A stretch of DNA of 64,000 nucleotides from Halobacillus karajensis (GTDB taxonomy: Bacteria; Bacillota; Bacilli; Bacillales; Halobacillaceae). The position numbers and the translations under genes were made by a program. A model generated the notes under the pieces. The model did not search any database. It worked only from the letters and a program-made list of their open reading frames with translations, and was not told the DNA's origin. Positions 1 through 64,000 of this stretch are shown here, piece by piece; position 1 is the stretch's first letter, and each line of letters starts with the position of its first letter. The DNA lies in the NCBI RefSeq assembly GCF_900108515.1, contig NZ_FNWW01000003.1, positions 1 through 64,000 on the forward strand. Direction: 5' to 3'.

Positions 1-226
1 GCTGGTTCTCTTTACGTAACTTGATGAGTTCTTTTTGTTCAGGTGTGCGATTATCTTCTTCTTTAAATGAACCGGATTGCCGATACTGACTGATCCATCG
101 ATCAAAAGAAGAAGAAGTCAATTCATACTCTTTAATAATTTCTTTTCTAGATTTACCATTCTCATAAAGCTGAACAATCTGTTTCTTAAATTCCTCCGTA
201 AACGTACGACGGTTTCTTTTGGTCAT
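1..226 (-). CDS. IS3-family transposase OrfA (partial, runs off left edge)
   Basis: Reading leftward from an ATG at 226, the product begins MTKRNRRTFTEEFKKQIVQL and continues with a helix-turn-helix of the type used by OrfA of IS3/IS150-like elements (KSRKEIIKEYELTSSSFDRW), then the start of a Lys/Glu-rich leucine-zipper segment (KELIKLRKEN). OrfA binds the element's ends and is normally fused to the DDE transposase OrfB by a frameshift; OrfB lies outside the window. A GAGGAG ribosome site sits just upstream of the ATG. Only about 75 residues are visible, so intactness cannot be judged. Confidence 0.85.
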   Translation of the reverse strand, partial: MTKRNRRTFTEEFKKQIVQLYENGKSRKEIIKEYELTSSSFDRWISQYRQSGSFKEEDNRTPEQKELIKLRKENQ

Positions 227-260
227 GGTCCGCTCTCCTCGACTGAAATATTTAGTAAAG

Positions 261-287
261 TGTACCGGACCTTAACGAAACTGTCCA
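261..287 (-). repeat. terminal inverted repeat of the IS3-type element
   Basis: Read on the minus strand this stretch begins TGGACAGTTTCGTTAAGG and ends TACA, the TG...CA type of end found on IS3-family elements. It lies about 35 bp upstream of the OrfA start, where the left end of such an element is expected. The other end and any target duplication are outside the window. Confidence 0.6.
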
Positions 288-410
288 ATCAAGTGTAGCC
301 TATCCATTTTATTATCTACGTATCAAAGGAAAAAAACATATAAACAAACCGTATCTAGTAATTAGGGGGCGCTGAACACTAAGATAATATAAGTTAGAGA
401 TGTTGATAAT

Positions 411-518
411 ATGTTAAGTAGTTTTGGAATACCAGCTATCATTCTACTTTTATTTTTCCTAGCAATTTTTGTGGAACCAGGGGTACTAAAGAGTGATCGT
501 ACCATTAGAAGTAAATAG
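411..518 (+). CDS. very small membrane protein (35 aa), unrecognised
   Basis: A 35-codon frame begins MLSSFGIPAIILLLFFLAIF and continues with a short charged tail ending SDRTIRSK. One hydrophobic helix covers residues 5-20. The first residues resemble the start of TatA-type proteins, but the amphipathic helix and GP motif of TatA are absent, so no function is assigned. The ribosome site is weak (GAGATG about 10 nt upstream). It could be a real micro-protein or a remnant. Confidence 0.35.
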   Translation: MLSSFGIPAIILLLFFLAIFVEPGVLKSDRTIRSK

Positions 519-590
519 GACCAGGGAGAAGAGAAGTACATTGAACCGAATGTTTGGATGGAACGCGATTTAAAGTAACGTTCCTTCTAA

Positions 591-640
591 ATATCTCAGT
601 TTCAAATCTTCCTGTATCGGGGGCAATTACCTAATAGAGC
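591..640 (+). repeat. dispersed intergenic element, copy A
   Basis: ATCTC at 593 is followed 26 nt later by GGGGGC, with AAATCTTCC between. This is the recurring element described in the findings. It ends about 40 bp before the GNAT gene start. Confidence 0.7.
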
Positions 641-679
641 ACTCGCGTTTATTACATAATTCGAATGGGAGAGAGAAAA

Positions 680-1138
680 ATGATGGTGAGATTAGACCAA
701 ATGAATTCAGAGGAATTTCAAAAATATCTAAGTTTTGCAATTAAACATTTTGCCGACGAACAAATAAAGTCCGGTAATTGGAAGCCGGAAGAGGCAATTA
801 GCAAGGCAACAGAAGAATATGAAAAGTTGCTCCCTGAAGGACAAGATACGGAAAACAACCACTTATTTACAATTCGGGATGGAAGTAAAGAAGTTGGTAT
901 GATCTGGCTTGCACAAATAACAAATGAAAAAGGGTTTATTTATGGTTTAAACATTTGGGAAGGAAATCAAGGTAAAGGTTATGGCAAAAAAACTATGCAA
1001 GAAATTGAAGTCTTAGCTAAGAAATTCGGATTGAAAAGTATAGGTCTACATGTTTTTGCTCACAACAACATAGCACGAGATTTATATGAAAAGTTAGGGT
1101 ATATAGAAAAAAACATTAAAATGGAAAAGACTTTATAA
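680..1138 (+). CDS. GNAT-family N-acetyltransferase
   Basis: The 152-residue product has the GNAT fold pattern. An N-terminal helix region is followed by strands around HLFTIRDGSKEVGMIWL, then the acetyl-CoA pyrophosphate-binding loop Q97-G-K-G100-Y-G102 (Q/R-x-x-G-x-G/A), and the C-terminal HNNIARDLYEKLGY block typical of motif B. Such enzymes move an acetyl group from acetyl-CoA to an amine; the substrate cannot be told from sequence. The start at 680 is chosen because GGGAGAGAG lies a few bases upstream; an in-frame ATG at 665 overlaps that site. It stands alone between copy A of the dispersed element and a terminator. Confidence 0.88.
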   Translation: MMVRLDQMNSEEFQKYLSFAIKHFADEQIKSGNWKPEEAISKATEEYEKLLPEGQDTENNHLFTIRDGSKEVGMIWLAQITNEKGFIYGLNIWEGNQGKGYGKKTMQEIEVLAKKFGLKSIGLHVFAHNNIARDLYEKLGYIEKNIKMEKTL

Positions 1139-1175
1139 GCCATAAAGATATTTTGATTAATGTGGGAAGGTCCGA

Positions 1176-1201
1176 AGCCAGCGTTTGGTGCTGGCTTTTT
1201 A
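1176..1201 (+). terminator. terminator after the GNAT gene
   Basis: AGCCAGC and GCTGGCT pair around a 7-nt loop and are followed by a T-rich run. Confidence 0.75.
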
Positions 1202-1323
1202 TTATGTTAAGAAAGGTAGTGCATCTTAACCTTATTCGATAAAAGCTCTTATTATTAAACAATATATTGAAATGGATAGATATGTGTTGGACAATATTAC
1301 CAGGATTGAAAGAGGTGGTATGG

Positions 1324-1549
1324 TTGAAAATTTATACACTTATATTGTCAGTTTTGGTCATTTCTCTAGCTGGTATAAATTAGTAATCGGAGAACCGACT
1401 AAGATTATTCCATACACGATGATGTTTTTAGGAGCATATATGTTGGTACTGGGTATTGAAAATTTAAAAAAAGAAGAGTTCATACATAGGGTACATTCAA
1501 GTTGCCGTTGGGGTTTCTATGCGTCTTATCAGCGTTTATTACTACCTGA
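1324..1549 (+). pseudogene. DUF3953-like small membrane protein, frameshifted
   Basis: Three pieces of one small membrane protein lie in successive frames. A TTG start at 1324 behind GAGGTGG gives KIYTLILSVLVISLAGIN and then a stop. The next frame gives LVIGEPTKIIPYTMMFLGAY then MLVLGIENLKKEE. A third frame gives FKLPLGFLCVLSAFITT and a stop at 1547. The joined order (helix, PYMMFLG-type helix, LKK linker, last helix) matches my memory of DUF3953 proteins of Bacillaceae. Two frameshifts make the gene non-functional unless they are sequence errors. Confidence 0.55.
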
Positions 1550-1591
1550 TCCCAGGGATGAATCCACAAAGAGCCAGTAAGTCCTGGGCCT

Positions 1592-1687
1592 TTTATTGCG
1601 TTTAAACCTACAAGAGTAAAGGGCGTATTGGCTATTTCAAAAAACACCTTGAAACAAATCCTAAGCAATCGGGGCGCTTGCTTAAAA
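1592..1687 (+). repeat. dispersed intergenic element, copy B (long form)
   Basis: The core ACCTTGAAACAAATCC then ATCGGGGCGC lies at 1646-1675. A further 50 bp upstream of it matches the sequence upstream of copy K at 22042-22094, so these two copies share about 95 bp. A partial hairpin (GCGCTTG with GACGCAC) follows. Confidence 0.75.
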
Positions 1688-1786
1688 ACGGACGCACTTA
1701 ATACATAAGCTATAGGGAATAAGAGATAGCTATTTAACTGGAGTGGCAGATTCGTGCAATGAGTATCGAAAGAGAGGTGTTTATCT

Positions 1787-2194
1787 TTGTGGGAAATTAT
1801 TAGAGGTAACGAATATTTTTATATTGTGACGTACTCTCTAATTGTATTGATAATTAACCTCGATTACATAAGGGATTTCAAAAATATTAAAAAAGGACTT
1901 AGCGATATTTCCTCTGATGAGGAGTTGGAAGTTGATACTAAATCTATGTCTTTGCTTTTTATTGTTTTGTTATTTAACTTTTTGCGAAGATGGTTCATTT
2001 ATTTACTTGCAATGTTAATTACAGAGAACATATTTGTCATCAGTATTTCATTTATTTTGTTTGTCGTAAGTTTATACGACAGCATCTTTAATTATAGTCT
2101 TGCAAAAGTGAAAAAATCGAATATAGCCTTGTATCTGGCAGTTATTGATGCCATTTACATCTCGACTTTTGTTATTTATCTATTTAGCGTCTGA
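1787..2194 (+). CDS. hypothetical integral membrane protein (135 aa)
   Basis: The product begins MWEIIRGNEYFYIVTYSLIV from a TTG codon placed 7 nt after AGAGAGGTG. Four hydrophobic segments can be seen, near residues 10-27, 52-77, 82-98 and 111-134. The acidic loop SDISSDEELEVD lies between the first two. No domain is recognised. It lies between copies B and C of the dispersed element and has no operon partner, so context gives no role. Length, start and hydrophobicity pattern make it a believable gene. Confidence 0.6.
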   Translation: MWEIIRGNEYFYIVTYSLIVLIINLDYIRDFKNIKKGLSDISSDEELEVDTKSMSLLFIVLLFNFLRRWFIYLLAMLITENIFVISISFILFVVSLYDSIFNYSLAKVKKSNIALYLAVIDAIYISTFVIYLFSV

Positions 2195-2234
2195 AATTTT
2201 TATTGAGATCACGTGAAATGAAAGATCTGCTTCC

Positions 2235-2280
2235 ATATATCTTGAAATCAAGTCTTCAAGTAAAGAGGGTGATTGCTTAA
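2235..2280 (+). repeat. dispersed intergenic element, copy C
   Basis: It contains ATCTTGAAATCAAGTCTTC, the cleanest 5' half in the window with the inverted repeat CTTGA-AA-TCAAG, followed at the standard distance by GAGGGTGATTGCTTAA. It ends about 90 bp before the aminopeptidase start. Confidence 0.75.
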
Positions 2281-2367
2281 AAGAGTAACTGACGGGATCA
2301 GGTTAGTTTAAGTAGGTCAGGGTTCTTGTAGTAAAATTGTACAAGAACATCACAGGGGAGATATTAA

Positions 2368-3621
2368 ATGATTAAAGGAATATATGAATTTATAAGTGAA
2401 GTACAGTTAAAAAAGTATGCAGAACTTGCTGTACGAGCTGGTGTAAATCTGCAAAAAAATCAATTATTGATTATTCATAGTGATATACAAAATGCTACGT
2501 TTGCACGTCTAATCCAGACGGTAGCTTACGAGGCAGGAGCTTCAAATGTATTTATAGATTGGACAGATGAGCAGTCTACCAAAGAATTTTACTTAAATGC
2601 AGCAGATAGTGTCATCGATCACTTTCCTGATTGGCAGGCTGCCCGTTTTAAGGAGTGGGACGATGCAGGTGCTGCTTACATCCATATTATTTCTGAAAAC
2701 TTAGATGTCTTTAAGGAGGTTTCCCCAGAACGGATCAGCCGCTTTCAAAAGGCCTCCCGCACCAAGTTGGAGGGTTATTATGCAAAGATTATGTCTCACG
2801 AGGTGCGCTGGTGTCTTCTAGCTGTCCCAAACGTTGTGTGGGCAACTAAAGTATTTCCCAACCTAAGTAAAGAAGAAGCTTTACAATCATTATGGAAATT
2901 AATTTTAAAAGGATCTCGGGCAGATGGGAAAAATCCTATAAAAGATTGGGAGAGTCATAATAAAGCCTTCCAGTCTCGAAAAAAAATCTTAAATGAGAGC
3001 CAATTTGAAGCCCTGCATTTTAGAAATAGCCGTGGAACTGATTTATTAGTTGGTTTACCTAAAAATCATCTCTATATCGGTGGGGGTGTCATAGATAAAA
3101 ATGGAATACCTTTCTTTCCGAACATTCCTACGGAAGAAATATTTACTGCTCCCCATAAGAATAAGGTGAATGGCAAATTGGTAGGTACTAAACCTCTTAT
3201 CTATGGGGGAAGTGTCATCGACGAATTTTATCTAATTTTTAAAGATGGACGGATTACTGACTATTATGCCGCAAAGGGGCAGGAAATGTTACAAAATCTC
3301 ATCGAAACAGACGAAGGTTCACATTATCTAGGTGAAATTGCATTGGTCTGTAATAAATCACCTCTTGCTCAGGCAGATACTCTTTTTTACAATACCTTGT
3401 TTGATGAAAATACGTCCTGTCATATTGGAATCGGAAATGCATCTCCTTCCAACATTCAAAATGGGATTGACCAATCTGAGGAAGAGTTGAAGGCAGCGGG
3501 TCTGAATGCTTCACTTTTGTTAGTCAATGTGACCTTTGGTACCGAAGATATGAAAGTAGTGGGCATTGAAGAAGATGGAACTGAAGTCCTGCTAATGAAA
3601 GATGGAGATTTCCAATTCTAA
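2368..3621 (+). CDS. M29-family aminopeptidase (AmpS/AmpT-like) with altered metal site
   Basis: The 417-residue length and layout fit the M29 thermophilic aminopeptidases, dimeric two-metal enzymes that release N-terminal residues. Visible family features are the N-terminal AELAVRAGVNLQKNQLLIIH domain, the FPNIPTEEIFTAP loop with E256/E257, E323 in SHYLGEIALV, and H352 in HIGIGNA. The last two ligands, normally His-x-Asp in SLLHVDFMIG, read SLLLVNVTFG here: L385 and N387 replace His and Asp. The ligand assignment is family knowledge from memory; the substitutions are read directly. The ATG follows GGGGAG. The rest of the frame is intact, so this may be a non-catalytic paralogue or an enzyme with reduced metal binding. 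Confidence 0.85.
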   Translation: MIKGIYEFISEVQLKKYAELAVRAGVNLQKNQLLIIHSDIQNATFARLIQTVAYEAGASNVFIDWTDEQSTKEFYLNAADSVIDHFPDWQAARFKEWDDAGAAYIHIISENLDVFKEVSPERISRFQKASRTKLEGYYAKIMSHEVRWCLLAVPNVVWATKVFPNLSKEEALQSLWKLILKGSRADGKNPIKDWESHNKAFQSRKKILNESQFEALHFRNSRGTDLLVGLPKNHLYIGGGVIDKNGIPFFPNIPTEEIFTAPHKNKVNGKLVGTKPLIYGGSVIDEFYLIFKDGRITDYYAAKGQEMLQNLIETDEGSHYLGEIALVCNKSPLAQADTLFYNTLFDENTSCHIGIGNASPSNIQNGIDQSEEELKAAGLNASLLLVNVTFGTEDMKVVGIEEDGTEVLLMKDGDFQF

Positions 3622-3790
3622 TTCGTCTACAACTTAAAAACAGAGAAAACTGATTTCTGGTGGATTATACTTAGTTTCGTTCTAGTGAAAACAAACTGGG
3701 CAGCATTCCTGTAACAAATGAAGATTATAGGTTATGTTTGTGAAAGAACGTACTTAAATAAACAGGTCCTAAAGTGAAATAACAGCATAT

Positions 3791-3837
3791 ATAATCGAAT
3801 TCGAGTCTTTCGTAAACAGGGGCTATTGTTTAAGGGA
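3791..3837 (+). repeat. dispersed intergenic element, copy D
   Basis: AATCGAATTCGAGTCTTT is followed by AAACAGGGGCTATTGTTTAA. The first half contains an inverted repeat (TCGAATTCGA). It ends about 60 bp before the next gene. Confidence 0.65.
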
Positions 3838-3894
3838 GTACTCGTCCTTCTATATTAATTATATTAAACATAAGAATTTTTTAGGAGGGATTGT

Positions 3895-4206
3895 ATGGCC
3901 TATGATGTACTAATGTGGTTATTTCTTGCAGCATTGCTAATCCCAGTAAACATATACGCAATCAGCTGGCATAGATGCGGGAATTTTCCCCTCTGGGCTT
4001 CTGGTCTTTTATTAGCAATTCTTGGCGTGGGGATTGGCTTTGCTGTTGGTGGAATCCTGGTAGGACCTGGTAACGCCGGTCAAGGAGGAGCAATAATGGC
4101 AGCTTTTGTAGGCCTTGTTACAGTAAGTAATGGATTAATACATTTCTTTATAGGGCTTATATTGGCAATTGGAAAACTATTTACTAAAAAGGATACTCAA
4201 GGATAA
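3895..4206 (+). CDS. small multi-pass membrane protein (103 aa), unrecognised
   Basis: The product starts MAYDVLMWLFLAALLIPVNI behind AGGAGGG. Three hydrophobic helices can be seen, near residues 5-22, 33-56 and 64-95. Gly-rich stretches (GVGIGFAVGGILVGPGNAGQ) lie between the second and third, and the tail KLFTKKDTQG is basic. The glycine pattern suggests tight helix packing, but no family is recognised. It is a single gene between copies D and E of the dispersed element. Confidence 0.65.
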   Translation: MAYDVLMWLFLAALLIPVNIYAISWHRCGNFPLWASGLLLAILGVGIGFAVGGILVGPGNAGQGGAIMAAFVGLVTVSNGLIHFFIGLILAIGKLFTKKDTQG

Positions 4207-4593
4207 GAAGAAATCAAGTCACGCAGATTTAACATGTGACTTGGGAATAAAAGTGGAAGAATGTCAACCACTTACAGCGCTAAAAGGTGCGCTAGTTAAT
4301 AATTTATACAAAATATCTTGAAACTGAGTCTTCCTCAATCAGAGGCAAATCTGGAATAAGAATTGTGTTCTTTCTTGACTTTTCGGGCCATTTACCGGAA
4401 TAAGGATCTGCGTTTCTTGCAGAATAGGATTTGGCATTATATAAAATAACTATCTCCTTTACTGACAAAGAAAATCAATAAAATTTTCAATTTATAGTTC
4501 TTAAGTGAGCGTATGTATAGCGAAACGATGAAGAAACCGTGAAAATAGAAGCAGGCACTAAATAGCAATTTATCCATTCAGAAAGAGGGGAAA
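4207..4593 (+). other. gene-free stretch with element copy E
   Basis: No reading frame of interest was found. Copy E of the dispersed element occupies 4311-4360 (ATCTTGAAACTGAGTCTTCC, then ATCAGAGGCAAATC). A weak inverted repeat of GTCACGC and ACATGTGAC near 4216-4240 may be a terminator for the gene before. The remainder shows nothing I can name. Confidence 0.5.
4311..4360 (+). repeat. dispersed intergenic element, copy E
   Basis: The two conserved boxes are at the standard 26-nt spacing. Its 3' part, GGCAAATCTGGAA, recurs at 22018-22032 just upstream of copy K. Confidence 0.65.
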
Positions 4594-5361
4594 ATGATGG
4601 GTCACTTTATTGAGGATTTCTTCAAACGAATTCAATATCAAGGTAGTCATGATGTCCAATTTGATGATTTACCCAAGGTAATGTTCCAATTCGCAAAGAA
4701 TATCCCTTTTGAAAATATAGATATTATGCAGAGGAAAGACATTGAGATTAATGCTGATAATGTAAAAAGAAAAATCATCGATCAGTCTCGTGGTGGGCTG
4801 TGTTATGAGCTGAATCCGATGTTTTATTACTTCTTACAAGAACATGGTTTTGATGTTCAGATGGTTCCTGCAACTGTATCAGGAAACCACCCGGAAATCA
4901 TTGAAACGCATGTGACCATTGTGCTAAAGAAAAATGATCAACGGTATTTGATAGATGTTGGGTTTGGGGCTAATCACGCATTACAACCTATCCCTTTCTC
5001 AGGAGAATTCGTGACCTCCTTGACGGGAGAATACCGCGTTAAACATGATAAGACTGAAGCGGGTGAATATGTTCTTGAAAAGTATCGTTGTGGAAAACTG
5101 GAAGCAAGCTACTCCTTTTTTTTAAAGCAAATTAATGAGTCACATTTAAACCATATGAAGGAAGTAATAATGAAACACCCCCATTCACCCTTTAACCAGT
5201 CTGCTTTATTAACTAAATTAACGGATGACGGCCATATGACTCTTACAGATAAAACATTTACGATGGTGAAAGATGGCTCGAAAAATAAACAAAGCATCGA
5301 TTCAATTAAGATGAAACAACTAAGTGCTAGCCAATTTGGAATTGATGTGGGGGATATTTGA
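4594..5361 (+). CDS. arylamine N-acetyltransferase (NAT)
   Basis: This 255-residue protein has the NAT layout. FAKNIPFENIDIM is followed by the RGGLCYELN block with catalytic C70, then H106 in ETHVTIVL and D121 in LIDVGFGA, which together form the Cys-His-Asp triad. NATs transfer the acetyl group of acetyl-CoA to arylamines or hydrazines in the cytosol. An AGAGGGG ribosome site precedes the first of two adjacent ATGs; either could be used. The gene stands alone between copies E and F of the dispersed element. Confidence 0.92.
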   Translation: MMGHFIEDFFKRIQYQGSHDVQFDDLPKVMFQFAKNIPFENIDIMQRKDIEINADNVKRKIIDQSRGGLCYELNPMFYYFLQEHGFDVQMVPATVSGNHPEIIETHVTIVLKKNDQRYLIDVGFGANHALQPIPFSGEFVTSLTGEYRVKHDKTEAGEYVLEKYRCGKLEASYSFFLKQINESHLNHMKEVIMKHPHSPFNQSALLTKLTDDGHMTLTDKTFTMVKDGSKNKQSIDSIKMKQLSASQFGIDVGDI

Positions 5362-5476
5362 TGGTCTATATGAGCTGTAAGGCGATACTACGTGATGAAC
5401 ACTGATTTAGAAGTGATACGGTTGCGGCTCACTCTGACAAAAAGGTCGTTGTGACAAGTATTTACGATTTAATCCA

Positions 5477-5653
5477 AAGTATTTTCCAATCATTCTTATT
5501 TTAGCTATTGGGATTGCAGCAGATCTTGTATCCTTACGAATTACCATAGTCACTCTGGCATTGTTCCTATCATCTATTATTTTTTCAATTTCAGTATTAA
5601 AGCCAAATAAAAAGAGTTTTTATCGAAAGATGCTCATGATCGAGCAGATTTAA
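5477..5653 (+). pseudogene. C-terminal fragment of a membrane transporter (MFS-like)
   Basis: An open stretch without a plausible start reads KYFPIILILAIGIAADLVSL, then RITIVTLALFLSSIIFSISV and a basic tail to a stop at 5651. The two last helices joined by a short loop and ending in a charged tail resemble the C-terminus of a major-facilitator efflux pump. The rest of such a gene is absent upstream, so this is a remnant. The family assignment is inference from the helix pattern only. Confidence 0.4.
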
Positions 5654-5730
5654 ACTTAGAAGTAAAATAAATATGTATCTTGGAATATGAATAATGAAAA
5701 AATAACCAACATTAATCTTTTAATTGGCTC

Positions 5731-5787
5731 GTTATCTCGAAACTGTGTTTTCCTCAATCGGGGGCGATTATCCAACAGGATAGTCGC
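5731..5787 (+). repeat. dispersed intergenic element, copy F, with hairpin
   Basis: ATCTCGAAACTGTG with TTTTCC is followed after 26 nt by GGGGGC. The right part, GCGATTATCC-AACA-GGATAGTCGC, forms a 10-bp stem (one G-T pair). This copy shows the two-part structure most clearly. Confidence 0.8.
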
Positions 5788-5882
5788 TTTCTTTTATTAC
5801 AAAAATGGTTGATAATGGTTCATTTTTGCAATAATGTAATAATTATCTCGGCAGAGTTTGAAAAGGGGGAACTAAAAAAAGA

Positions 5883-6908
5883 ATGGTTAAGTATCCATCA
5901 GCACTAGAAAAGGGTGACAAGCTTGCTGTCACAGCTCCATCAAGTGGAGTAGAAGAGCATTTACATATGCTAGTACATAAAGCTAAGGAAAAGGTTGAGC
6001 ATAAAGGGTTCATAGTCCAAACAGGGAACACAATATGGACAGAAACGAAATCCAGCAGTGCCAACGCGCATATAAGAGCAAAAGAGCTGACCCAATTTCT
6101 TGAAGACGAGAATATTAAGGCAATTATCCCCCCGTGGGGAGGACAGTTTGCCATGGAGATCCTACCTATGATTGATTGGAATTACATTAAGACCCTGCCC
6201 CCTAAGTGGATCCTTGGTTATTCAGATATTAGCACAATCCTGTTAGTATATACGACGATAACTGGTAATGCTTCAGCACATGGAACGAATTTCAATGAGT
6301 TATCAGCTCCTGAATGGGACGAACTTACTGCAAAATGGACGGAAGTTTTAGGCTGTAGTATAGGTCAGGATGTGATCCAGTACTCCTCAAATAAATATCA
6401 ATCCTCTTGGAAAAAAACATTTGAGAACCCAGCTACAGGTTTTTACTTTGATGCGGAAACAGAGTGGAAGTCACATACAGGGGAGAAATCCCATGAATTT
6501 TCTGGAAGGCTGCTGGGCGGTGTCATGAATACATTACAAACCTTGATTGGTACTCCTTACGATAAAGTGAATGAATTCACTTATAACCATGCACAGGAGG
6601 GAGTAATCTGGTACTTGGAATCCGTTGATTGGAGTGCTGCAGAAATATATAGGTGTTTGTGGCAGATGAAATATAATGGGTGGTTCAAGAATGCAAATGG
6701 AGTACTTATAGGGAGAGCAAGTGGGTATTCACCGACGAAAGATTTTGAAGTAGAGGATGCTTTGATAAATGTGTTCGGGGAAGAGGTACCAGTTGTATAT
6801 GACGCTGATATTGGTCATATGCCTCCACAAAATATACTCGTAAATGGAGCATATTCAACAGTAACTTATCAAGATGGAAAAGGGACGATAAGGATGCAGT
6901 ATATTTAG
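5883..6908 (+). CDS. S66-family peptidase (LD-carboxypeptidase / MccF-like)
   Basis: The 341-residue product carries the family's Ser-Glu-His triad: S114 in LGYSDIS, E246 in WYLESVDW and H312 in DIGHMPP. It also has the N-terminal GDKLAVTAPSSG strand and the IIPPWGGQFAMEILP oxyanion region. Members either trim peptidoglycan tetrapeptides (LD-carboxypeptidase) or cleave peptide-nucleotide antibiotics such as microcin C (MccF). The PPWGG motif and overall length suit the MccF-like branch, so detoxification is as likely as cell-wall recycling. No signal peptide is seen. AAGGGGG lies 12 nt before the ATG, a rather long spacing. Confidence 0.88.
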   Translation: MVKYPSALEKGDKLAVTAPSSGVEEHLHMLVHKAKEKVEHKGFIVQTGNTIWTETKSSSANAHIRAKELTQFLEDENIKAIIPPWGGQFAMEILPMIDWNYIKTLPPKWILGYSDISTILLVYTTITGNASAHGTNFNELSAPEWDELTAKWTEVLGCSIGQDVIQYSSNKYQSSWKKTFENPATGFYFDAETEWKSHTGEKSHEFSGRLLGGVMNTLQTLIGTPYDKVNEFTYNHAQEGVIWYLESVDWSAAEIYRCLWQMKYNGWFKNANGVLIGRASGYSPTKDFEVEDALINVFGEEVPVVYDADIGHMPPQNILVNGAYSTVTYQDGKGTIRMQYI

Positions 6909-7274
6909 GCTTTATCTTGATTTTAAGTGTTCAAGAAAAGGGGCGTTAGCTAGTCTTTCAGAAAAGAGGGGGGCAATACTGGAGTAGGGGTACATAAGTG
7001 CTGTGGGTAAAATGTGAGTAGAAATTTAAGGATATCCCGCCTTAGAGACAGAGTCCTTAACCAAATAGGGTCACTTTCTACATGTTCTTACTAAATTAGT
7101 TAAAAATGTGATAATATAGTTCATTAAAATTGGATACATTACTTCTTTATGTAAACGCACTTTAAACAATTAAAGAATGATTGGGGTTACCTTGATCTCA
7201 AGTTTTCAACTATTAGAATTAGACCGTTTAGAATGGTACCCAGTCTATTTTTAATGATGGCTAACCATAATAAA
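6909..7274 (+). other. gene-free stretch with degenerate element copies G and H
   Basis: Copy G (6911-6955) has ATCTTGATTTTAAGTG, then GGGGCGTTAGC at the standard distance. Copy H (7187-7217) keeps only CTTGATCTCAAG with TTTTC and lacks the G-run. No reading frame above background was found in the rest. Confidence 0.5.
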
Positions 7275-7313
7275 ATATAGATAGCTTAATGATCTTCATT
7301 AAGCTATCTATAT
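7275..7313 (-). terminator. terminator of the GMC oxidoreductase gene
   Basis: A near-perfect 18-bp inverted repeat (ATAGATAGCTTAATGA with its complement) is followed on the minus strand by TTTTATTATGG, immediately after the gene's stop. Confidence 0.85.
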
Positions 7314-7318
7314 TTAGA

Positions 7319-9013
7319 TCAAAAGTATTTTTTATAGATCTTACCGGCAGTTCTGACCGCTAATGCCTGAGTTGTTAGAGTGGGATTGGCACCGCCTAGT
7401 CCATTAGTTAGTATACTATTATCAGCTATAAATAATCGCCCAACTTGATATGACTCACTATTTTGATCTACGACATACCCCATTCTCATTGTACTCATTA
7501 TGTGTATCATTAAACCGCTTGGCCAATTTGAATGGATTACCTTTCTAGCTCCAGCTTGAAGAAGAATGTCTGATGCTATTTTCACTAATTTCCTTTTTTT
7601 TATTTGAGTCATTCTTGTAGGGGTATAATGTATCGATGGTATGGCTCCATTTTCATCAAGTTGGGCGGGTAAAGTTGAGACACGGTTCTTCCGATCAACT
7701 TCATCGTCCGTTACAATTAAGATACTACACGATTTTTGATAATCTGCCATTAACTCAATTAATTCTTCCCCTGTAACACGTCCTTGTTTACCAGAGGTGT
7801 GAGTATGAGGGGACTTCTCAGTTCCTGATTCACTAAAAGCATAGGTGAAGCTCGCCATCAACCCTGGACTCACCCCATTTATTTGTATGGATCCTAACCC
7901 GGGATAATCTAACCTAGCGCCGGATGTATGACCGACAAATGGGCTTATTACATTACTTCCTAATATAGGAAATAATTCATTTTCGTTAAAGACTCCTGTA
8001 ACCATATCCATATTATGATTCACGAGCCCCCTACCAATCCATCGATTATAAGGCAAGGAGGAATTGAGCCACAGACGTGGAGTTTCAATCGCACCAGCTG
8101 CTACAACAATACAGTCAGCAGATAGTTCGTCCCTTTCACCAGTCCATGTGTTTCTTACTTTCACTCCAATTGCCCTTACCCCTTCCTTAGGGTCATTTTC
8201 AGTGACCACTTGATAGGAAAATGTATTAGGTTGGATCTTCACGTTACCGGTATTTAAAGCTGCGGGTACATAGCTGACATTTGTGGAACGCTTAGCAATT
8301 TTAGAAACAGATGGACCGTGGGGACAGCCATTTATACAATGACCAGAAAGTGTACAACCTTCCATCCATGATAACTGCTTCTCTGAATAAGCAGGGTTAA
8401 GAAGATTTGCATTGGGCAGGAAAATCGCATTAGGTTGAGGACGAAATCCCGGGGATACCACATTGAGAGTATTTATAAGTTTCCAACCAGCTTTTTTTGC
8501 TCCAAAGTAAAATAATTCTTCCTTTGATGTAGTTGGAGCGAATTCTACTGGTAATTCGTCTTCAACTTTCTCGTAAAATGGAATTAGTTCACGATAGGTT
8601 AGAGGCCATTTTCCATTAATAGCTGATGGAAATGCACGGGGAGAGTTTGCAAGATAGTGTTGAGTAGTACCACCCACTCCCGAAATTTGCCACGCAAATC
8701 CTCTTTGTTGGTATGATCTATTCCAAGGAGGATGTTCTCGATTAGCAGGTCCCCAACGTAGTTTTCCAGCTATTAAATCATTCATATTATTTTCTAATTT
8801 ATTGTAACTTTCCTTAAAGAGGTTGACATCTAAATCATCAGGACTACTGCTGCAAACTCCACCTTTCTCGATATTTGGACTTGGCCAATTAATATTTCCA
8901 TACCAAGGCCCTGCTTCTAGCATAAGAACATTCAACCCCAATTCTCCTAATTCCTTTGCTATTACGGCACCGCCGCCACCTGAACCAATTACAATCACGT
9001 CCGGTCTTTTCAT
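7319..9013 (-). CDS. GMC-family flavin oxidoreductase
   Basis: This 564-residue FAD enzyme has a dinucleotide-binding GSGGGGAVIAKELGE at residues 10-24 and the second FAD contact ELGLNVLMLEAG. A Cys-rich loop, SGHCINGCPHGP, marks the gluconate-2-dehydrogenase/sorbose-dehydrogenase branch of the GMC family. The C-terminal block is IADNSILTNGLGGANPTLTT. Such proteins oxidise sugars, sugar acids or other alcohols. The gene starts only 6 nt after the stop of the subunit-3-like gene, so the two are co-transcribed and probably form one dehydrogenase complex. No cytochrome subunit lies beside them. The substrate is unknown. Confidence 0.88.
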   Translation of the reverse strand: MKRPDVIVIGSGGGGAVIAKELGELGLNVLMLEAGPWYGNINWPSPNIEKGGVCSSSPDDLDVNLFKESYNKLENNMNDLIAGKLRWGPANREHPPWNRSYQQRGFAWQISGVGGTTQHYLANSPRAFPSAINGKWPLTYRELIPFYEKVEDELPVEFAPTTSKEELFYFGAKKAGWKLINTLNVVSPGFRPQPNAIFLPNANLLNPAYSEKQLSWMEGCTLSGHCINGCPHGPSVSKIAKRSTNVSYVPAALNTGNVKIQPNTFSYQVVTENDPKEGVRAIGVKVRNTWTGERDELSADCIVVAAGAIETPRLWLNSSLPYNRWIGRGLVNHNMDMVTGVFNENELFPILGSNVISPFVGHTSGARLDYPGLGSIQINGVSPGLMASFTYAFSESGTEKSPHTHTSGKQGRVTGEELIELMADYQKSCSILIVTDDEVDRKNRVSTLPAQLDENGAIPSIHYTPTRMTQIKKRKLVKIASDILLQAGARKVIHSNWPSGLMIHIMSTMRMGYVVDQNSESYQVGRLFIADNSILTNGLGGANPTLTTQALAVRTAGKIYKKYF

Positions 9014-9019
9014 ATTAAA

Positions 9020-9646
9020 TCACTCCGATTTCAGGTTACTCTTATTTAATAAAAACCCTCTAAAATCCCTATAAGCAAAGGAAGGTCCTGGATAACCCGT
9101 ATAGGACCAGGTAACTGGATACGTACAAAGATACCTGAAACTCGGGGGATTATACCGGGTATAACCATACCCATACCATTCGGAATAATAGCCAAAAACA
9201 GTTAATTGATAAAGCGAATCGATTGTGATTTGTAATAAGGCAGGATTATTTTTATAAGGGATTGGAAGAATATCGAGTGGAATTTTTAGGTTATCTAAAC
9301 GGGTAATAGCCGTTAATCTGTCTTTCCTGGATAATTTTGAAAATATCCCCTTGCAGAGATGTGGATTATAGATGAAAAAAGGAGAGTGATAATGTTCCTT
9401 TTTTGTATATAAAGCTGATAAGTCGAGCAGTTGAGAGACCTCATTTGATAAGGGGGTGGGCAAGTTGTCAAAAGACATTAGAAGATACTCCCAAATAGAT
9501 AACTCCACTCCACCATATTGAAGTCTCCATCCTGAATTAAATATACCCACACTAGAGGGAATCAACGTATCAACAATAGCCATAAAATTTAATTGGGTAG
9601 TATATGGCCATCTAAGAGAATTAGATGATGGCATCAAAATACACAT
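9020..9646 (-). CDS. gluconate 2-dehydrogenase subunit 3-like protein
   Basis: The roughly 205-residue product has the FMAIVDTLIP opening, a central TVFGYYSEWYGYG block and the closing GYPGPSFAYRDFRG motif of the subunit-3-like partners that accompany GMC dehydrogenases. In characterised complexes this small subunit carries a Tat signal and exports the flavoprotein; no twin-arginine is visible here. The first ATG sits almost on top of AAGAAGG, so translation more likely begins at the TTG or ATG 3-4 codons later. It precedes the GMC gene on the same strand. Confidence 0.75.
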   Translation of the reverse strand: MCILMPSSNSLRWPYTTQLNFMAIVDTLIPSSVGIFNSGWRLQYGGVELSIWEYLLMSFDNLPTPLSNEVSQLLDLSALYTKKEHYHSPFFIYNPHLCKGIFSKLSRKDRLTAITRLDNLKIPLDILPIPYKNNPALLQITIDSLYQLTVFGYYSEWYGYGYTRYNPPSFRYLCTYPVTWSYTGYPGPSFAYRDFRGFLLNKSNLKSE

Positions 9647-10197
9647 CCTTCTTTATCCATTTAACAAATTTTGTTATTCGGTCGAAGTGTCTTATTTGAG
9701 GGATAACGATATTCCAACTCACTCCTTCATTGTGTATTACGTTTACTAAATCTATATGCATAAGGATATTAGGGATGTCCTTTAATCAATAGTGAGAAAA
9801 TAATGTGAAGAATATGAACCATGAATAATTGACTCAGTAAAGATGTTTATAGCCCTGCAATCCCACGTCGTCCCCTTTATAGAAAATTCATTTATAAGTG
9901 GTTTAGTCCTTCCATACATATCCTTGATTGTCTAGTTCATAAGGATGCTGGGGATAGAACGGGTTATAATCGAGAGCTAACGGTTGCTATAGTAAAGGAA
10001 CAGAGATATCTCGAATCTGAGTCTTACATAAACGGGGACAACAAATCTGAAAAAGTGATTGGTTCTCTTTCTCATTATTTCACACCAGACAAAATTACGG
10101 ATCTCACTCTTGAAACAATAAATGTAGAAAAGGAAAATCATCCACTTAAATAGAATGCTTTAGAAACAAATTAGCTTGGATTAGGTGGTTTTTCTTA
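9647..10197 (+). other. gene-poor stretch with element copy I and a coding remnant
   Basis: The left part should hold the promoter of the minus-strand dehydrogenase pair; no clear boxes were found. Copy I of the dispersed element occupies 10005-10047 (ATCTCGAATCTGAGTCTTAC, then AAACGGGGAC). A frame reading VIGSLSHYFTPDKITDLTLE onward to a stop at 10151 has protein-like composition but no start and is probably the tail of a lost gene. Confidence 0.45.
10005..10047 (+). repeat. dispersed intergenic element, copy I
   Basis: Standard boxes and 26-nt spacing. It precedes the FlaR-like gene by about 150 bp; copy J follows that gene, so the gene is flanked on both sides. Confidence 0.7.
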
Positions 10198-10707
10198 ATG
10201 ACAATTCCAAAAAAGATACATATTATTGGTTCTGTTGGAAGTGGTAAAACGACTTTAGCAAAAGAAATGTCTTCAAAGTTCTATATACCGTATTACGAAT
10301 TAGATAATGTAGTTTGGAAAAGGCTTAACTCTGGAGATATCAGAAGAACTGAACAAGAAAGAGAAGAGTATCTAAATAGTATAATACAATTGGAGAGTTG
10401 GATAATTGAAGGAGTTCATAATGAGGATTGGGTAAGCAATTGTTTTCATAATGCAGATTTGATAATTTTTTTAGATACACGATATTCAATAAGAACCTAT
10501 CGTATTATAAAGAGGTTTCTTAAACAAAAACTTCGACTAGAGAAATCAAATTACGAGCCAACATTACAAATATTTTTTAAAATGTTTAAATGGAACAGAT
10601 ACTTTGAAAACATTGGTAAAGTTAATTTTTTTAATAATTATGGCATACATACAGACAAGATAGAAGTTATTAGGGACACAAAATGTATTAAGAAATATTT
10701 TAATTAA
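10198..10707 (+). CDS. FlaR-like P-loop NTPase (adenylate-kinase-like)
   Basis: The 169-residue product opens MTIPKKIHIIGSVGSGKTT, a Walker A loop at residues 11-18. It continues IPYYELDNVVWKR and DIRRTEQERE, the substrate-lid pattern of proteins annotated in Bacillus as DNA topology modulation protein FlaR, with a Walker-B-like DLIIFLD. These are small nucleotide/nucleoside kinase relatives whose true substrate is not established; the FlaR name is historical. The ribosome site is poor (TTAGGTGG about 12 nt upstream). It is a single gene flanked by copies I and J of the dispersed element. Confidence 0.8.
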   Translation: MTIPKKIHIIGSVGSGKTTLAKEMSSKFYIPYYELDNVVWKRLNSGDIRRTEQEREEYLNSIIQLESWIIEGVHNEDWVSNCFHNADLIIFLDTRYSIRTYRIIKRFLKQKLRLEKSNYEPTLQIFFKMFKWNRYFENIGKVNFFNNYGIHTDKIEVIRDTKCIKKYFN

Positions 10708-10736
10708 ATGATAGGAAAGTATTCCTTTTTCATAGA

Positions 10737-10808
10737 TGTATCTCGATTCCAAGTCTTTAACTAACGGGGATGAATCTTGACTAAGGAGATTCGGAACCGT
10801 CCCGTTCT
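10737..10808 (+). repeat. dispersed intergenic element, copy J, with hairpin
   Basis: ATCTCGATTCCAAGTCTTTA then ACTAACGGGG is followed by GAATCT/AGATTC nested inside ACGGG/CCCGT. This is another copy whose right half folds. Confidence 0.75.
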
Positions 10809-10828
10809 AAAAAAGAATGAGGCTTTGA

Positions 10829-10856
10829 AAAACGCCTGTCCGTGACAGGCGTTTTA
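10829..10856 (-). terminator. terminator of the homocysteine methyltransferase gene (bidirectional)
   Basis: AACGCCTGTC pairs with GACAGGCGTT around CGT, and T-runs occur on both sides. Confidence 0.85.
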
Positions 10857-10857
10857 C

Positions 10858-11919
10858 TTATGCTTTCGTCTTATAAGATGTAATGTGAGCTTGCAGCGTA
10901 TCATCAGTGCCGAATAGGAAGTGTTTCTCCATATCCGGCGAATACGTGGAGTTTACAGCTGTACGGCCGACGCTTTCTGCCACTTCACGAAGCATAGCCG
11001 GAGAAGCTCCACAGCAGAGTCCCAGGTAGTTCACACCAAGACTATGCGCTTCTTTGGCCCACTCAGCAAGCTCATACCGGTTCGTGTAGAGCGGATCCAG
11101 GGACGTTGGGAACGTTGTTTCTGTTGGAAGTGTACAAGCACAGCTACCGTCCGGCAGGTTGAAGAAGGTAGGGTGTTCTTCCGTCGTACGGTAAGGAATG
11201 GGAAGGGCACCTACATAACCGTCCACCGTATTACGGATTTTCTCTACATACGGCTGCATTGTCGCTGGGCCGCGGAAGCAATTCATCCCCACAACAAGAG
11301 CGCCTTTTTCTTCTAATAAGCGGCAGGCTTCTTCTACTTCGTAGCCGTCTCGAAGAATATTTTCTCCCATCAGACCGAATGTGATAACAGCAGGGAGATC
11401 TTGTTTTTGAATTTCTTCAAGAGCAATCAGCGCTTCTTCATAGTAATAGAAGGTTTCGCCGTTCACAAAGTCTACGCCTTCTTCCTTACACCAGCCGATC
11501 ATCTCCGCAAACATGCTTCTTGTTTTTTCAACAGATTCAGGATCATCCGGGTTGAACAGGTTGGTGTTGGAAACGTTCCCAGCTACGAGTGCTTCTTCCT
11601 CCGGGTGCTCCTGAGCAACCTCTTTGGCTAGATGGATGGCTTGGCGGTTAAGCGGCTCTAATAGATCCTCTTTGCCGATGATTCTCATTTTTTCGCGGTG
11701 TCCGTTATAGGTAAAGGCTAAGACCACGTCGGAGCCTGCTAGCATATAGTCCCGATACGTCTGTTTTAGGGCTTGCGGGTTATCCAGCGCTACTTCAGGT
11801 ACAAAGGACCCGGCTTGTAAATAGCCGCGGCGTTCTAGCTCAAACAAGTAGCCTTCTCCACATATAACTGGTCCATCCTGTAATCTTTGTTCTAATGATC
11901 TTTTCATTTCATTCAACAA
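10858..11919 (-). CDS. homocysteine S-methyltransferase family protein (BHMT-like)
   Basis: The roughly 350-residue product shows the homocysteine-methyltransferase barrel with its three zinc cysteines: C214 in GMNCFRG and C302/C303 in LGLCCGASP. The overall layout (GEGYLFELERRGYL, AGSDVVLAFTYNGH, GNVSNTN) resembles betaine-homocysteine methyltransferase more than MmuM. The likely reaction is methyl transfer to homocysteine to give methionine; glycine betaine as donor is inferred and would suit a halophile. A SAM-I riboswitch with terminator lies upstream, which independently supports a methionine-synthesis role. The first codon is TTG, but an ATG four codons later has better spacing from AAAGG. 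Its DNA looks more GC-rich than its neighbours. Confidence 0.85.
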   Translation of the reverse strand: MLNEMKRSLEQRLQDGPVICGEGYLFELERRGYLQAGSFVPEVALDNPQALKQTYRDYMLAGSDVVLAFTYNGHREKMRIIGKEDLLEPLNRQAIHLAKEVAQEHPEEEALVAGNVSNTNLFNPDDPESVEKTRSMFAEMIGWCKEEGVDFVNGETFYYYEEALIALEEIQKQDLPAVITFGLMGENILRDGYEVEEACRLLEEKGALVVGMNCFRGPATMQPYVEKIRNTVDGYVGALPIPYRTTEEHPTFFNLPDGSCACTLPTETTFPTSLDPLYTNRYELAEWAKEAHSLGVNYLGLCCGASPAMLREVAESVGRTAVNSTYSPDMEKHFLFGTDDTLQAHITSYKTKA

Positions 11920-12046
11920 CCTTTCTTCTTTGTAATAGTATTTTTATTAGAAAGCTAATCCCCTTTAACAGAGACACGCTGACTTTCGCTGGTACGGGCT
12001 TACGCAATTTTAAACCTATTAGGTGACATGGTGATGATCCCCTACG

Positions 12047-12088
12047 CAAAAAATAAAGGACCTCCCTGGGATAAGGGGGTCCTTTATG
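12047..12088 (-). terminator. intrinsic terminator of the SAM riboswitch
   Basis: On the minus strand AAAGGACCCCCTTATCCC pairs with GGGAGGTCCTTT and is followed by ATTTTTT, directly downstream of the S-box aptamer. Confidence 0.9.
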
Positions 12089-12100
12089 TATAAAGAATCT

Positions 12101-12202
12101 CCTTATCTTCAAGGTATAACTACTACCTTCTGGATTTAGCACCGTGCCAATGGCTGGTTGCTGAGGTATCAAAGGGCCAGTCCCTACACCTCTCTGGATA
12201 AG
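12101..12202 (-). promoter_or_regulatory. SAM-I (S-box) riboswitch aptamer
   Basis: Read on the minus strand it shows the S-box signatures in order: CTTATCCAGAGAGGTGTAGG, then GGACTGGCCC, GATACCTCAGCAACC, GGTGCTAAATCCAG, and the closing GAAGATAAG that pairs with the 5' end. When SAM binds, the downstream terminator forms and the methyltransferase gene is switched off. No coding frame here should be annotated. There are about 130 nt between terminator and gene. Confidence 0.95.
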
Positions 12203-12454
12203 TTTTACTATTATATGGTTTTTGAAAAAAGAGTTGCACACTTTATATGAGACGTATGCTTAAATCAGGGATTAAATAAAGAATTCATTTTGAAAATTAG
12301 ATGTTTATTATTTCGCTTGCGTTTTACAATACAGGAAAATGAATTAAGAATCAATGGAATTTTCAAAAAAGAAGTTTCAAACTTGATTTTGATTTATTTG
12401 AAAATACCTGCAGGTGTTGTAACTTAGAAATTGAAGAGGTTAATAGAATTATCC

Positions 12455-12546
12455 GATCAATATCCCTGATATTGGTGGAAAGATTGCAGCCACAATTCCT
12501 TCCGAGATTGGGGACATTGATCAGTTTAACCATGCCCAAGGGTATA
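12455..12546 (+). pseudogene. IS110-family transposase remnant
   Basis: A short frame reads IPDIGGKIAATIPSEIGDID then QFNHAQG. This is the conserved helix-hairpin-helix block (IPGIGEKTAATIISEIGDI type) of IS110/IS1111 transposases. Nothing else of the transposase is recognisable, so this is a small fossil fragment. Confidence 0.65.
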
Positions 12547-12600
12547 TCACGTCATTTAGTGATTTTGGCGAAGCGTTTTACATTATTGCAGATAGATTTT

Positions 12601-12661
12601 ATATCAGCATCAAGTCTTATTGAAACGGAGGGGCGATAGCTGCACATTAGCTATCGCTTCT
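12601..12661 (+). repeat. dispersed intergenic element, copy X, with perfect hairpin
   Basis: ATCAAGTCTTATTGAAACGG then AGGGGCGATAGC. The right half GCGATAGC-N9-GCTATCGC is a perfect 8-bp stem. The left box is partly lost. Confidence 0.6.
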
Positions 12662-13003
12662 TTGCTAACGGAGCAGGATTTTGTAAGACTCACTTTCGAG
12701 ATAATCCTTAGTATTTTTAATATAACAGTTAACAAGGTGCTGGGATTATGATGAATATCCACAAATGTTAAAGTAAGCCCCAATTTCCTTATTAACTTTC
12801 TTAGAATTGTTTAAGTAGCACTTAATAATGGTGTTTATGAACTTCATACAATGACTCTTTCTACAATAGATGCGGCTAGCAATCCGTATTAATCCGTATT
12901 CTAATCTTTAACTTAGAAAAAATCCTTTTAAAGTTTCAAATTTTGCTCCATTTATAGAGGAATGGCTAATGTAAGCAAAAAAAATATAGCTCAAGAGACG
13001 TAG

Positions 13004-13032
13004 TTGACAAGTTTTTAAACAGTGCGTAATAT
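13004..13032 (+). promoter_or_regulatory. sigma-A promoter of the erm leader
   Basis: TTGACA at 13004 and TAATAT at 13027 are separated by 17 nt, about 35 bp ahead of the leader peptide start. Confidence 0.8.
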
Positions 13033-13067
13033 AAGGGTTAATTAAATTAAAGGAGGATTATTAAAAA

Positions 13068-13109
13068 ATGACCCATTCAATGAGACTTCGTTTCCCTACT
13101 TTGAACTAA
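13068..13109 (+). CDS. Erm(D)-type leader peptide MTHSMRLRFPTLN
   Basis: A 13-residue frame follows the strong ribosome site AAAGGAGG. Its sequence is, to my memory, that of the leader peptide of ermD/ermK, in which macrolide-bound ribosomes stall at the Arg-Leu-Arg (+x+) stretch. Stalling changes folding of the downstream RNA. The last codons, CTTTGAAC at 13099-13106, can pair with GTTCAAAG at 13122-13129, so a ribosome paused at RLR would leave or disrupt this pairing. It controls the erm gene 270 bp downstream. Confidence 0.93.
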   Translation: MTHSMRLRFPTLN

Positions 13110-13364
13110 GGAATCTAATATGTTCAAAGGCTCTGTTTGTGTTCGCAGAGTAAACGGGATAAGTCTGTCCTTTTTTAATAATCTTTCTATCACAACTATG
13201 TGACTTGAAAAGGAAGGAGACTATGTCTACCTTTCTTTTTTTATGGAAAAATTTCCTATATTAGTTATTATAGGAAATTTTAAATGGATAGGTATGACCA
13301 ACATTAACTTTATCATTATCTGACCCGTTTATTCTGGGTCTCAAACATCCTGTAAATTTAAGAA
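13110..13364 (+). promoter_or_regulatory. erm attenuator region
   Basis: After the leader come several inverted repeats: CTTTGAAC/GTTCAAAG (13099-13129), CTCTG/CAGAG (13131-13150) inside AAAGG...CCTTTTTT, a second candidate hairpin ending CTTTCTTTTTTT near 13230-13242, and AAAATTTCCTATA/TATAGGAAATTTT (about 13247-13284). The two T-runs suggest transcriptional attenuation, as reported for ermK, possibly combined with translational control. Exact partners were judged by eye. Confidence 0.7.
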
Positions 13365-13382
13365 GTGAAGATAGGATGGATA

Positions 13383-14228
13383 ATGATGAGAAGGAATAGA
13401 AATAACAAAAAGCGATCAGTTCGAGGTAAAGCTTCGAACTTCTCAGGGCAACATTTAATGCATAACAAAAAGATAATCAATGAAATTTTGGCAAGAGCAA
13501 ATATAAATGATGAAACGGTTTTAGAGTTAGGAGCTGGTAAAGGCGCCCTAACGACCGATCTAAACCAGAAAGCAAAAAGAGTATTAGCGGTGGAATATGA
13601 TGCTGAATTTGTAGATATTCTTAAGCAGAAAACTTTTTATGATACGAATACTAAGATTATTCATGAGGATATTTTGAATATCCGGTTACCGAGGGAACCT
13701 TTCGTAGTAGTTTCTAATATTCCGTACTCAATTACTACCCCTATCATGAAGATGTTGTTGACTAACCCGTCATCATCTTTCCGAAGAGGTATTATTGTTA
13801 TGGAAAAAGGTGCTGCTAAGAGATTCACAGCGAAATATATTAAGAATTCCTACGTGTTAGTATGGAGAATGTGGTTTGATATTCAGTATGTAAAAAGTAT
13901 TTCTAAATATAATTTCTCTCCGCCGCCGAAAGTGGATTCTGCCATGGTTAAAATTACAAGGAAGAAGAAGCCTTATCTTGAACGGAGGGAAGCTAAAGCA
14001 TTTAGGGGATTAGCGGAGTACGCCATGAAGTATCCAGATGCTAAAGCCGATGATGTATTAAGAGGAATCTTTACACCCCCACAAATGAAACACTTGAGAA
14101 AGAATGTAAAATTAAACTATGACACTACTATAAAGTCCTTGACAGAAGAACAGTGGAGGATAGTTTTTAGAACAATGGTTCAATATGTCCAACGCCATTT
14201 TTGGCCCAAATTAAAAAATAAAGAATAG
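13383..14228 (+). CDS. erm: 23S rRNA (adenine-N6)-dimethyltransferase, Erm(D)/Erm(34)-like
   Basis: The roughly 281-residue product contains the Erm hallmarks: [17 protein letters not shown], the SAM-binding [11 protein letters not shown], the EYDAEF/HEDIL acidic contacts, and the catalytic motif [13 protein letters not shown]. The C-terminal [14 protein letters not shown] and long basic tail match the Erm(D) group. It methylates A2058 of 23S rRNA and gives resistance to macrolides, lincosamides and streptogramin B. ATG 13383 (or the next ATG) fits the length of Erm(D); the upstream ribosome site is weak. It is preceded by promoter, leader peptide and attenuator, and followed by an Msr-like ABC-F gene. 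Confidence 0.93.
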
Positions 14229-14270
14229 ACAATTTATCACGGATTTAAGAGTGGAAAAGGAGGAGGCACA

Positions 14271-14294
14271 GTGCAATTTTTATTATTTTTTTGA
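14271..14294 (+). CDS. leader micro-ORF MQFLLFF upstream of the ABC-F gene
   Basis: A GTG codon 4 nt after the very strong ribosome site AAAGGAGGAGG opens a 7-residue frame, MQFLLFF, then TGA. It directly precedes two overlapping hairpins and the ABC-F start, the layout of drug-sensing leaders. Short hydrophobic leaders such as MYLIFM of msr(D) are known to stall ribosomes carrying macrolides; this peptide is of the same size and character but different sequence. Function as a sensor is inference. Confidence 0.7.
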   Translation: MQFLLFF

Positions 14295-14339
14295 TATGAG
14301 CTTTCATTAAAGCTCGTATCGATCCTAGCTATCGATACG
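14293..14339 (+). promoter_or_regulatory. two mutually exclusive hairpins before the ABC-F gene
   Basis: GATATGAGCTTT (14293-14304) pairs with AAAGCTCGTATC (14309-14320, one G-U). CGTATCGAT (14315-14323) pairs with ATCGATACG (14331-14339). The stems share CGTATC, so only one can form at a time. The first begins within the leader's stop codon, as expected for a switch moved by a stalled ribosome. Neither has a long T-run, so control of translation of the ABC-F message is more likely than termination. Confidence 0.65.
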
Positions 14340-14368
14340 AAATAAGTATATTTCGGGAGGTAGCAAAG

Positions 14369-15826
14369 ATGGAACAATTATGTTTTGAATTAAAAAATAT
14401 AGAAGTCACTTATTTAGATAAAGAAATATTGCAGATTGATCGTTTAGCTGTCCATCAATTTGATCGGATAGGAATCGTTGGTAAAAATGGTACAGGAAAA
14501 AGTACATTGTTAAAGTTGCTTGCAGGTATCGTGCCCCCTACAAATGGAGAAGTGGCTCGTCATGTAGACTACGGCTACTTTGAGCAGGTAGAAGGACCAA
14601 CTAGACAAGAAGCTACCCCTAAACTGTTAGGAAAGTGGCACGTGCCCAAACATTCGGAAACCATCAGTGGAGGGGAAGAGACGAGGATGAAACTCGCTCA
14701 ACTTTTTACGCATTATTACGAGAGTCTATTGATTGATGAGCCGACGACCCATTTGGATCAGGATGGCATTTCGTCTTTATTGGGGGAACTTCGTTATTAC
14801 TATGGGGCATTAGTGATGATTAGCCACGATCGCGCTGTACTCGATGAACTTGTGACCACCATATGGGAAATAAATGATGGAAAGGTGCACGTGTATTCAG
14901 GTAATTACAGCGAATATTTGGAACAAAAGCAGTTAGAACGGGAACAACAAAACCAGGCACATGAACAATATTTGAAAGATAAGGAACGTCTGGAAAAAGC
15001 AGCAAAAGAAAAAATGAATAAGGCAAAGAAGATTGCGGACCATGCTTCCATGTCAAAGAAAGAATCTAAGGCAAAAGCGAATCGCATGTTTGAAACGAAG
15101 TCAAAAGGGACCAGTCAAAAAACGGTGCAGCGGGCCGCAAAAGCAATAGAACACCGCAAGGAAAAGCTTGAGGAAGTAGAAGCGGTAGAAGAAGAAAAGA
15201 CGATTGTATTCCGTCAGTCAAAAGCCTTGGAGCTGCACAATAAATTTCCTATTATGGCTGACAGATTATCGCTCCAAATGAACGGTGAAGTGTTATTGGA
15301 AGACGTAAGTTTTCAAATTCCATTAGGCAAAAAGATTGCGATTACCGGAAGTAATGGGAGTGGAAAAAGTACACTGTTTCAGCATATTTTCAACCGAGGC
15401 GCGGGGTTGACGATATCACCTAAGGCGGAGTTTGGTTACTTCCGTCAAAAAAGCTATCAATTTACAAGTGATGAGTCGGTTATCCAGTTTTTGAAAAAAC
15501 GTTCAGAATATAAGGAGGGCTTTTTGCGGAGTGTCCTCCATTCCATGATGTTTGTCGGAACTGATATACAAAAAAGTGTGAATTCGTTAAGTGGCGGAGA
15601 AGCGATCCGCCTGCAGCTTTGTCTCCTGTTTTTAAGAGAATACAATATTCTATTATTGGACGAACCGACAAATTTCTTAGATATCCAAGCGATCGGGGCT
15701 TTAGAACGCTTTATATCCGCTTATGAAGGAACTATTTTATTTATAACCCATGATAAGAAATTTATAGAAAATGTAGCTGATTTAGAATTTCAGATATCTG
15801 GAAAGGAATTTAGGGAAAAGATTTAA
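14369..15826 (+). CDS. ABC-F ribosomal protection protein, Msr-like
   Basis: The 485-residue protein has two ATPase domains and no membrane segments. Domain 1 has Walker A GKNGTGKST (38-46), signature SGGEE (about 100) and LLIDEPTTHLD. Domain 2 has Walker A GSNGSGKST (327-335), signature SGGEA (about 408) and LLLDEPTNFLD. Between them lies a long charged interdomain linker (about 185-275) rich in Lys/Glu/Gln, the part that reaches into the ribosome. Size, YFEQ motifs and linker resemble Msr(A)-type proteins that displace macrolides or streptogramins from the ribosome. GGGAGG precedes the ATG. It lies 140 bp after erm with its own leader. Confidence 0.88.
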   Translation: MEQLCFELKNIEVTYLDKEILQIDRLAVHQFDRIGIVGKNGTGKSTLLKLLAGIVPPTNGEVARHVDYGYFEQVEGPTRQEATPKLLGKWHVPKHSETISGGEETRMKLAQLFTHYYESLLIDEPTTHLDQDGISSLLGELRYYYGALVMISHDRAVLDELVTTIWEINDGKVHVYSGNYSEYLEQKQLEREQQNQAHEQYLKDKERLEKAAKEKMNKAKKIADHASMSKKESKAKANRMFETKSKGTSQKTVQRAAKAIEHRKEKLEEVEAVEEEKTIVFRQSKALELHNKFPIMADRLSLQMNGEVLLEDVSFQIPLGKKIAITGSNGSGKSTLFQHIFNRGAGLTISPKAEFGYFRQKSYQFTSDESVIQFLKKRSEYKEGFLRSVLHSMMFVGTDIQKSVNSLSGGEAIRLQLCLLFLREYNILLLDEPTNFLDIQAIGALERFISAYEGTILFITHDKKFIENVADLEFQISGKEFREKI

Positions 15827-15835
15827 GACATTAGC

Positions 15836-15867
15836 AAACCACCAAGGACTCCTTGGTGGTTTTTTGC
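15836..15867 (+). terminator. terminator after the ABC-F gene
   Basis: AACCACCAAGG and CCTTGGTGGTT flank a 3-nt loop and are followed by TTTTT. Confidence 0.9.
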
Positions 15868-16240
15868 CACTTTTTAATTATTTGTTTCCCATTAACAATC
15901 TCTATACTCTTATTTATGAAGTCCCATATTAATTCTAGTTATTCTTTGTTACAAGTGTCCATTGGGCTCCAATGGATGAAATATTAGGCGGAACAATGGT
16001 TATTAACTGACTGATCATAACGATAAAAAGGAATTCTCAAAAAACTAGTCCTTAATGGGGAAATTTTCAAAGGACACCGCCTTAACCTTTGATATGATAG
16101 GGTTTTGTACCCTTGGAAATTAGTTTTGGCTGGATTCTTTCAAATAATAGGGACAAGAAATAGCCGCTCAGTAGTTAAAGTAATCTATTGAGAGGTTTTT
16201 TAGGATAATAAAACATAAGTAGTCTATTCCTCTAGTTTCA
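15868..16240 (+). other. gene-free stretch
   Basis: No plausible reading frame was found. CTCAGTAG/CTATTGAG near 16168-16192 followed by AGGTTTTTT could be a plus-strand terminator, but no gene ends before it. Confidence 0.4.
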
Positions 16241-16275
16241 TCAAAAAAGTGTGCATGAGAATTTCATGCACACTT
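16241..16275 (-). terminator. terminator of the spore coat gene
   Basis: AAGTGTGCATGA and TCATGCACACTT form a 12-bp stem, followed on the minus strand by TTTTTT. Confidence 0.85.
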
Positions 16276-16284
16276 CTTCTATGA

Positions 16285-16851
16285 TTAGTCTTCGTGACGA
16301 TCGCAGACAGCGTCATTCATTTCTTCTTGAGTAGCCATCAATGGTGTTGTAGGCTCCAAGCAAGTAATGCTGCAGAAACAGTCAAGGTCTACTGTGATAC
16401 AAACGCCTGTAGAACGAAGGTTTCTTACACTGCTACCTGGGAAATAATCGCAAACACGGTTCCCCTTTCCGGATGGACCAGGTTGCGATCCGCCTTGAGT
16501 AACTGGAATCAAAAGTTCAAGTTTGACACAGTCTTTCTTCCCATCTACGAATTTTTTCGCTTTGAAAATCGGTGATTCCAAACATTCTAGAGCAAAGTTT
16601 GGAGACATATCTAGTTGACGCCGAACCACTGAACTTCCGATAAAAGGTTTGCAATCTTTACAGTACAGGATGAATGGAACGGTTGTTGGGCCATTACCAT
16701 TCCCTGTCGGTGAGAGCAATTCACGAATAGAACGCTCACAACTTACGTCACAGCAGTTGTCTCGGCTCGCCACCTCATCTTGCGCTTTAATGATTTCATC
16801 GAGGACTTCTCGGACGCAATTACCTTTTCCTTTTGAATGACATGAACTCAT
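16285..16851 (-). CDS. spore coat protein of the CotY/CotZ (ExsY) family
   Basis: This 188-residue protein is Cys-rich, with the CVREVLDEIIKAQDEV start, CDVSCERSI, FILYCKDCKPFIGSS, ALECLESPIF and the closing CVTVDLDCFCSITCLE-like block (here VCITVDLDCFCSITCL). These features match CotY/CotZ/ExsY proteins, which self-assemble by disulphide bonds into the crust or exosporium of spores. AAAGGAGAGATGATG provides the ribosome site. The upstream CATAGAAT box suggests sigma-K control in the mother cell. It is the clearest evidence that the host sporulates. Confidence 0.92.
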   Translation of the reverse strand: MSSCHSKGKGNCVREVLDEIIKAQDEVASRDNCCDVSCERSIRELLSPTGNGNGPTTVPFILYCKDCKPFIGSSVVRRQLDMSPNFALECLESPIFKAKKFVDGKKDCVKLELLIPVTQGGSQPGPSGKGNRVCDYFPGSSVRNLRSTGVCITVDLDCFCSITCLEPTTPLMATQEEMNDAVCDRHED

Positions 16852-16885
16852 TCATCATCTCTCCTTTATTTTTCAATTCCTGATC

Positions 16886-16893
16886 ATTCTATG
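16886..16893 (-). promoter_or_regulatory. possible sigma-K -10 box of the coat gene
   Basis: CATAGAAT on the minus strand matches CATANNNT, about 35 nt before the start codon. The AC of a sigma-K -35 is not exactly placed, so this is tentative. Confidence 0.35.
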
Positions 16894-16899
16894 TTTTTT

Positions 16900-17395
16900 T
16901 ATAGCAGTTGCTTGTATAGGAGTCTATTTTTCTATTTTCTAGCGAACCTTTAAAGTTTCAAAAATAGACGCATGGTATAGGGGGGGAACTGCCAATGATT
17001 TCACTTTATATGCAAAATTACAAATCCTTTATACTATAGGGTTTTGGTGTCTTCAAAGAATGACGAGTTGCATAATTTATTTCTTGCCAACGATTAGACC
17101 TTCAACATATTTACTGATCACTTCGCATATTTGTTCATAATCCACTGATTGGTGTTTTGCTCATTTTAACTATATAAAAAATGCCAGTTATTTCTGGCAT
17201 TAATCGTAGGGAAAATTATCATGGGTGGTTGACCATAAACCTAAACCTATGAATTGGCGAGATTTTTTTAAAATATTGAATATTGAAAGTCTGTCGAAAG
17301 CTTAGTGAACTTTTGACAGGCTTTTTAGTTTAGTACTTAAAAATTATTTTTGCTTCAAGAATTACCTTTAAGATAATGGACTCTTTACTGGAGAA
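16900..17395 (+). other. gene-free stretch with two hairpins
   Basis: A hairpin AATGCCAG/CTGGCATT lies at 17180-17201, and a terminator-like AGTCTGTC...GACAGGCTTTTT at 17286-17330. On the minus strand 17090-17160 reads SVDYEQICEVISKYVEGLIV to a stop, which may be the tail of a lost gene. Nothing else is recognisable. Confidence 0.4.
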
Positions 17396-17413
17396 TTTGC
17401 ACAATCGTGCAAA
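17396..17413 (+). promoter_or_regulatory. SorC-type operator O1
   Basis: TTTGCAC-AATC-GTGCAAA is a perfect palindrome located about 35 bp upstream of the -35 box. The same GCAC half-sites recur at 17514-17525, as expected for binding by the SorC-family regulator encoded just downstream. Confidence 0.65.
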
Positions 17414-17447
17414 TTATGCACAAAATTTTTAATGTTCTTATATTTTA

Positions 17448-17477
17448 TTGACTGCGCTTACATAAATCCTTTATTAT
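17448..17477 (+). promoter_or_regulatory. promoter of the glucitol operon
   Basis: TTGACT at 17448 and TATTAT at 17472 with an 18-nt spacer, between the two palindromes. Confidence 0.6.
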
Positions 17478-17513
17478 GACATTAACTTATTGAGCACATA
17501 TGATTAAGTTTTT

Positions 17514-17525
17514 GCACAAATGTGC
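17514..17525 (+). promoter_or_regulatory. SorC-type operator O2
   Basis: GCACA-AA-TGTGC, a perfect palindrome just after the promoter and 20 bp before the regulator's start; a half-site GAGCACA lies at 17492. This placement would allow looping or autoregulation. Confidence 0.55.
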
Positions 17526-17544
17526 TAAGGGAGGAGAGTGAGGA

Positions 17545-18513
17545 ATGGATTGGGGTGACCAGCGTCGATTAATAAAGGTGTCGAAAATGTATTATGAAGA
17601 CAATATGACTCAAAATGAAATTGCTAAGAAAACAGGCATTTATCGCACCACAATTACCCGTTTGCTTCAAAAGGCAAGAGATGAAGGAATTGTTCAAATT
17701 ACAATTAAAGGAGACTACAGAGAACAAGTCAATCTAGAACAGCAATTACAAGATAAGTTTGGAATGAAAGAGGTAATCGTTGTTCCTGCAGAAGAAACGG
17801 AAACGAAAGATGAACGACAACAAAAATTAGGGGAATCGGCCGTTCACTTAATTGACAGCATTATGAAAGACGATGATGTCGTTGGCTTTGCGTGGGGCAG
17901 TACTCTTGGAAAAATGGTGGATGCCTTAGGAGGCTCGAAAAATAGAGACGTAGAGTTCGTTCCATTAGTCGGAGGACCAGGAAAGATGCCTGTAGAACAC
18001 CACGTGAATACAATTGTCTACTCTTATGCCAAAGCCTATAGAGGACATGCCAATTTTATCGATGCAGCAGCTATTGTTCCTTCCCCTCAGAGTAAAAAAG
18101 AAATCGTAGAATCAAAATATTTTCAAGACATAATTAACTTGTGGGAGAATTTGACGATTGCCGTTGTGGGCGTTGGTACACCAGTGAGCTCTTCCAACCT
18201 TGTGTTTTCTGGGTTCTTTGGGGAAAGCGATCTCAATTATTTGAATGACCAAGGTGCTATTGGTGATATATGTTCAAGGTTTTATGACATTAATGGAGAA
18301 CAAATTGTGGGAGAGATTGATGATCGGACGATTGCCATTACGCTAGAAAAACTAAAAAGCCTTTCCTATTCCATAGGTGTGGCGGAGTCTATAGAGAAAA
18401 CAGAATCAATTGTCGGGGCGCTAAGAGGAGGATATCTCTCTCATCTCGTAACCAATGACATAACAGCTAAATCAATTTTGGAATTTTCTGAAGGGAATGA
18501 AAAAGAGAATTGA
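17545..18513 (+). CDS. SorC/DeoR-type transcriptional regulator of the glucitol operon
   Basis: The 322-residue product begins MDWGDQRRLIKVSKMYYEDN then MTQNEIAKKTGIYRTTITRL, a helix-turn-helix at about residues 22-45. The C-terminal sugar-phosphate-binding domain (about 60-320) carries VGFAWGSTLGKMVDAL, FVPLVGGPG and VGVGTP, as in SorC/CggR-type regulators. It probably senses glucitol (sorbitol) or its 6-phosphate. It is the first gene of the operon, overlaps the next gene by 4 nt, and has palindromic operators in front of it. GGGAGGAG precedes the ATG. Confidence 0.88.
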   Translation: MDWGDQRRLIKVSKMYYEDNMTQNEIAKKTGIYRTTITRLLQKARDEGIVQITIKGDYREQVNLEQQLQDKFGMKEVIVVPAEETETKDERQQKLGESAVHLIDSIMKDDDVVGFAWGSTLGKMVDALGGSKNRDVEFVPLVGGPGKMPVEHHVNTIVYSYAKAYRGHANFIDAAAIVPSPQSKKEIVESKYFQDIINLWENLTIAVVGVGTPVSSSNLVFSGFFGESDLNYLNDQGAIGDICSRFYDINGEQIVGEIDDRTIAITLEKLKSLSYSIGVAESIEKTESIVGALRGGYLSHLVTNDITAKSILEFSEGNEKEN

Positions 18514-18959
18514 TTTTCACATTACTCGGTCTAGTAGCGATCATGTTTATCCTTCAAAGCATTCTGGGTTACGGACAGCTAATGGACTTTAATAAAAACT
18601 ATAATGAAATGCGATCTCAACATAAAGTTTCCATTGGACGAAGTAAAGGATTAGTGACTACGGGTGTCGTTTTGTTGATGAGAATTGATCAGAATGCACG
18701 AATTTTAGAAACAAGGAAAATGCAAGGGACTACTATTTTTGCTCGATTTAAGAGCTTTGAAAAACTGAATGGGAAACTTCTCCTGGAAATCGATGATAAA
18801 ACATTAGATGAAGTAGATCGATTTACAAAAAAAGCGATTAGGGATGCTCAGCATACATACAGAATTGTCCAAGCTGGTGGAGAACCTCCGAAGCAAGCTA
18901 GTCCTTTTGAAAGACTATTAAATCTATTTAAGAAGAAAGGTGAGGTGAGTCGTTTATAA
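18510..18959 (+). CDS. gutM: GutM-like glucitol operon activator
   Basis: The 149-residue protein has one N-terminal membrane helix (IFTLLGLVAIMFILQSILGY), then YNEMRSQHKVSIGRSKG and KMQGTTIFARFKSF, the pattern of GutM proteins, and a charged tail. GutM co-regulates glucitol PTS genes in enteric bacteria and Firmicutes. It overlaps the regulator before it by 4 nt and the EIIC gene after it by 1 nt, so translation is coupled. The exact mechanism in Bacillaceae is not established. Confidence 0.8.
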   Translation: MIFTLLGLVAIMFILQSILGYGQLMDFNKNYNEMRSQHKVSIGRSKGLVTTGVVLLMRIDQNARILETRKMQGTTIFARFKSFEKLNGKLLLEIDDKTLDEVDRFTKKAIRDAQHTYRIVQAGGEPPKQASPFERLLNLFKKKGEVSRL

Positions 18960-19543
18960 TGGATTTCCTAATTAACGCTGCAGAAGGTTTTATTGGGTTA
19001 TTTGAACGAGGCGGAGAAACGTTTATGGGGTTTGTTACCGATATTATTCCCCTCCTTATTATGCTGCTAGTAGCAATGAACGCAGTAGTAGCTATGGTGG
19101 GACAAGAAAGAATTGAGAGACTGGCCATGAAGTCTTCGGGGAACATTTTTACAAGGTATTTAGTGCTTCCCCTTTTAGGAACATTTTTCTTGTTAAATCC
19201 TATGACCTTATCTCTTGGAAGATTCCTTCCTGAGAAATTTAAACCTGGATATTATGCATCAGCAAGTTATTCCACCCATTCTATGAATGGGCTCTTTCCC
19301 CATGTAAACCCAGCTGAATTATTTGTCTTTTTGGGGGTGGCTGCCGGTATTGAACAATTAGGTTTCTCTACCGCGGAGTTAGCCTTACGTTACTTTTTAG
19401 TTGGTCTGCTTATGAATATGATTCGAGGATGGGTGACCGACATCTGTGTCACTTTTGTGGAGAAGCAGCAAAAGACAAAATTAAAAACCACTCTCTCTGA
19501 ATCTATGAAATGCCCATGTCTAATACTCTATATAAAGCAGTAA
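18959..19543 (+). CDS. srlA: PTS glucitol/sorbitol EIIC component
   Basis: The roughly 194-residue integral membrane protein shows the SrlA/GutA pattern: [70 protein letters not shown] and [17 protein letters not shown]. It forms the sorbitol channel with the EIIB-C2 protein. Its last 11 codons overlap the next gene's start by 34 nt in another frame; those residues ([11 protein letters not shown]) look unlike the family's usual end, so the overlap may be recent or slightly altered. Confidence 0.9.
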
Positions 19544-20547
19544 AAGTCAATAAAGGATCAGGAGGATTTGGAGGTCCTTTGGAAATCACACCTACGGAAA
19601 CGAAAAATAAGATTGTCAATATCACCGGTGGACCGATTTCATCAACTGCTGAACGTATAGCTGAGTTAACAGGAGCTGAACTGGTGAATGGATTTAAAAC
19701 TTCTGTCCCGGAAGAGGAAATAGCTTGTGTCATTATTGATTGTGGCGGAACGCTAAGAGCTGGATTATATCCAAAAAAACGGATCCCGACTATAAATGTG
19801 ATGCCTACTGGGCAAAGTGGTCCGATGGCGAAGTATATCAAAGAAGATATTTATGTATCTGGTGTCACACCAAGCAACATTGAATCCATCGATCGTTCTG
19901 AAGGTGTGAGCGAATTAGAAGAGATGAAACCAAGCACAGATACACTGGAAGAAGAAGTCGCCGTACAAAAACCTACTGGAAAGTATGATTCAAGTAAAAA
20001 GGTTAGTGAACAGTCGTCTAACGGCATCATGACTAAAGTGGGCGTCATGATGGGAAATGTGATTAGCGTCTTATATCAAGCAGGAAGGGATGCGATCGAC
20101 ACCGTTCTCAAAACCATTTTACCTTTTATGGCCTTTGTATCGATGCTAATCGGTCTTATTTTGGAGACCGGAATCGGGGATGTGTTTGCTAATCTATTAG
20201 CTCCATTGTCAGGAAATATTTGGGGTCTATTGCTCCTATCGGCTATTGTTTCCTTTCCATTGCTTTCCCCGTTTCTGGGACCAGGAGCTGTCATAGCGCA
20301 AGTCATCGGTACGTTAATTGGTGTGGAAATTGGAAGAGGAAATGTTCCACCTCAGTTCGCTCTTCCAGCTGTATTTGCCATTAATTCTCAAGCAGCTGCA
20401 GATTTTGTCCCTGTCGGATTAGGTTTAGCAGAAGCAGAACCGGAAACCGTCGAAGTCGGGGTGCCGGCAGTATTGTATGGACGCTTCTTAACAGGGGCAC
20501 CTACGGTATTTGTAGCATGGTTAGCTAGCTTTGGCATGTATGAATAA
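19510..20547 (+). CDS. srlE: PTS glucitol/sorbitol EIIBC component
   Basis: The 345-residue product has an N-terminal EIIB domain ([53 protein letters not shown]) and a C-terminal EIIC2 domain from about residue 175 ([50 protein letters not shown]). It phosphorylates and imports glucitol as glucitol-6-phosphate. The DCGG cysteine is present, but a second cysteine that I recall as common in the family (LRCG) is Ala here. The start may be the first or third codon; no good ribosome site exists, so it is probably coupled to srlA. Confidence 0.92.
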
Positions 20548-20567
20548 ACGAATAAGGAGAGAGAAGT

Positions 20568-20930
20568 ATGAAGCAAATCTATTATACAGAAGTTACCGAA
20601 TTAGGAGAAATGGTTACGGAGTTTTATGAAGAAAAGATGATTATTCTTTTTAAACAAGGAGCGCCTGCCGAACTTGAAGAGTTTTGTGTATCTCATCAGA
20701 TTAATCAATTAAAGGAAGACATTCAAGCGAATGATACGTTAAAAGTGAATGACCATGCTTACAAAATTACTGGCGTTGGAAGTGCCGTTAACAAAAACTT
20801 AGCCTCATTAGGTCATATTACTCTAAAGTTTGATGGCAGCCAAGAACCGGAACTACCTGGAACATTGTCTCTAGAAGATATGGAAGTACCCGAAATTCAT
20901 CATGGTGATGTATTAGAAATCATTAGATAA
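20568..20930 (+). CDS. srlB: PTS glucitol/sorbitol EIIA component
   Basis: This 120-residue cytosolic protein matches SrlB: MIILFKQGAPAELEEFCVSH with the probable phospho-His at H43, then ITGVGSAVNKNLASLGHITL and FDGSQEPELPGTLSLE. It passes phosphate from HPr to EIIB. It starts 20 nt after srlE with GGAGAGAG in front. It is the fifth gene of the operon. Confidence 0.92.
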   Translation: MKQIYYTEVTELGEMVTEFYEEKMIILFKQGAPAELEEFCVSHQINQLKEDIQANDTLKVNDHAYKITGVGSAVNKNLASLGHITLKFDGSQEPELPGTLSLEDMEVPEIHHGDVLEIIR

Positions 20931-20947
20931 AAAAGGAGGAATATTAA

Positions 20948-21724
20948 ATGGAAAATAAAGTAGCGATTGTAGCGGGCGGAGGCCAGAATTTAGGAGAACA
21001 CCTTTGCTATCGTTTATCAAAAGAAGGTTATCAAGTGGTGGTTACAGATATTAATGAGGAAACAGCTTCTAAGGTTGCTAGTAACATCAAAAATGAATTA
21101 AATGGAGAAGCAATAGCTGTCCAAATTGATGTAGCAGACGAAGTAAGTGTCGAGAACATGGTTAGCACGGTAAAAGAGACTTATGGGAAAATCGATTTAT
21201 TAGTCTTTAATGCAGGGGTTGCTAAAAGTACAAAAATCACCAACTTTGAGCTCAAAGACTGGGCCGCTATGATGAATGTGAATTTAACAGGATATTTCTT
21301 ATGTGCTAGAGAAGTAGCGAAAGTGATGATTGAACAAGGGAGAGGGAATATTATACAGATCAATTCTAAGTCTGGAAAAGTAGGTAGTAAGCATAATGCG
21401 GGGTATTCATCTTCTAAGTTTGGAGGAGTGGGCTTAACCCAAAGTCTCGCCTTAGATTTAGCGGAGCATGGGGTACGAGTGAACAGTATCATGCCTGGGA
21501 ATTTATTGAAATCTCCAATGTTCCAAAGCTTGATTCCCTCGTATGCTAAAAAATTGGGTATAGCTGAAGACGAAGTTGAGCAGGTTTATGTGGATAAAGT
21601 ACCGATGAAACGGGGATGCACTTATGAAGATGTCGCCAATGCTGTTGTGTTCTATTCTTCTGATCAAGCTTCCTACATGACAGGGCAATCAATTAATGTT
21701 ACTGGTGGGCAAGTAATGCATTAA
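20948..21724 (+). CDS. srlD: sorbitol-6-phosphate 2-dehydrogenase (SDR)
   Basis: The 258-residue SDR has the cofactor loop GGGQNLGEHL (about residues 11-20), D36-type acidic residue in VVTDINEE indicating NAD preference, NAGVAKS, and catalytic Ser-Tyr-Lys in INSKSG...YSSSKFGG. Its closest type is SrlD, which oxidises glucitol-6-phosphate to fructose-6-phosphate, consistent with its place as last gene of the glucitol PTS operon. AAAGGAGG precedes the ATG by 9 nt. A terminator follows at 21856. Confidence 0.92.
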   Translation: MENKVAIVAGGGQNLGEHLCYRLSKEGYQVVVTDINEETASKVASNIKNELNGEAIAVQIDVADEVSVENMVSTVKETYGKIDLLVFNAGVAKSTKITNFELKDWAAMMNVNLTGYFLCAREVAKVMIEQGRGNIIQINSKSGKVGSKHNAGYSSSKFGGVGLTQSLALDLAEHGVRVNSIMPGNLLKSPMFQSLIPSYAKKLGIAEDEVEQVYVDKVPMKRGCTYEDVANAVVFYSSDQASYMTGQSINVTGGQVMH

Positions 21725-22094
21725 GATTCCCCTTCTTTCAATTAATAAAAAAATGGTACATTGCAATCGAACCTATTCAAACAACCTTCTGAGATGTTAA
21801 TCAAGTTCTTTAATTTTTGGCTGCATTTTGACTGGAATCGTTTACTAAATATACAGGCCTCTCAAGAGTACATAAACTTTTGAGAGGCTTTTCTTTTATT
21901 GTAAGAGGCGATTGGGGTTTACGATCTACATGCATGAATCAAACATAAAAAGAAGTTTTCTGGAATTCGGATTCCACTGGAAATTCTTCTAATAAGAGCT
22001 TTTATTAGTATCATTCGAGGGGCAAATCTGGAACTAAAAGGTTTATCGCGTTTAAACCTATAAGAATAAAGGGTGTATTGGCCATTTCAAAAAA
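21725..22094 (+). other. intergenic stretch after the glucitol operon
   Basis: Besides the operon terminator it holds GAGGGGCAAATCTGGAA at 22016-22032, the 3' part of a dispersed element copy (compare copy E), running straight into the long form of copy K. This looks like two element copies joined head to tail with nothing between them. Confidence 0.5.
21856..21896 (+). terminator. terminator of the glucitol operon
   Basis: GCCTCTCAA(G)AGT pairs with ACTTTTGAGAGGC and is followed by TTTTCTTTTATT. Confidence 0.85.
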
Positions 22095-22140
22095 TACCTT
22101 GGAATCAAGTCTTAAGCCATCGGGGGGCGATTGTTTAAGG
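22042..22140 (+). repeat. dispersed intergenic element, copy K (long form)
   Basis: The core ACCTTGGAATCAAGTCTT, then ATCGGGGGGCGATTGTTTAA, lies at 22096-22138. The 50 bp before it match the sequence before copy B. It ends 20 bp before a 28-residue membrane-protein gene. Confidence 0.8.
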
Positions 22141-22159
22141 TAAAGGGGGAAGAGACGTT

Positions 22160-22246
22160 ATGAATTTAATGGATATACTGATTGGAGTCGGTATTGTTTT
22201 CTTTATTTTATTTACAATAGCTGTATCCTCAGCTTTCCGAAAATAA
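22160..22246 (+). CDS. micro-protein with one membrane helix (28 aa)
   Basis: Twenty-eight codons, beginning MNLMDILIGVGIVFFILFTI and ending SSAFRK, follow AAGGGGGA at good spacing. A single helix fills the protein, with a short basic end inside. It is too small for family recognition. It sits between copies K and L of the dispersed element. The ribosome site and clean hydrophobic design support a real gene. Confidence 0.55.
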   Translation: MNLMDILIGVGIVFFILFTIAVSSAFRK

Positions 22247-22320
22247 GCCTAGAGAGATGTAATCGATGGGAAGTAAAATATTAGGTTCACAATAATGTAA
22301 ACTTAGTAGAGTAAGGTATC

Positions 22321-22376
22321 TTTATCTTGAATTTGAACCTCTAGCTAACGGGGGGGCGTTTGCGATATAAGCATTC
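22321..22376 (+). repeat. dispersed intergenic element, copy L
   Basis: ATCTTGAATTTGAACCTC, then CTAACGGGGGGGCGTTTGC at the standard 26-nt spacing, and an imperfect stem with GCATTCGC. Confidence 0.7.
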
Positions 22377-22441
22377 GCTAAATACATAGTTAAGAACCGG
22401 GTAGATTTACAAAGGGGAGCACTTCAGCAAGGAGGGGCGAG

Positions 22442-22602
22442 TTGAAAGCTTTAACAAGATCAATATTAGCTTTTCTAGTGTCTGGATTGCCTTTGGATTT
22501 ATTTTCAATGACTTTGATGAGGGCAGGCATACTCATATTTACTATTAATTAGTGCGTTAGTTAAAGGTAAAATGGGAGATATCTCGAATTTAAGTATTTA
22601 AG
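22442..22602 (+). pseudogene. small membrane protein gene with two frameshifts
   Basis: A TTG start behind AAGGAGGGG gives KALTRSILAFLVS. The next frame supplies WIAFGFIFNDFDEGRHT and a third supplies YLLLISALVKGKMGDISN up to a stop at 22600. Together these make a two-helix protein of about 52 residues with an acidic loop. As sequenced, the first frame ends after 36 residues at 22552. The family is not recognised. Confidence 0.45.
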
Positions 22603-22617
22603 AAACGGAGGCTTTTC
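22578..22617 (+). repeat. dispersed intergenic element, copy M
   Basis: ATCTCGAATTTAAGTATT, then AAACGGAGGC at the standard spacing. It overlaps the end of the decayed gene before it. Confidence 0.6.
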
Positions 22618-22784
22618 TTTAGATAGATAAATTGTCCTCTATACCAATAATTGTTGAGAGTTATCCCGGAAAGTTGTTTATTGAAAGGTAGTGTAGGGTT
22701 AGTTGTACAGGAATTTGAGAAACTAAAAAAGTGAAATCCTGCAAGCAATACAAAATACAGGCGCTGTTTTAGGGAGGGAATGGT

Positions 22785-23108
22785 ATGCAATGGGAGACAT
22801 TGGCTGATTGGATCTGGGCAATATATTACTTATTTTTTATTACGACTTTAGGTACTGCAGTATTTAGTATTGTAAAAAAGGATAATAAAATTTGGTCCAT
22901 TGTTGTCGTTTTATTTACTATTACAGTTCCGATAGTTACTCTGATAAATAGTATTGGAAGTTCAAGAGGATTGAATGAATTTGAATATTTAGTTAGTCAA
23001 TTACAACATGGTGCTTTTTGGTCTATTTTCGTAATAATTGGCTATTTCTTTTTATTAGGATGGTGGGGGTTATTCCTGTTCAAAATTAGGCTAATAAATA
23101 ATTCTTAA
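22785..23108 (+). CDS. hypothetical three-helix membrane protein (107 aa)
   Basis: The product begins MQWETLADWIWAIYYLFFIT behind AGGGAGGG. Hydrophobic helices lie at about 10-27, 35-55 and 76-102, with the loop SIGSSRGLNEFEYLVSQLQ between the last two and a Trp-rich final helix (GWWGLFLFKIR). No family is recognised. It is a lone gene in the element-rich block at 22-25 kb. Confidence 0.6.
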   Translation: MQWETLADWIWAIYYLFFITTLGTAVFSIVKKDNKIWSIVVVLFTITVPIVTLINSIGSSRGLNEFEYLVSQLQHGAFWSIFVIIGYFFLLGWWGLFLFKIRLINNS

Positions 23109-23228
23109 TAAAGTAAAAGTGTAGAGTGAAGGGAACGTCAATGCAAATGTCTCGGAATGGGTCTTCCAAAAAAAGTAGATTGGGGAAATGAAAACTTTAT
23201 ACCGGTGTTTTAACCACATTAATGAATT

Positions 23229-23312
23229 GGGGGCTTATCTGCAGTAAAGATAAGCCTCTTTATTTTGAAAAAGATTGAGTCCCTTTGTTAGTTTTGAAAT
23301 AATTGGTACTGG
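23229..23312 (+). repeat. second dispersed repeat, copy 1 (hairpin GGCTTATCT/AGATAAGCC)
   Basis: GGGGGCTTATCTGCAG folds with AAAGATAAGCCTC as a perfect 9-bp stem, then come AAAGATTGAGT and TTTGAAATAATTGGTA. The same ordered blocks recur at 36099-36181, and the first block also near 35991. Confidence 0.55.
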
Positions 23313-23411
23313 TGAAGTCTCATTAAAAGAAAGCGAGAAAGATATCCTTTTTAAGAAGAGGGACTATCAAACAGTAGACTTTTAACTGACTGAGCAAGGG
23401 GGGATTATTAA

Positions 23412-23753
23412 ATGGTCAAAAGCAAGATGTTCTTCATTAGTGCAACTTTACCTATTATTTTGATGGGTTGTTCCCTGAAAGAAGGGACTTTTATTCAAGG
23501 GGACATAACAGGAATTAACAAAGAAAGTGGAGAGATGGAAATCGAAATTGAAGCATGGACAACAGTTGGCAATGCAGGATCTTCTACAGAGTTATATGAA
23601 TTTGAAAAGAAGCCAAATGCAAAAACTATACGAGTTTCCAATCCAAAAAAATATGAGGAAGGGCAAAAAGTAGAGGTGAAGGTTATTAAAAATTATGAGG
23701 AAGATGTCTGGGATATAAATCGATTAAAGTTTGAAGTAGAAAAGGTAAATTAG
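23412..23753 (+). CDS. small lipoprotein (113 aa), unrecognised
   Basis: A signal sequence (MVKSKMFFISATLPIILMGC) ends in a lipobox with Cys20, so the mature protein is anchored to the outer face of the membrane. The mature part is beta-rich and acidic: GDITGINKESGEMEIEIEAW, then KPNAKTIRVSNPKKYEEGQK and a basic/acidic end. It resembles the small OB-like DUF3221/YobA-type lipoproteins in style, but I cannot assign it. AAGGGGGG precedes the ATG. Confidence 0.7.
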   Translation: MVKSKMFFISATLPIILMGCSLKEGTFIQGDITGINKESGEMEIEIEAWTTVGNAGSSTELYEFEKKPNAKTIRVSNPKKYEEGQKVEVKVIKNYEEDVWDINRLKFEVEKVN

Positions 23754-23796
23754 AATATTTGATAAATATGGGAATCAGGTTTTAGGGGAGATGTTT

Positions 23797-23973
23797 TTGA
23801 AAAACTTTATGGATTTATTATCAAGTTTTTCCTTTGTAATTGGCTGGTTTATAGCAGTAGTTGCTACATGTTATCTCATTCCTTCCATATTACTTGGAGG
23901 TATATTTTTATTAATTTCATTTATGGCTGTCTTATTCGGAGTCTTCCTTATTTGGCTATCTAAACAAATTTAG
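23797..23973 (+). CDS. small two-helix membrane protein (58 aa)
   Basis: The TTG at 23797 lies 6-7 nt after AGGGGAG, while the ATG two codons upstream touches the ribosome site, so TTG is the likelier start. Helices lie at about residues 8-29 and 31-53. It follows the lipoprotein gene by about 40 bp and may share its transcript. No family recognised. Confidence 0.5.
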   Translation: MKNFMDLLSSFSFVIGWFIAVVATCYLIPSILLGGIFLLISFMAVLFGVFLIWLSKQI

Positions 23974-24051
23974 CTACTAACTGGATTTAAAGAGGGTTGT
24001 TTACAGATCCTGCTGAAGTTGGCAGTTAAGAACGTGTAGTTATTTAATAAT

Positions 24052-24098
24052 AGATTATCTTGAAACCAAGTCTTCCATAAACGGGGGCTTTTGCCAAA
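24052..24098 (+). repeat. dispersed intergenic element, copy O
   Basis: ATCTTGAAACCAAGTCTTCC, then ATAAACGGGGGCTTTTGCC. It matches the consensus closely and ends 28 bp before the next small gene. Confidence 0.75.
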
Positions 24099-24125
24099 TT
24101 AGGGATGAATATTTAAAAGAGGTGT

Positions 24126-24290
24126 GTGCATGGATTACATGGCATTTTCTTATTTGGATTTTTAGGATGCTTTCTCATAGGTTCTATATTAAATTTTTTG
24201 CTTAATATGAGAAGGAGGAAAGACTGGGTCATTACTTTATTATTAAGCGTTGTATTAGGTATGCTTTTCTTGCCTTTTATGGCAAATTAA
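24126..24290 (+). CDS. small two-helix membrane protein (54 aa), GTG start
   Basis: From a GTG at 24126 the frame reads HGLHGIFLFGFLGCFLIGSI, then LNFLLNMRRRKDWVITLLLS and VVLGMLFLPFMAN. Two helices are joined by a strongly basic loop (NMRRRKD), which should face the cytosol. AAAGAGG lies 3 nt upstream, a short spacing. An ATG at 24130 is in a different frame that stops after 12 codons. Unrecognised family, directly after copy O of the element. Confidence 0.5.
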   Translation: MHGLHGIFLFGFLGCFLIGSILNFLLNMRRRKDWVITLLLSVVLGMLFLPFMAN

Positions 24291-24488
24291 ATGGTTTACA
24301 AAAGAATTTAATATCTATAACCACTGAAAGTGACCACTTTGTTAAACACCATTGAGCAAGCTTTAAGTTATGTGGAAAAATGGAATCATAGAATCAAATC
24401 CTAGTGGAAAGGGACTATTGTGAAAAACCCGTAAAGTAATAGCGTTATTGGATCCTTATGCCACCGTAAACCATAAAGGAGGTAACTG

Positions 24489-24743
24489 ATGAGTAAAAAT
24501 AAAATTATTATTAGTTTAATAGCTATCTCACTTTTAGGTAATGTGTGGCTTTTCTATAAATGGCAACAACAAAAATCAATTATAGAAGAAAAACACACGG
24601 AATTTTTAGGTAATACAGTAAAATTGAAAGCATTTAGAGTTGAAGATCCGTCTGTATATTCACCCCAAAGGCTTGTGATGCTCGATAGATTAACTGAAGT
24701 TACCTCAGGTGTCTATTATGCTAATCAATTATATGAAGTGTAA
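24489..24743 (+). CDS. hypothetical membrane-anchored protein (84 aa)
   Basis: An N-terminal helix (MSKNKIIISLIAISLLGNVW) probably serves as an uncleaved anchor or signal, followed by a polar external domain (EKHTEFLGNTVKLKAFRVED and RLVMLDRLTEVTSGVYYANQ). AAAGGAGGT provides an ideal ribosome site. No family recognised. A decayed element-like stretch (ATCAAATCC...AAGGGACTATTG) lies about 70 bp upstream. Confidence 0.6.
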   Translation: MSKNKIIISLIAISLLGNVWLFYKWQQQKSIIEEKHTEFLGNTVKLKAFRVEDPSVYSPQRLVMLDRLTEVTSGVYYANQLYEV

Positions 24744-24910
24744 AGAGGTTAAGAACTAAAAAATAGTCCCTTAACAACTCCCTAAATTGTGTTTTGCAAT
24801 ACATTAAAAGTCAAGGAAAGTAACGAGAAACAAAAATTGTCCGATATTCAACAAGTGAAATCCTAACATGAGAGTGGGTTTAGGTACTTAGGGATGGAGA
24901 GTTTACCTAT

Positions 24911-24949
24911 TAATTCGATTTCAAGTTTTCATCTAAAAGGAGCATTTCT
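24911..24949 (+). repeat. dispersed intergenic element, copy P (degenerate)
   Basis: TTCGATTTCAAGTTTTC, then AAAAGGAGC. Here the G-rich box has become the ribosome site of the following gene. Confidence 0.5.
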
Positions 24950-25206
24950 TGAAGAAAAAAGTGGCCATTATGGAAAAAAGACTACAAACGTTACGTTACA
25001 TTGATATAGTGATTCTTTTAGTAGGAGCTATTTACTTATTATTGGTGGGTGTTACTGAGAAAAACCTTTCCATTAAAATCCTTATGACTATTTGTTTATC
25101 AAACACCTTAATTCGAGGAATCGAAGCGCAGTGGAACGGTAGAAAAATCGCTAGTTTTTTCATTTATGGTTTCAGTCTATTTTTAATATTTGTGTTAATT
25201 ATATAA
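24949..25206 (+). CDS. small membrane protein (85 aa), paralogue of the remnant at 35286
   Basis: The TTG at 24949 is placed 6 nt after AAAAGGAG. The product has helices at about 19-38 (YIDIVILLVGAIYLLLVGV), 43-58 and 67-85, with the motif RGIEAQWNGRKIASFFIYG between the last two. The same motif (RGIEAQWSGRKMASSIIYG) occurs in a broken copy at 35286-35520, so the family has been duplicated in this genome. Function unknown. Located between copies P and Q. Confidence 0.65.
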   Translation: MKKKVAIMEKRLQTLRYIDIVILLVGAIYLLLVGVTEKNLSIKILMTICLSNTLIRGIEAQWNGRKIASFFIYGFSLFLIFVLII

Positions 25207-25620
25207 AGAAAATTCAGTTACCAATATTAAGTAAAAGTATCTATAAATTTAAAAAGCTCAACAGTCCATTGTATTGAATAATGAATTTAGTTTATCTAGA
25301 AATCAAGTCTTATATAGAAACGCGGGCTTCTCCCTAGTATCTCTTTCTTCTAAGTTCTAAACCAACTTTCTCCAGGACTTCTTGTGAAGAAATGTTATTA
25401 TTTATTATCTTAGCAAAGGTTTTGGTGAAACCTTCCTTACTCAATATCCAACATGGTATGTAAAGCTCTACATGGAAGAAGGTGTGCCTGATTATAAGGT
25501 ACACCTTTTTTGTATCATCGTGATCTTCTTCTTCTCCATCTAAAGGAGTGGATCATTTCAAACCTTGACCCGATGAATGAATACGAATCCATTTGTATTC
25601 TATAAACAAGGAGGTTGCAT
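25207..25620 (+). other. intergenic stretch with element copy Q and a terminator-like hairpin
   Basis: Between element copy Q and the next gene lies a hairpin at 25479-25511 (AAGGTGTGCC/GGTACACCTT followed by TTTTT), which could end a plus-strand transcript. No gene start was found between them. Confidence 0.45.
25291..25333 (+). repeat. dispersed intergenic element, copy Q
   Basis: ATCTAGAAATCAAGTCTTAT, then AAACGCGGGC with two extra bases between the boxes. Confidence 0.6.
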
Positions 25621-26181
25621 ATGAAAAGAAAACACGCGCTGGTAATTGGCGGTACGGGGGTGTTAACCGATGTTTCGCTTTGGCTTGCGGACAATGGATA
25701 TGTCGTGTCTGTCATTGGAAGGAACAAAAGCAAACACGAAAACATGAGAGCGAAATCACAATACCCAGGGTTAATCAACAGTTTAATGGTAGATTATAGA
25801 GATCATGCATTACTTGAAAATCTAGTAACAAATGCCATCGATTCGTATGGTCCGATCACACTCGTCATCAGCTGGACTCCCTCCCTTGGCTCATTGGAGT
25901 TGATCAATAGGATCGTTTGTGAGAAAAGCCAAAGTTGGAAGCTGTTTCAGGTAATGGGAAGCAGAAGATATTTTGAAGAAAATAAGTTAGAGGTCCCGTA
26001 TGGGTGTCATCACAGAAGGATTTATCTAGGTTTTATCAGGGAGGGCAATCAATCAAGGTGGTTGATGAATAACGAAATAGCCGGTGGCGTCATTAAGAGT
26101 GTAGAGGAAGATCATTCAGAGTCTATCATCGGAGTCTCCATCCATATGAAAAACGTCCAAATTATTAGGGGGATTAGATGA
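25621..26181 (+). CDS. short SDR-like Rossmann-fold protein
   Basis: The 186-residue product starts MKRKHALVIGGTGVLTDVSL, a dinucleotide-binding GGTGxL loop near residues 9-14, followed by GYVVSVIGRNK. It is much shorter than normal SDRs and lacks a clear YxxxK; the end contains CHHRRIYLGFIREGNQSRWL. Similar roughly 185-residue proteins are annotated as short-chain dehydrogenases in Bacillus, with no known substrate. The ATG at 25621 is used because AAGGAGGT lies 5-6 nt upstream; an in-frame TTG at 25615 overlaps that site. Confidence 0.65.
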   Translation: MKRKHALVIGGTGVLTDVSLWLADNGYVVSVIGRNKSKHENMRAKSQYPGLINSLMVDYRDHALLENLVTNAIDSYGPITLVISWTPSLGSLELINRIVCEKSQSWKLFQVMGSRRYFEENKLEVPYGCHHRRIYLGFIREGNQSRWLMNNEIAGGVIKSVEEDHSESIIGVSIHMKNVQIIRGIR

Positions 26182-26213
26182 AACTGTTTCCAAACATTAA
26201 TCTTTGCGTGAAA

Positions 26214-26700
26214 TTTTAATTAACCAGACGAACTAAAATATAGAATCGCCTTAAACCTTTGATTTAATTGGCCAACGCCTAGCAAAAGTAGACCCAGTAA
26301 TATTATAGCAGCAAAAATCAGTGAGCTACTATGATTATTTGAATGGACTTTTAAGATCTCTGCAATAATGGGCTCATAAGGCTGTTAAATACCCAATCGT
26401 TTTGTTACTTTCTTGAAAGGACATACTTTTCCCTTTGGAAACAATCAACGTTACAATTCCCATAAATGTTCCACTGAACAAGAGGGAACCAAAAAATACC
26501 CACAGCACTATGCGTCAGAACTGGCAAAATGCCCCCCGATGATCTGGGCGGCGAATGCACCATACTAGGTTTTGATATGATCGAATTTATTAGCGATGAT
26601 AGCTAATATAAAGCAGGAGGGAATGACAGCTAGTCGCAAACCTCCCAATTCCCATTACAATTATTAACGAAGCTATTCCTGCTTTAAGGGCTTATAGGCT
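26214..26700 (-). pseudogene. YbfB/YjiJ-type MFS transporter, heavily decayed
   Basis: On the minus strand, pieces in several frames with internal stops read ALWVFFGSLLFSGTFMGIVT, LIVSKGKSMSFQESNKTIGY, then LTAL and a late LLLLGVGQLNQ-like helix. The order FGxxFxGTFMGIVTL...NKxIGYLTA is that of the C-terminal half of YbfB/YjiJ-type MFS proteins. At least three frame changes are needed to join them. Nothing intact remains; the 540-bp gap holds only this. Confidence 0.55.
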
Positions 26701-26720
26701 CATGCATTCACCTCTGTTCC

Positions 26721-27788
26721 CTAACGATTCTTCAAAAGAACATCGACTTGAGAAACGATGTCTCTAATCATCTCACCAGCGGGTTGTCTTTTGCTTAATC
26801 GCACACTTTGGCCACTCCAAATATGAACCCATTCCGGTCGATTTTGCTTTGCTGCTTCATTACGAATCTCTTTGGTTAGTATGTTTTGCACCGGATAACC
26901 CGGTAGATTTTGTTCATATGGAGCCATCCTCGTGATAAATTCATTTTGAATACCTCTTGCCGGTTTACCACTAAATGCCTGGGTAATAACTGTTTGTTCT
27001 TCGATACTGTCCAATATCTTCTCTATATGTAATTTTTTCGCTCCACTTTCCATACTGGTGAGAAAAGCGGTTCCCATTTGGACGGCTTCGGCTCCCAGTG
27101 TGAGAGCTGCTAAAACGCCTCTTTCGTCCATAATTCCACCTGCGGCTATGACAGGAATGTCGACATGATCGGCGGCTTGTGGAACAAGTGACATTGTTCC
27201 AATCATGGATTTATCATATGATCCCGAAAAGGTTCCACGATGTCCGCCGGCCTCACTGCCCTGCATCACAACCATGTCCAATCCGTTTTCTTCATTAATT
27301 ATAGCTTCCTTGACTGTTGTTGCTGTCCCCATAACCACAATATTTTCCTGCTTTAACTGGTGAACCCGTTGTTTGGAAGGGACGCCAAAGGTAAAACTGC
27401 AAACAGGCACACGTTCTTCTAAAATAATTTCTATTTGCTTATCAAAAAGATTGGTCGTTGGCTTAGTAACTTCCGGTTCCTTTAATTTTAATTCTTCGCG
27501 AAAAGGACGTAATAATTCATTTGCTTTTTCAATTTCCTTTTCGGCCACCTCCGGCATTTCCGGAATGAAAATATTTACTCCGAAGGGCTGATTCGTTAAT
27601 TCTTTGATTTTTCGAATGGCTTTCGTCATCTGTTCTGGGCTCATATAACCTGCGCCTAGAGTACCAAGCCCTCCAGCATTGGAAACGGCAGCTATTAATC
27701 CCGGTGTTGTAATCCCCCCGGCCATTCCTGCCTGTATGATTGGATATTGAATGCCAAGTTTCTTAGTAAACCTGTTTTCGTGCCACAT
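26721..27788 (-). CDS. NAD(P)H-dependent flavin oxidoreductase / nitronate monooxygenase
   Basis: The 355-residue barrel protein starts FTKKLGIQYPIIQAGMAGGI and has ISNAGGLGTLG-type FMN contacts, PFGVNIFIP, and H183 in QGSEAGGHRGTF, the catalytic His of nitronate monooxygenases. VIAAGGIMDERGVLAAL and GAEAVQMGTAFL complete the FMN-phosphate site. It may detoxify nitronates or act as a related enoyl reductase (FabK-like). AGGAGGA lies 7 nt before the ATG. It is divergent from a LysR regulator 145 bp away, which probably controls it. Confidence 0.88.
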   Translation of the reverse strand: MWHENRFTKKLGIQYPIIQAGMAGGITTPGLIAAVSNAGGLGTLGAGYMSPEQMTKAIRKIKELTNQPFGVNIFIPEMPEVAEKEIEKANELLRPFREELKLKEPEVTKPTTNLFDKQIEIILEERVPVCSFTFGVPSKQRVHQLKQENIVVMGTATTVKEAIINEENGLDMVVMQGSEAGGHRGTFSGSYDKSMIGTMSLVPQAADHVDIPVIAAGGIMDERGVLAALTLGAEAVQMGTAFLTSMESGAKKLHIEKILDSIEEQTVITQAFSGKPARGIQNEFITRMAPYEQNLPGYPVQNILTKEIRNEAAKQNRPEWVHIWSGQSVRLSKRQPAGEMIRDIVSQVDVLLKNR

Positions 27789-27933
27789 GTCATCATTCCT
27801 CCTAAGGGTTGTGAATGAAAGGTTTCCAAAATGCGTTACTATGATTATAATTGGATTTAATTAACACGTAAAATGATGTTTTTTGTTAGTTACCATCAAA
27901 AATATTGATATCTAATCTGAAGGGGTTTTAGAG

Positions 27934-28824
27934 ATGAATCTGGAAGATCTTCGTGTTTTTACGGAAGTTGCAAAGGAAGCCAATATTACGAAAGCGGCTG
28001 TAAGACTGAACTTTGTCCAATCTAATGTGACCGCAAAAATTAAGCGACTTGAAAAAATTTATAATACCAAGCTATTTTATCGTCATAAACATGGTGTGGA
28101 CTTGACCTCTTCTGGAAAAGTTCTTTTAAATTATGCTGAACAAGTGCTCCAATTGATGGGGGATGCTGAAAAAACGCTAAAGAACTCCAGTGTACCTCAA
28201 GGGACATTATCCATTGGTTCAATGGAAACAACAACAGCTACACGATTACCAGGTATTTTATCGACCTATCATGAACAGTACCCGCAGGTGGAGTTGTCTC
28301 TTCAAACCGGAACCACAGAGGAACTTATAAAAGCAGCTTTAAATCGTAAGATTGAAGGTGCTTTTGTAGCAGGGGAAGTTAATCATCCGGAACTGGAAAA
28401 GATTAATGTTTTCGAAGAGGAGTTGGTTTTGGTTACAAAGGAATCTGTCCTTTCTAGTACCAGTTTTGAACAACTGAAAAATCAAACCTTCATTGTGTTC
28501 AAATCTGGTTGTTTTTATAGAGATACATTTGAAAAATGGTTGGGGTCTAAAGGAATTCGAACACCTAAGGTGATGGAATTGAACACCTTAGATGGTGTGA
28601 TAGGATGTGTTAAAGCTGGACTGGGCATTTCACTTTTACCTAGGTCAGTAGTTGACAATCTTAACCAAAGTAAAAATATAAAACCGTTTACATTGCCACA
28701 AGAATATGGGGTCATTCCCACAAGCTTTATCAACCATAAAGATATCGTAAAAACACAGGCTTTTAGTAAATTTGTTTTCCATATAGAGTCGACCGTTTCT
28801 TTGAGATCCTCTTTAAATGCGTGA
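27934..28824 (+). CDS. LysR-family transcriptional regulator
   Basis: The 296-residue protein has a standard LysR N-terminus, MNLEDLRVFTEVAKEANITK then AAVRLNFVQSNVTAKIKRLE (helix-turn-helix about 17-40), and a C-terminal effector domain with GTLSIGSMETTTATRLPGIL and AGLGISLLP. It is of the small-group type similar to CzcR/YwbI. It faces the flavin oxidoreductase gene across a shared 145-bp control region that contains AT-rich, partly symmetric sequence, the usual layout for a LysR target. Confidence 0.9.
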   Translation: MNLEDLRVFTEVAKEANITKAAVRLNFVQSNVTAKIKRLEKIYNTKLFYRHKHGVDLTSSGKVLLNYAEQVLQLMGDAEKTLKNSSVPQGTLSIGSMETTTATRLPGILSTYHEQYPQVELSLQTGTTEELIKAALNRKIEGAFVAGEVNHPELEKINVFEEELVLVTKESVLSSTSFEQLKNQTFIVFKSGCFYRDTFEKWLGSKGIRTPKVMELNTLDGVIGCVKAGLGISLLPRSVVDNLNQSKNIKPFTLPQEYGVIPTSFINHKDIVKTQAFSKFVFHIESTVSLRSSLNA

Positions 28825-29044
28825 ATATTATAATTAAATCAACCCTGGATTTTCAATAAAAAGCCCGTGAAAATAATATCGGATTGCCTTTCTTCTGCTT
28901 TCTTGTAATACAATAGTGATTACTTAAGTCCTCGTTTTCAACCATATCCCTTGATATCAAGTCTTCCCGATTATAATCTTTTTCTGCTAACTTAACGGAA
29001 CCCTCAAGAAGGTTGTCTGTATTTTAGAAAAAATCAGAAAATTA
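28825..29044 (+). other. intergenic stretch with degenerate element copy R
   Basis: Copy R (28945-28977) keeps CTTGATATCAAGTCTTCC, a perfect 12-bp palindrome plus the AAGTCTT box, but no G-run. Nothing else was seen before the promoter at 29045. Confidence 0.45.
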
Positions 29045-29073
29045 TTGACTCTCCAACTACCTTCGTGTAATAT
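29045..29073 (+). promoter_or_regulatory. promoter of the sugar-acid locus
   Basis: TTGACT at 29045 and TAATAT at 29068 with a 17-nt spacer, directly followed by the operator at 29098. Confidence 0.75.
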
Positions 29074-29097
29074 TCTATATGAATATTATAGAACTTA

Positions 29098-29114
29098 GTT
29101 TTATAATGTAGAAC
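29098..29114 (+). promoter_or_regulatory. palindromic operator 1 (probable IclR-type site)
   Basis: GTTTTATAATGTAGAAC, an imperfect palindrome. A near-identical 17-mer, GTTCTATAATATAAAAC, lies at 31037-31053 before the dehydratase gene, and both are preceded by AGAACTWA. A related TTCTATA...TATAGAA palindrome lies at 29072-29093. Confidence 0.65.
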
Positions 29115-29174
29115 AATGGCGGGAATGTGGAAAATAATTGTATTAAAACTCAATTTTATTAAGGAGTGATTGGA

Positions 29175-30122
29175 ATGGAGAAAACACGGCAAATCATTGA
29201 AAAACTCGGATTTCCGGGAAGTGATTTTAATGAAATCCCAACTTCAACAAAAACCTTCCCAGATGGAGCTCAATATCGAATAGAAATACCTAGTGTGGAA
29301 GGTGTTAAATCCTTTGAAACCGTGCTTGATGCGGCAGAAGATTATGATGTACCAATTCATCGAGTGTCTCAGGGAAGTGGAATTATGCTTCTAACAGACA
29401 GTGAACTAAAGGATATGGTAGGAATCGGTGCAAGTGAAAATATGGAAGTAAGTTTATTTGTGGGTCCACGCGGGACATGGGATCTTTCAGCCATGCCCTG
29501 GTCGAGTGGAGGAAAAGTGTTAGGCCAGCGTGTCGAAGGGATCGATCAGCTTGTCTACTCTATTGAAGATATTAAACGAGGATGTGAGGCAGGATTAAGG
29601 AGTATTCTTGTTAGTGATGAGGGACTGTTGTGGTTAGTAAATGAATATAAAAAGTTAGGGGAACTTCCGAGTGACTTGATAGTAAAGGTTTCTGTACAAA
29701 TGGGACAGTCCAACCCTGTATCCATCCGATTAATTGAAAGTATAGGAGCTGGTACCTTTAATGTTCCTACTGATTTAACACTTCCTCGGCTTGCTGCCAT
29801 TCGGCAGGCAGTAGACATACCTTTGGATATTTACGTAGAAGTTCCTGATGAACTAGGTGGATTTATTCGTCACTTTGATATTCCTGAAATTATCAGGGTA
29901 GCAGCACCGGTATATATTAAATTCGGTTTAAGAAATGCTCCCAATATTTATCCTTCTGGTACCCACTTGGAAGATAAGTCGATGGCTTTATCCAAAGAAC
30001 GTGTCCGCCGTGCCAGAATAGGACTAGAGATGATTCAACGATATGCCCCCCATTTGAAAATGTCGGAAAAAGGTGCTGAAGGGCTTGCTGTTCCAGTAAA
30101 AGGTAATGTTTCTCTTTCCTAA
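29175..30122 (+). CDS. U32-peptidase-like barrel protein of the sugar-acid locus
   Basis: The roughly 315-residue product has a TIM-barrel-like alternation (PDGAQYRIEIPSVEGVKSFE, VPIHRVSQGSGIMLLTDSEL, GTFNVPTDLTLPRLAAIRQA, IPLDIYVEVPDELGGFIRHF). Proteins of this kind are usually annotated as U32-like peptidases and occur beside YjhG/YagF sugar-acid dehydratases; proteolysis is doubtful, and aldolase- or isomerase-like action on a sugar acid is an alternative. The collagenase-type U32 signature is not seen. ATG 29175 lies 8 nt after AAGGAG. It is first in the locus and is preceded by promoter and operator. Confidence 0.55.
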   Translation: MEKTRQIIEKLGFPGSDFNEIPTSTKTFPDGAQYRIEIPSVEGVKSFETVLDAAEDYDVPIHRVSQGSGIMLLTDSELKDMVGIGASENMEVSLFVGPRGTWDLSAMPWSSGGKVLGQRVEGIDQLVYSIEDIKRGCEAGLRSILVSDEGLLWLVNEYKKLGELPSDLIVKVSVQMGQSNPVSIRLIESIGAGTFNVPTDLTLPRLAAIRQAVDIPLDIYVEVPDELGGFIRHFDIPEIIRVAAPVYIKFGLRNAPNIYPSGTHLEDKSMALSKERVRRARIGLEMIQRYAPHLKMSEKGAEGLAVPVKGNVSLS

Positions 30123-30220
30123 AAAGGCTGGCTTTCTATTATAATCTTGATCAAATAATCCCCCTTATATCGTTAGGATGTGATAGTATAATTCCATAAC
30201 TATCTGTAAGGATGATGTAA

Positions 30221-30979
30221 ATGCCAATCATACAATCGGTTGAACGAGCGCTGAAAATATTAGACTTATTTAATGTACAGGAACCAGAGTTGAGAATCAC
30301 TGAAATTAGTGAACGTATGCACCTTAATAAAAGCACGGTTCATTCTTTACTCCGAACTCTACAAGAGTATGGGTATATAGAAAGGAATACGGAAAACGGA
30401 AAATACAAGCTAGGTCTAAAGTTATTTGAAAGAGGAAACTTTGTTACTTATAACCTGGATACTCGCACCATTGCAAGGAAGTATTTATTGGATTTGTCTT
30501 TGAAAACGGGACACACCCTCCATCTAGTGATTTTAGAGGGAAAAGAAGCTGTCTACATTGATAAAGTAGAAGGTAAATCAGGTAATGTGGAGGGTTCTCG
30601 TATTGGCCGGAGGGCTACCCTTCATAGCAGTGGGGTTGGGAAGGTGCTTTTTGCCTTTAGAACAGAAGAAGAAATGAATCAAATATTAGATGGATATATA
30701 TTTGAGAAACGTACGACTAATACTTTGACGAACAAAGAGGATTTTTTAGAGGAAATAGCTAAAATCAAAAAACAGGGATATGCAATTGATAAAGAGGAAA
30801 ATGAACCGGGAATATCATGTATTGCCTTCCCGATTTACAGTTACACAAATAAGGTCATTGCTGCTTTTAGTATTTCCATGCCTACTCCGCAGTTAAATGA
30901 TGAACAGCTTAACCGTATCATTCCTATAATGGAACAGACAGCCGAACAGATTTCTAAGGAGATGGGATACAGGTCATAA
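30221..30979 (+). CDS. IclR-family transcriptional regulator
   Basis: The 252-residue product has a winged HTH (SVERALKILDLFNVQEPELR, MHLNKSTVHSLLRTLQEYGY, about residues 5-60) and the IclR effector domain with GHTLHLVILEGKEAVYIDKV, ATLHSSGVGKVLFAF and EENEPGISCIAFPIY. It is placed between the U32-like gene and the dehydratase, both of which have the same palindrome upstream, so it is the likely local repressor. The inducer is probably the sugar acid or its keto-deoxy product. Confidence 0.9.
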   Translation: MPIIQSVERALKILDLFNVQEPELRITEISERMHLNKSTVHSLLRTLQEYGYIERNTENGKYKLGLKLFERGNFVTYNLDTRTIARKYLLDLSLKTGHTLHLVILEGKEAVYIDKVEGKSGNVEGSRIGRRATLHSSGVGKVLFAFRTEEEMNQILDGYIFEKRTTNTLTNKEDFLEEIAKIKKQGYAIDKEENEPGISCIAFPIYSYTNKVIAAFSISMPTPQLNDEQLNRIIPIMEQTAEQISKEMGYRS

Positions 30980-31036
30980 AGCTTATAAACTAAAAGTCGT
31001 TTAAAAAGACTTTTCATGAACATGTAACAGAACTAA

Positions 31037-31053
31037 GTTCTATAATATAAAAC
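31037..31053 (+). promoter_or_regulatory. palindromic operator 2 (probable IclR-type site)
   Basis: GTTCTATAATATAAAAC, with 14 of 17 positions equal to operator 1. The TATAAT inside it could be the -10 box of the dehydratase gene, so binding would block transcription. Confidence 0.65.
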
Positions 31054-31315
31054 TAATGTGGATTGCAGGTAATGTTTTGGTACTTTATGGTTTTTATATT
31101 TCCAATAGCAATCAAGTTTTATCGTAGTTGATTCTGTCATTTTCAATGGTACCATTCTGCTAACTGGGGCGGTAAATCGATAGATTTAATTGTTCCAGAT
31201 ATGTCTCTTTAGCATGGTACTCTCCTGGAAAAACGGATTAAATTTTTATGTGTGCATAGCTTTTGAGGAGTCATGTCTTTTTCTTAAAGGACTAAACATA
31301 TTGGAGGCTGATTCT

Positions 31316-33502
31316 ATGAGAAGAACGAATACAGAGCCTAAGGTAAAAGTTGATAATCCTATTAACCCTTATCGACATAATGTTCAAGGAAAGGCGAATG
31401 AGCCGATTACCGTTGCTGGTTTATTGGATAATGCCAAGAGTAAATTAGGCGACCAAAACATACAGGCCGATTGGACATTAGGTGAGATTTATAATCGGTT
31501 GGAAAAGAATGCCCCAAGAATTGCTATCATAGGAGGTTCTTCCGATCATCCGGCTCATATTCTGGATATGCAAACCGTATCGAAAGCTGCGATTAAGATA
31601 TGGCAGGAAGGCGGGGTCCCATTCTACTTTAGTACACCAGTATTGTGTGATGGTACAGCACAAAATAATATGGGGATGTCTTACTCGCTGCAAAGTCGAA
31701 ATGCCATTGCACAGGTTGTCGTGAACCAAATGGAGGCACATAGTTATCATGGAGCGTTTGTCATCCAAGGGTGTGACAAGCAACCATTGGGTGTTTTAAG
31801 TGGTTTAGCTTTATTAGACCGGACCCGTCGTCTCCGGGGGGAAGCACCGGTATTTGCCTCCTTTGCACCCTCTCACGTCTTACAAGGGGGAGAAATACCA
31901 CCAGCATTACAAGAAAACCTGCGTTCGGTCGCAGATAAAGCCGTACAAAAAGGGTATCAGAGTATAGCTGATGACCTTCATGATGCACTTGATTATATAC
32001 TCCAATGCAGCTCAAACACACAGTTCCAAGGTGTCTTGCTTCGCGCTGTTGAGTGTGAGGTTATTACCAGTGAAGAACAAAAAGAATTTGAAAAACAATT
32101 GGCCATTAATACTTGTGATGGCGCCGGAGGGATTTGTGCTTTTCATGGAACTGGAAATAGTTCTCGTGATATTATGGCAGGCTTCGGCCTTGTCCATCCC
32201 CACTTGGAGTTATTGATAGAACCTCCAACTACAGACCAATTAAACCCAGCCATCGAATCCCTATTTTCAATCGTTAACCGTCCAGAATGCAGTGTATCAG
32301 AATTAGTCCGTGCAAATATCAAAAATGCCATTCGCATACATAGCTCCGGGGGCGGGTCTTCTAATTTAATGATGCATATTGTCGGGGCTATGATCTATGC
32401 CGGTTATGACTTTTCCTTATGGGATGTAGAGCAAATCCATAAAGAATATCCAATCCCGGATTTGTTTGATTATAGTTTAACAGAAGGCCGGGATATATAC
32501 GCTTTGGCTCAGCAGACATGTGCAGGAATGATTAGAGGAATGGAGACATTATTTTATGAGCTGCTGGAAAATGATGTACCTATGGATATTGAAGCGCAGA
32601 CCGTTGTTGGGCAAACGTGGCAGGAAAGGCTTAGTGATACAACCGGGTTAAGCGCTGATGGTGTGACAGATAATCCAATTATTCTTAGCACTCCTCGTCG
32701 TAATTTTAGTGGTGTTGATGTGTTGCGTGGCAACTTTTTTGAAAGCGCTGTTGTGAAGATAAGCGGGATGTCAACCTCTCAGCTCGACCACTTTGATAAG
32801 AAGGTTTCTTTTGTGCTTTATTTTGAAAACGAAATAAAAGCAAACGAACAACTTTTAAATGCCGACCTCCTGGATGAACTAAAGGATAATAAGTGTTTTG
32901 AACAAGAACAGCTTTGTCAAATGTGGGCTCATAATAGCCCGAATACGTATTGGAAAGCTTCCTCATTATCCTATAATGAGTTATTCGATCGAATGGTTCA
33001 AGAAGAAATCTTGAGACTGGCTATTATTGTAGCCGGCCAGGGACCTGAAGCCTTTGGCATGCCTGAGATGTTTACACCAATGCAGCACATTAATGCGAAT
33101 CGACAATTAAAACGCTTAGCTACATTAATTAGTGATGGGCGATACTCTGGCGTATCATATGGGGCAGCTATCGGTCATATGACACCAGAGGCCTACAAAG
33201 ATGGTGATCTGCTTTACCTGCAAGAAGGCGATTTATTATATTTAGGTTTCCGTAAAAAACAAATTGATTTACTAGATCAAGAGGCGTTTATCAAAGGAGA
33301 AATTGTTCCATATCAAGGTCAACTGCAAAAAGAGAGGGAAAGACTTGGTCAACAACGAAAAGCTGCGATGAAAAAGCGACAAAAGACTATTGCGCCATCC
33401 AATCGCTTAGTAGGCTGTACGGATGCTGCAGAAGGTGTTGTTCCGATAGAAGTGAAGATGGATGCGGATGTTCCCTATCAAGCAGTGGTGATGAAACAAT
33501 AA
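31316..33502 (+). CDS. YjhG/YagF-type D-xylonate (sugar-acid) dehydratase
   Basis: This 728-residue member of the IlvD/Edd family carries the Fe-S cysteines seen in QGCDKQPLG and NTCDGAGGICAFHGTGNSS, and the C-terminal LISDGRYSGVSYGAAIGHMT block. Its length (longer than the roughly 570 of IlvD) and its context identify the YjhG/YagF branch, which dehydrates D-xylonate or related aldonates to 2-keto-3-deoxy acids. The start at 31316 follows TTGGAGG; in-frame codons further upstream have no ribosome site. It is followed by a GntP-type permease, so uptake and first step are paired. Confidence 0.9.
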   Translation: MRRTNTEPKVKVDNPINPYRHNVQGKANEPITVAGLLDNAKSKLGDQNIQADWTLGEIYNRLEKNAPRIAIIGGSSDHPAHILDMQTVSKAAIKIWQEGGVPFYFSTPVLCDGTAQNNMGMSYSLQSRNAIAQVVVNQMEAHSYHGAFVIQGCDKQPLGVLSGLALLDRTRRLRGEAPVFASFAPSHVLQGGEIPPALQENLRSVADKAVQKGYQSIADDLHDALDYILQCSSNTQFQGVLLRAVECEVITSEEQKEFEKQLAINTCDGAGGICAFHGTGNSSRDIMAGFGLVHPHLELLIEPPTTDQLNPAIESLFSIVNRPECSVSELVRANIKNAIRIHSSGGGSSNLMMHIVGAMIYAGYDFSLWDVEQIHKEYPIPDLFDYSLTEGRDIYALAQQTCAGMIRGMETLFYELLENDVPMDIEAQTVVGQTWQERLSDTTGLSADGVTDNPIILSTPRRNFSGVDVLRGNFFESAVVKISGMSTSQLDHFDKKVSFVLYFENEIKANEQLLNADLLDELKDNKCFEQEQLCQMWAHNSPNTYWKASSLSYNELFDRMVQEEILRLAIIVAGQGPEAFGMPEMFTPMQHINANRQLKRLATLISDGRYSGVSYGAAIGHMTPEAYKDGDLLYLQEGDLLYLGFRKKQIDLLDQEAFIKGEIVPYQGQLQKERERLGQQRKAAMKKRQKTIAPSNRLVGCTDAAEGVVPIEVKMDADVPYQAVVMKQ

Positions 33503-33571
33503 CACACTTACTCATAATTCCAGGATAAACGATACAGCTCTTATATAAGGTTTAAGAGAGGAAATCTAATA

Positions 33572-33612
33572 GGGAAAGCTTCATTTATGATAGATGAATG
33601 CTTTCCTTTTCT
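33572..33612 (+). terminator. hairpin between dehydratase and permease genes
   Basis: GGAAAGC(T)TTCAT and ATGAA(T)GCTTTCC are followed by TTTTCTATAATT. This may end most dehydratase transcripts before the permease. Confidence 0.65.
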
Positions 33613-33712
33613 ATAATTAGAGGATTAATGAAGAGAAAAATTTTTTACTAAGTACCGCCTAGAAGGATCAGAAAATGAATATCCAATCGTTTTCGTATAA
33701 GGAGGAATTTCT

Positions 33713-35089
33713 ATGGCATCTTCTTCATGGTTGGTGATCGTTGCCGTTTTGGGGGTCGCTGTGCTGTTATTTCTCGTAATGAAGACAAAATTACAAGCCT
33801 TCATTGCGCTTATAGTAGTTAGTTTTCTTGTCGGCCTTGCAGTGGGAATGTCACCCGAAGATATTATAGCTACATTTGAAAAAGGAATGGGAGGAACACT
33901 TGCCTTTATTGCAATCATCATTGGATTAGGAGCTATGTTTGGAGAGATATTAAATGTTTCTGGTGGTGCTGAACGCTTGGCGTTAACTATGCTGGATAAG
34001 TTTGGTGAGAAACGAAGCCCGTGGGCACTTGGACTGGCTGGTATCATTATATCGATCCCCGTGTTTCTTGATGTGGCGCTCGTTATTTTAATCCCAATTT
34101 TGTATAGTTTACAAAGAAAAACAAACAAATCATTACTGTATTATGGTATTCCTTTGCTAGCTGGTCTGGTTGTTGCACATGGAATGGTTCCTCCAACACC
34201 AGGGCCAATTGCTGCCGCGTCTATTATAGGTGCTGATTTAGGCTGGGTAATCTTATTTGGCGTCTTAGCTGGGATTCCAGCCATGATTTTGGCAGGACCG
34301 TTTTTTGGGAGTTATATCTCAAAGAAAATTTATATTGGTGTTCCCGAAGCGATGAGGGAACAAGCGGCAAGTCTTGCTGATCTTCAAGAAAGCGAGCAAC
34401 CCCCATTTAAGAAAGAATTACCTAGCTTCATTAATGTAATTTCTATCATTCTACTTCCATTGGTTTTAATCTTATCCAATACATTAGCTGACCTTTTACT
34501 AGCGGAAGAGAACACGCTTCGAAATATACTAGTATTTATCGGTCATCCATTCGTCGCTCTGACTATTACTACATTATTGACCCTCTATATTTTTGGTATT
34601 AGAAAGGGATACTCTAAACATGATATTCAGAAGATTACTACAAAAGCATTAGAACCTGCGGGGATTATTATTCTAGTTACGGGGGCAGGCGGGGTGTTTG
34701 GTGAAATGCTCATCGCCTCTGGTATCGGAGATATCCTGGCAAATGCGATGGAGAAAACGGATATTCCAATCGTTATATTTGCCTTTATCACAGCAGCTTT
34801 AATAAGGATTGCTCAAGGTTCCGTAACAGTCTCCATGGTTACAGCCTCTAGTATGGTTGCTCCATTGACTGCTACCTACGACTTAAGTGAACCAATGATG
34901 GCAATCCTTGTCATAACCGTTGCCTCCGGTGCGACCATCGCTTCCCACGTCAATGACTCTGGCTTCTGGATGGTTAGCCGGTATTTTGGCATGAATGAGA
35001 GCCAGACACTTAAGTCATGGACGGTTATGTCAACCATTGTTGCATTCGTCGGTTTCGCCGTATGTTTAGCTTTTAGTCTTTTTGTTTAA
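33713..35089 (+). CDS. GntP-family gluconate/sugar-acid permease
   Basis: The 458-residue protein has about 12-14 hydrophobic helices and the GntP signatures: FIAIIIGLGAMFGEILNVSG, PVFLDVALVILIPILY, HGMVPPTPGPIAAASIIGAD and GAGGVFGEMLIASGIGDIL, ending SHVNDSGFWMVSRYFGM. GntP proteins are proton symporters for gluconate and other sugar acids. Placed after the sugar-acid dehydratase it should import that enzyme's substrate. AAGGAGG precedes the ATG. Confidence 0.92.
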   Translation: MASSSWLVIVAVLGVAVLLFLVMKTKLQAFIALIVVSFLVGLAVGMSPEDIIATFEKGMGGTLAFIAIIIGLGAMFGEILNVSGGAERLALTMLDKFGEKRSPWALGLAGIIISIPVFLDVALVILIPILYSLQRKTNKSLLYYGIPLLAGLVVAHGMVPPTPGPIAAASIIGADLGWVILFGVLAGIPAMILAGPFFGSYISKKIYIGVPEAMREQAASLADLQESEQPPFKKELPSFINVISIILLPLVLILSNTLADLLLAEENTLRNILVFIGHPFVALTITTLLTLYIFGIRKGYSKHDIQKITTKALEPAGIIILVTGAGGVFGEMLIASGIGDILANAMEKTDIPIVIFAFITAALIRIAQGSVTVSMVTASSMVAPLTATYDLSEPMMAILVITVASGATIASHVNDSGFWMVSRYFGMNESQTLKSWTVMSTIVAFVGFAVCLAFSLFV

Positions 35090-35146
35090 AATCAAATTCT
35101 TTTGAACAGGCCGGGCATCTTCCCTTTTAGTATACTTTAACATAAG

Positions 35147-35173
35147 AAGGTTAGCCATTATTCGGCTAACCTT
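35147..35173 (+). terminator. terminator after the permease gene
   Basis: AAGGTTAGCC and GGCTAACCTT form a 10-bp stem; the following T-run is weak. Confidence 0.6.
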
Positions 35174-35244
35174 CATTCGTGTAACTAGATTTATAGGATT
35201 AAAACTCACCATCCCCATTTCTTGTAGATATTCTTAGGAGCAAC

Positions 35245-35280
35245 ATTATGCTCGAACACCAGGCTTTTCTTGAGGGGGAG
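35245..35280 (+). repeat. dispersed intergenic element, degenerate copy before the 35.3-kb remnant
   Basis: CTCGAACACCAGGC, then TTTTCTTGAGGGGGAGG. As in copy P, the G-box acts as ribosome site of the following paralogue. Confidence 0.45.
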
Positions 35281-35285
35281 GAATA

Positions 35286-35520
35286 TTGAAAAAAGCCTGC
35301 AAATGTTACAATACATTGATAGAGTGATTATGCAGCAGGGGATATTTCCCTTTTATTAGTAGGATTCGCTGGTGTGACTTTTTCCAGCAAACTTCTTATA
35401 ACCATCGTTTTCTTAAGTATCTTATTGAGAGGTATCGAAGCGCAGTGGAGCGGTCGGAAAATGGCTAGTTCAATTATTTATGGTATAAATTTGGTATTTT
35501 TAATTCTGATATTCATATAA
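35286..35520 (+). pseudogene. broken paralogue of the 85-aa membrane protein at 24949
   Basis: A TTG behind GGGGGAGG opens KKACKCYNTLIE and then stops. A later frame reads ISLLLVGFAGVTFSSKLLIT, then RGIEAQWSGRKMASSIIYGI and NLVFLILIFI to a stop at 35518. At the DNA level the start region also matches (ACAATACATTGATAGAGTGA against ACATTGATATAGTGA). Frameshifts in the first third disable it. It is preceded by a degenerate element copy just as its intact relative is. Confidence 0.7.
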
Positions 35521-35610
35521 AGACACTTCCTTAACCAATCCATTAGGGGAATTTTACATTGAATTTGTGGAGGAAATTGTTAATAGAATAAAATAAATAT
35601 ATGGGGCACA

Positions 35611-35655
35611 TTAATAATCTCCATTTTAAGTGTTCAGTATTAAGGGCAATTGTTC
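35611..35655 (+). repeat. dispersed intergenic element, copy S (degenerate)
   Basis: ATCTCCATTTTAAGTGTTC, then AAGGGCAATTGTTC. It lies 45 bp before the next small gene. Confidence 0.5.
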
Positions 35656-35699
35656 TTTATACATATTTTTGTAAGGATACGGTATTTTAGGAGGATTGT

Positions 35700-35876
35700 A
35701 TGTCTGAAGAGCGTGAAAAAGAAATACTAGACGAACTAAAGACAATGAATGAAAAACTAAATAAGTTAAATGAGCCCAGGCCATTGACTACGCCTCTTTT
35801 ACTGGGAATTGGTATGTTAGGCTTTTTACTATTGGCACCTTTTTTAGTCGATATTTTCGTTCTTTTAGTTCATTAA
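35700..35876 (+). CDS. small protein: coiled-coil plus one or two membrane helices (58 aa)
   Basis: Residues 1-25 (MSEEREKEILDELKTMNEKL and on) form a charged heptad-like helix. Residues 31-57 (TPLLLGIGMLGFLLLAPFLV and on) are a membrane helix, possibly a hairpin. TAGGAGG sits 5-6 nt before the ATG, so expression is very likely. Similar short coiled-coil/TM proteins are common in Bacillaceae and have no known function. Confidence 0.65.
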   Translation: MSEEREKEILDELKTMNEKLNKLNEPRPLTTPLLLGIGMLGFLLLAPFLVDIFVLLVH

Positions 35877-36055
35877 ATAGTTAACCATCCTATATAATGT
35901 AAATATCCATAACACTCCTAGGAATTTATTTTAATAGAGGAATTAAATGAGTTAATAAAAATATAAAAAGACTTTCTTTTAATATTTTTTGCGGTGGCTT
36001 ATCCAATCAAAACTCCTTTTCTAGGTGAATACTAAATGGGCGTTATAGGGCATGT

Positions 36056-36092
36056 AGCTGAAGACCAATGTAATGGTCTTCAGCTTTTATTT
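36056..36092 (+). terminator. terminator after the 58-aa protein gene
   Basis: AGCTGAAGACCA and TGGTCTTCAGCT, 12 bp perfect, followed by TTTATTTATG. Confidence 0.85.
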
Positions 36093-36098
36093 ATGTAA

Positions 36099-36181
36099 TC
36101 GGTGGCTTATCTTTAACCAGAAACCTTTTTCACTCGAAATAAAAGATTGAGTTATCAGCACCAATTTGAAATAATTGGCAG
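36099..36181 (+). repeat. second dispersed repeat, copy 2
   Basis: GGTGGCTTATCT, then AAAGATTGAGT and TTTGAAATAATTGGCA occur in the same order and spacing range as at 23229-23312, without the perfect hairpin. Confidence 0.5.
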
Positions 36182-36226
36182 GGAAGGATTGGTTTAGTTA
36201 CTAATCATGGAGGAGGGAGGACATAC

Positions 36227-36547
36227 GTGATGAAAAATGTTTTAGTTTTTATTACAGATGGTTTTGCTGATTGGGAAGCAGGCTATGTCACTGCAGAATT
36301 AAATAAACCAGGATCGGGTTATAAGGTTAAAACCATTGCGATTGATAGCAATACAAAAACTTCAATGGGTGGGTTAAAGGTTATACCCGATTATAGCTTA
36401 CAAAGCTTCTTATTTAAGTTGACATTTGAGATGTTGATCATACCTGGTGGAACTGGATGGAAAGAAGAAAAAAATCAACAGGTAAAGAAACTTGTTGATG
36501 TCTGTTTTGAAAAGGGCATTCCTGTAGCAGCCATATGTGACAGTTAG
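36227..36547 (+). pseudogene. DJ-1/PfpI-family protein truncated at the catalytic cysteine
   Basis: The frame gives 106 residues, MKNVLVFITDGFADWEAGYV through LTFEMLIIPGGTGWKEEKNQ to IPVAAICDS, then a stop. In the roughly 200-residue DJ-1/PfpI glutamine-amidotransferase-like proteins the nucleophile Cys lies in AAICDAT, so the gene ends two codons after C104. The missing C-terminal half is not found in the next 60 bp in any frame. GGAGGGAGG precedes the start. It is probably inactive; a short functional form is unlikely because the His and core strands are lost. Confidence 0.75.
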
Positions 36548-36634
36548 CTAATACATACTGTAAATCAAAGGTTTAAGAGAAATTGCTAATATAGAAAGGA
36601 TTGGCAAGTATGAGAGCCAGAGGAGGGGAAACTT

Positions 36635-36865
36635 ATCCGCATAATAGGTGGGAATGCTGGCTTAGCTATATTAACTATTGTTTCTATTGTCCTGATGTTA
36701 GAACAAAATTTTATTGGGATCGCTCTATTTTTGGTCCTTTGGTTTGTCTCTGACTACATAAAATGGTTGCAAAATAAGGCAAACATGGAGAAAGAACAAA
36801 TAAGAAAAGGCTTAATAAGTTATTCTATTACAGGTTTTGTTTGTTTCCTTGTCTATATTATATAA
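36635..36865 (+). CDS. small membrane protein without a standard start codon
   Basis: After AGAGGAGG (36619-36626) the open frame reads (L)IRIIGGNAGLAILTIVSIVL, then MLEQNFIGIALFLVLWFVSD, YIKWLQNKANMEKEQIRKG and a last helix FVCFLVYII. Three helices can be seen. At the position where a start is expected stand CTT ATC rather than ATG/TTG/GTG, so either ATC is used, or a mutated start has silenced the gene. No other in-frame start precedes the second helix except an ATG at its beginning. Confidence 0.4.
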   Translation: MRIIGGNAGLAILTIVSIVLMLEQNFIGIALFLVLWFVSDYIKWLQNKANMEKEQIRKGLISYSITGFVCFLVYII

Positions 36866-36899
36866 GAGAATGGAATGAAAGAATAAGGAGGGAATAACG

Positions 36900-37172
36900 A
36901 TAATAACGAAATATAACATAGTTTTAAGGACGTCATTAATTTTACAAATCATCTGGTTTTTAATGTTTTTTACTAATATTCTTGGGGTTATTGGTTCAAA
37001 AAGTATGTTCGTTCAAGATATAGTATGGGTTGGCATACCGGGAATAGGGGTGGCTGTCTCCATTTATTGTCTAATAAAAAAACAGTGGAATCGTTTGGTA
37101 TTTTCTACGCTTATCTTGTCTATGACCATCTATCTCTTGTGGTTTCTAATTGATGGTATAAGCCAGATGTAA
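36900..37172 (+). CDS. small membrane protein (69-90 aa), possible ATA start
   Basis: The frame is open from 36900 and reads ITIITKYNIVLRTSLILQII, then WFLMFFTNILGVIGSKSMFV and on to stop 37170, with three helices. AAGGAGGG lies 7 nt before an ATA codon at 36900, while the first ATG (36963) has no ribosome site and would cut the first helix. This suggests either a rare ATA start or loss of an ATG. Family unrecognised. Confidence 0.45.
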   Translation: MITKYNIVLRTSLILQIIWFLMFFTNILGVIGSKSMFVQDIVWVGIPGIGVAVSIYCLIKKQWNRLVFSTLILSMTIYLLWFLIDGISQM

Positions 37173-37256
37173 AGGTTTAGTTTTTGAACCAAATTTTTCG
37201 ATATGGTGGCATAATTGGTCACTATTTTCAAAAAGCTAATAAAGGGGTGGTATTGA

Positions 37257-37427
37257 ATGAATAAGTTAAGAATCATGTCTTTTGCTGTTTTCTTACTGTC
37301 TATCCTACTTTTAGTTAGTTTGTTGGGGTATACCATCATACCAAAGGGTGTAACGATTATTTCTATATTTGTACTAGCCGTTCTATTATCCATATATGGA
37401 ACTAAGCACAAAAAAGAAAAAACATAA
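37257..37427 (+). CDS. small two-helix membrane protein (56 aa)
   Basis: The product begins MNKLRIMSFAVFLLSILLLV, followed by SLLGYTIIPKGVTIISIFVL and a basic tail KHKKEKT. The pattern helix-GYTIIPKG-helix-basic tail resembles the YczI/DUF3953 class of small Bacillus membrane proteins, but I cannot assign it. AAAGGGGTGG lies 7 nt upstream. It is one of a run of small membrane-protein genes at 35.3-37.4 kb. Confidence 0.55.
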   Translation: MNKLRIMSFAVFLLSILLLVSLLGYTIIPKGVTIISIFVLAVLLSIYGTKHKKEKT

Positions 37428-37604
37428 TGAAAGGAAGATGAAGGAGTTCTGATGGTTGATGGGTGGACTTCCTTTGAACCAAAAAGGAGCCCATGGGATG
37501 GGATCGTGAAGTAGGGAAGCAGGATATTTCCCTTAAGGTTTCGAACATTGATAAAATGGTATCCATCTTAAAAGCTTTCGTTATTATTAGACTGGGGGAC
37601 GAAT

Positions 37605-38204
37605 ATGAAGAAGAACGTTTTTGAACAGATGGCAAAAAAATATGATACACAAGAAAGAATCGAATTAGCCAATATAATAGTTAATGAAGTAAGAGAAGAA
37701 TTACGAAATAGTAAATCAAAATCTTTACTAGACTATGGAAGTGGGACGGGTCTAGTTAGTTTAGAAGTTACAGATTTAGTAGATTCTGTTTTGTTAGTTG
37801 ATTCTTCAGAACAGATGTTGGATGTTGCGCAAGCTAAGTTTTCTCGCCAGGGGATTACTAATGCAAAAGTGCTCTGTACTGATTTTACTAAAGAAACTCC
37901 TGAACTTAATACAGACATCGTTTTAATGTCACTCGTTCTTCTTCATATTCCTGATACGAAAATAATCTTAAAAGCCTTGTTCAACCTATTGAATAAGGGG
38001 GGTAAGCTTATTATTGTTGATTTTGATAAGAACGGGAAAATAAATCATCCAAACGTTCACAACGGTTTTTCACATGATGAACTGAAAAAAAGATTATCTG
38101 AAGTCGGGTTCAAATCTAATGAAGTTAAGACATTCTATCATGGAAATCGTATTTTTATGAATCAAGATGCTTCCATGTTTATTTCCAGTAGTGTAAAGGA
38201 GTAA
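37605..38204 (+). CDS. class I SAM-dependent methyltransferase
   Basis: The 199-residue protein has MAKKYDTQERIELANIIVNE followed by motif I SLLDYGSGTGLVSLEV (about 40-55), VLLVDSSEQMLDVAQ as motif II, LMSLVLLHIPDT and the GGKLIIVDFDKNGKI post-motif. It is of the small Methyltransf_11/25 type that methylates small molecules; no substrate can be named. GGGGGACG precedes the ATG. The last helix FSHDELKKRLSEVGFKSNEV is typical of YcgJ-like enzymes. Confidence 0.85.
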   Translation: MKKNVFEQMAKKYDTQERIELANIIVNEVREELRNSKSKSLLDYGSGTGLVSLEVTDLVDSVLLVDSSEQMLDVAQAKFSRQGITNAKVLCTDFTKETPELNTDIVLMSLVLLHIPDTKIILKALFNLLNKGGKLIIVDFDKNGKINHPNVHNGFSHDELKKRLSEVGFKSNEVKTFYHGNRIFMNQDASMFISSSVKE

Positions 38205-38468
38205 TGGTCATAGCAAACATTAACCCGGGCTTCACACAATCTCATCTTTTAGAAGTTTTGTATAACATAACTACACGGTTCACTAACTCAGAGTTTTAAT
38301 TGAATAGGAAACATTAAGAGAGTCAGCATTGAACGCTGGCTCTTCCTCCGTAAGCGTAAAATAATCCCTTACCTTTTCATAGGTGGGGTTATTTTACGCT
38401 TACTTTTATTTAAGTATAAATCTTAATAAACGAGCGATATTCCTTTGAGGTACTCACATGTTTTCACC
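38205..38468 (+). other. intergenic stretch at the compositional boundary
   Basis: Contains AGAGTCAGC/GCTGGCTCT (38319-38343) and a much longer hairpin at 38350-38403 with GTAAGCGTAAAATAA exactly complementary to TTATTTTACGCTTAC, followed by TTTTATTT. To the left lies AT-rich accessory DNA, to the right the PadR/DUF1048 module. Confidence 0.55.
38350..38411 (+). terminator. long hairpin, probable strong terminator
   Basis: A 15-bp perfect outer stem with an inner CCC/GGG pairing, followed by TTTTATTTAAG. It is longer than needed for a terminator and could also be the remnant of a small mobile repeat. Confidence 0.65.
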
Positions 38469-38516
38469 TTGACATGGATGCTATTTCGTAATACTATGTA
38501 CTGGTAATCGGTATTA
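38469..38516 (+). promoter_or_regulatory. promoter and PadR-type operator of the DUF1048/ABC module
   Basis: TTGACA at 38469 and TACTAT at 38492 have a 17-nt spacer. Right after it, GTAAT-CGGT-ATTAC (38503-38516) is a palindrome with further TACTGG repeats on both sides, a likely site for the PadR repressor of this module. Confidence 0.65.
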
Positions 38517-38526
38517 CTTAATACTG

Positions 38527-38714
38527 GTGACGTAAAAGGGAAAGAAACTTACGGTGATGAAATCACGCAAAACCTACAAGAACTTTTCTTCAATGTTGTG
38601 ACCGAAGAAACCGTTGATACGATTATCATGCGGCTAGAGAAATACAATCCGGTGGAGAGAAGAGCATCTGGAAATGCGAAAAGAGAAGCTGTCTCAAGGA
38701 AACGAATCAAATAA
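38527..38714 (+). pseudogene. decayed PadR regulator copy
   Basis: One frame reads GKETYGDEITQNLQELFFNV, then VTEETVDTIIMRLEKYNPVE and ends at 38712. The intact PadR protein at 39511 has [20 protein letters not shown] and [20 protein letters not shown] at the same places. The copy has lost its start and C-terminal part, and holds many substitutions in the DNA-binding helices. Confidence 0.8.
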
Positions 38715-38733
38715 AAAAAGAAAGGAGACCACA

Positions 38734-39087
38734 ATGAACTTTTTTGAAAAAATAACAGGCAGGGATATGACTAAAGAAATGAAAGCTTTTGAAGAACGAG
38801 TGAAAGTCTTGCCCGCTGAATATCAAACGGCTTGGAAAGAAATGAATAATCATCTCTGGATTCACGGAGATTTCACAGGTCGTAACCTGATGCCGATTCT
38901 TGACAGCGCTCTTGAACTGCTTGAAGTTACATCAGCAGACGGCCAGAGCGTCGAAGAAGTACTAGGAGATGATATCAAAGGCTTCTGCGCAGCGCTTGTT
39001 GGTGACGAAGGTGCAAAAACTTATCGAGATAAATGGCGTGACCAGCTTAACAAGAATGTAGCAAGAAAATTAGGAGGACTGAAATGA
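38734..39087 (+). CDS. DUF1048 protein 1
   Basis: This 117-residue helical protein starts MNFFEKITGRDMTKEMKAFE behind AAAGGAGA. It shows the DUF1048 pattern: EERVKVLPAEYQTAWKEMNN, a helix of the ILDSALELLEVTSADGQSVE type, then GDDIKGFCAALVGDEGAKTY. DUF1048 proteins are cytosolic, have no known activity, and usually sit beside PadR regulators and ABC-2 exporters. It overlaps the next DUF1048 gene by 4 nt. It is the most divergent of the three copies here. Confidence 0.88.
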   Translation: MNFFEKITGRDMTKEMKAFEERVKVLPAEYQTAWKEMNNHLWIHGDFTGRNLMPILDSALELLEVTSADGQSVEEVLGDDIKGFCAALVGDEGAKTYRDKWRDQLNKNVARKLGGLK

Positions 39088-39416
39088 GTATCCAAAAAAT
39101 CATCGAAGGCAAAAAAGAATGGAGAGCCCATGTTTTGCGTGTCAAAGCACTTCCTAAAGATTACCAAATGGTTTATAAAGAGATCCAAAAATATCTCTTC
39201 AAAATCGGGCCTGTTGAATTATACGAAGGTACCGGACTGTTATCGGAAATCCTTAGCTTCTTTGAAGAAGGCGCGGCTTCTGGGAAGGATGTGCTTGAAG
39301 TCACAGGAAGAGATGTTGCTGAATTCTGCGATGAGCTGATTGGAGATTCAAAAACGTTTGCTGATTTCTATCAGGAATCGGTCACTCAAAAAGTCGATAG
39401 GGATATGAAACAATAG
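39084..39416 (+). CDS. DUF1048 protein 2
   Basis: The 110-residue product begins MSIQKIIEGKKEWRAHVLRV and has LPKDYQMVYKEIQKYLFKIG, FFEEGAASGKDVLEVTGRDV and AEFCDELIGDSKTFADFY. It is closer to protein 3 (39851) than to protein 1: both have KEW near the start and the [17 protein letters not shown] block. It is translationally coupled to protein 1 by an ATGA overlap. Function unknown, presumed linked to the exporter. Confidence 0.88.
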   Translation: MSIQKIIEGKKEWRAHVLRVKALPKDYQMVYKEIQKYLFKIGPVELYEGTGLLSEILSFFEEGAASGKDVLEVTGRDVAEFCDELIGDSKTFADFYQESVTQKVDRDMKQ

Positions 39417-39510
39417 AAGGAACGTTATCGTGACGGCAAAGGTAGGAATGAATAGCGGTAACACAAACAAACGTGATACAAATACAGCCTAAACACAAAT
39501 GGAGGTAAAC

Positions 39511-39846
39511 ATGGGAAATTTCAGAGAAATGATGAAAGGGGTGCTTGAGGGGTGTGTACTTGAGATCATCAGCCGCGGCGAAACTTACGGCTATGAAATC
39601 ACTCAACAGCTGCGAGAACTTGGCTTCACTGATGTGGTGGAAGGGACAGTTTATACGATTACCATGCGGCTTGAGAAAAACAATCTTGTTGATATCGAGA
39701 AAAAGCCATCCACTATGGGACCGCCGAGAAAGTTTTATACACTCAACGACGCAGGTCGAGAGCACCTTAATATCTTTTGGCAAAAGTGGGAATTTGTTTC
39801 AAGTAAAATAAACGAGTTAAAAAACGAACATGAGAAGGAGAAATAA
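39511..39846 (+). CDS. PadR-family transcriptional repressor
   Basis: This 111-residue regulator starts [20 protein letters not shown]; the ATG at 39511 has TGGAGG 5 nt upstream, and an earlier in-frame ATG at 39499 overlaps that site. The winged helix contains [40 protein letters not shown] and [15 protein letters not shown], ending in a dimerisation helix. PadR proteins often bind the drug exported by the neighbouring pump and release the promoter. A broken copy lies at 38527. Confidence 0.92.
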
Positions 39847-39850
39847 TCAT

Positions 39851-40189
39851 ATGGGTATTTTTGAAAAAATGATCGGGAGTCTGGATGACAAGCGGGAATG
39901 GAAGGCCATGGAGGCACGTGCGAAGGCACTTCCAAGTGAGTATCACAACGCTTATAAAGCGATTCAAAAGTATATGTGGACCACTGGTGGTCCCTCCGAT
40001 TGGAAGGCCATGAGCCGTATCTTTGGCGGTATTCTCGACCTCTTCGAAGAAGGAGCTGCGGAAGGGAAGAAAGTAACGGACCTCACGGGTGAGGACGTAG
40101 CCGATTTCTGTGATGAGCTGTTGAAGGATGAGAAAACCTGGAAAGATAAGTACCGCACCAAGTTGAACGATTCGATTGGTCGTGACTAA
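39851..40189 (+). CDS. DUF1048 protein 3
   Basis: The 112-residue product starts [20 protein letters not shown] behind GAGAAGGAG, 4 nt after the PadR stop. It continues [40 protein letters not shown] and [20 protein letters not shown]. Together with the copies at 38734 and 39084 it makes three DUF1048 paralogues in one module. A terminator follows before the ABC genes. Confidence 0.88.
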
Positions 40190-40311
40190 TCTGCGAAATC
40201 CCAGGGGTTTGTTTAGCACGTAACGACCGAAAAAGATCGCTCTAGGTTTCTTTACTACAAGGATTGTAAAGATTTGAAGATAGGATCATGAAGCGTTGAG
40301 ATATAACACCG

Positions 40312-40366
40312 ACTGAATAGCTGGTCATGATATAAAGGCCGCCTTTACTATTCAGTTTTATTTTTA
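40312..40366 (+). terminator. terminator after the PadR/DUF1048 genes
   Basis: ACTGAATAG and CTATTCAGT enclose a loop that itself contains AAAGG/CCTTT, and are followed by TTTTATTTTT. Confidence 0.8.
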
Positions 40367-40455
40367 ACCTGGTAGTAAGTTATACAGATTACCAGTAACA
40401 CTTAGTAGTGGGAAATAAAATTTAGCTCAGAAAGGCGCTCGAAGGGATAACTACT

Positions 40456-40526
40456 CCGCTTTGTCTGAAGGTGAGCAATAGATCGCTTATCTGACAAAGC
40501 TCTCTATTTCCGATTTCACAAAGCGG
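40456..40526 (+). promoter_or_regulatory. leader with competing hairpin arms before the ABC genes
   Basis: CCGCTTTGTC (40456-40465) can pair with GACAAAGC (40493-40500) or with ACAAAGCGG (40518-40526), so two structures compete. A short T-run (GGTTTTTATAAAGGAGG) ends at the ribosome site. This suggests attenuation of the exporter genes, but no leader peptide was identified. Confidence 0.45.
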
Positions 40527-40559
40527 CCTTTCTGCGGTTTTTATAAAGGAGGAAAATGG

Positions 40560-41321
40560 ATGAATCATGCAGCGATTTTTGTAGAAGGGTTAAAAAAATC
40601 CTTTAAAGACAAGGAAGTATTAGATGGGGTGGATTTTGAGGTGCGGCGGGGTGAAATTTTTGCCCTGCTGGGCTCAAATGGAGCGGGCAAGACGACGATG
40701 GTCAACATCCTCTCAACATTGATGAAGCCTGATGGCGGCGAAGCGGGTATTGGTGGCTTTGACGTTCAGCGTCAATCGAATCAGGTTCGCAAGAGTATTA
40801 GCCTGACAGGGCAGTTCGCAGCGTTAGACGGCATGCTCACAGGGCGGGAAAACTTGATGTTGATCGCCAAGCTGAGGGGAGTTTCCCATCCCGCCCAAGT
40901 TGCTGACCATCTGCTAGCAAAATTCAGCTTGAAAGAAGCGGCCAACCGACGGGCCGACAATTATTCTGGCGGGATGAAGCGCCGGCTTGACATCGCCATG
41001 AGCCTGATTGGAACACCAGCCGTCATTTTTCTCGATGAACCGACGACAGGGCTGGACCCCGAAGCACGGATGGAAGTCTGGGAAACTGTTAAGGAGCTTG
41101 CCGGTGGTGGTACGACCATCTTGCTGACAACCCAGTATCTGGAGGAAGCTGAACAACTTGCGGACCGTATTGGCATCCTGCATGGCGGAAAAATCATCAC
41201 GACTGGTACCCTCACTGAACTGAAGGAGATGTTCCCGCCAGCGAAAATGGAGTACATCGAGAAGCAGCCGACATTGGAGGAAATTTTCCTCGCGATCATC
41301 GGCAAAAAGGGGGAGAGGTAA
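40560..41321 (+). CDS. ABC transporter ATP-binding protein (DrrA-like)
   Basis: The 253-residue ATPase has Walker A GSNGAGKTT (about 38-46), Q-loop LTGQFAALDGMLTGRENL, signature YSGGMKRRLDIAM, Walker B VIFLDEPTTGLD and the H-loop replaced by LLTTQYLEEAEQLAD, as in DrrA-type drug exporters. The C-terminal PTLEEIFLAIIGKKGE is typical of that group. It is coupled to the permease gene, which starts at the base after its stop. With the PadR gene upstream it forms a drug-inducible efflux module. AAAGGAGG precedes the ATG. Confidence 0.93.
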   Translation: MNHAAIFVEGLKKSFKDKEVLDGVDFEVRRGEIFALLGSNGAGKTTMVNILSTLMKPDGGEAGIGGFDVQRQSNQVRKSISLTGQFAALDGMLTGRENLMLIAKLRGVSHPAQVADHLLAKFSLKEAANRRADNYSGGMKRRLDIAMSLIGTPAVIFLDEPTTGLDPEARMEVWETVKELAGGGTTILLTTQYLEEAEQLADRIGILHGGKIITTGTLTELKEMFPPAKMEYIEKQPTLEEIFLAIIGKKGER

Positions 41322-42071
41322 ATGAAAAATAAAACAGGGGTATTGATGGGGCGTTTAATGCGCAACATCATGCGCAGCCCAGATACGATTATCACGGTGG
41401 CAGTTACGCCGGTTATGATGATGCTGCTGTTTGTCTACGTATTTGGCGGCGCTATAGAGACAGGAGCGGACAACTACGTCAATTATTTATTGCCGGGAAT
41501 CCTGCTGATGGCTATCGCATCCGGTGTCGCTTACACTTCCGTACGGCTGTTTACGGATGTAAAGAGCGGGCTGATGGCGCGTTTTATTACCATGCCCATA
41601 AAGCGATCGTCGGTATTATGGGCACATGTGTTGATATCGCTTGTTTCCAATGCCCTTACTGTTGTGATAGTTATCCTCGTTGCCCTCTTGATAGGGTTCC
41701 GTACAAATGCCAATATCCTGGATTGGCTCGCGGTAGCTGGGATACTCGGGCTATTTACACTGGCGCTGACATGGCTGGCGGTCATTCCTGGATTGAAGGC
41801 GGGGTCTATGGAAGGGGCCACAGCCTACTCGTACCCGCTGATATTCCTGCCGTTTATCAGCTCGGCTTTTGTCCCTACGGAAACGATGCCTGAAATTGTC
41901 CGTGCGTTCGCTGAGAATCAGCCTGTGACTTCAATTGTAAATGCGATTCGGGCCCTCTTGTATGAAGGGTCTGTTGGCAACGACATTTGGACTGCGCTTG
42001 CCTGGTGCATCGGAATCATGGTCATCGCTTACTTCTTCGCCAGTCAAGCATTTAAACGCCAGTTAGGATAA
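41322..42071 (+). CDS. ABC-2 type permease (DrrB-like)
   Basis: The 249-residue membrane protein has six helices and the ABC-2 family layout: VLMGRLMRNIMRSPDTIITV, PVMMMLLFVYVFGGAIETG, the LPGILLMAIASGVAYTSVRL block, and LIFLPFISSAFVPTETMPEI with ENQPVTSIVNAIRALLYEG. It pairs with the ATPase before it to export a hydrophobic or drug-like compound. A bidirectional terminator lies 85 bp downstream. Confidence 0.92.
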   Translation: MKNKTGVLMGRLMRNIMRSPDTIITVAVTPVMMMLLFVYVFGGAIETGADNYVNYLLPGILLMAIASGVAYTSVRLFTDVKSGLMARFITMPIKRSSVLWAHVLISLVSNALTVVIVILVALLIGFRTNANILDWLAVAGILGLFTLALTWLAVIPGLKAGSMEGATAYSYPLIFLPFISSAFVPTETMPEIVRAFAENQPVTSIVNAIRALLYEGSVGNDIWTALAWCIGIMVIAYFFASQAFKRQLG

Positions 42072-42154
42072 GCACAGCTGCTTTGATGAATGGAATGAGT
42101 GTACACGGGTGGCTGCTTAAATGTTGGGGAAATCAAGATGGAAATTTGAAAAAT

Positions 42155-42188
42155 AAAGGGAACGTCCACGGTTGGACGTTCCCTTTTG
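42155..42188 (+). terminator. bidirectional terminator between exporter and YgjP-like gene
   Basis: AAGGGAACGTCCA and TGGACGTTCCCTT flank CGGT, with A- and T-rich sides; convergent genes end on both sides. Confidence 0.88.
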
Positions 42189-42194
42189 TAATGG

Positions 42195-42776
42195 TCAGCT
42201 TGTCTTTTCTTCATATAAATCCTGAATCTTCTGTTGCATGTTTTCTTTTGACGTATGGATGAGCCGCCAGTTCAAATGAATGACTTCTTGTTCCTTCTTC
42301 CCGATTCTCGTGTAGTCTTCTTCAGCTTCCACCTGGAAATCCGTCCATGCTTTATATTTCTCATGGGCTTTTTTGTACAGCCAGTGTTTGGCTTGGGTAC
42401 GCAGCTGATCGGCTGATTTTTGTTCTGTCCAGCTTTCTGGATAGGAAAAACGGAACTTTCCTTTTTGCAAAGCGAAGGTGACTTCCGCGGATCCTTCTAG
42501 GATCAGCTGGTATGAGCGGCCGAGGTAGGGAATTCTTTGGTTTTCTGAAAGTCCGAGGCTGTCAATCACATAGAGGTTCTCATGTGTTTGCTGCCATTTT
42601 TCGAGAATCCAGTCCGCTTTTTTCTCTACGAAGGCCTGAATTTTAGCTTGGTCTTTCTGTGGAGACGCGGTAACCTTTATTCCATTTAAATCATCGAGAT
42701 AAATTTTGATAAAGGAGACCTCGCTTCTTTGCACATCGTAAGTGATGGTTTGGTTCTTGTACGTAAAGGTCGGCAT
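42195..42776 (-). CDS. YgjP/DUF45-like protein lacking the metallopeptidase half
   Basis: The 193-residue product has the N-terminal part of YgjP-like (DUF45) proteins: VSFIKIYLDDLNGIKVTASP, AFVEKKADWILEKWQQTHEN and PYLGRSYQLILEG, then the late DYTRIGKKEQEVIHLNWRLI. In complete family members that last block leads into the zinc HELxH site; here the protein ends about 20 residues later (HTSKENMQQKIQDLYEEKTS) with no HExxH. It may be a real non-catalytic variant or a truncated gene. It is on the same strand as yfkAB, 18 bp downstream of it. GGAGG precedes the ATG. Confidence 0.65.
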   Translation of the reverse strand: MPTFTYKNQTITYDVQRSEVSFIKIYLDDLNGIKVTASPQKDQAKIQAFVEKKADWILEKWQQTHENLYVIDSLGLSENQRIPYLGRSYQLILEGSAEVTFALQKGKFRFSYPESWTEQKSADQLRTQAKHWLYKKAHEKYKAWTDFQVEAEEDYTRIGKKEQEVIHLNWRLIHTSKENMQQKIQDLYEEKTS

Positions 42777-42794
42777 AACGTCCTCCTTATCCTG

Positions 42795-43919
42795 TTATAA
42801 GGTGATGTTCGTTTGACGCTTTTGAAAATCGACGTTCTCATAATATGTGTTTTTGACGAGCACATTCGGTCCGAGACACTTGACGGCCGGGCAGTGGCAG
42901 TTGAGGCTTTTGGCTGTATCTGTCTTAAGCCAGTTCTCGTAGGCGTCCGTGAGTTTCGTATTTTGAATGTTTCCAAGGCCTGGTTCATCCCCAAAATCAG
43001 TGACAATAATATCTCCTGAGAAAATGTTAACATTCAAGCGGGAGCGGCCGTCTGGATCATTTCTTACGGTCACATTTTTTTCGCTGTACAGGCGTTTCAG
43101 CATGTCTAAATCGTCTTGAGAGGAACTGCATGGGTAATAAGGCAATGTTCCGAATAACATCCACATGTCTTCGTCACGATGGTCAAGGAGACGGTTGATT
43201 CCTTCACGCATTTCCTCAAGGCTTAATGTTTCCAGACTGCTGGCGAAATCTACAGGGTACATCGGATGTATCTCGTGTCTCGCACACTTCATTTCCTTCA
43301 CATGGTCGTGAATGGATTCCAGGTAGGGAAAGGTGCGCCGGTTCAGCATCGTTTCGGCTGATACCATGACTCCTTCTTCTGAAAGCCGTTGGGAATTCTC
43401 GACCATACGGTCAAAAAACTTTTTCCTGTTTTCTTCTGAAGGTTTTCGTTCCATACGGGCAAATCCTGTATGAATGAATTCCTCAATCGTGCCCCAATTA
43501 TGAGAGATATGTAAAACATCTAAATAAGGAATGATTGGGATGTACCGTTCGTAAGGAAGCGTCAAGTTTGAGTTGATTTGTGTGCGTACGCCTCGTTCAT
43601 GCGCATATTTCAGGAGCGGAACGACATAATTCTCCACAGATTTTTTTGACATCATTGGTTCGCCCCCGGTGATGCTTAATGTCCTAAGATGAGGAATTTC
43701 ATCAAGTCGTTGGCGGATCAAGTCCATCGGCAATGCTTCTGGATCTTTCGCACCTAACGTATAACCGACGGCGCAGTGTTCACAGCGCATGTTGCAAAGC
43801 GTTGTCGTCGTAAATTCAATGTTCGATAACGTCATTTTTCCGTGTTCTTCAACATCCATGTACGCTTCCCACGGGTCGTAGGAGGGGGTAAGCGCCTGAA
43901 GCTTCATGTTGGTACTCAT
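42795..43919 (-). CDS. yfkAB: radical SAM protein YfkAB
   Basis: The 374-residue protein has the radical-SAM cluster motif C42-NMR-C46-EH-C49 in TLCNMRCEHCAVGYTLG, the glycine-rich SITGGEPMMSKKS, and near the end C341-H-C343-PAVK-C348, the CxCxxxxC motif that names the YfkAB family. The enzyme generates a 5'-deoxyadenosyl radical; its substrate is unknown. B. subtilis keeps this gene as yfkA/yfkB. ATG follows AAGGAAG at long spacing. A partial second Fe-S cluster site at the C-terminus is implied by the motif. Confidence 0.9.
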   Translation of the reverse strand: MSTNMKLQALTPSYDPWEAYMDVEEHGKMTLSNIEFTTTTLCNMRCEHCAVGYTLGAKDPEALPMDLIRQRLDEIPHLRTLSITGGEPMMSKKSVENYVVPLLKYAHERGVRTQINSNLTLPYERYIPIIPYLDVLHISHNWGTIEEFIHTGFARMERKPSEENRKKFFDRMVENSQRLSEEGVMVSAETMLNRRTFPYLESIHDHVKEMKCARHEIHPMYPVDFASSLETLSLEEMREGINRLLDHRDEDMWMLFGTLPYYPCSSSQDDLDMLKRLYSEKNVTVRNDPDGRSRLNVNIFSGDIIVTDFGDEPGLGNIQNTKLTDAYENWLKTDTAKSLNCHCPAVKCLGPNVLVKNTYYENVDFQKRQTNITL

Positions 43920-44157
43920 AAAATATGAAACTTCCTTTCTTTTAAATTTCGGTCGATAACCTTTACCATTCTAACATTAATATGTCAGAAACTATACATC
44001 ATGCATTCGAAAAGTACAGGCGGATACTCCGATTATCCTAGGACAACATCTATTGAAAGTTTTAGAAAAGAGGGCTAGAGAGGTGTTGGAAAAAGGAAAA
44101 TCCATGTGTAACCGCGAAAGATAAAGGGAACGGATTACCACGAGGGGGAGTTTGACC

Positions 44158-45060
44158 ATGAAACAAACCGTACTTATTACGGGATCATCCAGCGGCTTCG
44201 GTTATCATACGGCCGTGAAATGTGCGGAAAAAGGTTTCCACGTGATTGCCACGATGAGAAATATGGACAAAGCATTCGCTTTTGATCGACTAGAGGAAGT
44301 TGTTAAGGAAAGAATTGAAGTGTGGCAGCTGGATGTCACGGATGAACAGTCGTTGGAACGTTTTTCTGAACAAGTGAATGAGCTTAATCGTCTGGATGTT
44401 TTAGTGAACAATGCCGGTTATGCTGTCGGAGGGTTCTTAGAACAGGTGCCTCTTGACACATACCGGCGCCAATTCGAAACGAATGTATTTGGGGTGATTG
44501 CCGTAACGAAAGCGGTTCTGCCAATTATGCGTAAGCAGGCTAGAGGGAAGATTTTAAATGTCAGCAGTGTCAGTGGCTTGATCGGCTTCCCTGGTTTGTC
44601 TGCCTATGTATCTTCCAAACATGCCCTGGAGGGATTATCTGAGAGTCTGCGATTGGAAGTGAAACCATTTGGCATTGATGTGGCTTTGATCGAACCAGGT
44701 TCTTATCAAACGAATATTTGGTCATCTGGACTGGAACTGCCGGAATCTGTGTATAATCCTGCATCCCCTTATTCTGATTACATAAAGGGGTTATGGAATG
44801 CTTTGAATAGAGAGGACCACGGAAATCCTCAGGACGTGTCTACCTTGATGACTGAACTTATGGAAAAAGAGGAGCTGGCTAAACTTCGGTATCCGATCGG
44901 TCCGGGTGTAAGAACCAATGTATGGATCAAACGCTTGTTGCCATGGAAGTGGTTGGAGACTACCGTTTTGCAAAAACTTCTTGGGAAGGAAAAAACTAAA
45001 GGAGCTGGGTTGAATGGAAAAGGTGCTGAATGGAGCCGAAGAAATCCGGTTCGAGGGTAA
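44158..45060 (+). CDS. SDR-family oxidoreductase
   Basis: The 300-residue classical SDR begins MKQTVLITGSSSGFGYHTAV with TGSSSGFG as cofactor loop (residues 8-15). It has VDVTDE-like WQLDVTDEQS, NNAGYAVGG, and catalytic LNVSSVSG...YVSSKHALEG. The long C-terminus with IKRLLPWKWLETTVLQKLLG suggests loose membrane association. Similar proteins are annotated as YusZ-type or retinol-dehydrogenase-like SDRs of unknown substrate. GAGGGGGAG precedes the ATG at 44158. Its last 47 nt overlap the start of the esterase gene. Confidence 0.88.
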   Translation: MKQTVLITGSSSGFGYHTAVKCAEKGFHVIATMRNMDKAFAFDRLEEVVKERIEVWQLDVTDEQSLERFSEQVNELNRLDVLVNNAGYAVGGFLEQVPLDTYRRQFETNVFGVIAVTKAVLPIMRKQARGKILNVSSVSGLIGFPGLSAYVSSKHALEGLSESLRLEVKPFGIDVALIEPGSYQTNIWSSGLELPESVYNPASPYSDYIKGLWNALNREDHGNPQDVSTLMTELMEKEELAKLRYPIGPGVRTNVWIKRLLPWKWLETTVLQKLLGKEKTKGAGLNGKGAEWSRRNPVRG

Positions 45061-45753
45061 TAAAGTCGGGATTCTCATCTCGCACGGTTTTACCGGAACA
45101 ACGCAAAGCATAAAACCATTAGCAGAAGCCTATGCAAGGGGAGGGTATACCGTTTATTGTCCCCGGTTGAAAGGGCACGGAACTACTCCGGAAGATATGG
45201 AAACCACAAGTTACCAAGATTGGATAGCGTCTGTGGAAAGCGCGTACGAGTGGCTTTTAGAGCGATGCAAGAAGGTGTTCGTTGTCGGTTTATCTATGGG
45301 TGGGACCCTCGCCCTTTACATGGCCAGTCAATACAAGAGGATTGCAGGGGTCATTCCGATTAATGCGGCCATAGATATTCCCGCTTTAGCAAACAGGACA
45401 GATGCGGAGGGCCGTTTCATCGCAGCTATTGGATCGATATTAAAGATCCAGAGACCGTCGAACTGGCTTATGAACGTACGCCAGTAAGGTCGATCGGTGA
45501 GCTTGTTTCCTTGATGGATAAGGTAAAACAGCGCTTGGACGAGATTCACTGTCCGATTTTGATTTTCGTATCCGATGAGGACCATGTCGTTCCCCCATAT
45601 AACTCGGAAGTCATTTTTGAATCCGTATTTTCGGAACATAAAGAGCTCATTCATCTTGAAAACAGCTATCATGTCGCAACATTGGACCAAGATAAGGAAA
45701 TGATTATGGAGCGAAGTTTGGAGTTTTTCGAAATGTATACCAATACTAAATGA
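45014..45753 (+). pseudogene. alpha/beta-hydrolase (carboxylesterase) with one frameshift
   Basis: The first frame (45014-45487) gives ILISHGFTGTTQSIKPLAEA, the GLSMGGT nucleophile elbow with S94, and INAAIDIPALANRTDAEGRF. After a frame change near 45425-45440 the sequence continues DIKDPETVELAYERTPVRSI, then LIFVSDEDHVVPPYNSEVIF with the acid D and ENSYHVATLDQDKEMI with the His. All three triad residues survive, so only one small indel separates this from an intact esterase of about 246 residues. AAAGGAG lies 9 nt before the ATG inside the SDR gene. Confidence 0.82.
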
Positions 45754-45847
45754 TAGATTGCCCGGGAAATAAAAGGTTTTGTAATCTAGCAAAAAGTTTA
45801 TTATAATAGGAAGCAAATCAAGAAAAGTAAACGGTATAAAGCCTTCA

Positions 45848-45929
45848 AGGGGAGCCTTCCGGCTGAGAGTGAACGGATATGTTCTGACCCTTCGAACCTG
45901 TCAGTTAATACTGGCGTAGGGATGGCGGC
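45848..45929 (+). promoter_or_regulatory. TPP riboswitch (THI element)
   Basis: GGGGAGCC, CCGGCTGAGAGTG, ACCCTTCGAACCTG and GTTAATACTGGCGTAGGGAT occur in the THI-box order and spacing. Thiamine pyrophosphate binding would reduce expression of thiT, which starts 100 bp downstream. T-rich stretches after CGGC and near 45990 may belong to the expression platform. Confidence 0.95.
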
Positions 45930-46027
45930 TTTTTTGATGGTGCAATGCAAAATTGGGATTCCTCCATCAGGAAGCTTCCCTATTAGGTGTTGCTTTTTTT
46001 GTGTCTTTTTTTAGGAGGTATGTTGAA

Positions 46028-46594
46028 ATGAGAAATCATCGGGTCTTATTCACAGTTGAGATTGCGATCTTTTCCGCCCTTGCGTTACTGCTGGACATCA
46101 TCCCATTTTTATCTTTTAAATTGTGGGCACAGGGAGGATCTGTCTCTTTTGCAATGGTCCCTGTCTTCATTATGGCGTTTCGCTGGGGATTGAAAGGCGG
46201 CCTGACTACGGGATTCTTGTTAGGAATCTATCAAATTCTCACAGGCGCCTATATTATGACACCTGTTCAGGCTTTCCTTGACTATGTCGTCGCTTTTACG
46301 GTCATCGGGGCAGCTGGGCTTGTGGCGAAACCCCTATGGGAAGCCATCAAATCGAAGGAGTCTAAGCGGTTGGTCAGGTGGATCATTGTCGGCTGTTTGA
46401 TTGGCAGTGTGCTGAGGTTTTTCGGACACTTTTTTGCAGGGATTGCTTTTTACGGTGAATTCGCGCCAGAAGGGCAGCCCGTTTGGTTGTATTCACTCGT
46501 TTATAATGGTGGCTACATGCTGCCGGCTTTCCTATTAAGCAGTATTGTCGTCAGCCTATTGTTTATAAAGCGACCAACATTGCTCACCCATTAA
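46028..46594 (+). CDS. thiT: thiamine-specific ECF transporter S component ThiT
   Basis: The 188-residue membrane protein has six helices and ThiT features: EIAIFSALALLLDIIPFLSF, WAQGGSVSFAMVPVFIMAFR with the thiamine-binding Trp/Gly segment, WGLKGGLTTGFLLGIYQILTG, and LVYNGGYMLPAFLLSSIVVS. It binds thiamine outside the cell and works with the shared EcfAAT module encoded elsewhere. The TPP riboswitch upstream independently confirms the role. The ATG at 46028 follows AGGAGG; a longer frame opens earlier but lies in the leader. Confidence 0.95.
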   Translation: MRNHRVLFTVEIAIFSALALLLDIIPFLSFKLWAQGGSVSFAMVPVFIMAFRWGLKGGLTTGFLLGIYQILTGAYIMTPVQAFLDYVVAFTVIGAAGLVAKPLWEAIKSKESKRLVRWIIVGCLIGSVLRFFGHFFAGIAFYGEFAPEGQPVWLYSLVYNGGYMLPAFLLSSIVVSLLFIKRPTLLTH

Positions 46595-46598
46595 TTCA

Positions 46599-46636
46599 AA
46601 CCCCCGTGCGATTGAGAAAATCGTACGGGGTTTTTG
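46599..46636 (+). terminator. terminator after thiT
   Basis: CCCCGTGCGATT and AATCGTACGGGG form a stem with one G-U, followed by TTTTTG. Confidence 0.88.
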
Positions 46637-46914
46637 TTTATTTTTGTTCAGCTGTTGAAAAAAGGAGACAGTTTCGAAATGTTTGGGGATGATGATTTGA
46701 GAAAGGGGGGGGGAAATTAAATAGGCACTCTTATTGGGGGAGGCTCCCTTATGGACCGTTTGAAAGGGCTCCGGAGATAAAAGTGGTTTTGGATCATTCT
46801 TGTTATCATCGCAATACTAGGCACATCTTAAAAATAGCACGCAGGCTTGGAGGTGGTGCGGAACGTAATCGAATGTCCTTTTTAATCACATCCCAGCGGA
46901 TTTCTCCTGCTTAT
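46637..46914 (+). other. gene-free stretch between convergent transcripts
   Basis: Includes a G-run (46706-46712) and no frame with a plausible start and protein-like composition. It lies between the thiT terminator and that of the stress gene. Confidence 0.4.
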
Positions 46915-46955
46915 AAAAAAACAGCACACAAGTTGAAAACCTGTGCGCTGTTTTT
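46915..46955 (-). terminator. terminator of the YflT-like stress gene
   Basis: ACAGC(A/G)CACA pairs across AGTTGAAAAC with TGTGCGCTGT, followed on the minus strand by TTTTTT. Confidence 0.75.
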
Positions 46956-46958
46956 TTC

Positions 46959-47306
46959 TTATAGTAAAGGTTCTGCTTTCGCAGGATTGGTTACGAGGAG
47001 AAGAACTTTTCCCTCATCTAAATCTTCTTCATACTCTGCTGCTTCTTGTTCGGAGACGCCCATTTCCTGTAATTTTGTACGTAATTCATCACCTTGTTTA
47101 CTGAAGAGATTGCTGACTACCTGTTTCGTGTCCTGTTCAGATAAACCAATAGTGTTGGCATTCACGTTTTTGGCGATGCGGTCTGTACGGTCGTCATCGT
47201 GAGCAAGGATATAAATGTCCTGATTATCGATTCCTTCGTCTTTCAACCTCTTTACATCCTTCATTAATGTTTCATCATTCGTGTATTCGCGAACCGTTGG
47301 TTTCAT
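46959..47306 (-). CDS. YflT/GS17M-type general stress protein
   Basis: The 115-residue acidic product, MKPTVREYTNDETLMKDVKR onward, contains DEGIDNQDIYILAHDDDRTD, the VNANTIGLSEQD linker and a C-terminal EEDLDEGKVLLLVT strand. This is the YflT domain of B. subtilis general stress protein 17M and relatives. Function is unknown. A textbook sigma-B promoter lies upstream, so it is induced by salt, heat and starvation. AAAGGAGAG precedes the ATG. Confidence 0.88.
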   Translation of the reverse strand: MKPTVREYTNDETLMKDVKRLKDEGIDNQDIYILAHDDDRTDRIAKNVNANTIGLSEQDTKQVVSNLFSKQGDELRTKLQEMGVSEQEAAEYEEDLDEGKVLLLVTNPAKAEPLL

Positions 47307-47345
47307 CTCTCATCTCTCCTTTCTAATAGCTGCTACGTAGTGAAT

Positions 47346-47370
47346 AATACCCGTGTTTTTTGCATTTAAA
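47346..47370 (-). promoter_or_regulatory. sigma-B promoter of the YflT-like gene
   Basis: On the minus strand GTTTAA, 13 nt, then GGGTAT matches the sigma-B consensus exactly, 40 bp ahead of the start codon. Confidence 0.9.
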
Positions 47371-47456
47371 CATAAAATTCACTAGCTCTGCTGATCAGCT
47401 CTCTAAAGCAGGGATTTGTAAAAAAACCTGAAGACATAAAAATGAGAGGGAAGGTG

Positions 47457-47651
47457 ATGAAATCAAAAGTGATGGCTCCTTTTTCGATTGTTGCCACTGC
47501 TCCTCTCCCTGCTTTCGCCGATGGAATACCTGCGATTCATGAGTTTTCTGAAGCGTTGACTTCTTATTTGCATACGGAAAACTTTAAAGAGCGGGAGCTT
47601 GGGAAAGGAAACATAGACCGTGTTGTTTTAAAGGACATGATACAGTCCTGA
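47457..47651 (+). CDS. possible small secreted protein (64 aa)
   Basis: After AGAGGGAAGG the frame reads MKSKVMAPFSIVATAPLPAF then ADGIPAIHEFSEALTSYLHT and ends VVLKDMIQS. The N-terminus looks like a signal peptide with a cleavage site after AFA, but its hydrophobic core is short and proline-rich. No family is recognised. It could equally be a chance frame or a remnant. Confidence 0.35.
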   Translation: MKSKVMAPFSIVATAPLPAFADGIPAIHEFSEALTSYLHTENFKERELGKGNIDRVVLKDMIQS

Positions 47652-47711
47652 TACTTGATGATTGAATAAATGTCTATGCGGGAATGAGCGGAAGTACGAG
47701 GAGGGAGAAAG

Positions 47712-48347
47712 ATGGAAAAAATCAAAGCACTCGTACTGAACACTTCATTAAAAAAATCGACCCAAAGGGAGCCATCCAATACAGAAGGGCTTAGTCGGGA
47801 AGTGACAAGTCTTTTAGAGAAAGAACAAGTGGAAACGGAAGTGATACGGTTAGCGGATTATTATATCCCCTTTGGGATAAGCGCTGATTTAGGGGGAGAA
47901 GATGAGTGGCCTGTCATTTTTGAAAAAGTGAAAGAAGCAGACATCATTTTAATCGCAAGCCCCATATGGCTAGGTGAAAAAAGCAGCCTGGCCGCTGTAA
48001 CAATGGAGAGGCTGTATGGAAGCAGTGGAGAAACCAATGAGAAGGGGCAGGGGATCTTTTATAATAAAGTTGGCGGTGTCATCATTACAGGCAATGAGGA
48101 TGGTGCCAAAAAAGCAGCTTCTTCCATTCTGTTTGGTTTATCTCATATTGGTTTTGTTATTCCCCCGAACGTTGATGCCTATTGGCTTGGAGAAGCTGGC
48201 CCAGGACCATCTTACTTAGAGGCGGATGGCATTAAAAATGAATTTACTAAAAAACATGTGAAGATGCTTGCCTATAATACGATGCATCTGGCAAGGATAT
48301 TGAAAGTTCACCCCATTCCTGCTGAAGGAAATGTTGTAGAAGAATAG
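47712..48347 (+). CDS. flavodoxin-fold NAD(P)H-dependent FMN reductase
   Basis: The 211-residue protein has the FMN-reductase fold: KIKALVLNTSLKKSTQREPS with the phosphate-binding loop near residues 10-20, EADIILIASPIWLGEKSSLA around the isoalloxazine contact, and KVGGVIITGNEDGAKKAASS. Such enzymes reduce quinones, azo compounds or free flavin. The C-terminal AYNTMHLARILKVHPIPAEG extension is shared with a family common in Bacillaceae and soil bacteria. GGAGGGAG precedes the ATG. Not part of an obvious operon. Confidence 0.82.
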   Translation: MEKIKALVLNTSLKKSTQREPSNTEGLSREVTSLLEKEQVETEVIRLADYYIPFGISADLGGEDEWPVIFEKVKEADIILIASPIWLGEKSSLAAVTMERLYGSSGETNEKGQGIFYNKVGGVIITGNEDGAKKAASSILFGLSHIGFVIPPNVDAYWLGEAGPGPSYLEADGIKNEFTKKHVKMLAYNTMHLARILKVHPIPAEGNVVEE

Positions 48348-48546
48348 TCGATGTTGGTCGTCAACCCTCAGGTTTGGCGGCCTTCTTTATCCTTAAGAGA
48401 TGATACGAAGGGATCAGCCAGAAGAGAAAGAGGAAGGCCGAATAAGTTTCATAGTTGGATAGACCATCCATTCGAACAAAGGGTTGACTAGACCATCTAA
48501 TTAGATTAATGTTTAATTAGATATTAATTGAATTAGGGGTGGGGAT

Positions 48547-49137
48547 ATGCAATTAGAAAAAATGGTGGCTTTTCATAAAGCTGTCGGTGATCCGACTAGG
48601 CTGCGAATTATCGCTTTACTTCGGCGAGGACCCCTTCACGGACAGGCCATTGCCGGGAAGCTTGGACTGCGTCCGCCGACGATCACCCATCATTTAAAAA
48701 AGTTGAGAGATACAGGGCTTGTGGTTTCACGACGAGATAAGAATACCATTTATTTTCATTTGGATGAGCGGAAATTGGAATTTATGTCAACTGCCATCCT
48801 AAGGATTGGAGATGATGAACGAGTGGTTGCCGAACAATTGAAAGTGAACAAGGAAGATCAAGCGAAAATCACCCGGAATTTTGTAACAGTGGATGGGAAA
48901 TTGAAACAGATGCCCCGTCAGTTGAAGAAAAAGAATGTGGTTCTTGCTTATTTTGTGCAATGGTTTGAACACGGGAAAACGTACGAAGAAAGAGAGGTAA
49001 ACGAATATATCCAAACCTTTTATGATGATTTTGCGACTGTGAGACGGGAATGGGTGATGCAGCAATTTATGTACAGAGAAAATAATCGTTATGAGCTGAA
49101 CCCAGTGGAAATGTGGCCAGTCGTTGTGCAGAGGTGA
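48547..49137 (+). CDS. ArsR-type regulator with DUF2087 domain
   Basis: The 196-residue protein has an N-terminal winged helix (FHKAVGDPTRLRIIALLRRG, LGLRPPTITHHLKKLRDTGL, about 9-70) and a C-terminal DUF2087 domain (about 105-190) with KKKNVVLAYFVQWFEHGKTY, YEEREVNEYIQTFYDDFATV and RREWVMQQFMYRENNRY. The cysteine metal site of true ArsR is absent, so the signal is not a metal of that type. GGGGTGGGG lies upstream. It is upstream of the formate dehydrogenase genes but separated from them by 190 bp. Confidence 0.9.
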   Translation: MQLEKMVAFHKAVGDPTRLRIIALLRRGPLHGQAIAGKLGLRPPTITHHLKKLRDTGLVVSRRDKNTIYFHLDERKLEFMSTAILRIGDDERVVAEQLKVNKEDQAKITRNFVTVDGKLKQMPRQLKKKNVVLAYFVQWFEHGKTYEEREVNEYIQTFYDDFATVRREWVMQQFMYRENNRYELNPVEMWPVVVQR

Positions 49138-49329
49138 ATAATTTTTGAAAATGGAAGGAGATTCAAATCTAATTCGTTGTAGGATCTCAAGGAAGGAATC
49201 CGAATATCCAAAAGCGAAATAAAAGAATAACCGTCCGTGCCAGGCACCTGTCCCAGTTTAGTGGATGGGTGTTTGTTTGATCGATGGGGCGGGAATGTAT
49301 AAAGGAAGCTTTGGGAAGGAGGGAAATGG

Positions 49330-50118
49330 GTGAGAACAAGATCCTGGCAGATGGATAGATTTCAAGAACGTAAATGGACCTCTGTGGAGGATGAGATTGC
49401 AGAAGAGTATCCGTTGACGGTTATCGTCAATGAGAAAGAATTTGCGACGATGGTCTGTACGCCTCTGGATATGGAAGTGTTGGTTACCGGCTTTCTTGCT
49501 TCTGAAGGCATCATTCGCCGGGTGAATGAAATCAAGCAACTGGAGGTTGATGAGAACCGTGGATTCGCTTATGTCGAGACGACAACAAAACTCCCGCCTG
49601 CACACAGCGGGCAGAAAAGGTGGCTTGGCTCCTGCTGTGGAACTAGCCGGGCTTTTTACTTTCAGAGTGATGCGATGACTGCCCGTACGGTGATGGATGA
49701 AACCATTTTCTCTCCTGACCTTTGTTACAGGCGGATGGAGGAGTTTCAAACCGATGCAGATATGTTCCAGCGGACGGGCGGTGTACATCAAGCAGCAATC
49801 GCATGTAAGAAAGGAATTTTGAAAGCGTATACAGATATTGGCCGACATAATGCCCTGGATAAGCTCTATGGATACTTATTAAAGGAAAATATAAGTAGAA
49901 AAGGGAAGATGATTCTATTTACCGGCAGGATTTCCTCGGAAGTTCTTTTGAAAATATCGAAGATGGGAGTAGGGATCTTGTTATCCAAGTCAGCACCAAC
50001 AGACTTAGCCTTGGAGCTTGCGGATGATTTGAATATGACGGCTGTCGGTTTCCTGCGTGGAAAGCGGATGAATGTCTACACCCATTCCCGTCGTATAGCT
50101 GTAACGAAGGAGGAATGA
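49330..50118 (+). CDS. fdhD: formate dehydrogenase accessory sulfurtransferase FdhD
   Basis: The 262-residue product has FdhD features: EYPLTVIVNEKEFATMVCTP, VLVTGFLASEGIIRRVNEIK, the cysteine-bearing loop LGSCCGTSRAFYF (C102/C103), GGVHQAAIACKKG, DIGRHNALDKLYGYLLKENI and ILLSKSAPTDLALELADDL. FdhD passes sulfur from a cysteine desulfurase to the molybdenum cofactor of formate dehydrogenase. The GTG start follows GGAAGGAGGG. It is 3 nt upstream of fdhF, so the two are coupled. Confidence 0.93.
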   Translation: MRTRSWQMDRFQERKWTSVEDEIAEEYPLTVIVNEKEFATMVCTPLDMEVLVTGFLASEGIIRRVNEIKQLEVDENRGFAYVETTTKLPPAHSGQKRWLGSCCGTSRAFYFQSDAMTARTVMDETIFSPDLCYRRMEEFQTDADMFQRTGGVHQAAIACKKGILKAYTDIGRHNALDKLYGYLLKENISRKGKMILFTGRISSEVLLKISKMGVGILLSKSAPTDLALELADDLNMTAVGFLRGKRMNVYTHSRRIAVTKEE

Positions 50119-50121
50119 CGA

Positions 50122-53061
50122 GTGAATGAACACATAGTCGTGACCATTAATGGAAAGGAATATTTGGCTGAACCTGATCAGAATTTGCTGGAGTTGATCA
50201 ATTCAACAGATGAACAAGTGCCGCAGATTTGTTATAACGAATCTCTCGGTCCCATCCAGACATGCGATACATGTATCGTTCAGGTCGATGGGGAACGAAC
50301 GAGGGCGTGCGGCACGACCATCAAGACTGGGATGAAAGTCCAGACGAAACTTCCTCATGTACATAAGGCTCAGAAGGAATCCCTTGAACGCATCTTAGAG
50401 AAACATGAATTGTACTGTACGGTTTGTGATTATAATAACGGGTCCTGCGAAATTCATAATACTATGGCTGACTTCGGACTGGATCATCAGTCCCAGTCTT
50501 TTCAACCGACAAGTTATGAGAAAGATGAATCGGGTACGTTTTATCGCTATGATCCCGATCAATGTATTCTTTGCGGGCGTTGTGTGGAAGTCTGCCAGGA
50601 CGTGCAGGTGAATGAAACCCTCACGATAGACTGGGATCGTCAGGAACCGCGGGTCATCTGGGATCATGATGTCCCCATCGACGAGTCTTCCTGTGTCAAC
50701 TGCGGTCAATGCTCCACGGTCTGCCCATGTAATGCCATGATGGAAAAAGGCATGGAGGGGCAAGCTGGTTTTATGACTGGTACAGAGCCCGGTCTCCTGA
50801 AGTCGATGATCAACCTCACAAAAAAAGTGGAGACGGGGTACGGTCCTCTTTTTGCTGTCTCTGATTCAGAGGCAGCGATGCGGGAACATGTCATTAAAAA
50901 AGAAAAAACCGTCTGTACCTACTGTGGAGTCGGTTGTTCTTTTGATGTCTGGACCAAAGGCCGGGAAATTCTCAAGGTCGAACCGAGTGCGGAATCTCCG
51001 GCGAATGGAATTTCCACCTGTATAAAAGGGAAGTTCGGCTGGGATTATGTCAATAGCGATGAGCGTCTGCAGTATCCCTTGATCCGCCGTGGGGACCATT
51101 TTGAGGAAGTGGAGTGGGAGGAAGCCATTGCCTATGTTGCCGATCGCATGACTGAAATTAAAGAAGAAAAAGGGGCTGACCATCTGGGATTCATTTCGTC
51201 GTCGAAAGCCACGAATGAAGAATCCTATGTCATGCAGAAATTAGCCCGCCAAGTGATCGGTACGAACAACGTGGATAATTGTTCCCGCTATTGCCAGGCA
51301 CCCGCAACGAAAGGATTGTTCCGAACCGTCGGCTATGGAGGAGATTCCGGTTCGATTGATGACATCGCCGCAAGTAAGCTTGCACTGATAATCGGATCCA
51401 ATACCGCAGAATCTCATCCTGTTCTGGCGTCACGAATGAAACGGTCGCAAAAACTGTTCGGGCAGAAATTGTTTGTGTTTGATTTGAGAAAACATGAGAT
51501 GGCGAGACGCGCGGACCGTTTTTATCAACCGAAGACTGGTACCGATCTCGTCTGGTTGTCTGCGGTAACGAAATACATCCTCGATCAAGGATGGGAAGAT
51601 AAGCCATTCTTGGAGGAATGGGTCAATGGATTCGATGAATACCGTAGGAGTCTGGAGCCGTTCACAATGGATTATGCTTCCAATCTGACGGGCATCCCTG
51701 AAGAGGAATTGAAAAGGGTCGCCAAGGAAGTGGCCCATTCAGAAACGGTCGCGGTATGCTGGGCAATGGGTGTCACCCAGCATATGCTTGGGAGTGATAC
51801 GAGTACGGCGATCAGTAATTTGCTTTTAATTACAGGGAATTACGGCAAGCCGGGGACGGGGGCGTATCCCTTGCGGGGGCACAATAACGTCCAGGGATGT
51901 AGTGATTTTGGCAGTATGCCGAACTTCTTCCCCGGTTATGAACCAACAACCGATGATGAGGTTCGTGCCCGTTATGAAAAAGCGTGGGGGGCGGTGATCC
52001 CGAAAGAACCTGGCATGGATAATCATGAAATGATTGAGTCGATTCACAGGGGCGACCTTTCTATGATGTATGTAATGGGAGAAGATACGGGGATTGTCGA
52101 TGCCAACATCCATTACGTGACGGCTGCTTTTGAAAAACTCGATCTGTTTATTGTGCAGGATTTATTTTTTACGAAGACGGCCGAATATGCCGATGTTGTT
52201 CTGCCTGCTGCTCCAAGTCTTGAAAAAGAGGGAACATTTACGAATACGGAGCGGCGCATTCAGCGTCTTTACCAAAGTTTTGCCCCTTTGGAGGGGACAA
52301 AGCCGGATTGGGAAATCATTCAGCTGATTGCGAAGGAACTGGGCCGTGACTGGGGGTATACCCATCCTTCAGAGATTATGCACGAAGCAGCAAGTCTGGC
52401 TCCACTGTTTGCAGGTGTCCATTATGATCGGTTGGAAGGCTATGGCTCGCTACAGTGGCCGGTCGCCGAGGATGGGACCGATCAGCCGCTCTTATTCACG
52501 GAAGGTTTTCCTTTCGATGATCACAAAGCGAAACTGTATCCGTTGAAATATGAAGTGATGTATGACACCGATGAGGAATACGACTTGCATGTTAATAATG
52601 GCCGCCTGCTTGAGCATTTCCACGAAGGGAATATGACGTATAAATCGAGCGGCATCAAACGGAAGACGCCGAGTGCTTTTATTGAGGTTTCGAAAGAGCT
52701 CGCCAAGGAGCGCGGCATTGAAGAAGGGGCCGAAGTTAAGCTCCTTTCCGAATCAGGGGAAGCGACAGGAGTGGTCACCGTCACCGACCGTGTCCGCGGC
52801 AAGGAATTGTTTCTCCCGTTAAACGACAACGGGAAATCGGCCATCAACTACTTGACCGACAATCGTGTCGACAAAGATACCAATACACCCGCCTATAAGG
52901 AAGTGGCTGTGAAGATGAAAGTCTTGAAGAAAAAAGGGAAATCACCTATTCCGTATAATAACCATCGACGGGGAAATCCTGTTCCGCAAATAGGAGTCAA
53001 AGTGGAGAAGAAATGGCAGCGGGAAGATTATGTATTCCCAGGCAGTCAGGGGGGCCGATGA
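50122..53061 (+). CDS. fdhF: formate dehydrogenase alpha subunit (Mo-bisPGD, Cys form)
   Basis: The 979-residue protein is built as follows: a 2Fe-2S ferredoxin-like domain (1-80, [20 protein letters not shown]), a His-Cys cluster segment ([15 protein letters not shown]), two 4Fe-4S motifs ([12 protein letters not shown] and [13 protein letters not shown]), then the molybdopterin domain from about 265 ([13 protein letters not shown]). The residue that coordinates molybdenum is C391 in NCSRYCQAP, where other formate dehydrogenases have selenocysteine. This is the YrhE/YjgC type that oxidises formate to CO2. A C-terminal dinucleotide-binding domain ends about 925. The electron acceptor is not clear because no NADH subunits adjoin. 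Confidence 0.93.
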
Positions 53062-53525
53062 TGGCAAAGGCTATTTCAAAGATTAAAAGGTACGAAGTGT
53101 CAAGAGAAGACCAGGTTGAACAAGATGTTCAGGAAGTGAAGGAAGCGGTAGCTGACCATAAGGATTCGATTTTAAAAGGGGTCGAGCTGTTGAAAGCCCT
53201 GGATGATGAGGGGAGCCTTGATGCCATGACCGCATTTGTGAAAGCAAAGGACGAAACATTAGCGAATGTGGTGAAAGAAATCGATAAAGATCAGTATGAA
53301 CCACTGCTCCGCAATTTACCGGAACTTGTATTCTTACTAGGAGAAATCGATATGAGGGGAATACGAGAATTGAGCTTGAGGTTGAATCATGGTTTGGAGA
53401 CCATGAAAGGAAGAGGAACAACAGACCACACCTCATTTCTTGACCTTGCGAAAGCTTTGAAAGATCCAGAAATCAACCGAAGCATTACGATGCTTCTTCA
53501 TTTCTTGAAAGGAATGGGAAAGTAG
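53058..53525 (+). CDS. DUF1641 protein, formate dehydrogenase-associated
   Basis: The roughly 154-residue helical product overlaps the fdhF stop (ATG at 53058 or 53061). It has [40 protein letters not shown], and [20 protein letters not shown], the DUF1641 pattern (YrhD in B. subtilis). The partnership with fdhF is conserved across Firmicutes; its role is not established but may be electron transfer or assembly. GGGGGGCC is a weak ribosome site, so coupling is expected. Confidence 0.88.
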
Positions 53526-53562
53526 AGAAAAAAGCGCTCCCAATGCAGAGCGCTTTTTCCTT
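53526..53562 (+). terminator. bidirectional terminator after the formate dehydrogenase operon
   Basis: AAAAAGCGCTC and GAGCGCTTTTT around CCAATGCA, with converging genes on both sides. Confidence 0.9.
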
Positions 53563-53575
53563 CCAACGTCATCCT

Positions 53576-54052
53576 CTATATTTCAAAGAAAAACCAAATG
53601 ATCATCATCGCCTGGATGACGATTTTGGCCACTGTGCCGCTGAGAAATCCGAAAAAGGATCCCACGGCTGCTTTAAAGGCTTCTTCCGCCGCTCTTTTTT
53701 GAACGAGCTCTACAAGGATGACGAGTACAAAGGGAACAATAAGTATGCCGAGGGGCGGAATGATGAAAGAGCCGACAATGACTCCGATGGCGGCAGCCCG
53801 CTCGCCCCATTTGCTTCCTCCATACTTTTTCACAAAATAGCTGTTGGCGATAATGTCAGATATAATGAGCAGGACTGTCAAAACAGCAGCACCGATCCAG
53901 AAAAATATGGACAGCTCCCTGCCATCTATGAAAAAGCCATAAGTAAGAAAACCGATCCACAGGACAAGGGGAGCGGGGATGATCGGGAAGATGACACTCG
54001 CAAAACTTGCGATGAAACAGGCGATGATGATCACCCATATAAGAATATCCAT
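53576..54052 (-). CDS. DUF456 membrane protein
   Basis: The roughly 158-residue product has four hydrophobic helices and the DUF456 features FPIIPAPLVLWIGFLTYGFF, YFVKKYGGSKWGERAAAIGV and IPPLGILIVPFVLVILVELV. This family (YqgC-like) is widespread and of unknown function. The ATG at 54052 has AGGAGG 9 nt upstream; a GTG two codons before is too close to it. The gene stands alone between two terminators. Confidence 0.88.
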   Translation of the reverse strand: MDILIWVIIIACFIASFASVIFPIIPAPLVLWIGFLTYGFFIDGRELSIFFWIGAAVLTVLLIISDIIANSYFVKKYGGSKWGERAAAIGVIVGSFIIPPLGILIVPFVLVILVELVQKRAAEEAFKAAVGSFFGFLSGTVAKIVIQAMMIIWFFFEI

Positions 54053-54162
54053 AAGCACGTACCTCCTGAGGTTTGATTCATTCTTTTATACGATAGACGA
54101 GAATAAAAGGTTCTAAACTTTTCCCCTTTATCATTGTACCCGTCCTCTCTTTATCTATCATC

Positions 54163-54194
54163 AAAAACGGACCCCCAGGTCGTGAGGATCCGCT
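54163..54194 (-). terminator. terminator of the aldo/keto reductase gene
   Basis: GCGGATCC pairs with GGTCCGT on the minus strand and TTTTTGATG follows; the stem has mismatches. Confidence 0.65.
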
Positions 54195-54204
54195 TCCTAT
54201 TCCT

Positions 54205-55203
54205 TCATTCTACATCCTGGCGGTCAGGGGGAGCCATAAATTCCGGACCAACAGGGTCATGGATATGTTTAAACAAAATTTCGTCAATGTCGTGGTTCGT
54301 TTCTTCATCAATGGTGAAGCTGTCAACATCGGCGACCGGATGGAGTTGATCGGGACGGCGGCCGCCCATCAATGCAATGCCGGAACCGGGCTGATCAAGA
54401 ACCCAGCGGATCGCCAGCTGTAAGACGCTTTTTCCGAAGCGGTTTTCGGCCAGTTGTTCGAGTTCTGACACGGCATTCAAGTATTGTTGGAATCGAGGCG
54501 GTTTGAATTTGGGGTCTTTATTTCTTAAGTCATCCCCTTCAAACTCGCGGTTTGCCGCCATTTTTCCAGACAGGAGACCGCGACATAAAGAGCCGTAAGA
54601 TATGGTTGTGATGTTGTGATCCTCTACATATGGCAATGTTTTCGACTCGATGTCACGTTCGAACAAGTTGTAGGGGGGCTGCAGGGTGTGCAATGGGGCA
54701 GCTTCCCTGAAAATATCCATTTGTTCTGGCGAGAAGTTGCTGACACCAATCGCGCGGATTTTTCCTTGTTTATAGAGGTAAGCGAGAGCTTCCGCCGTTT
54801 CGTGGATTGGTGTGACCGGATCCGGCCAGTGGACCTGATAAATATCGATGTAATCTGTTTTCAGTCGTTTTAAGGAATTCTCTACTTCTTGATGGATACG
54901 ATTCGTACTTCCATTCCGGAACACCGTTTCATCCTTCCAATCCACCCCTGCTTTTGTAGCGAGTAGGATGTCTTCTCTGTTTCCGTACTGTTCGACCGCT
55001 TTGCCAACGATTTCTTCTGCACGTCCGAAACCATACACAGGGGCGGTATCCAGAAAATTGATGCCTTGATCGAGAGCGGAATGGATCGTTCGAATCGATT
55101 CTCTTTCATCGGTTCCGCCCCACATCCATCCCCCGATGGCCCACGTGCCAAGACCGATACGGCTTGCTTCCATGGATGTATCACTTATTTTCATTTTTTC
55201 CAT
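54205..55203 (-). CDS. aldo/keto reductase
   Basis: This 332-residue NADPH enzyme has the AKR tetrad: D52 and Y57 in FLDTAPVYGFG, K84 in LATKAG and H125 in YQVHWPD, plus the cofactor region IRAIGVSNFSPEQMDIF and ALMGGRRPDQLHPVAD. It resembles B. subtilis YrpG/IolS-type general stress AKRs. The ATG at 55203 follows TGGAGGTG; the frame extends 8 codons upstream without a ribosome site. Substrate unknown. Confidence 0.9.
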   Translation of the reverse strand: MEKMKISDTSMEASRIGLGTWAIGGWMWGGTDERESIRTIHSALDQGINFLDTAPVYGFGRAEEIVGKAVEQYGNREDILLATKAGVDWKDETVFRNGSTNRIHQEVENSLKRLKTDYIDIYQVHWPDPVTPIHETAEALAYLYKQGKIRAIGVSNFSPEQMDIFREAAPLHTLQPPYNLFERDIESKTLPYVEDHNITTISYGSLCRGLLSGKMAANREFEGDDLRNKDPKFKPPRFQQYLNAVSELEQLAENRFGKSVLQLAIRWVLDQPGSGIALMGGRRPDQLHPVADVDSFTIDEETNHDIDEILFKHIHDPVGPEFMAPPDRQDVE

Positions 55204-55315
55204 TCTTTCACCTCCATATAAGAACACATACGGTTCATACCCGTTTCGAAAATCATTTAATCTATTTATTGAAAATAAGATAATATAAATAGATAATCGT
55301 CAGGGGGATGGGGGA

Positions 55316-57670
55316 ATGGAAACGGCGAAAAGGTTAGATCAAGGGAAAAGGTCGAAGCCGCGTTGGAAAAAAGTGGTCTGGTGGATGGGAGGCATTGTTG
55401 TTTTCCTGCTTGCTAGTGCGAGTCTATTTGTAAACGTTTATACATCTAGGAGTCTTCCGCAAGTAGAGGGGGAGACCCAGCTTACAGGACTACAGGCACA
55501 AGTAAACGTGACGAGGGATGAGCAGGGGGTTCCACATATTCAAGCAGAGAATGAGCTGGATTTGTTCCGGGCTCAAGGGTATGTGCAGGCACAGGACCGG
55601 CTCTTTCAGATGGAACTGGCACGACGGCAGGCATCCGGGCGCATAAGTGAAGTGGTAGGGGAAGTGACTGTCGATCAGGATCGTTACTTCCGGACACTCG
55701 GCCTGAGAAGAGCAGCTGAGAAATCGCTTGCTATTTATTCCGATGAAGCAGTAGCACGTTTACAGGCATTTGCTGATGGAGTGAATACATTTATCCAGAA
55801 GGAAGCCCTGCCGCCAGAATTTGCGATGATGGGGATCGATCCAGAACCTTGGACGCCGCTTGATTCTCTGACCATTGGCAAATACATGGCCTTTGACCTT
55901 GGCGGCCACTGGGAACGTCAAGCGTTCAACTATTTTTTGCTTCAGAATTTTTCCGAAGAGGAAGCCTATGAGTTGTTTCCAACATACCCTGACGAAGCGC
56001 CGACTGTGCTTGCTGACCATGAACCTGTCGATATTGAAAAAAATCTTACCCACGCGGTGATCCCAAATGAATTCAATGGCAGTAACAACTGGGTAGTGAG
56101 CGGCGAGCGGACCGCTTCTGGGAAACCGATGCTTGCTGATGATCCGCACTTAAGTATGGCTACGCCGTCTATTTGGTATCAGATGCACCTGGACGCACCC
56201 GGATATAACGTATCGGGAGTTATTTTTGCGGGAATTCCAGGGATCATCCTCGGACATAACGAAGATATCGCCTGGGGGGTAACGAATGTCGGACCCGATG
56301 TACAACAGCTTTACTTAGAAAAGAGAAATCCCCAGAATCCAAAGCAATTTTTATATGAAGGTGAATGGGAAGAGGCGGAGGTATGGACAGAAACGATTGA
56401 AGTCAAAGGCGGATCAACAGAGGAAATCGAAGTGGTGGAGACCCGTCATGGGCCCATCATTAGTGACTTTGCAGCTGAACCTGGAAATGACACCCTTTTG
56501 TCCCTTTGCTGGACGGCTCTTGAGGCGACGAAAGAACTTGAAGCTGTGCTCGAGATGAACCGGGCATCTGATTGGGCGTCATTTGAAAAAGGGTTGGAGA
56601 ATTTTCTGGTGCCGGCCCAAAATTTTGTTTTTGCCAGTAAGGATGGCACGATTGCCTATAAAGCAAATGGCCAGATTCCGATTTACAACGACCCCGATGA
56701 TGCTTTGCTTCCGCAGAAAGGATGGGAGGCAGAAGACGAATGGCAGGGATTCATTCCTTTTGAGGAACTGCCGATGACAATCAATCCTGACGAAGGGGCC
56801 ATTGCCACAGCCAACAACAAGATTACCAGCGAGGATTATCCTTACCATATCAGCTATAACTGGGCCCAGCCCTATAGGTATCAACGGATTACCGAGATGC
56901 TCGAGGGCAAGGATGAATTAAGGACAGAAGATTTTCAAACGATGCAAATGGATGTAAAGAACCTGCAGGCGGAAGAGTTTTTACCCTTGTTGATGAAAAA
57001 TACAAAAGTGGTGACAAATCTTGAAAAAGAAGTGATCCGCTTGTTGGACAATTGGAATCGGGAGGATGACAGGGATCTTGCTCAACCCCTGGTCTTTCAT
57101 CGCTGGATGGCTAAAATTGAAGAGGAACTTTATAATGTGGATCTCCCTGCTTCGATGCAGGCTTTCTTCACAGGTTCTGGTCAAACGACAGATGAACTGT
57201 TAAGAATGGGAGAGGAATCACGCTGGATACAGAAAGCCGGCGGATTGGAGGTTGTCATTTCGGAGGCGTTCCAAAAGATGCTTGCAGAGCTGACAGAAGA
57301 GTACGGGAAAGATCCTTCGGAATGGAAATGGGGAGAGGCCCATGCTGTGGAATTCACGCACCCCTTATCAAGCATCGGTTTCCTTGAACGCTTCTTGAAC
57401 CCTGGTGATCCTTATCCTGTCAGTGGCAGTCGCGTGACTGTAAGAGCTGCCGGGTTCAACCGTCAAGGCCTTGTCAACCATGGGGCCTCCTGGCGTTTCG
57501 TTATCGATATGACGGATACGAATGAAGCGTATCACGTCGTTGGACCAGGACAATCTGGCCATTTCCGGAGTGATTGGTACCATGATCAACTGACGAGTTG
57601 GGTGGAAGGAGACTATCATCTGACAAAGACGGAGGAATATACGGGAGATGTCCTCACGCTTTCTCCTTAG
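55316..57670 (+). CDS. penicillin acylase family (Ntn-hydrolase), membrane-anchored
   Basis: The 784-residue precursor starts with a basic segment and one membrane helix (VVWWMGGIVVFLLASASLFV, about 20-42), then an alpha-subunit region (VNVTRDEQGVPHIQAENELD, RLFQMELARRQASGRISEVV). The autocatalytic junction is G255-S256 in EFNGSNNWVVSG, where S256 becomes the N-terminal nucleophile. DDPHLSMATPSIWYQMHL and VTNVGPDVQQLYLE follow. Relatives cleave penicillin G, cephalosporins or acyl-homoserine lactones; the natural substrate here is unknown. Presumed extracellular but tethered. The ribosome site is GGGGGATGGGG. Confidence 0.92.
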   Translation: METAKRLDQGKRSKPRWKKVVWWMGGIVVFLLASASLFVNVYTSRSLPQVEGETQLTGLQAQVNVTRDEQGVPHIQAENELDLFRAQGYVQAQDRLFQMELARRQASGRISEVVGEVTVDQDRYFRTLGLRRAAEKSLAIYSDEAVARLQAFADGVNTFIQKEALPPEFAMMGIDPEPWTPLDSLTIGKYMAFDLGGHWERQAFNYFLLQNFSEEEAYELFPTYPDEAPTVLADHEPVDIEKNLTHAVIPNEFNGSNNWVVSGERTASGKPMLADDPHLSMATPSIWYQMHLDAPGYNVSGVIFAGIPGIILGHNEDIAWGVTNVGPDVQQLYLEKRNPQNPKQFLYEGEWEEAEVWTETIEVKGGSTEEIEVVETRHGPIISDFAAEPGNDTLLSLCWTALEATKELEAVLEMNRASDWASFEKGLENFLVPAQNFVFASKDGTIAYKANGQIPIYNDPDDALLPQKGWEAEDEWQGFIPFEELPMTINPDEGAIATANNKITSEDYPYHISYNWAQPYRYQRITEMLEGKDELRTEDFQTMQMDVKNLQAEEFLPLLMKNTKVVTNLEKEVIRLLDNWNREDDRDLAQPLVFHRWMAKIEEELYNVDLPASMQAFFTGSGQTTDELLRMGEESRWIQKAGGLEVVISEAFQKMLAELTEEYGKDPSEWKWGEAHAVEFTHPLSSIGFLERFLNPGDPYPVSGSRVTVRAAGFNRQGLVNHGASWRFVIDMTDTNEAYHVVGPGQSGHFRSDWYHDQLTSWVEGDYHLTKTEEYTGDVLTLSP

Positions 57671-57769
57671 CATGAAGCCTTGTGCCTGCCTTCTTTTTGC
57701 GGAGAGAATTTTGAAACGTAGTCTCTTTCCAACCGTATGGTATGGAAGACAGGTTAAGAATGGGAGGAG

Positions 57770-58339
57770 ATGTATATTTATCGAAAACAGGCCCGTGTCG
57801 CCATTCCCTTACTAATGCTTGTTGTCCTGCTGCTTATGATCGGTTGTTCTGCAGGTTCTAAAACGACAACTAAAGAAGAAAAGGGAATCATAGAAACGAT
57901 TGTAAACCATCAGTTTACAGGACCTGATCATGAGTTGGTCAATTTATTGGAGGACCCTGCCCATGTGGTAAAGATCGGTACCGGAGAAACTTCTGCTAAA
58001 GAGGAGCCAACTGAGTTGGATTTATATTTAAAGGATATCTATGGCTCTTATTTTAATGAAGCGATGTACGAAGAATACATCGGTACTTATGCGATGAGTA
58101 CTCATATGGAAGCGTACAATAATGATTATTCCACGGATGTTAAAGATGTGGTTGTAGAAGAAAGCGAAAGGACAGAAGGAGCCTATACTTTTACTGTACA
58201 GGTTAATTATGAAGGGAGAGATGAAGGGACTATAGAAGTGACAGGGCGAGTGAACATGGATGACCGAAGTACCGTAACCAACTATCAACTTATCGATGAC
58301 GGCGGGTTGTCAAACGCATTGAATCAAATAAGAGAATAG
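57770..58339 (+). CDS. lipoprotein (189 aa), unrecognised
   Basis: A signal sequence with lipobox LLMIGC (Cys26) leads to a mature domain of about 160 residues: KGIIETIVNHQFTGPDHELV, LEDPAHVVKIGTGETSAKEE, YLKDIYGSYFNEAMYEEYIG and a beta-rich end EGTIEVTGRVNMDDRS. Similar roughly 190-residue lipoproteins occur in Bacillus without known function. GGGAGGAG lies only 2 nt before the ATG, so the start context is unusual; no better in-frame start exists. The gene ends at a bidirectional terminator. Confidence 0.78.
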   Translation: MYIYRKQARVAIPLLMLVVLLLMIGCSAGSKTTTKEEKGIIETIVNHQFTGPDHELVNLLEDPAHVVKIGTGETSAKEEPTELDLYLKDIYGSYFNEAMYEEYIGTYAMSTHMEAYNNDYSTDVKDVVVEESERTEGAYTFTVQVNYEGRDEGTIEVTGRVNMDDRSTVTNYQLIDDGGLSNALNQIRE

Positions 58340-58346
58340 AAAAAAT

Positions 58347-58382
58347 GAAAGAAGCTCAGAGTCACTCTGAGCTTCTTTTCAT
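58347..58382 (+). terminator. bidirectional terminator between lipoprotein gene and brnQ
   Basis: AAGAAGCTCAGAGT and ACTCTGAGCTTCTT are perfectly complementary with a minimal loop and T-runs on both sides. Confidence 0.9.
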
Positions 58383-58383
58383 T

Positions 58384-59766
58384 TTAATGAGAAAGGTTTT
58401 CCGCATTTTTTTGTAGAACGGGGGCTTCTTCTTGAATCCTGTCTTTCCAAAGAAAACCGATCATGGCCCCAATAAGGGCTGGTACAATCCAACCAAGCCC
58501 TGTTTCATAGAAGGGCAGATAGGAGGCATAGAAATCACTGATGTCTTCCATCCATGGATGAGATACCTGTGGAATCGTTCCCGCTAGCGCATTGTAGCCA
58601 TCGATGGTGCTGACAAACAGGGTAAGGATCATCGCGCCAGCATAAACATTGCGCTTATGGTTGAAGAGACGGGAACCAACCCCTAGTAGGATCAAAACAA
58701 TGGCCAGTGGATATAAAAACATCAGCACGGGGACGGCGTACTGGATGATATTTGTCAGTCCAAAGTTCGCCACCATAAAGGATAGGATCGATAGAATCAG
58801 TACAAATGTTTTGTAGTTGATCTTTGGATAGACTGAATGGAAAAACTCGCTACAGGCGATAATCAATCCGATGCTCGTTTTTAAACAAGCAAGGACGATG
58901 ATCACCGCCAGCAAAATGGAACCGAAGGCACCAAAGTAATGCTGGGAAACCGCAGCAAAGGTGAGCCCGCCATTTTCCAAAAGACCAATGGCTTGGACAC
59001 TGGAGGCACCCATATACGTAATTAAGCCGTAAATCAGCACCATGAGCCCCATGGTAAACAAACCGGACTTCCACGTGGTCTGGGCAATCACCTTCGTATC
59101 GGTAATTCCCCTGTTTTTAATCGCCTGGATAACGATAATGCCGAGAGCAAGCCCACCGAGAGCATCCATTGTGTTATACCCTTCTTTAAATCCGGTCATA
59201 AATGGCATCGTGCCATAGTCTCCGGTCGGGGCTCCAAAAGTGCCCATCGGTTGTATGATAGCTGTAATGATTAAGATAGATAAGAACAGTAAAAACGTTG
59301 GCGTTAAATATTTCCCGACAATATCCATGACTTTAGCAGAATTCAGTGAGAAATAGTAGACAATCGCAAAAAAGACGAAACTGAATAATGCAAGCCATAA
59401 ACGGCTTTGGCCCGGATCGAGGAATGGTTCAAAACCGACCACAAAAGGAACGGTCGCTGTTCTTGGAATGGCAAAGAAAGGTCCAATCGTTAAATAAAGG
59501 ATGAGTGCGAAGGTGATTCCAAATACGGGATGGACCCTGCTTGCTAAATCATTTAACCCCTGACTGCCCGAAATCGCAATGGCGAGAACTCCCAATAAGG
59601 GAAGACCGATCGCTGTCACAAGAAAGCCAATTAAGGCCGGCCAGAAGGAAGTTCCAGCTAGTTGTCCCAGTTGAATAGGGAAGATTAAATTTCCAGCGCC
59701 AAAAAACAGCCCAAAGAGCATCGTACCAATGACGGCATAAGTAGAGAATGATGGTTTCTGTTGCAT
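58384..59766 (-). CDS. brnQ: branched-chain amino acid transporter BrnQ
   Basis: The 460-residue protein has 12 helices and LIVCS-family motifs: YAVIGTMLFGLFFGAGNLIF, PIQLGQLAGTSFWPALIGFL, GPFFAIPRTATVPFVVGFEP and GGLALGIIVIQAIKNRG. It is a sodium- or proton-coupled importer of leucine, isoleucine and valine. The frame is open far upstream to 60006, but the ATG at 59766 fits AAAGGGA 8 nt upstream and the family length (about 440). A second ATG at 59772 is closer to the ribosome site. No T-box was found in front of it. Confidence 0.93.
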   Translation of the reverse strand: MQQKPSFSTYAVIGTMLFGLFFGAGNLIFPIQLGQLAGTSFWPALIGFLVTAIGLPLLGVLAIAISGSQGLNDLASRVHPVFGITFALILYLTIGPFFAIPRTATVPFVVGFEPFLDPGQSRLWLALFSFVFFAIVYYFSLNSAKVMDIVGKYLTPTFLLFLSILIITAIIQPMGTFGAPTGDYGTMPFMTGFKEGYNTMDALGGLALGIIVIQAIKNRGITDTKVIAQTTWKSGLFTMGLMVLIYGLITYMGASSVQAIGLLENGGLTFAAVSQHYFGAFGSILLAVIIVLACLKTSIGLIIACSEFFHSVYPKINYKTFVLILSILSFMVANFGLTNIIQYAVPVLMFLYPLAIVLILLGVGSRLFNHKRNVYAGAMILTLFVSTIDGYNALAGTIPQVSHPWMEDISDFYASYLPFYETGLGWIVPALIGAMIGFLWKDRIQEEAPVLQKNAENLSH

Positions 59767-59934
59767 ATGCATGTCCCTTTCTATGATGTGAATGAAATTT
59801 TGCAGGGGAATAAAGCATAATATTAACAAGAATCTCTGCAATGGACAATAGCCTTGACCACATTTGTCGAAAATGTTTGATTTTTCGCTAATGACATCGA
59901 TTTCATTGGTGTTTAATGGGAATTTTCCCAATAA

Positions 59935-59972
59935 AGAAAACAGGACTTTCTCTATAAGGAAGTCCTGTTTGT
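59935..59972 (-). terminator. terminator between zinc-ribbon gene and brnQ
   Basis: AAACAGGACTT and AAGTCCTGTTT form an 11-bp stem; TCTTTATT follows on the minus strand. It lies 47 bp after the small zinc-ribbon gene. Confidence 0.75.
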
Positions 59973-60018
59973 CATGAATCTGATTTAATTTTGCCCGGAT
60001 AAACATATGAATGTCCGT

Positions 60019-60198
60019 TTAAGAATCGTTAGGTATCAGTTTATGATCGTTGGTTCCACACTCTGGGCACTGTGTCCAGACCACATAAGCCATTTTATCT
60101 TCAAATTCTTTAGGAACGACTTTGATGACTTTCTTTTCATGATGGTAGCAGCTTGTACATCGCTCTTGGATGACCTGCCCTACTTGATATTTTGGCAT
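60019..60198 (-). CDS. small zinc-ribbon protein (59 aa)
   Basis: The product reads MPKYQVGQVIQERCTSCYHH, then EKKVIKVVPKEFEDKMAYVV and WTQCPECGTNDHKLIPNDS. Two CxxC knuckles (C14-x-x-C17 and C44-x-x-C47) form a rubredoxin-like zinc ribbon. CAGGAG precedes the ATG by 8 nt. Such small ribbon proteins often assist nucleic-acid enzymes, but nothing here indicates a partner. It has its own terminator. Confidence 0.75.
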   Translation of the reverse strand: MPKYQVGQVIQERCTSCYHHEKKVIKVVPKEFEDKMAYVVWTQCPECGTNDHKLIPNDS

Positions 60199-60358
60199 AA
60201 TTTCACTCCTGAAAACTATTTTCGAATGAGTAGCGAAGCCTCAAGAGCTTCTAAGAATAACGCAGGAAAGAAGAGAAGTCAAAAAAAGTACGGTTCATCG
60301 CCCTGGAATAGGATAGGGAATCCGCGGCTATCCTAGTAAAAAGGAGTGTGGACATGCC

Positions 60359-60583
60359 ATGACAGAAGGACAAATGGAAGAAGTGTTTGCGGATTATGGG
60401 TATCAACGTTTATATAATCGCTTTAAAACACCACTCTATGTGACAGGGATCTTGGATGATGTGGAAGCAGACTTGCTGGAGGATTTCTTTGAAAATATCG
60501 AACTGCCGCCGTCTGCCTTTTTCGATGAATTTCGCTTTTGGTTTCAATACTTTTCAGTTTCGCAAAAACACCCTTTTCAATAA
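60359..60583 (+). CDS. hypothetical small acidic protein (74 aa)
   Basis: The product MTEGQMEEVFADYGYQRLYN onward contains RFKTPLYVTGILDDVEADLL, EDFFENIELPPSAFFDEFRF and ends WFQYFSVSQKHPFQ. It is acidic, aromatic-rich and soluble. No domain is recognised. AAAAGGAG lies 12 nt upstream, a rather long spacing. A terminator hairpin 18 nt after the stop supports it being a real transcription unit. Confidence 0.5.
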   Translation: MTEGQMEEVFADYGYQRLYNRFKTPLYVTGILDDVEADLLEDFFENIELPPSAFFDEFRFWFQYFSVSQKHPFQ

Positions 60584-60600
60584 AGGCCGTTATTGAACAG

Positions 60601-60645
60601 AAGCATGAAGAAAGCCGGCGGATGCTCTCTTCATGCTTTTTATTA
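60601..60645 (+). terminator. terminator after the 74-aa protein gene
   Basis: AAGCATGAAGA and TCTTCATGCTT enclose a 16-nt loop, followed by TTTTATTATG. Confidence 0.8.
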
Positions 60646-60793
60646 TGGATAGGCCTCCCTAAAGAAAACTGGAACAAAAGAACCCCTACCAACCGTCTGT
60701 TTTTCTGTTCATTCCACACTGAATGTTAAAATTTTCTGTATTTTCTGCTAGTGTTAAAGGTACCAAAATATTCTAGGAGGACGATCCATACAT

Positions 60794-62290
60794 ATGTTTT
60801 CTATGAAGAGTAAGCATTTTGTTGTTCCGTTCCTTGCTGCATTGATGATGTTCACCCCTTATCAGTCCGTAGAAACCGAAGTGGATGCCTCGAAGGAGGA
60901 TACCTCATTGAACCATGAACTCGATCAGATTCTGCAAAATGAAAAATTAAACGGTGCTCTCTCAGGTATCAGCATCCGGCTGGCTGAAACAGGAGAAGTT
61001 CTCTACGAAAAAAATGCAGATGTCCGGTTGAAACCAGCGTCGAATATGAAGCTATTTTCGGGAGCTGCCGCCATGGAAACGCTCGGACCTGACTACACTT
61101 TTCAAACAGAGGTGTGGGCGGATGGAGATATAAAGGGAAATAAATTGCATGGGGATCTTTATCTAAAGGGGAAAGGCGACCCTACCTTAATGGTAGAAGA
61201 TCTTGATGCCATGGCGCAGTCTTTAAAGGAGGCTGGTGTGAGGGAAGTAAAAGGTGACTTAATTGCAGATGATACATGGTATGATGATGTTCGTTTATCT
61301 GAGGATATTTCATGGAATGATGAAACCCGGTATTATGGTTCACAAATCTCTGCTCTCACGGTGTCTCCCAATGAAGATTATGATGCTGGAACGGTGATTG
61401 TCGCCGCCTATCCATCTGAAAAAGAGGGTGAGCCAGCTCAAATCGAACTCACACCTGAAACAGACTATGTACAAGTGGTCAATCAGACTGAAACGGTTCC
61501 TGCTGATGGAGAGAAAGATGTCACCATTGAACGAAAGCACGGGACCAATCAAATCATTGTGGAAGGTACCATTCCAACAGAAGGTAGTCGGTCACGTTCA
61601 TGGATAGCGGTTTCTGAACCGACCGGCCTTGCCTTAGAGCTTTTTAAGCAGTCGTTGACCAAGCAGGGCATCAAAGTGAAGGGGGATATGGAAATCCACG
61701 GGAATACACCGGCAGATTCCGAATTAATGGTCTCTAAAGAGTCCATGGCCCTTGAGGATATCTATATCCCTTTTATGAAGCTTAGCAATAATGGTCACGC
61801 AGAAGTTTTAGTGAAAGAGATGGGGAAACGGGTTCATGAGGAGGGAAGCTGGGAAAAAGGGCTGGAAGTGGTCGAAGATTACATGTCGGACATTGGGGTT
61901 GAATCTGACACTCTCAGGCTGCGAGATGGGTCAGGGATGTCGCATGTGAATATGATCCCGGCTCATGAAATATCCGAACTCCTTTATCAAGTGCAGGATA
62001 AAGACTGGTTTCCCGCTTATTTGAAGTCCCTGCCGGTCGCGGGAAACAGTGAACGATTTGTCGGCGGTACGATTCGCTCACGCATGCAGGATACGGCTGC
62101 CCAAAATAATGTCAAAGCAAAGACAGGTTCTTTGACCGGCGTCTCCTCCCTTTCTGGGTATGTGACGACAGCCGATGGAGAAACTTTGATTTTTGCGCTT
62201 GTCTTTAATAACTATTTGGATGATGTAGAGGATATTGAAGACGAAATCGCGGTTACTCTCGCAGAACATCATTTAGCCCCATCTGAATAA
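60794..62290 (+). CDS. D-alanyl-D-alanine carboxypeptidase/endopeptidase (PBP4/S13 type)
   Basis: The 498-residue secreted enzyme has a signal peptide (FVVPFLAALMMFTPYQSVET), then S83-NM-K86 in LKPASNMKLFSGAAAMETLG, LYLKGKGDPTLMVEDLDAMA and the inserted domain, a DGSGMSHVN segment, and K443-T-G445 in KAKTGSLTGVSSLSGYV. These are the active-site motifs of S13 penicillin-binding proteins (DacB/DacC), which trim or cut peptidoglycan cross-bridges outside the membrane. AGGAGG is 13 nt before the ATG, longer than usual. Confidence 0.93.
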   Translation: MFSMKSKHFVVPFLAALMMFTPYQSVETEVDASKEDTSLNHELDQILQNEKLNGALSGISIRLAETGEVLYEKNADVRLKPASNMKLFSGAAAMETLGPDYTFQTEVWADGDIKGNKLHGDLYLKGKGDPTLMVEDLDAMAQSLKEAGVREVKGDLIADDTWYDDVRLSEDISWNDETRYYGSQISALTVSPNEDYDAGTVIVAAYPSEKEGEPAQIELTPETDYVQVVNQTETVPADGEKDVTIERKHGTNQIIVEGTIPTEGSRSRSWIAVSEPTGLALELFKQSLTKQGIKVKGDMEIHGNTPADSELMVSKESMALEDIYIPFMKLSNNGHAEVLVKEMGKRVHEEGSWEKGLEVVEDYMSDIGVESDTLRLRDGSGMSHVNMIPAHEISELLYQVQDKDWFPAYLKSLPVAGNSERFVGGTIRSRMQDTAAQNNVKAKTGSLTGVSSLSGYVTTADGETLIFALVFNNYLDDVEDIEDEIAVTLAEHHLAPSE

Positions 62291-62296
62291 ATCGAA

Positions 62297-62337
62297 AAAA
62301 ACGGACTTGTCTATGAATGACAAGTTCGTTTTATTGT
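62297..62337 (+). terminator. terminator after the carboxypeptidase gene
   Basis: AACGGACTTGTC and GACAAGTTCGTT (one G-U) around TATGAAT, then TTATTG. Confidence 0.8.
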
Positions 62338-62414
62338 TTGCTTTTAGTTTCATGGGTAGATTGTAGTCATTAAGGGAAAGACTAATGATGTCATTTTACA
62401 ATGGAGGGTTTTCA

Positions 62415-63626
62415 ATGCATGGATTTCATGATGTCTTTATTTTAATCTTACTACTATTGGCTGTATCGGTTACCGTCATTGCCATTGCAAAGTTATTGAA
62501 GCAACCGGACTCTATTGCTCTTGTTCTTGTAGGGCTTGTACTCGGAATGACCCAGCTTCCAGTCCTTGAAGATGCTGAACGCTACATCACCCAATCGGAG
62601 ATCTTTCAGGCGACGATTATTTCCCTTTTTTTACCGATTCTGCTTGGAGACGCCACCTTGAAGCTCCCGTTCCACCACCTTTTTTCACAAAAGAAAACCG
62701 TACTGGGACTGGCGTTTTTAGGGACGTTTATTTCCTCGTTAAGTATTGGGGCGGCGACCTATTTTCTACTGGATTTGCCTTTGGCTGTTGCTTTTACGTT
62801 TGCTGCGCTGATGAGTGCGACAGACCCGATCAGTGTGCTGTCCATTTTTAAATCACTGGGCGTGAAACAGAAAATGTCTACCATTATGGAGGGAGAGTCC
62901 TTATTCAATGATGGGATTGCGGTGGTGCTCTTTAAAATCGCAAGTATTTATCTGCTTACGTATATTGAAATGGGATGGATCGGTTTAGGAAATGGTGTGT
63001 TCTTGTTTTTAAAATTTGCCGTAGGCGGAGCGTTGATCGGATTGCTTCTTGGTTATCTTTTCTCTCAAGTGATCCGTGTGTTTGATGATTATCCGCTTGA
63101 GGTCGCTTTCAGTGCACTTTTGTTCTTCGGAAGCTACTTTATTGCTGAACACTTCCATACATCAGGGGTAATTGCTGTTGTCGTCGGTGGTTTTGTATTT
63201 GGGGATTACGGTGCGAAAATCGGCATGTCCAAAGAAACGAAAACGAATCTTAACACGTTCTGGGACTCTGTGACATTGATTGCCAATGCGTTGATCTTTC
63301 TGATGGTCGGGATGGAAATTCGTAATATTGATTTTGCGGGGAACTGGGGATATATCGCAGGAGCCATCATAATCGTGATTGTCGGCCGAACGATCGCTGT
63401 TTATCTCGGTACCGGTTGGGTGAAAGAGATTTCGTCTAAAGAGAGGCTTCTGATTAACTGGGGCGGATTGAGAGGAAGTCTATCTATTGCCCTTGCCCTC
63501 AGCCTCCCGATGGATTTTGATGGTCGAGATCAAGTCTTACTTCTTACATTCTCTGTCGTCCTGTTTTCTCTGATTATCCAGGGGTTGACACTTAAACCAC
63601 TGATCAAAAAACTCAAACTCGCCTAA
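62415..63626 (+). CDS. CPA1-family Na+(K+)/H+ antiporter (NhaP-like)
   Basis: The 403-residue protein has about 12 helices and CPA1 motifs: LALVLVGLVLGM-like first block, ALMSATDPISVLSIFKSLGV with the ATDP ion site, STIMEGESLFNDGIAVVLF with the SLFND motif, and RLLINWGGLRGSLSIALALS near the end. It exchanges sodium or potassium for protons and supports salt and pH homeostasis, in keeping with a halophile. The ATG at 62415 follows TGGAGGG; an ATG at 62385 has no ribosome site. Confidence 0.92.
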   Translation: MHGFHDVFILILLLLAVSVTVIAIAKLLKQPDSIALVLVGLVLGMTQLPVLEDAERYITQSEIFQATIISLFLPILLGDATLKLPFHHLFSQKKTVLGLAFLGTFISSLSIGAATYFLLDLPLAVAFTFAALMSATDPISVLSIFKSLGVKQKMSTIMEGESLFNDGIAVVLFKIASIYLLTYIEMGWIGLGNGVFLFLKFAVGGALIGLLLGYLFSQVIRVFDDYPLEVAFSALLFFGSYFIAEHFHTSGVIAVVVGGFVFGDYGAKIGMSKETKTNLNTFWDSVTLIANALIFLMVGMEIRNIDFAGNWGYIAGAIIIVIVGRTIAVYLGTGWVKEISSKERLLINWGGLRGSLSIALALSLPMDFDGRDQVLLLTFSVVLFSLIIQGLTLKPLIKKLKLA

Positions 63627-63683
63627 TGGATACCATAATCTGGTGGACCAGGCACTCCATATTTTGGAAACTAATAACAAACC

Positions 63684-63720
63684 AAAAGCTCCGTTTTGGA
63701 CGGAGCTTTTGGTTTTTGTT
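63684..63720 (+). terminator. terminator after the antiporter gene
   Basis: AAAAGCTCCGT and ACGGAGCTTTT around TTTGG, followed by GGTTTTTG. Confidence 0.88.
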
Positions 63721-63755
63721 TTGACGGAGCAAGGTACGCCTCATGTGTTTTTTGC

Positions 63756-64000
63756 TCAAAGACCGCGGCTTTTTAGTTGCTCGACAGCTATTGTCAGGTC
63801 TTCATGCACCACATAATCAAACAAATGGTCTTTCTCTGTAGGTTCATTATTAATGATGACAGAAGTGGTACCGTTTTGTTCAAAAGCTAGATATGGAAGC
63901 AGATTGAAGGGAGTAACAAAAAGGGACGTCCCCATCACCAAAAGGAGATCTGCTTTCTCTATGATAGCTTCTGCCTCTTCATGGGCTGTAATCAAGTCAC
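63756..64000 (-). CDS. Sir2-family NAD-dependent deacetylase, C-terminal part (runs off right edge)
   Basis: The visible 81 residues contain the sirtuin signatures ADLLLVMGTSLFVTPFNLLP and TSVIINNEPTEKDHLFDYVV, which bind the adenosine and nicotinamide-ribose parts of NAD, and end EQLKSRGL. The catalytic His and zinc cysteines lie beyond the window. Sirtuins remove acetyl or acyl groups from lysines. Confidence 0.88.
   Translation of the reverse strand, partial: DLITAHEEAEAIIEKADLLLVMGTSLFVTPFNLLPYLAFEQNGTTSVIINNEPTEKDHLFDYVVHEDLTIAVEQLKSRGL

Follow-up and report, generated by a model that had tools for sequence, protein, structure and literature searches.

Integrons, including the sedentary chromosomal integrons, are built around the tyrosine recombinase IntI and its attI and attC sites, and recombination involves the folded bottom strand; attC clusters that lack a nearby integrase are termed CALINs. 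The attC boxes read RYYYAAC/GTTRRRY, and IntI proteins carry a specific insertion before the HxxR motif. Gene modules that lie between inverted dif-like sites and are served by host XerC/XerD are known as pdif modules, and the bcr elements are interspersed intergenic repeats of Bacillus, some of which can fold. XerC/XerD-dif recombination and pdif modules have been described in Acinetobacter (PMC7399989). For Firmicutes, IntegronFinder 2.0 reports one complete integron (Limnochorda pilosa) and a few CALINs (PMC9024848), and a review counts this phylum among those bearing integrons (PMC8618304).

The window analyzed here, a 64,000-nt stretch of Halobacillus karajensis DNA, contains an intergenic repeat that we confirm to be a genuine element. 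It is best interpreted as a recombination site, or rather as the conserved half of a larger one. We estimate a probability of about 0.8 that these elements are where the gene cassettes of integron-like arrays recombine, through a head-linked Xer-like recombinase, and the best reading of the compared sequences is a separate integron-like system of Bacillales with its own recombinase and its own recombination sites. Integron-like arrays would then occur in relatives of Bacillus, where classical integrons have rarely been reported. Among the open-access literature matches listed (titles and beginnings of abstracts), none describes such a system in Bacillales. If our reading is true, these arrays represent a large Bacillales gene-exchange route unnamed in the literature searched, and a comparison case for cassette capture evolving outside IntI. 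They would also hold a stock of small genes that are still unexplored, and would offer a model by which many puzzling intergenic repeats could be annotated.

Like integrons, the Bacillales arrays have a tyrosine recombinase adjoining a primary site, are long and consist mostly of single-ORF cassettes in one orientation, and combine inverted arms with a hairpin in their sites, at which group II introns also occur. In contrast to integrons, the recombinase fails the IntI model and sits co-oriented upstream of the primary site (the head), the site sequence is TATCTYGAAWTCRAGTCTTC..AACGGGGGC, the heads are near-perfect palindromes, and sequence comparison places exchange at the GGGGGC border as well as at the GGGCAGG border. 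The genome of the window resembles CALINs in having arrays without a recombinase nearby (fragments only), but its sites do not fully match the attC boxes given above. An Xer-like recombinase, a core of two inverted 11-bp arms with a short spacer, and modules placed between sites are shared with pdif modules. Here, however, the sites all point in one direction in long arrays and a dedicated single recombinase is tied to the heads. Finally, the repeats are intergenic in Bacillaceae and some are foldable, as are bcr elements; unlike bcr elements as described, the arrays are strand-coherent, break at cassette boundaries, and are linked to a recombinase.

Two profiles were used to call copies. R1 was trained on 15 window copies and is thus circular for those copies; it gave 16 window matches at E≤1. 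R2 was built from 56 sequences, none from the window, although these had been selected with a profile to which window copies had contributed. It returned 14 window matches at E<0.001, and a profile search detected 73 further copies at E<0.01 in the rest of the genome. Thirteen main copies had been proposed in a sequence-only reading of the window. Eleven of these (593, 2238, 3793, 4315, 5733, 6914, 10008, 10740, 22096, 22580, and 24056) are well supported (R2 E≤4e-6), while R2 gives weak scores for those at 22324 (E 0.16) and 1646 (E 0.7), which otherwise rely on R1. Among the seven copies that the same reading had called degenerate, R2 recovers 24911 (1e-5), 12601 (2e-4), and 25293 (3e-4), leaves 28945 (0.003) and 7187 (0.08) marginal, and gives no support to 35611 (E 1.7) or 35245 (no match). 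The 26-nt spacing between ATCT and the G-run is correct for the copies displayed. The exact ATCTYGAA...AACGGGGGC pattern occurs a single time in the window, at 24057, and never in 100 shuffles.

The plus-strand placement claimed for all copies applies to 14/14 matches at E<0.001; the sole minus-strand R2 match under E 0.5 in the window is the inverted right arm (12678-12703) of a long site at 12600-12703. Neighboring genes of the blocks had likewise been placed on the plus strand; two minus-strand genes lie within 7.3-9.6 kb. What had been regarded as one cassette array resolves into two clusters, at 0.6-12.7 and 22.1-25.3 kb, because the region from ~10.9 to 22.1 kb holds ordinary genes on both strands and just one R2 site, at 12.6 kb (Table 1). 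Folded singly, the 14 window copies form mostly weak hairpins (z below -2 in 3/14). The long site has a fold z of -2.8 and forms inverted repeat I15 with the site at 10007, and the left flank of the 1646 site recurs at 22042 as a 63-nt repeat (89%).

Table 1. Sites and cassette genes in the window, with E-values for profiles R1 and R2 or Pfam matches.
Feature	Position	Strand	Evidence
Cassette site (half type)	592..643	+	R1 6e-10, R2 2.7e-7
Cassette gene, GNAT acetyltransferase	665..1138	+	PF00583 1.8e-14
Degenerate site	1646..1692	+	R1 5.9e-7 (copy in R1 training set), R2 E 0.7
Cassette site (half type)	2238..2288	+	R2 3.7e-12
Cassette gene, M29 peptidase	2368..3621	+	PF02073 7.8e-154
Cassette site (half type)	3793..3842	+	R2 4.6e-8, match from 3795
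Cassette site (half type)	4314..4364	+	R2 7.5e-8
Cassette gene, arylamine N-acetyltransferase family	4594..5361	+	PF00797 1.7e-51
Cassette site with hairpin	5733..5785	+	R2 1e-6; fold z -2.6
Cassette gene, S66 peptidase	5883..6908	+	PF02016/PF17676
Cassette site (half type)	6913..6966	+	R2 3.7e-6
Left-arm remnant, marginal	7187..7212	+	R2 E 0.08
Cassette site (half type)	10007..10055	+	R2 9.6e-9
Cassette gene, small P-loop kinase-like protein	10198..10707	+	PF13238 2.2e-5, under cut-off
Cassette site (half type)	10739..10790	+	R2 3.8e-9
Long site with left arm, hairpin, and right arm inverted (at 12678-12703)	12600..12703	+	R2 1.8e-4 (+), 0.0077 (-)
Cassette site (half type)	22095..22144	+	R2 4.4e-7
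Degenerate site	22323..22374	+	R1 1.5e-7 (copy in R1 training set), R2 E 0.16
Cassette site (half type)	22580..22631	+	R2 3.2e-8
Cassette site, best conserved in window	24056..24105	+	R2 5.6e-13
Cassette site (half type)	24911..24962	+	R2 1.1e-5
Degenerate site	25293..25338	+	R2 2.6e-4
Left-arm remnant, marginal	28945..28967	+	R2 0.003

The proposal that cassettes are captured and lost is supported, since flanking sequence switches at the element and the cassette genes of the window have other neighbors elsewhere. Flanks were compared for elements with complete flanks only, and those identical over 150 nt were merged (578 to 532), partly as some loci were present twice. Among these 532 elements, 55 pairs shared the left flank only, 51 shared the right flank only, and none shared both. 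Removal of group II intron cases and right-arm readings left 53 and 22 clean pairs, respectively, with median switch positions of 30 (left) and 26.5 (right) and the G-run at 27-32. The switch fell outside 22-32 in 22 of the 75 clean pairs, which counts against our explanation. When heads were paired with long sites, common sequence began only at ~15-31 of the head (12/12). BLAST start positions for half and full sites were discarded as uninformative because the motif itself aligns.

Individual cassettes show the same behavior. The S66-peptidase cassette of the window has identical ends in the genomes of two relatives and occupies three different neighborhoods in all. The M29-peptidase gene occurs at six other loci (86-92% protein identity), and in other genera, as well as in a second family, window cassette genes lie between different neighbors. 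In a genome of that second family (G117), the M29 protein is 90.6% identical versus 75.3% for XerD. Within the genus, M29 is no closer than XerD (86.8 vs 92.9% in G008, 91.6 vs 92.2% in G002), a point against our explanation. Across 27 loci, 300 site-to-site intervals had a median length of 736 bp. The longest ORF was co-oriented with the site in 230 of 268 intervals, 6 more being without an ORF and 26 over 2500 bp being excluded, so that most cassettes consist of one ORF that runs the same way as the site.

The short, near-palindromic 60-bp heads come first in their run in 28 of 29 cases, and a 280-aa Xer-like tyrosine recombinase ends 78-101 bp upstream of a head in 4/4 intact close copies (at least 83% identity). 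That no integrase is visible in the window was correctly observed: the window's genome has recombinase fragments only, located before arrays or sites, while relatives have intact copies beside heads. Since only fragments remain there, the arrays of this genome are probably sedentary fossils like CALINs.

The head-linked recombinase might instead be incidental, and the cassettes be moved by host XerC/XerD, by a phage integrase, or by homologous recombination from one repeat to another. Most element-bearing genomes have no intact close recombinase (at least 83%), which is absent from 40 of 44 family genomes and counts against our reading; other tyrosine recombinases lie some kb from arrays (e.g. 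G009:C1:3663581 and G000:C12:383102), and prophages carry relatives at ~53%. However, a head adjoins every close recombinase copy, fragments of the same gene precede sites in the window's genome, cassettes are common to different families, and one genome (G020) has XerC/XerD-type genes without the element. The repeats, degenerate and ~46 nt long, are also short for RecA. The host XerC/XerD genes are distinct from the head-linked recombinase, and the prophage-like relatives L156 and L159 had no site in the stretch examined. We consider this explanation improbable and rank XerC/XerD and phage integrases below the head-linked recombinase as agents.

Less probable still is that the system is an integron proper, derived from the IntI/attC lineage and diverged past usual detection. 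The architecture is alike, the arms end in AACTAAC and begin with GTTAGTT, each agreeing by eye with 6/7 letters of the attC boxes, and NF040815 of NCBIfam ('site-specific tyrosine recombinase/integron integrase', cut-off 220) gives P0001 a score of 218 and the protein from G008 one of 225.6. Against this lineage, the recombinase reaches only 95.6 bits with TIGR02249 (integron integrase; cut-off 265), a model with no match over its cut-off in any of 22 genomes. Solved XerD aligns at residues 23-272 of the recombinase and solved IntI4 at residues 209-267 only; the XerC and XerD models, at ~205, are also under their own cut-offs of 330-335. As regards the insertion before the HxxR motif, the XerD alignment (23-272 to 23-286) has no long gap. 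The comparison with integrons made from the sequence stands for capture and loss and is qualified in two respects: the curated model does not score the recombinase as IntI, and what was read as the repeat is the conserved half of a larger site. Hardly credible is an ordinary conserved element between genes that plays no role in recombination, be it a terminator, a promoter, an RNA leader, or a REP-like repeat. Terminator-like hairpins do lie 3' of 148/455 non-head elements (32 in the control, 16-30 in shuffles), and an ECF-like promoter follows 9/28 heads and 12/37 long sites. Yet an Rfam search of window positions 1-40000 matched the SAM riboswitch as its sole family, and a promoter or RNA leader alone, which had been named as a possible refutation, does not account for the breakpoints, for the linked recombinase, or for palindromic heads at the start of runs.

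In the mechanism that we propose for the head-linked recombinase, the protein would bind inverted ~11-bp arms (TCTTCAASWAA / TTAGTTGAAGA, read by eye) around an ~8-bp spacer, with strand exchange at the spacer border. Circular cassettes would enter at the attI-like head and exit at attC-like long sites, in which a left arm and GGGGGC appear to be followed by a terminator-like hairpin, a GGGCAGG-like core, and a right arm. In many half sites the right arm may have been lost or never present; no right arm is recognizable in 427/492 elements, which counts against our explanation, and arm covariation was found neither within one site nor within one cassette, another point against, although its absence says nothing either way about recombination of a folded bottom strand. 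We give even odds to a broader proposal, namely a second integron system in Bacillales with an origin apart from IntI, in which an Xer-derived recombinase would capture cassettes at primary sites that are palindromic, with exchange possible at either arm. This system would still be active in many genera, on plasmids as well as chromosomes, and an envelope-stress (sigmaW-type) promoter would drive some of the cassettes next to the head.

Site elements are present in 36 of the 37 genomes of the window's family. At E≤1e-80, the recombinase was detected in 52/299 genomes of the order and in 3/398 genomes phylum-wide. Array layout is not uniform, because in one plasmid record (L229) the genes 3' of the recombinase lie mostly on the other strand. 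Several loci count against our explanation: about four (L219, L220, L223, and L224) have one weak site match at most, and L221/L222 have site matches exclusively on the opposite strand. A loose site pattern found almost no matches in L219-L224 and L228-L230. Among 20 recombinase loci of other families, the GGGCAG core is absent near the recombinase gene in 14, again a point against, whereas a pattern search placed it no more than 150 nt from the recombinase stop in five, and inspection by eye added L214. TGAAATAATTG is found in 8 of these 20 loci, versus 17 occurrences in 368 kb elsewhere.

Judged from the sequences, the system works like an integron; we call it integron-like and do not place it under IntI. 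The recombinase fails the TIGR02249 model (95.6 bits, cut-off 265), scores about 205 with the XerC and XerD models, below their cut-offs of 330–335, and lies at the cut-off of 220 for NF040815 ('site-specific tyrosine recombinase/integron integrase' in NCBI's naming; 218 for the protein P0001 and 225.6 for that of genome G008). No IntI above cut-off was found in any of 22 genomes. The ends of the site arms, AACTAAC/GTTAGTT, are one letter off the attC boxes. No description of this system was found in the open-licence literature searched, a scope that does not prove novelty. Some of the CALINs (attC clusters without a nearby integrase) already reported from Firmicutes (PMC9024848) could be arrays of this kind.

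The sequence-only reading had described a recurring plus-strand repeat between genes. Its location was borne out with R2, a profile of 56 copies from outside the window that were chosen with a profile that had seen the window copies: of its matches in the window, 14 reached E<0.001, every one on the plus strand. R1, built from 15 window copies, gave 16 places and is circular for those copies. Among the degenerate copies proposed, those at 35245 and 35611 found no support with R2 in the window, those at 7187 and 28945 were marginal matches, and the site at 12600 proved longer than described, with an inverted right arm.

Across the 4.07-Mb genome, R1 gave at least 124 matches at E≤10 and at least 88 at E<0.01, 15 of the latter inside the window, with 150 of 1664 candidates scored. 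The stronger matches form single-strand clusters, several at contig ends. At E≤0.001 the element was present in 41 of 61 genomes, this one counted in: 36 of 37 in the window's family and 5 of 24 in other families (1–4 matches per genome). The one family exception, G020, belongs to the window's genus and offers a natural control strain. An exact-pattern search returned 16 stretches (121 kb) of named Halobacillus, Pontibacillus, Thalassobacillus and Bacillus sp. genomes, holding 80 profile matches at E≤0.02; order-wide, R2 matched at E≤1e-6 in 39/299 genomes with 20 candidates per genome scored. In three complete genomes, with the terminus taken half-way, 45/46 hits at E≤1e-5 were co-oriented with replication, hits within a single array not being independent; leading-strand gene bias could by itself produce this figure.

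Site anatomy was compared in 77 loci (1.33 Mb) with 492 unique forward elements. Of these, 28 are heads, about 60 bp in length; another 37 are long sites carrying a right arm (95–109 bp overall in 32 of them), and in the other 427, the half sites, no right arm was recognisable. In the control window a right arm appeared in 2/492. The head sequence is about TATCTCGAAACTGAGTCTTCAAnTAA-nGGGCAGG-TTAGTTGAAGACTCAGTTTCGAGATA. Long sites run left arm, AAC, GGGGGC, hairpin, T-rich stretch, GGGCAGG-like core and right arm. By eye, both types are compatible with a core of inverted 11-bp arms flanking 8 bp; no covariation between the arms was found. In the stretch examined, 28 of 29 short palindromic pairs had no same-strand element upstream (one locus is in the set twice, and L054 lacks any other element), and all five long pairs had such elements. 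A terminator-like hairpin follows 148/455 non-head elements (control window, 32). An ECF-like promoter pattern, TGAAAC-N15-17-CGTA, the sigmaW consensus, occurs after 9/28 heads, 12/37 long sites and 15/427 half sites, with 0/28 and 2/427 in the control windows of heads and half sites.

Group II introns stand immediately 3' of the GGGGGC at the tabulated sites and at others; those in L053, L104, L105 and L107 match Rfam RF02004 and RF00029, and 9/532 elements carry the intron tag. This placement behind GGGGGC resembles that of IIC introns at attC sites.

Features with coordinates in the window and in fetched loci
Locus	Position	Strand	Feature
Window	2368-3621		M29-peptidase cassette gene
Window	5883-6908		S66-peptidase cassette gene
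Window	10858-11919	-	Homocysteine S-methyltransferase family gene (unit 10858-12204)
Window	12100-12204	-	SAM riboswitch upstream of that gene
Window	12678-12703		Inverted right arm of the site at 12600
Window	13365-15826		Two-domain ABC ATPase gene adjoining rRNA adenine dimethylase family gene
Window	24969-25225		Stretch related to the next (72-85% over 159 and 46 nt)
Window	35284-35539		Stretch related to the preceding
L053	871		Site followed by group II intron
L104	9355		Site followed by group II intron
L104	15251		Site followed by group II intron
L105	14223		Site followed by group II intron
L107	9905		Site followed by group II intron
L171	15922		Exception among the 29 short palindromic pairs
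L179 (G066)	14124-15125		Intact recombinase and head

Exchange at the site was examined by flank comparison, using complete-flank elements after duplicates over 150 nt had been merged, which reduced 578 hits to 532. Among the 107 flank-sharing pairs, 55 shared the left flank only, 51 the right only, one was mixed and none shared both. With group II introns and right-arm readings removed, 53 left and 22 right clean pairs remained, in which identity switched at a median of 30 (left-shared) and 26.5 (right-shared) from the first T; the G-run spans 27–32. The likelihood interval of the switch touches 22–32 in 36/53 left and 17/22 right pairs, and the switch lies outside 22–32 in 22 of the 75. Units that follow a head in one place and lie at a long site elsewhere share sequence from position 60–75 of the long site and 15–31 of the head (12/12), a comparison that places a second border near GGGCAGG.

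Individual cassettes were also traced. The S66 gene has counterparts in G008 and G007 (86–88% protein identity), and around it the three genomes differ in left arm, upstream flank and sequence past the downstream G-run. The M29 gene has counterparts in six other genomes, at one locus each (86–92%). Judged by a single yardstick gene, XerD, which is a thin basis, M29 is closer than XerD in G117 of another family (90.6 vs 75.3%), G033 (90.2 vs 79.0%) and G031 (86.3 vs 80.7%), and not closer within the genus (G008, 86.8 vs 92.9%; G002, 91.6 vs 92.2%).

A 280-aa tyrosine recombinase gene in G009 ends 101 bp upstream of a head on the same strand. Other intact copies (83–85%) are in G008, G002 contig 16 and G066, arranged alike, with stop-to-head distances of 101, 78 and 101 bp; intact close copies are therefore found in 4/44 family genomes. 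In all four, TGAAATAATTG lies upstream of the heads. In G066 no array adjoins the head in the stretch examined, a likeness to In0. Relatives at 53–54% (G002 contig 20, G021) adjoin genes that by eye are phage-tail-like, with no sites in the stretch examined. G022 and G061 have broken copies in the neighbourhood of elements, and the window's genome retains recombinase fragments on contigs C6 (268 bp upstream of a site), C17 and C11. Among 15 aligned proteins (59–84% identical to the first), R138, K165, H229, H255 and Y264 show no variation, and 14 of the 15 carry R232; these are presumably the catalytic residues.

Beyond the family, recombinase matches occur in 61/299 genomes of the order at E≤1e-60 and 52/299 at E≤1e-80, mostly full length at 59–75% identity. 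Phylum-wide, 3/398 genomes matched at E≤1e-80, two within the order; ten plasmid records matched at E≤1e-50 (37–63%) and five phage records at E≤1e-40 (32–37%). Of 20 recombinase loci from other families, a pattern search places a GGGCAG core no more than 150 nt from the recombinase stop codon in five (L212, L213, L215, L225, L227), and L214 shows one there by eye; TGAAATAATTG occurs in that interval in 8/20 vs 17 occurrences in 368 kb elsewhere. Variant sites are repeated in several of these loci (for example L209, L215, L217, L225, L226); L219, L220, L223 and L224 gave at most one weak site match each. L221 and L222 have matches on the opposite strand only, possibly a second layout. A plasmid labelled Arthrobacter citreus (L229, CP053689.1) encodes the recombinase at 62%, and the small genes lined up behind it lie mainly on the opposite strand. 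The record may carry the wrong organism name, or the plasmid may have been transferred.

From 27 loci, 222 cassette ORFs of at least 60 aa were collected, and a Pfam scan of 120 gave 68 families, many with a single member. The commonest among 25 listed were acetyltransferases (7 for the top model), DinB (4), APH-like kinases (4) and RDD (3); PADLOC returned two families with one member each. The two related stretches in the window are probably a decayed duplicate of a single small membrane-protein gene.
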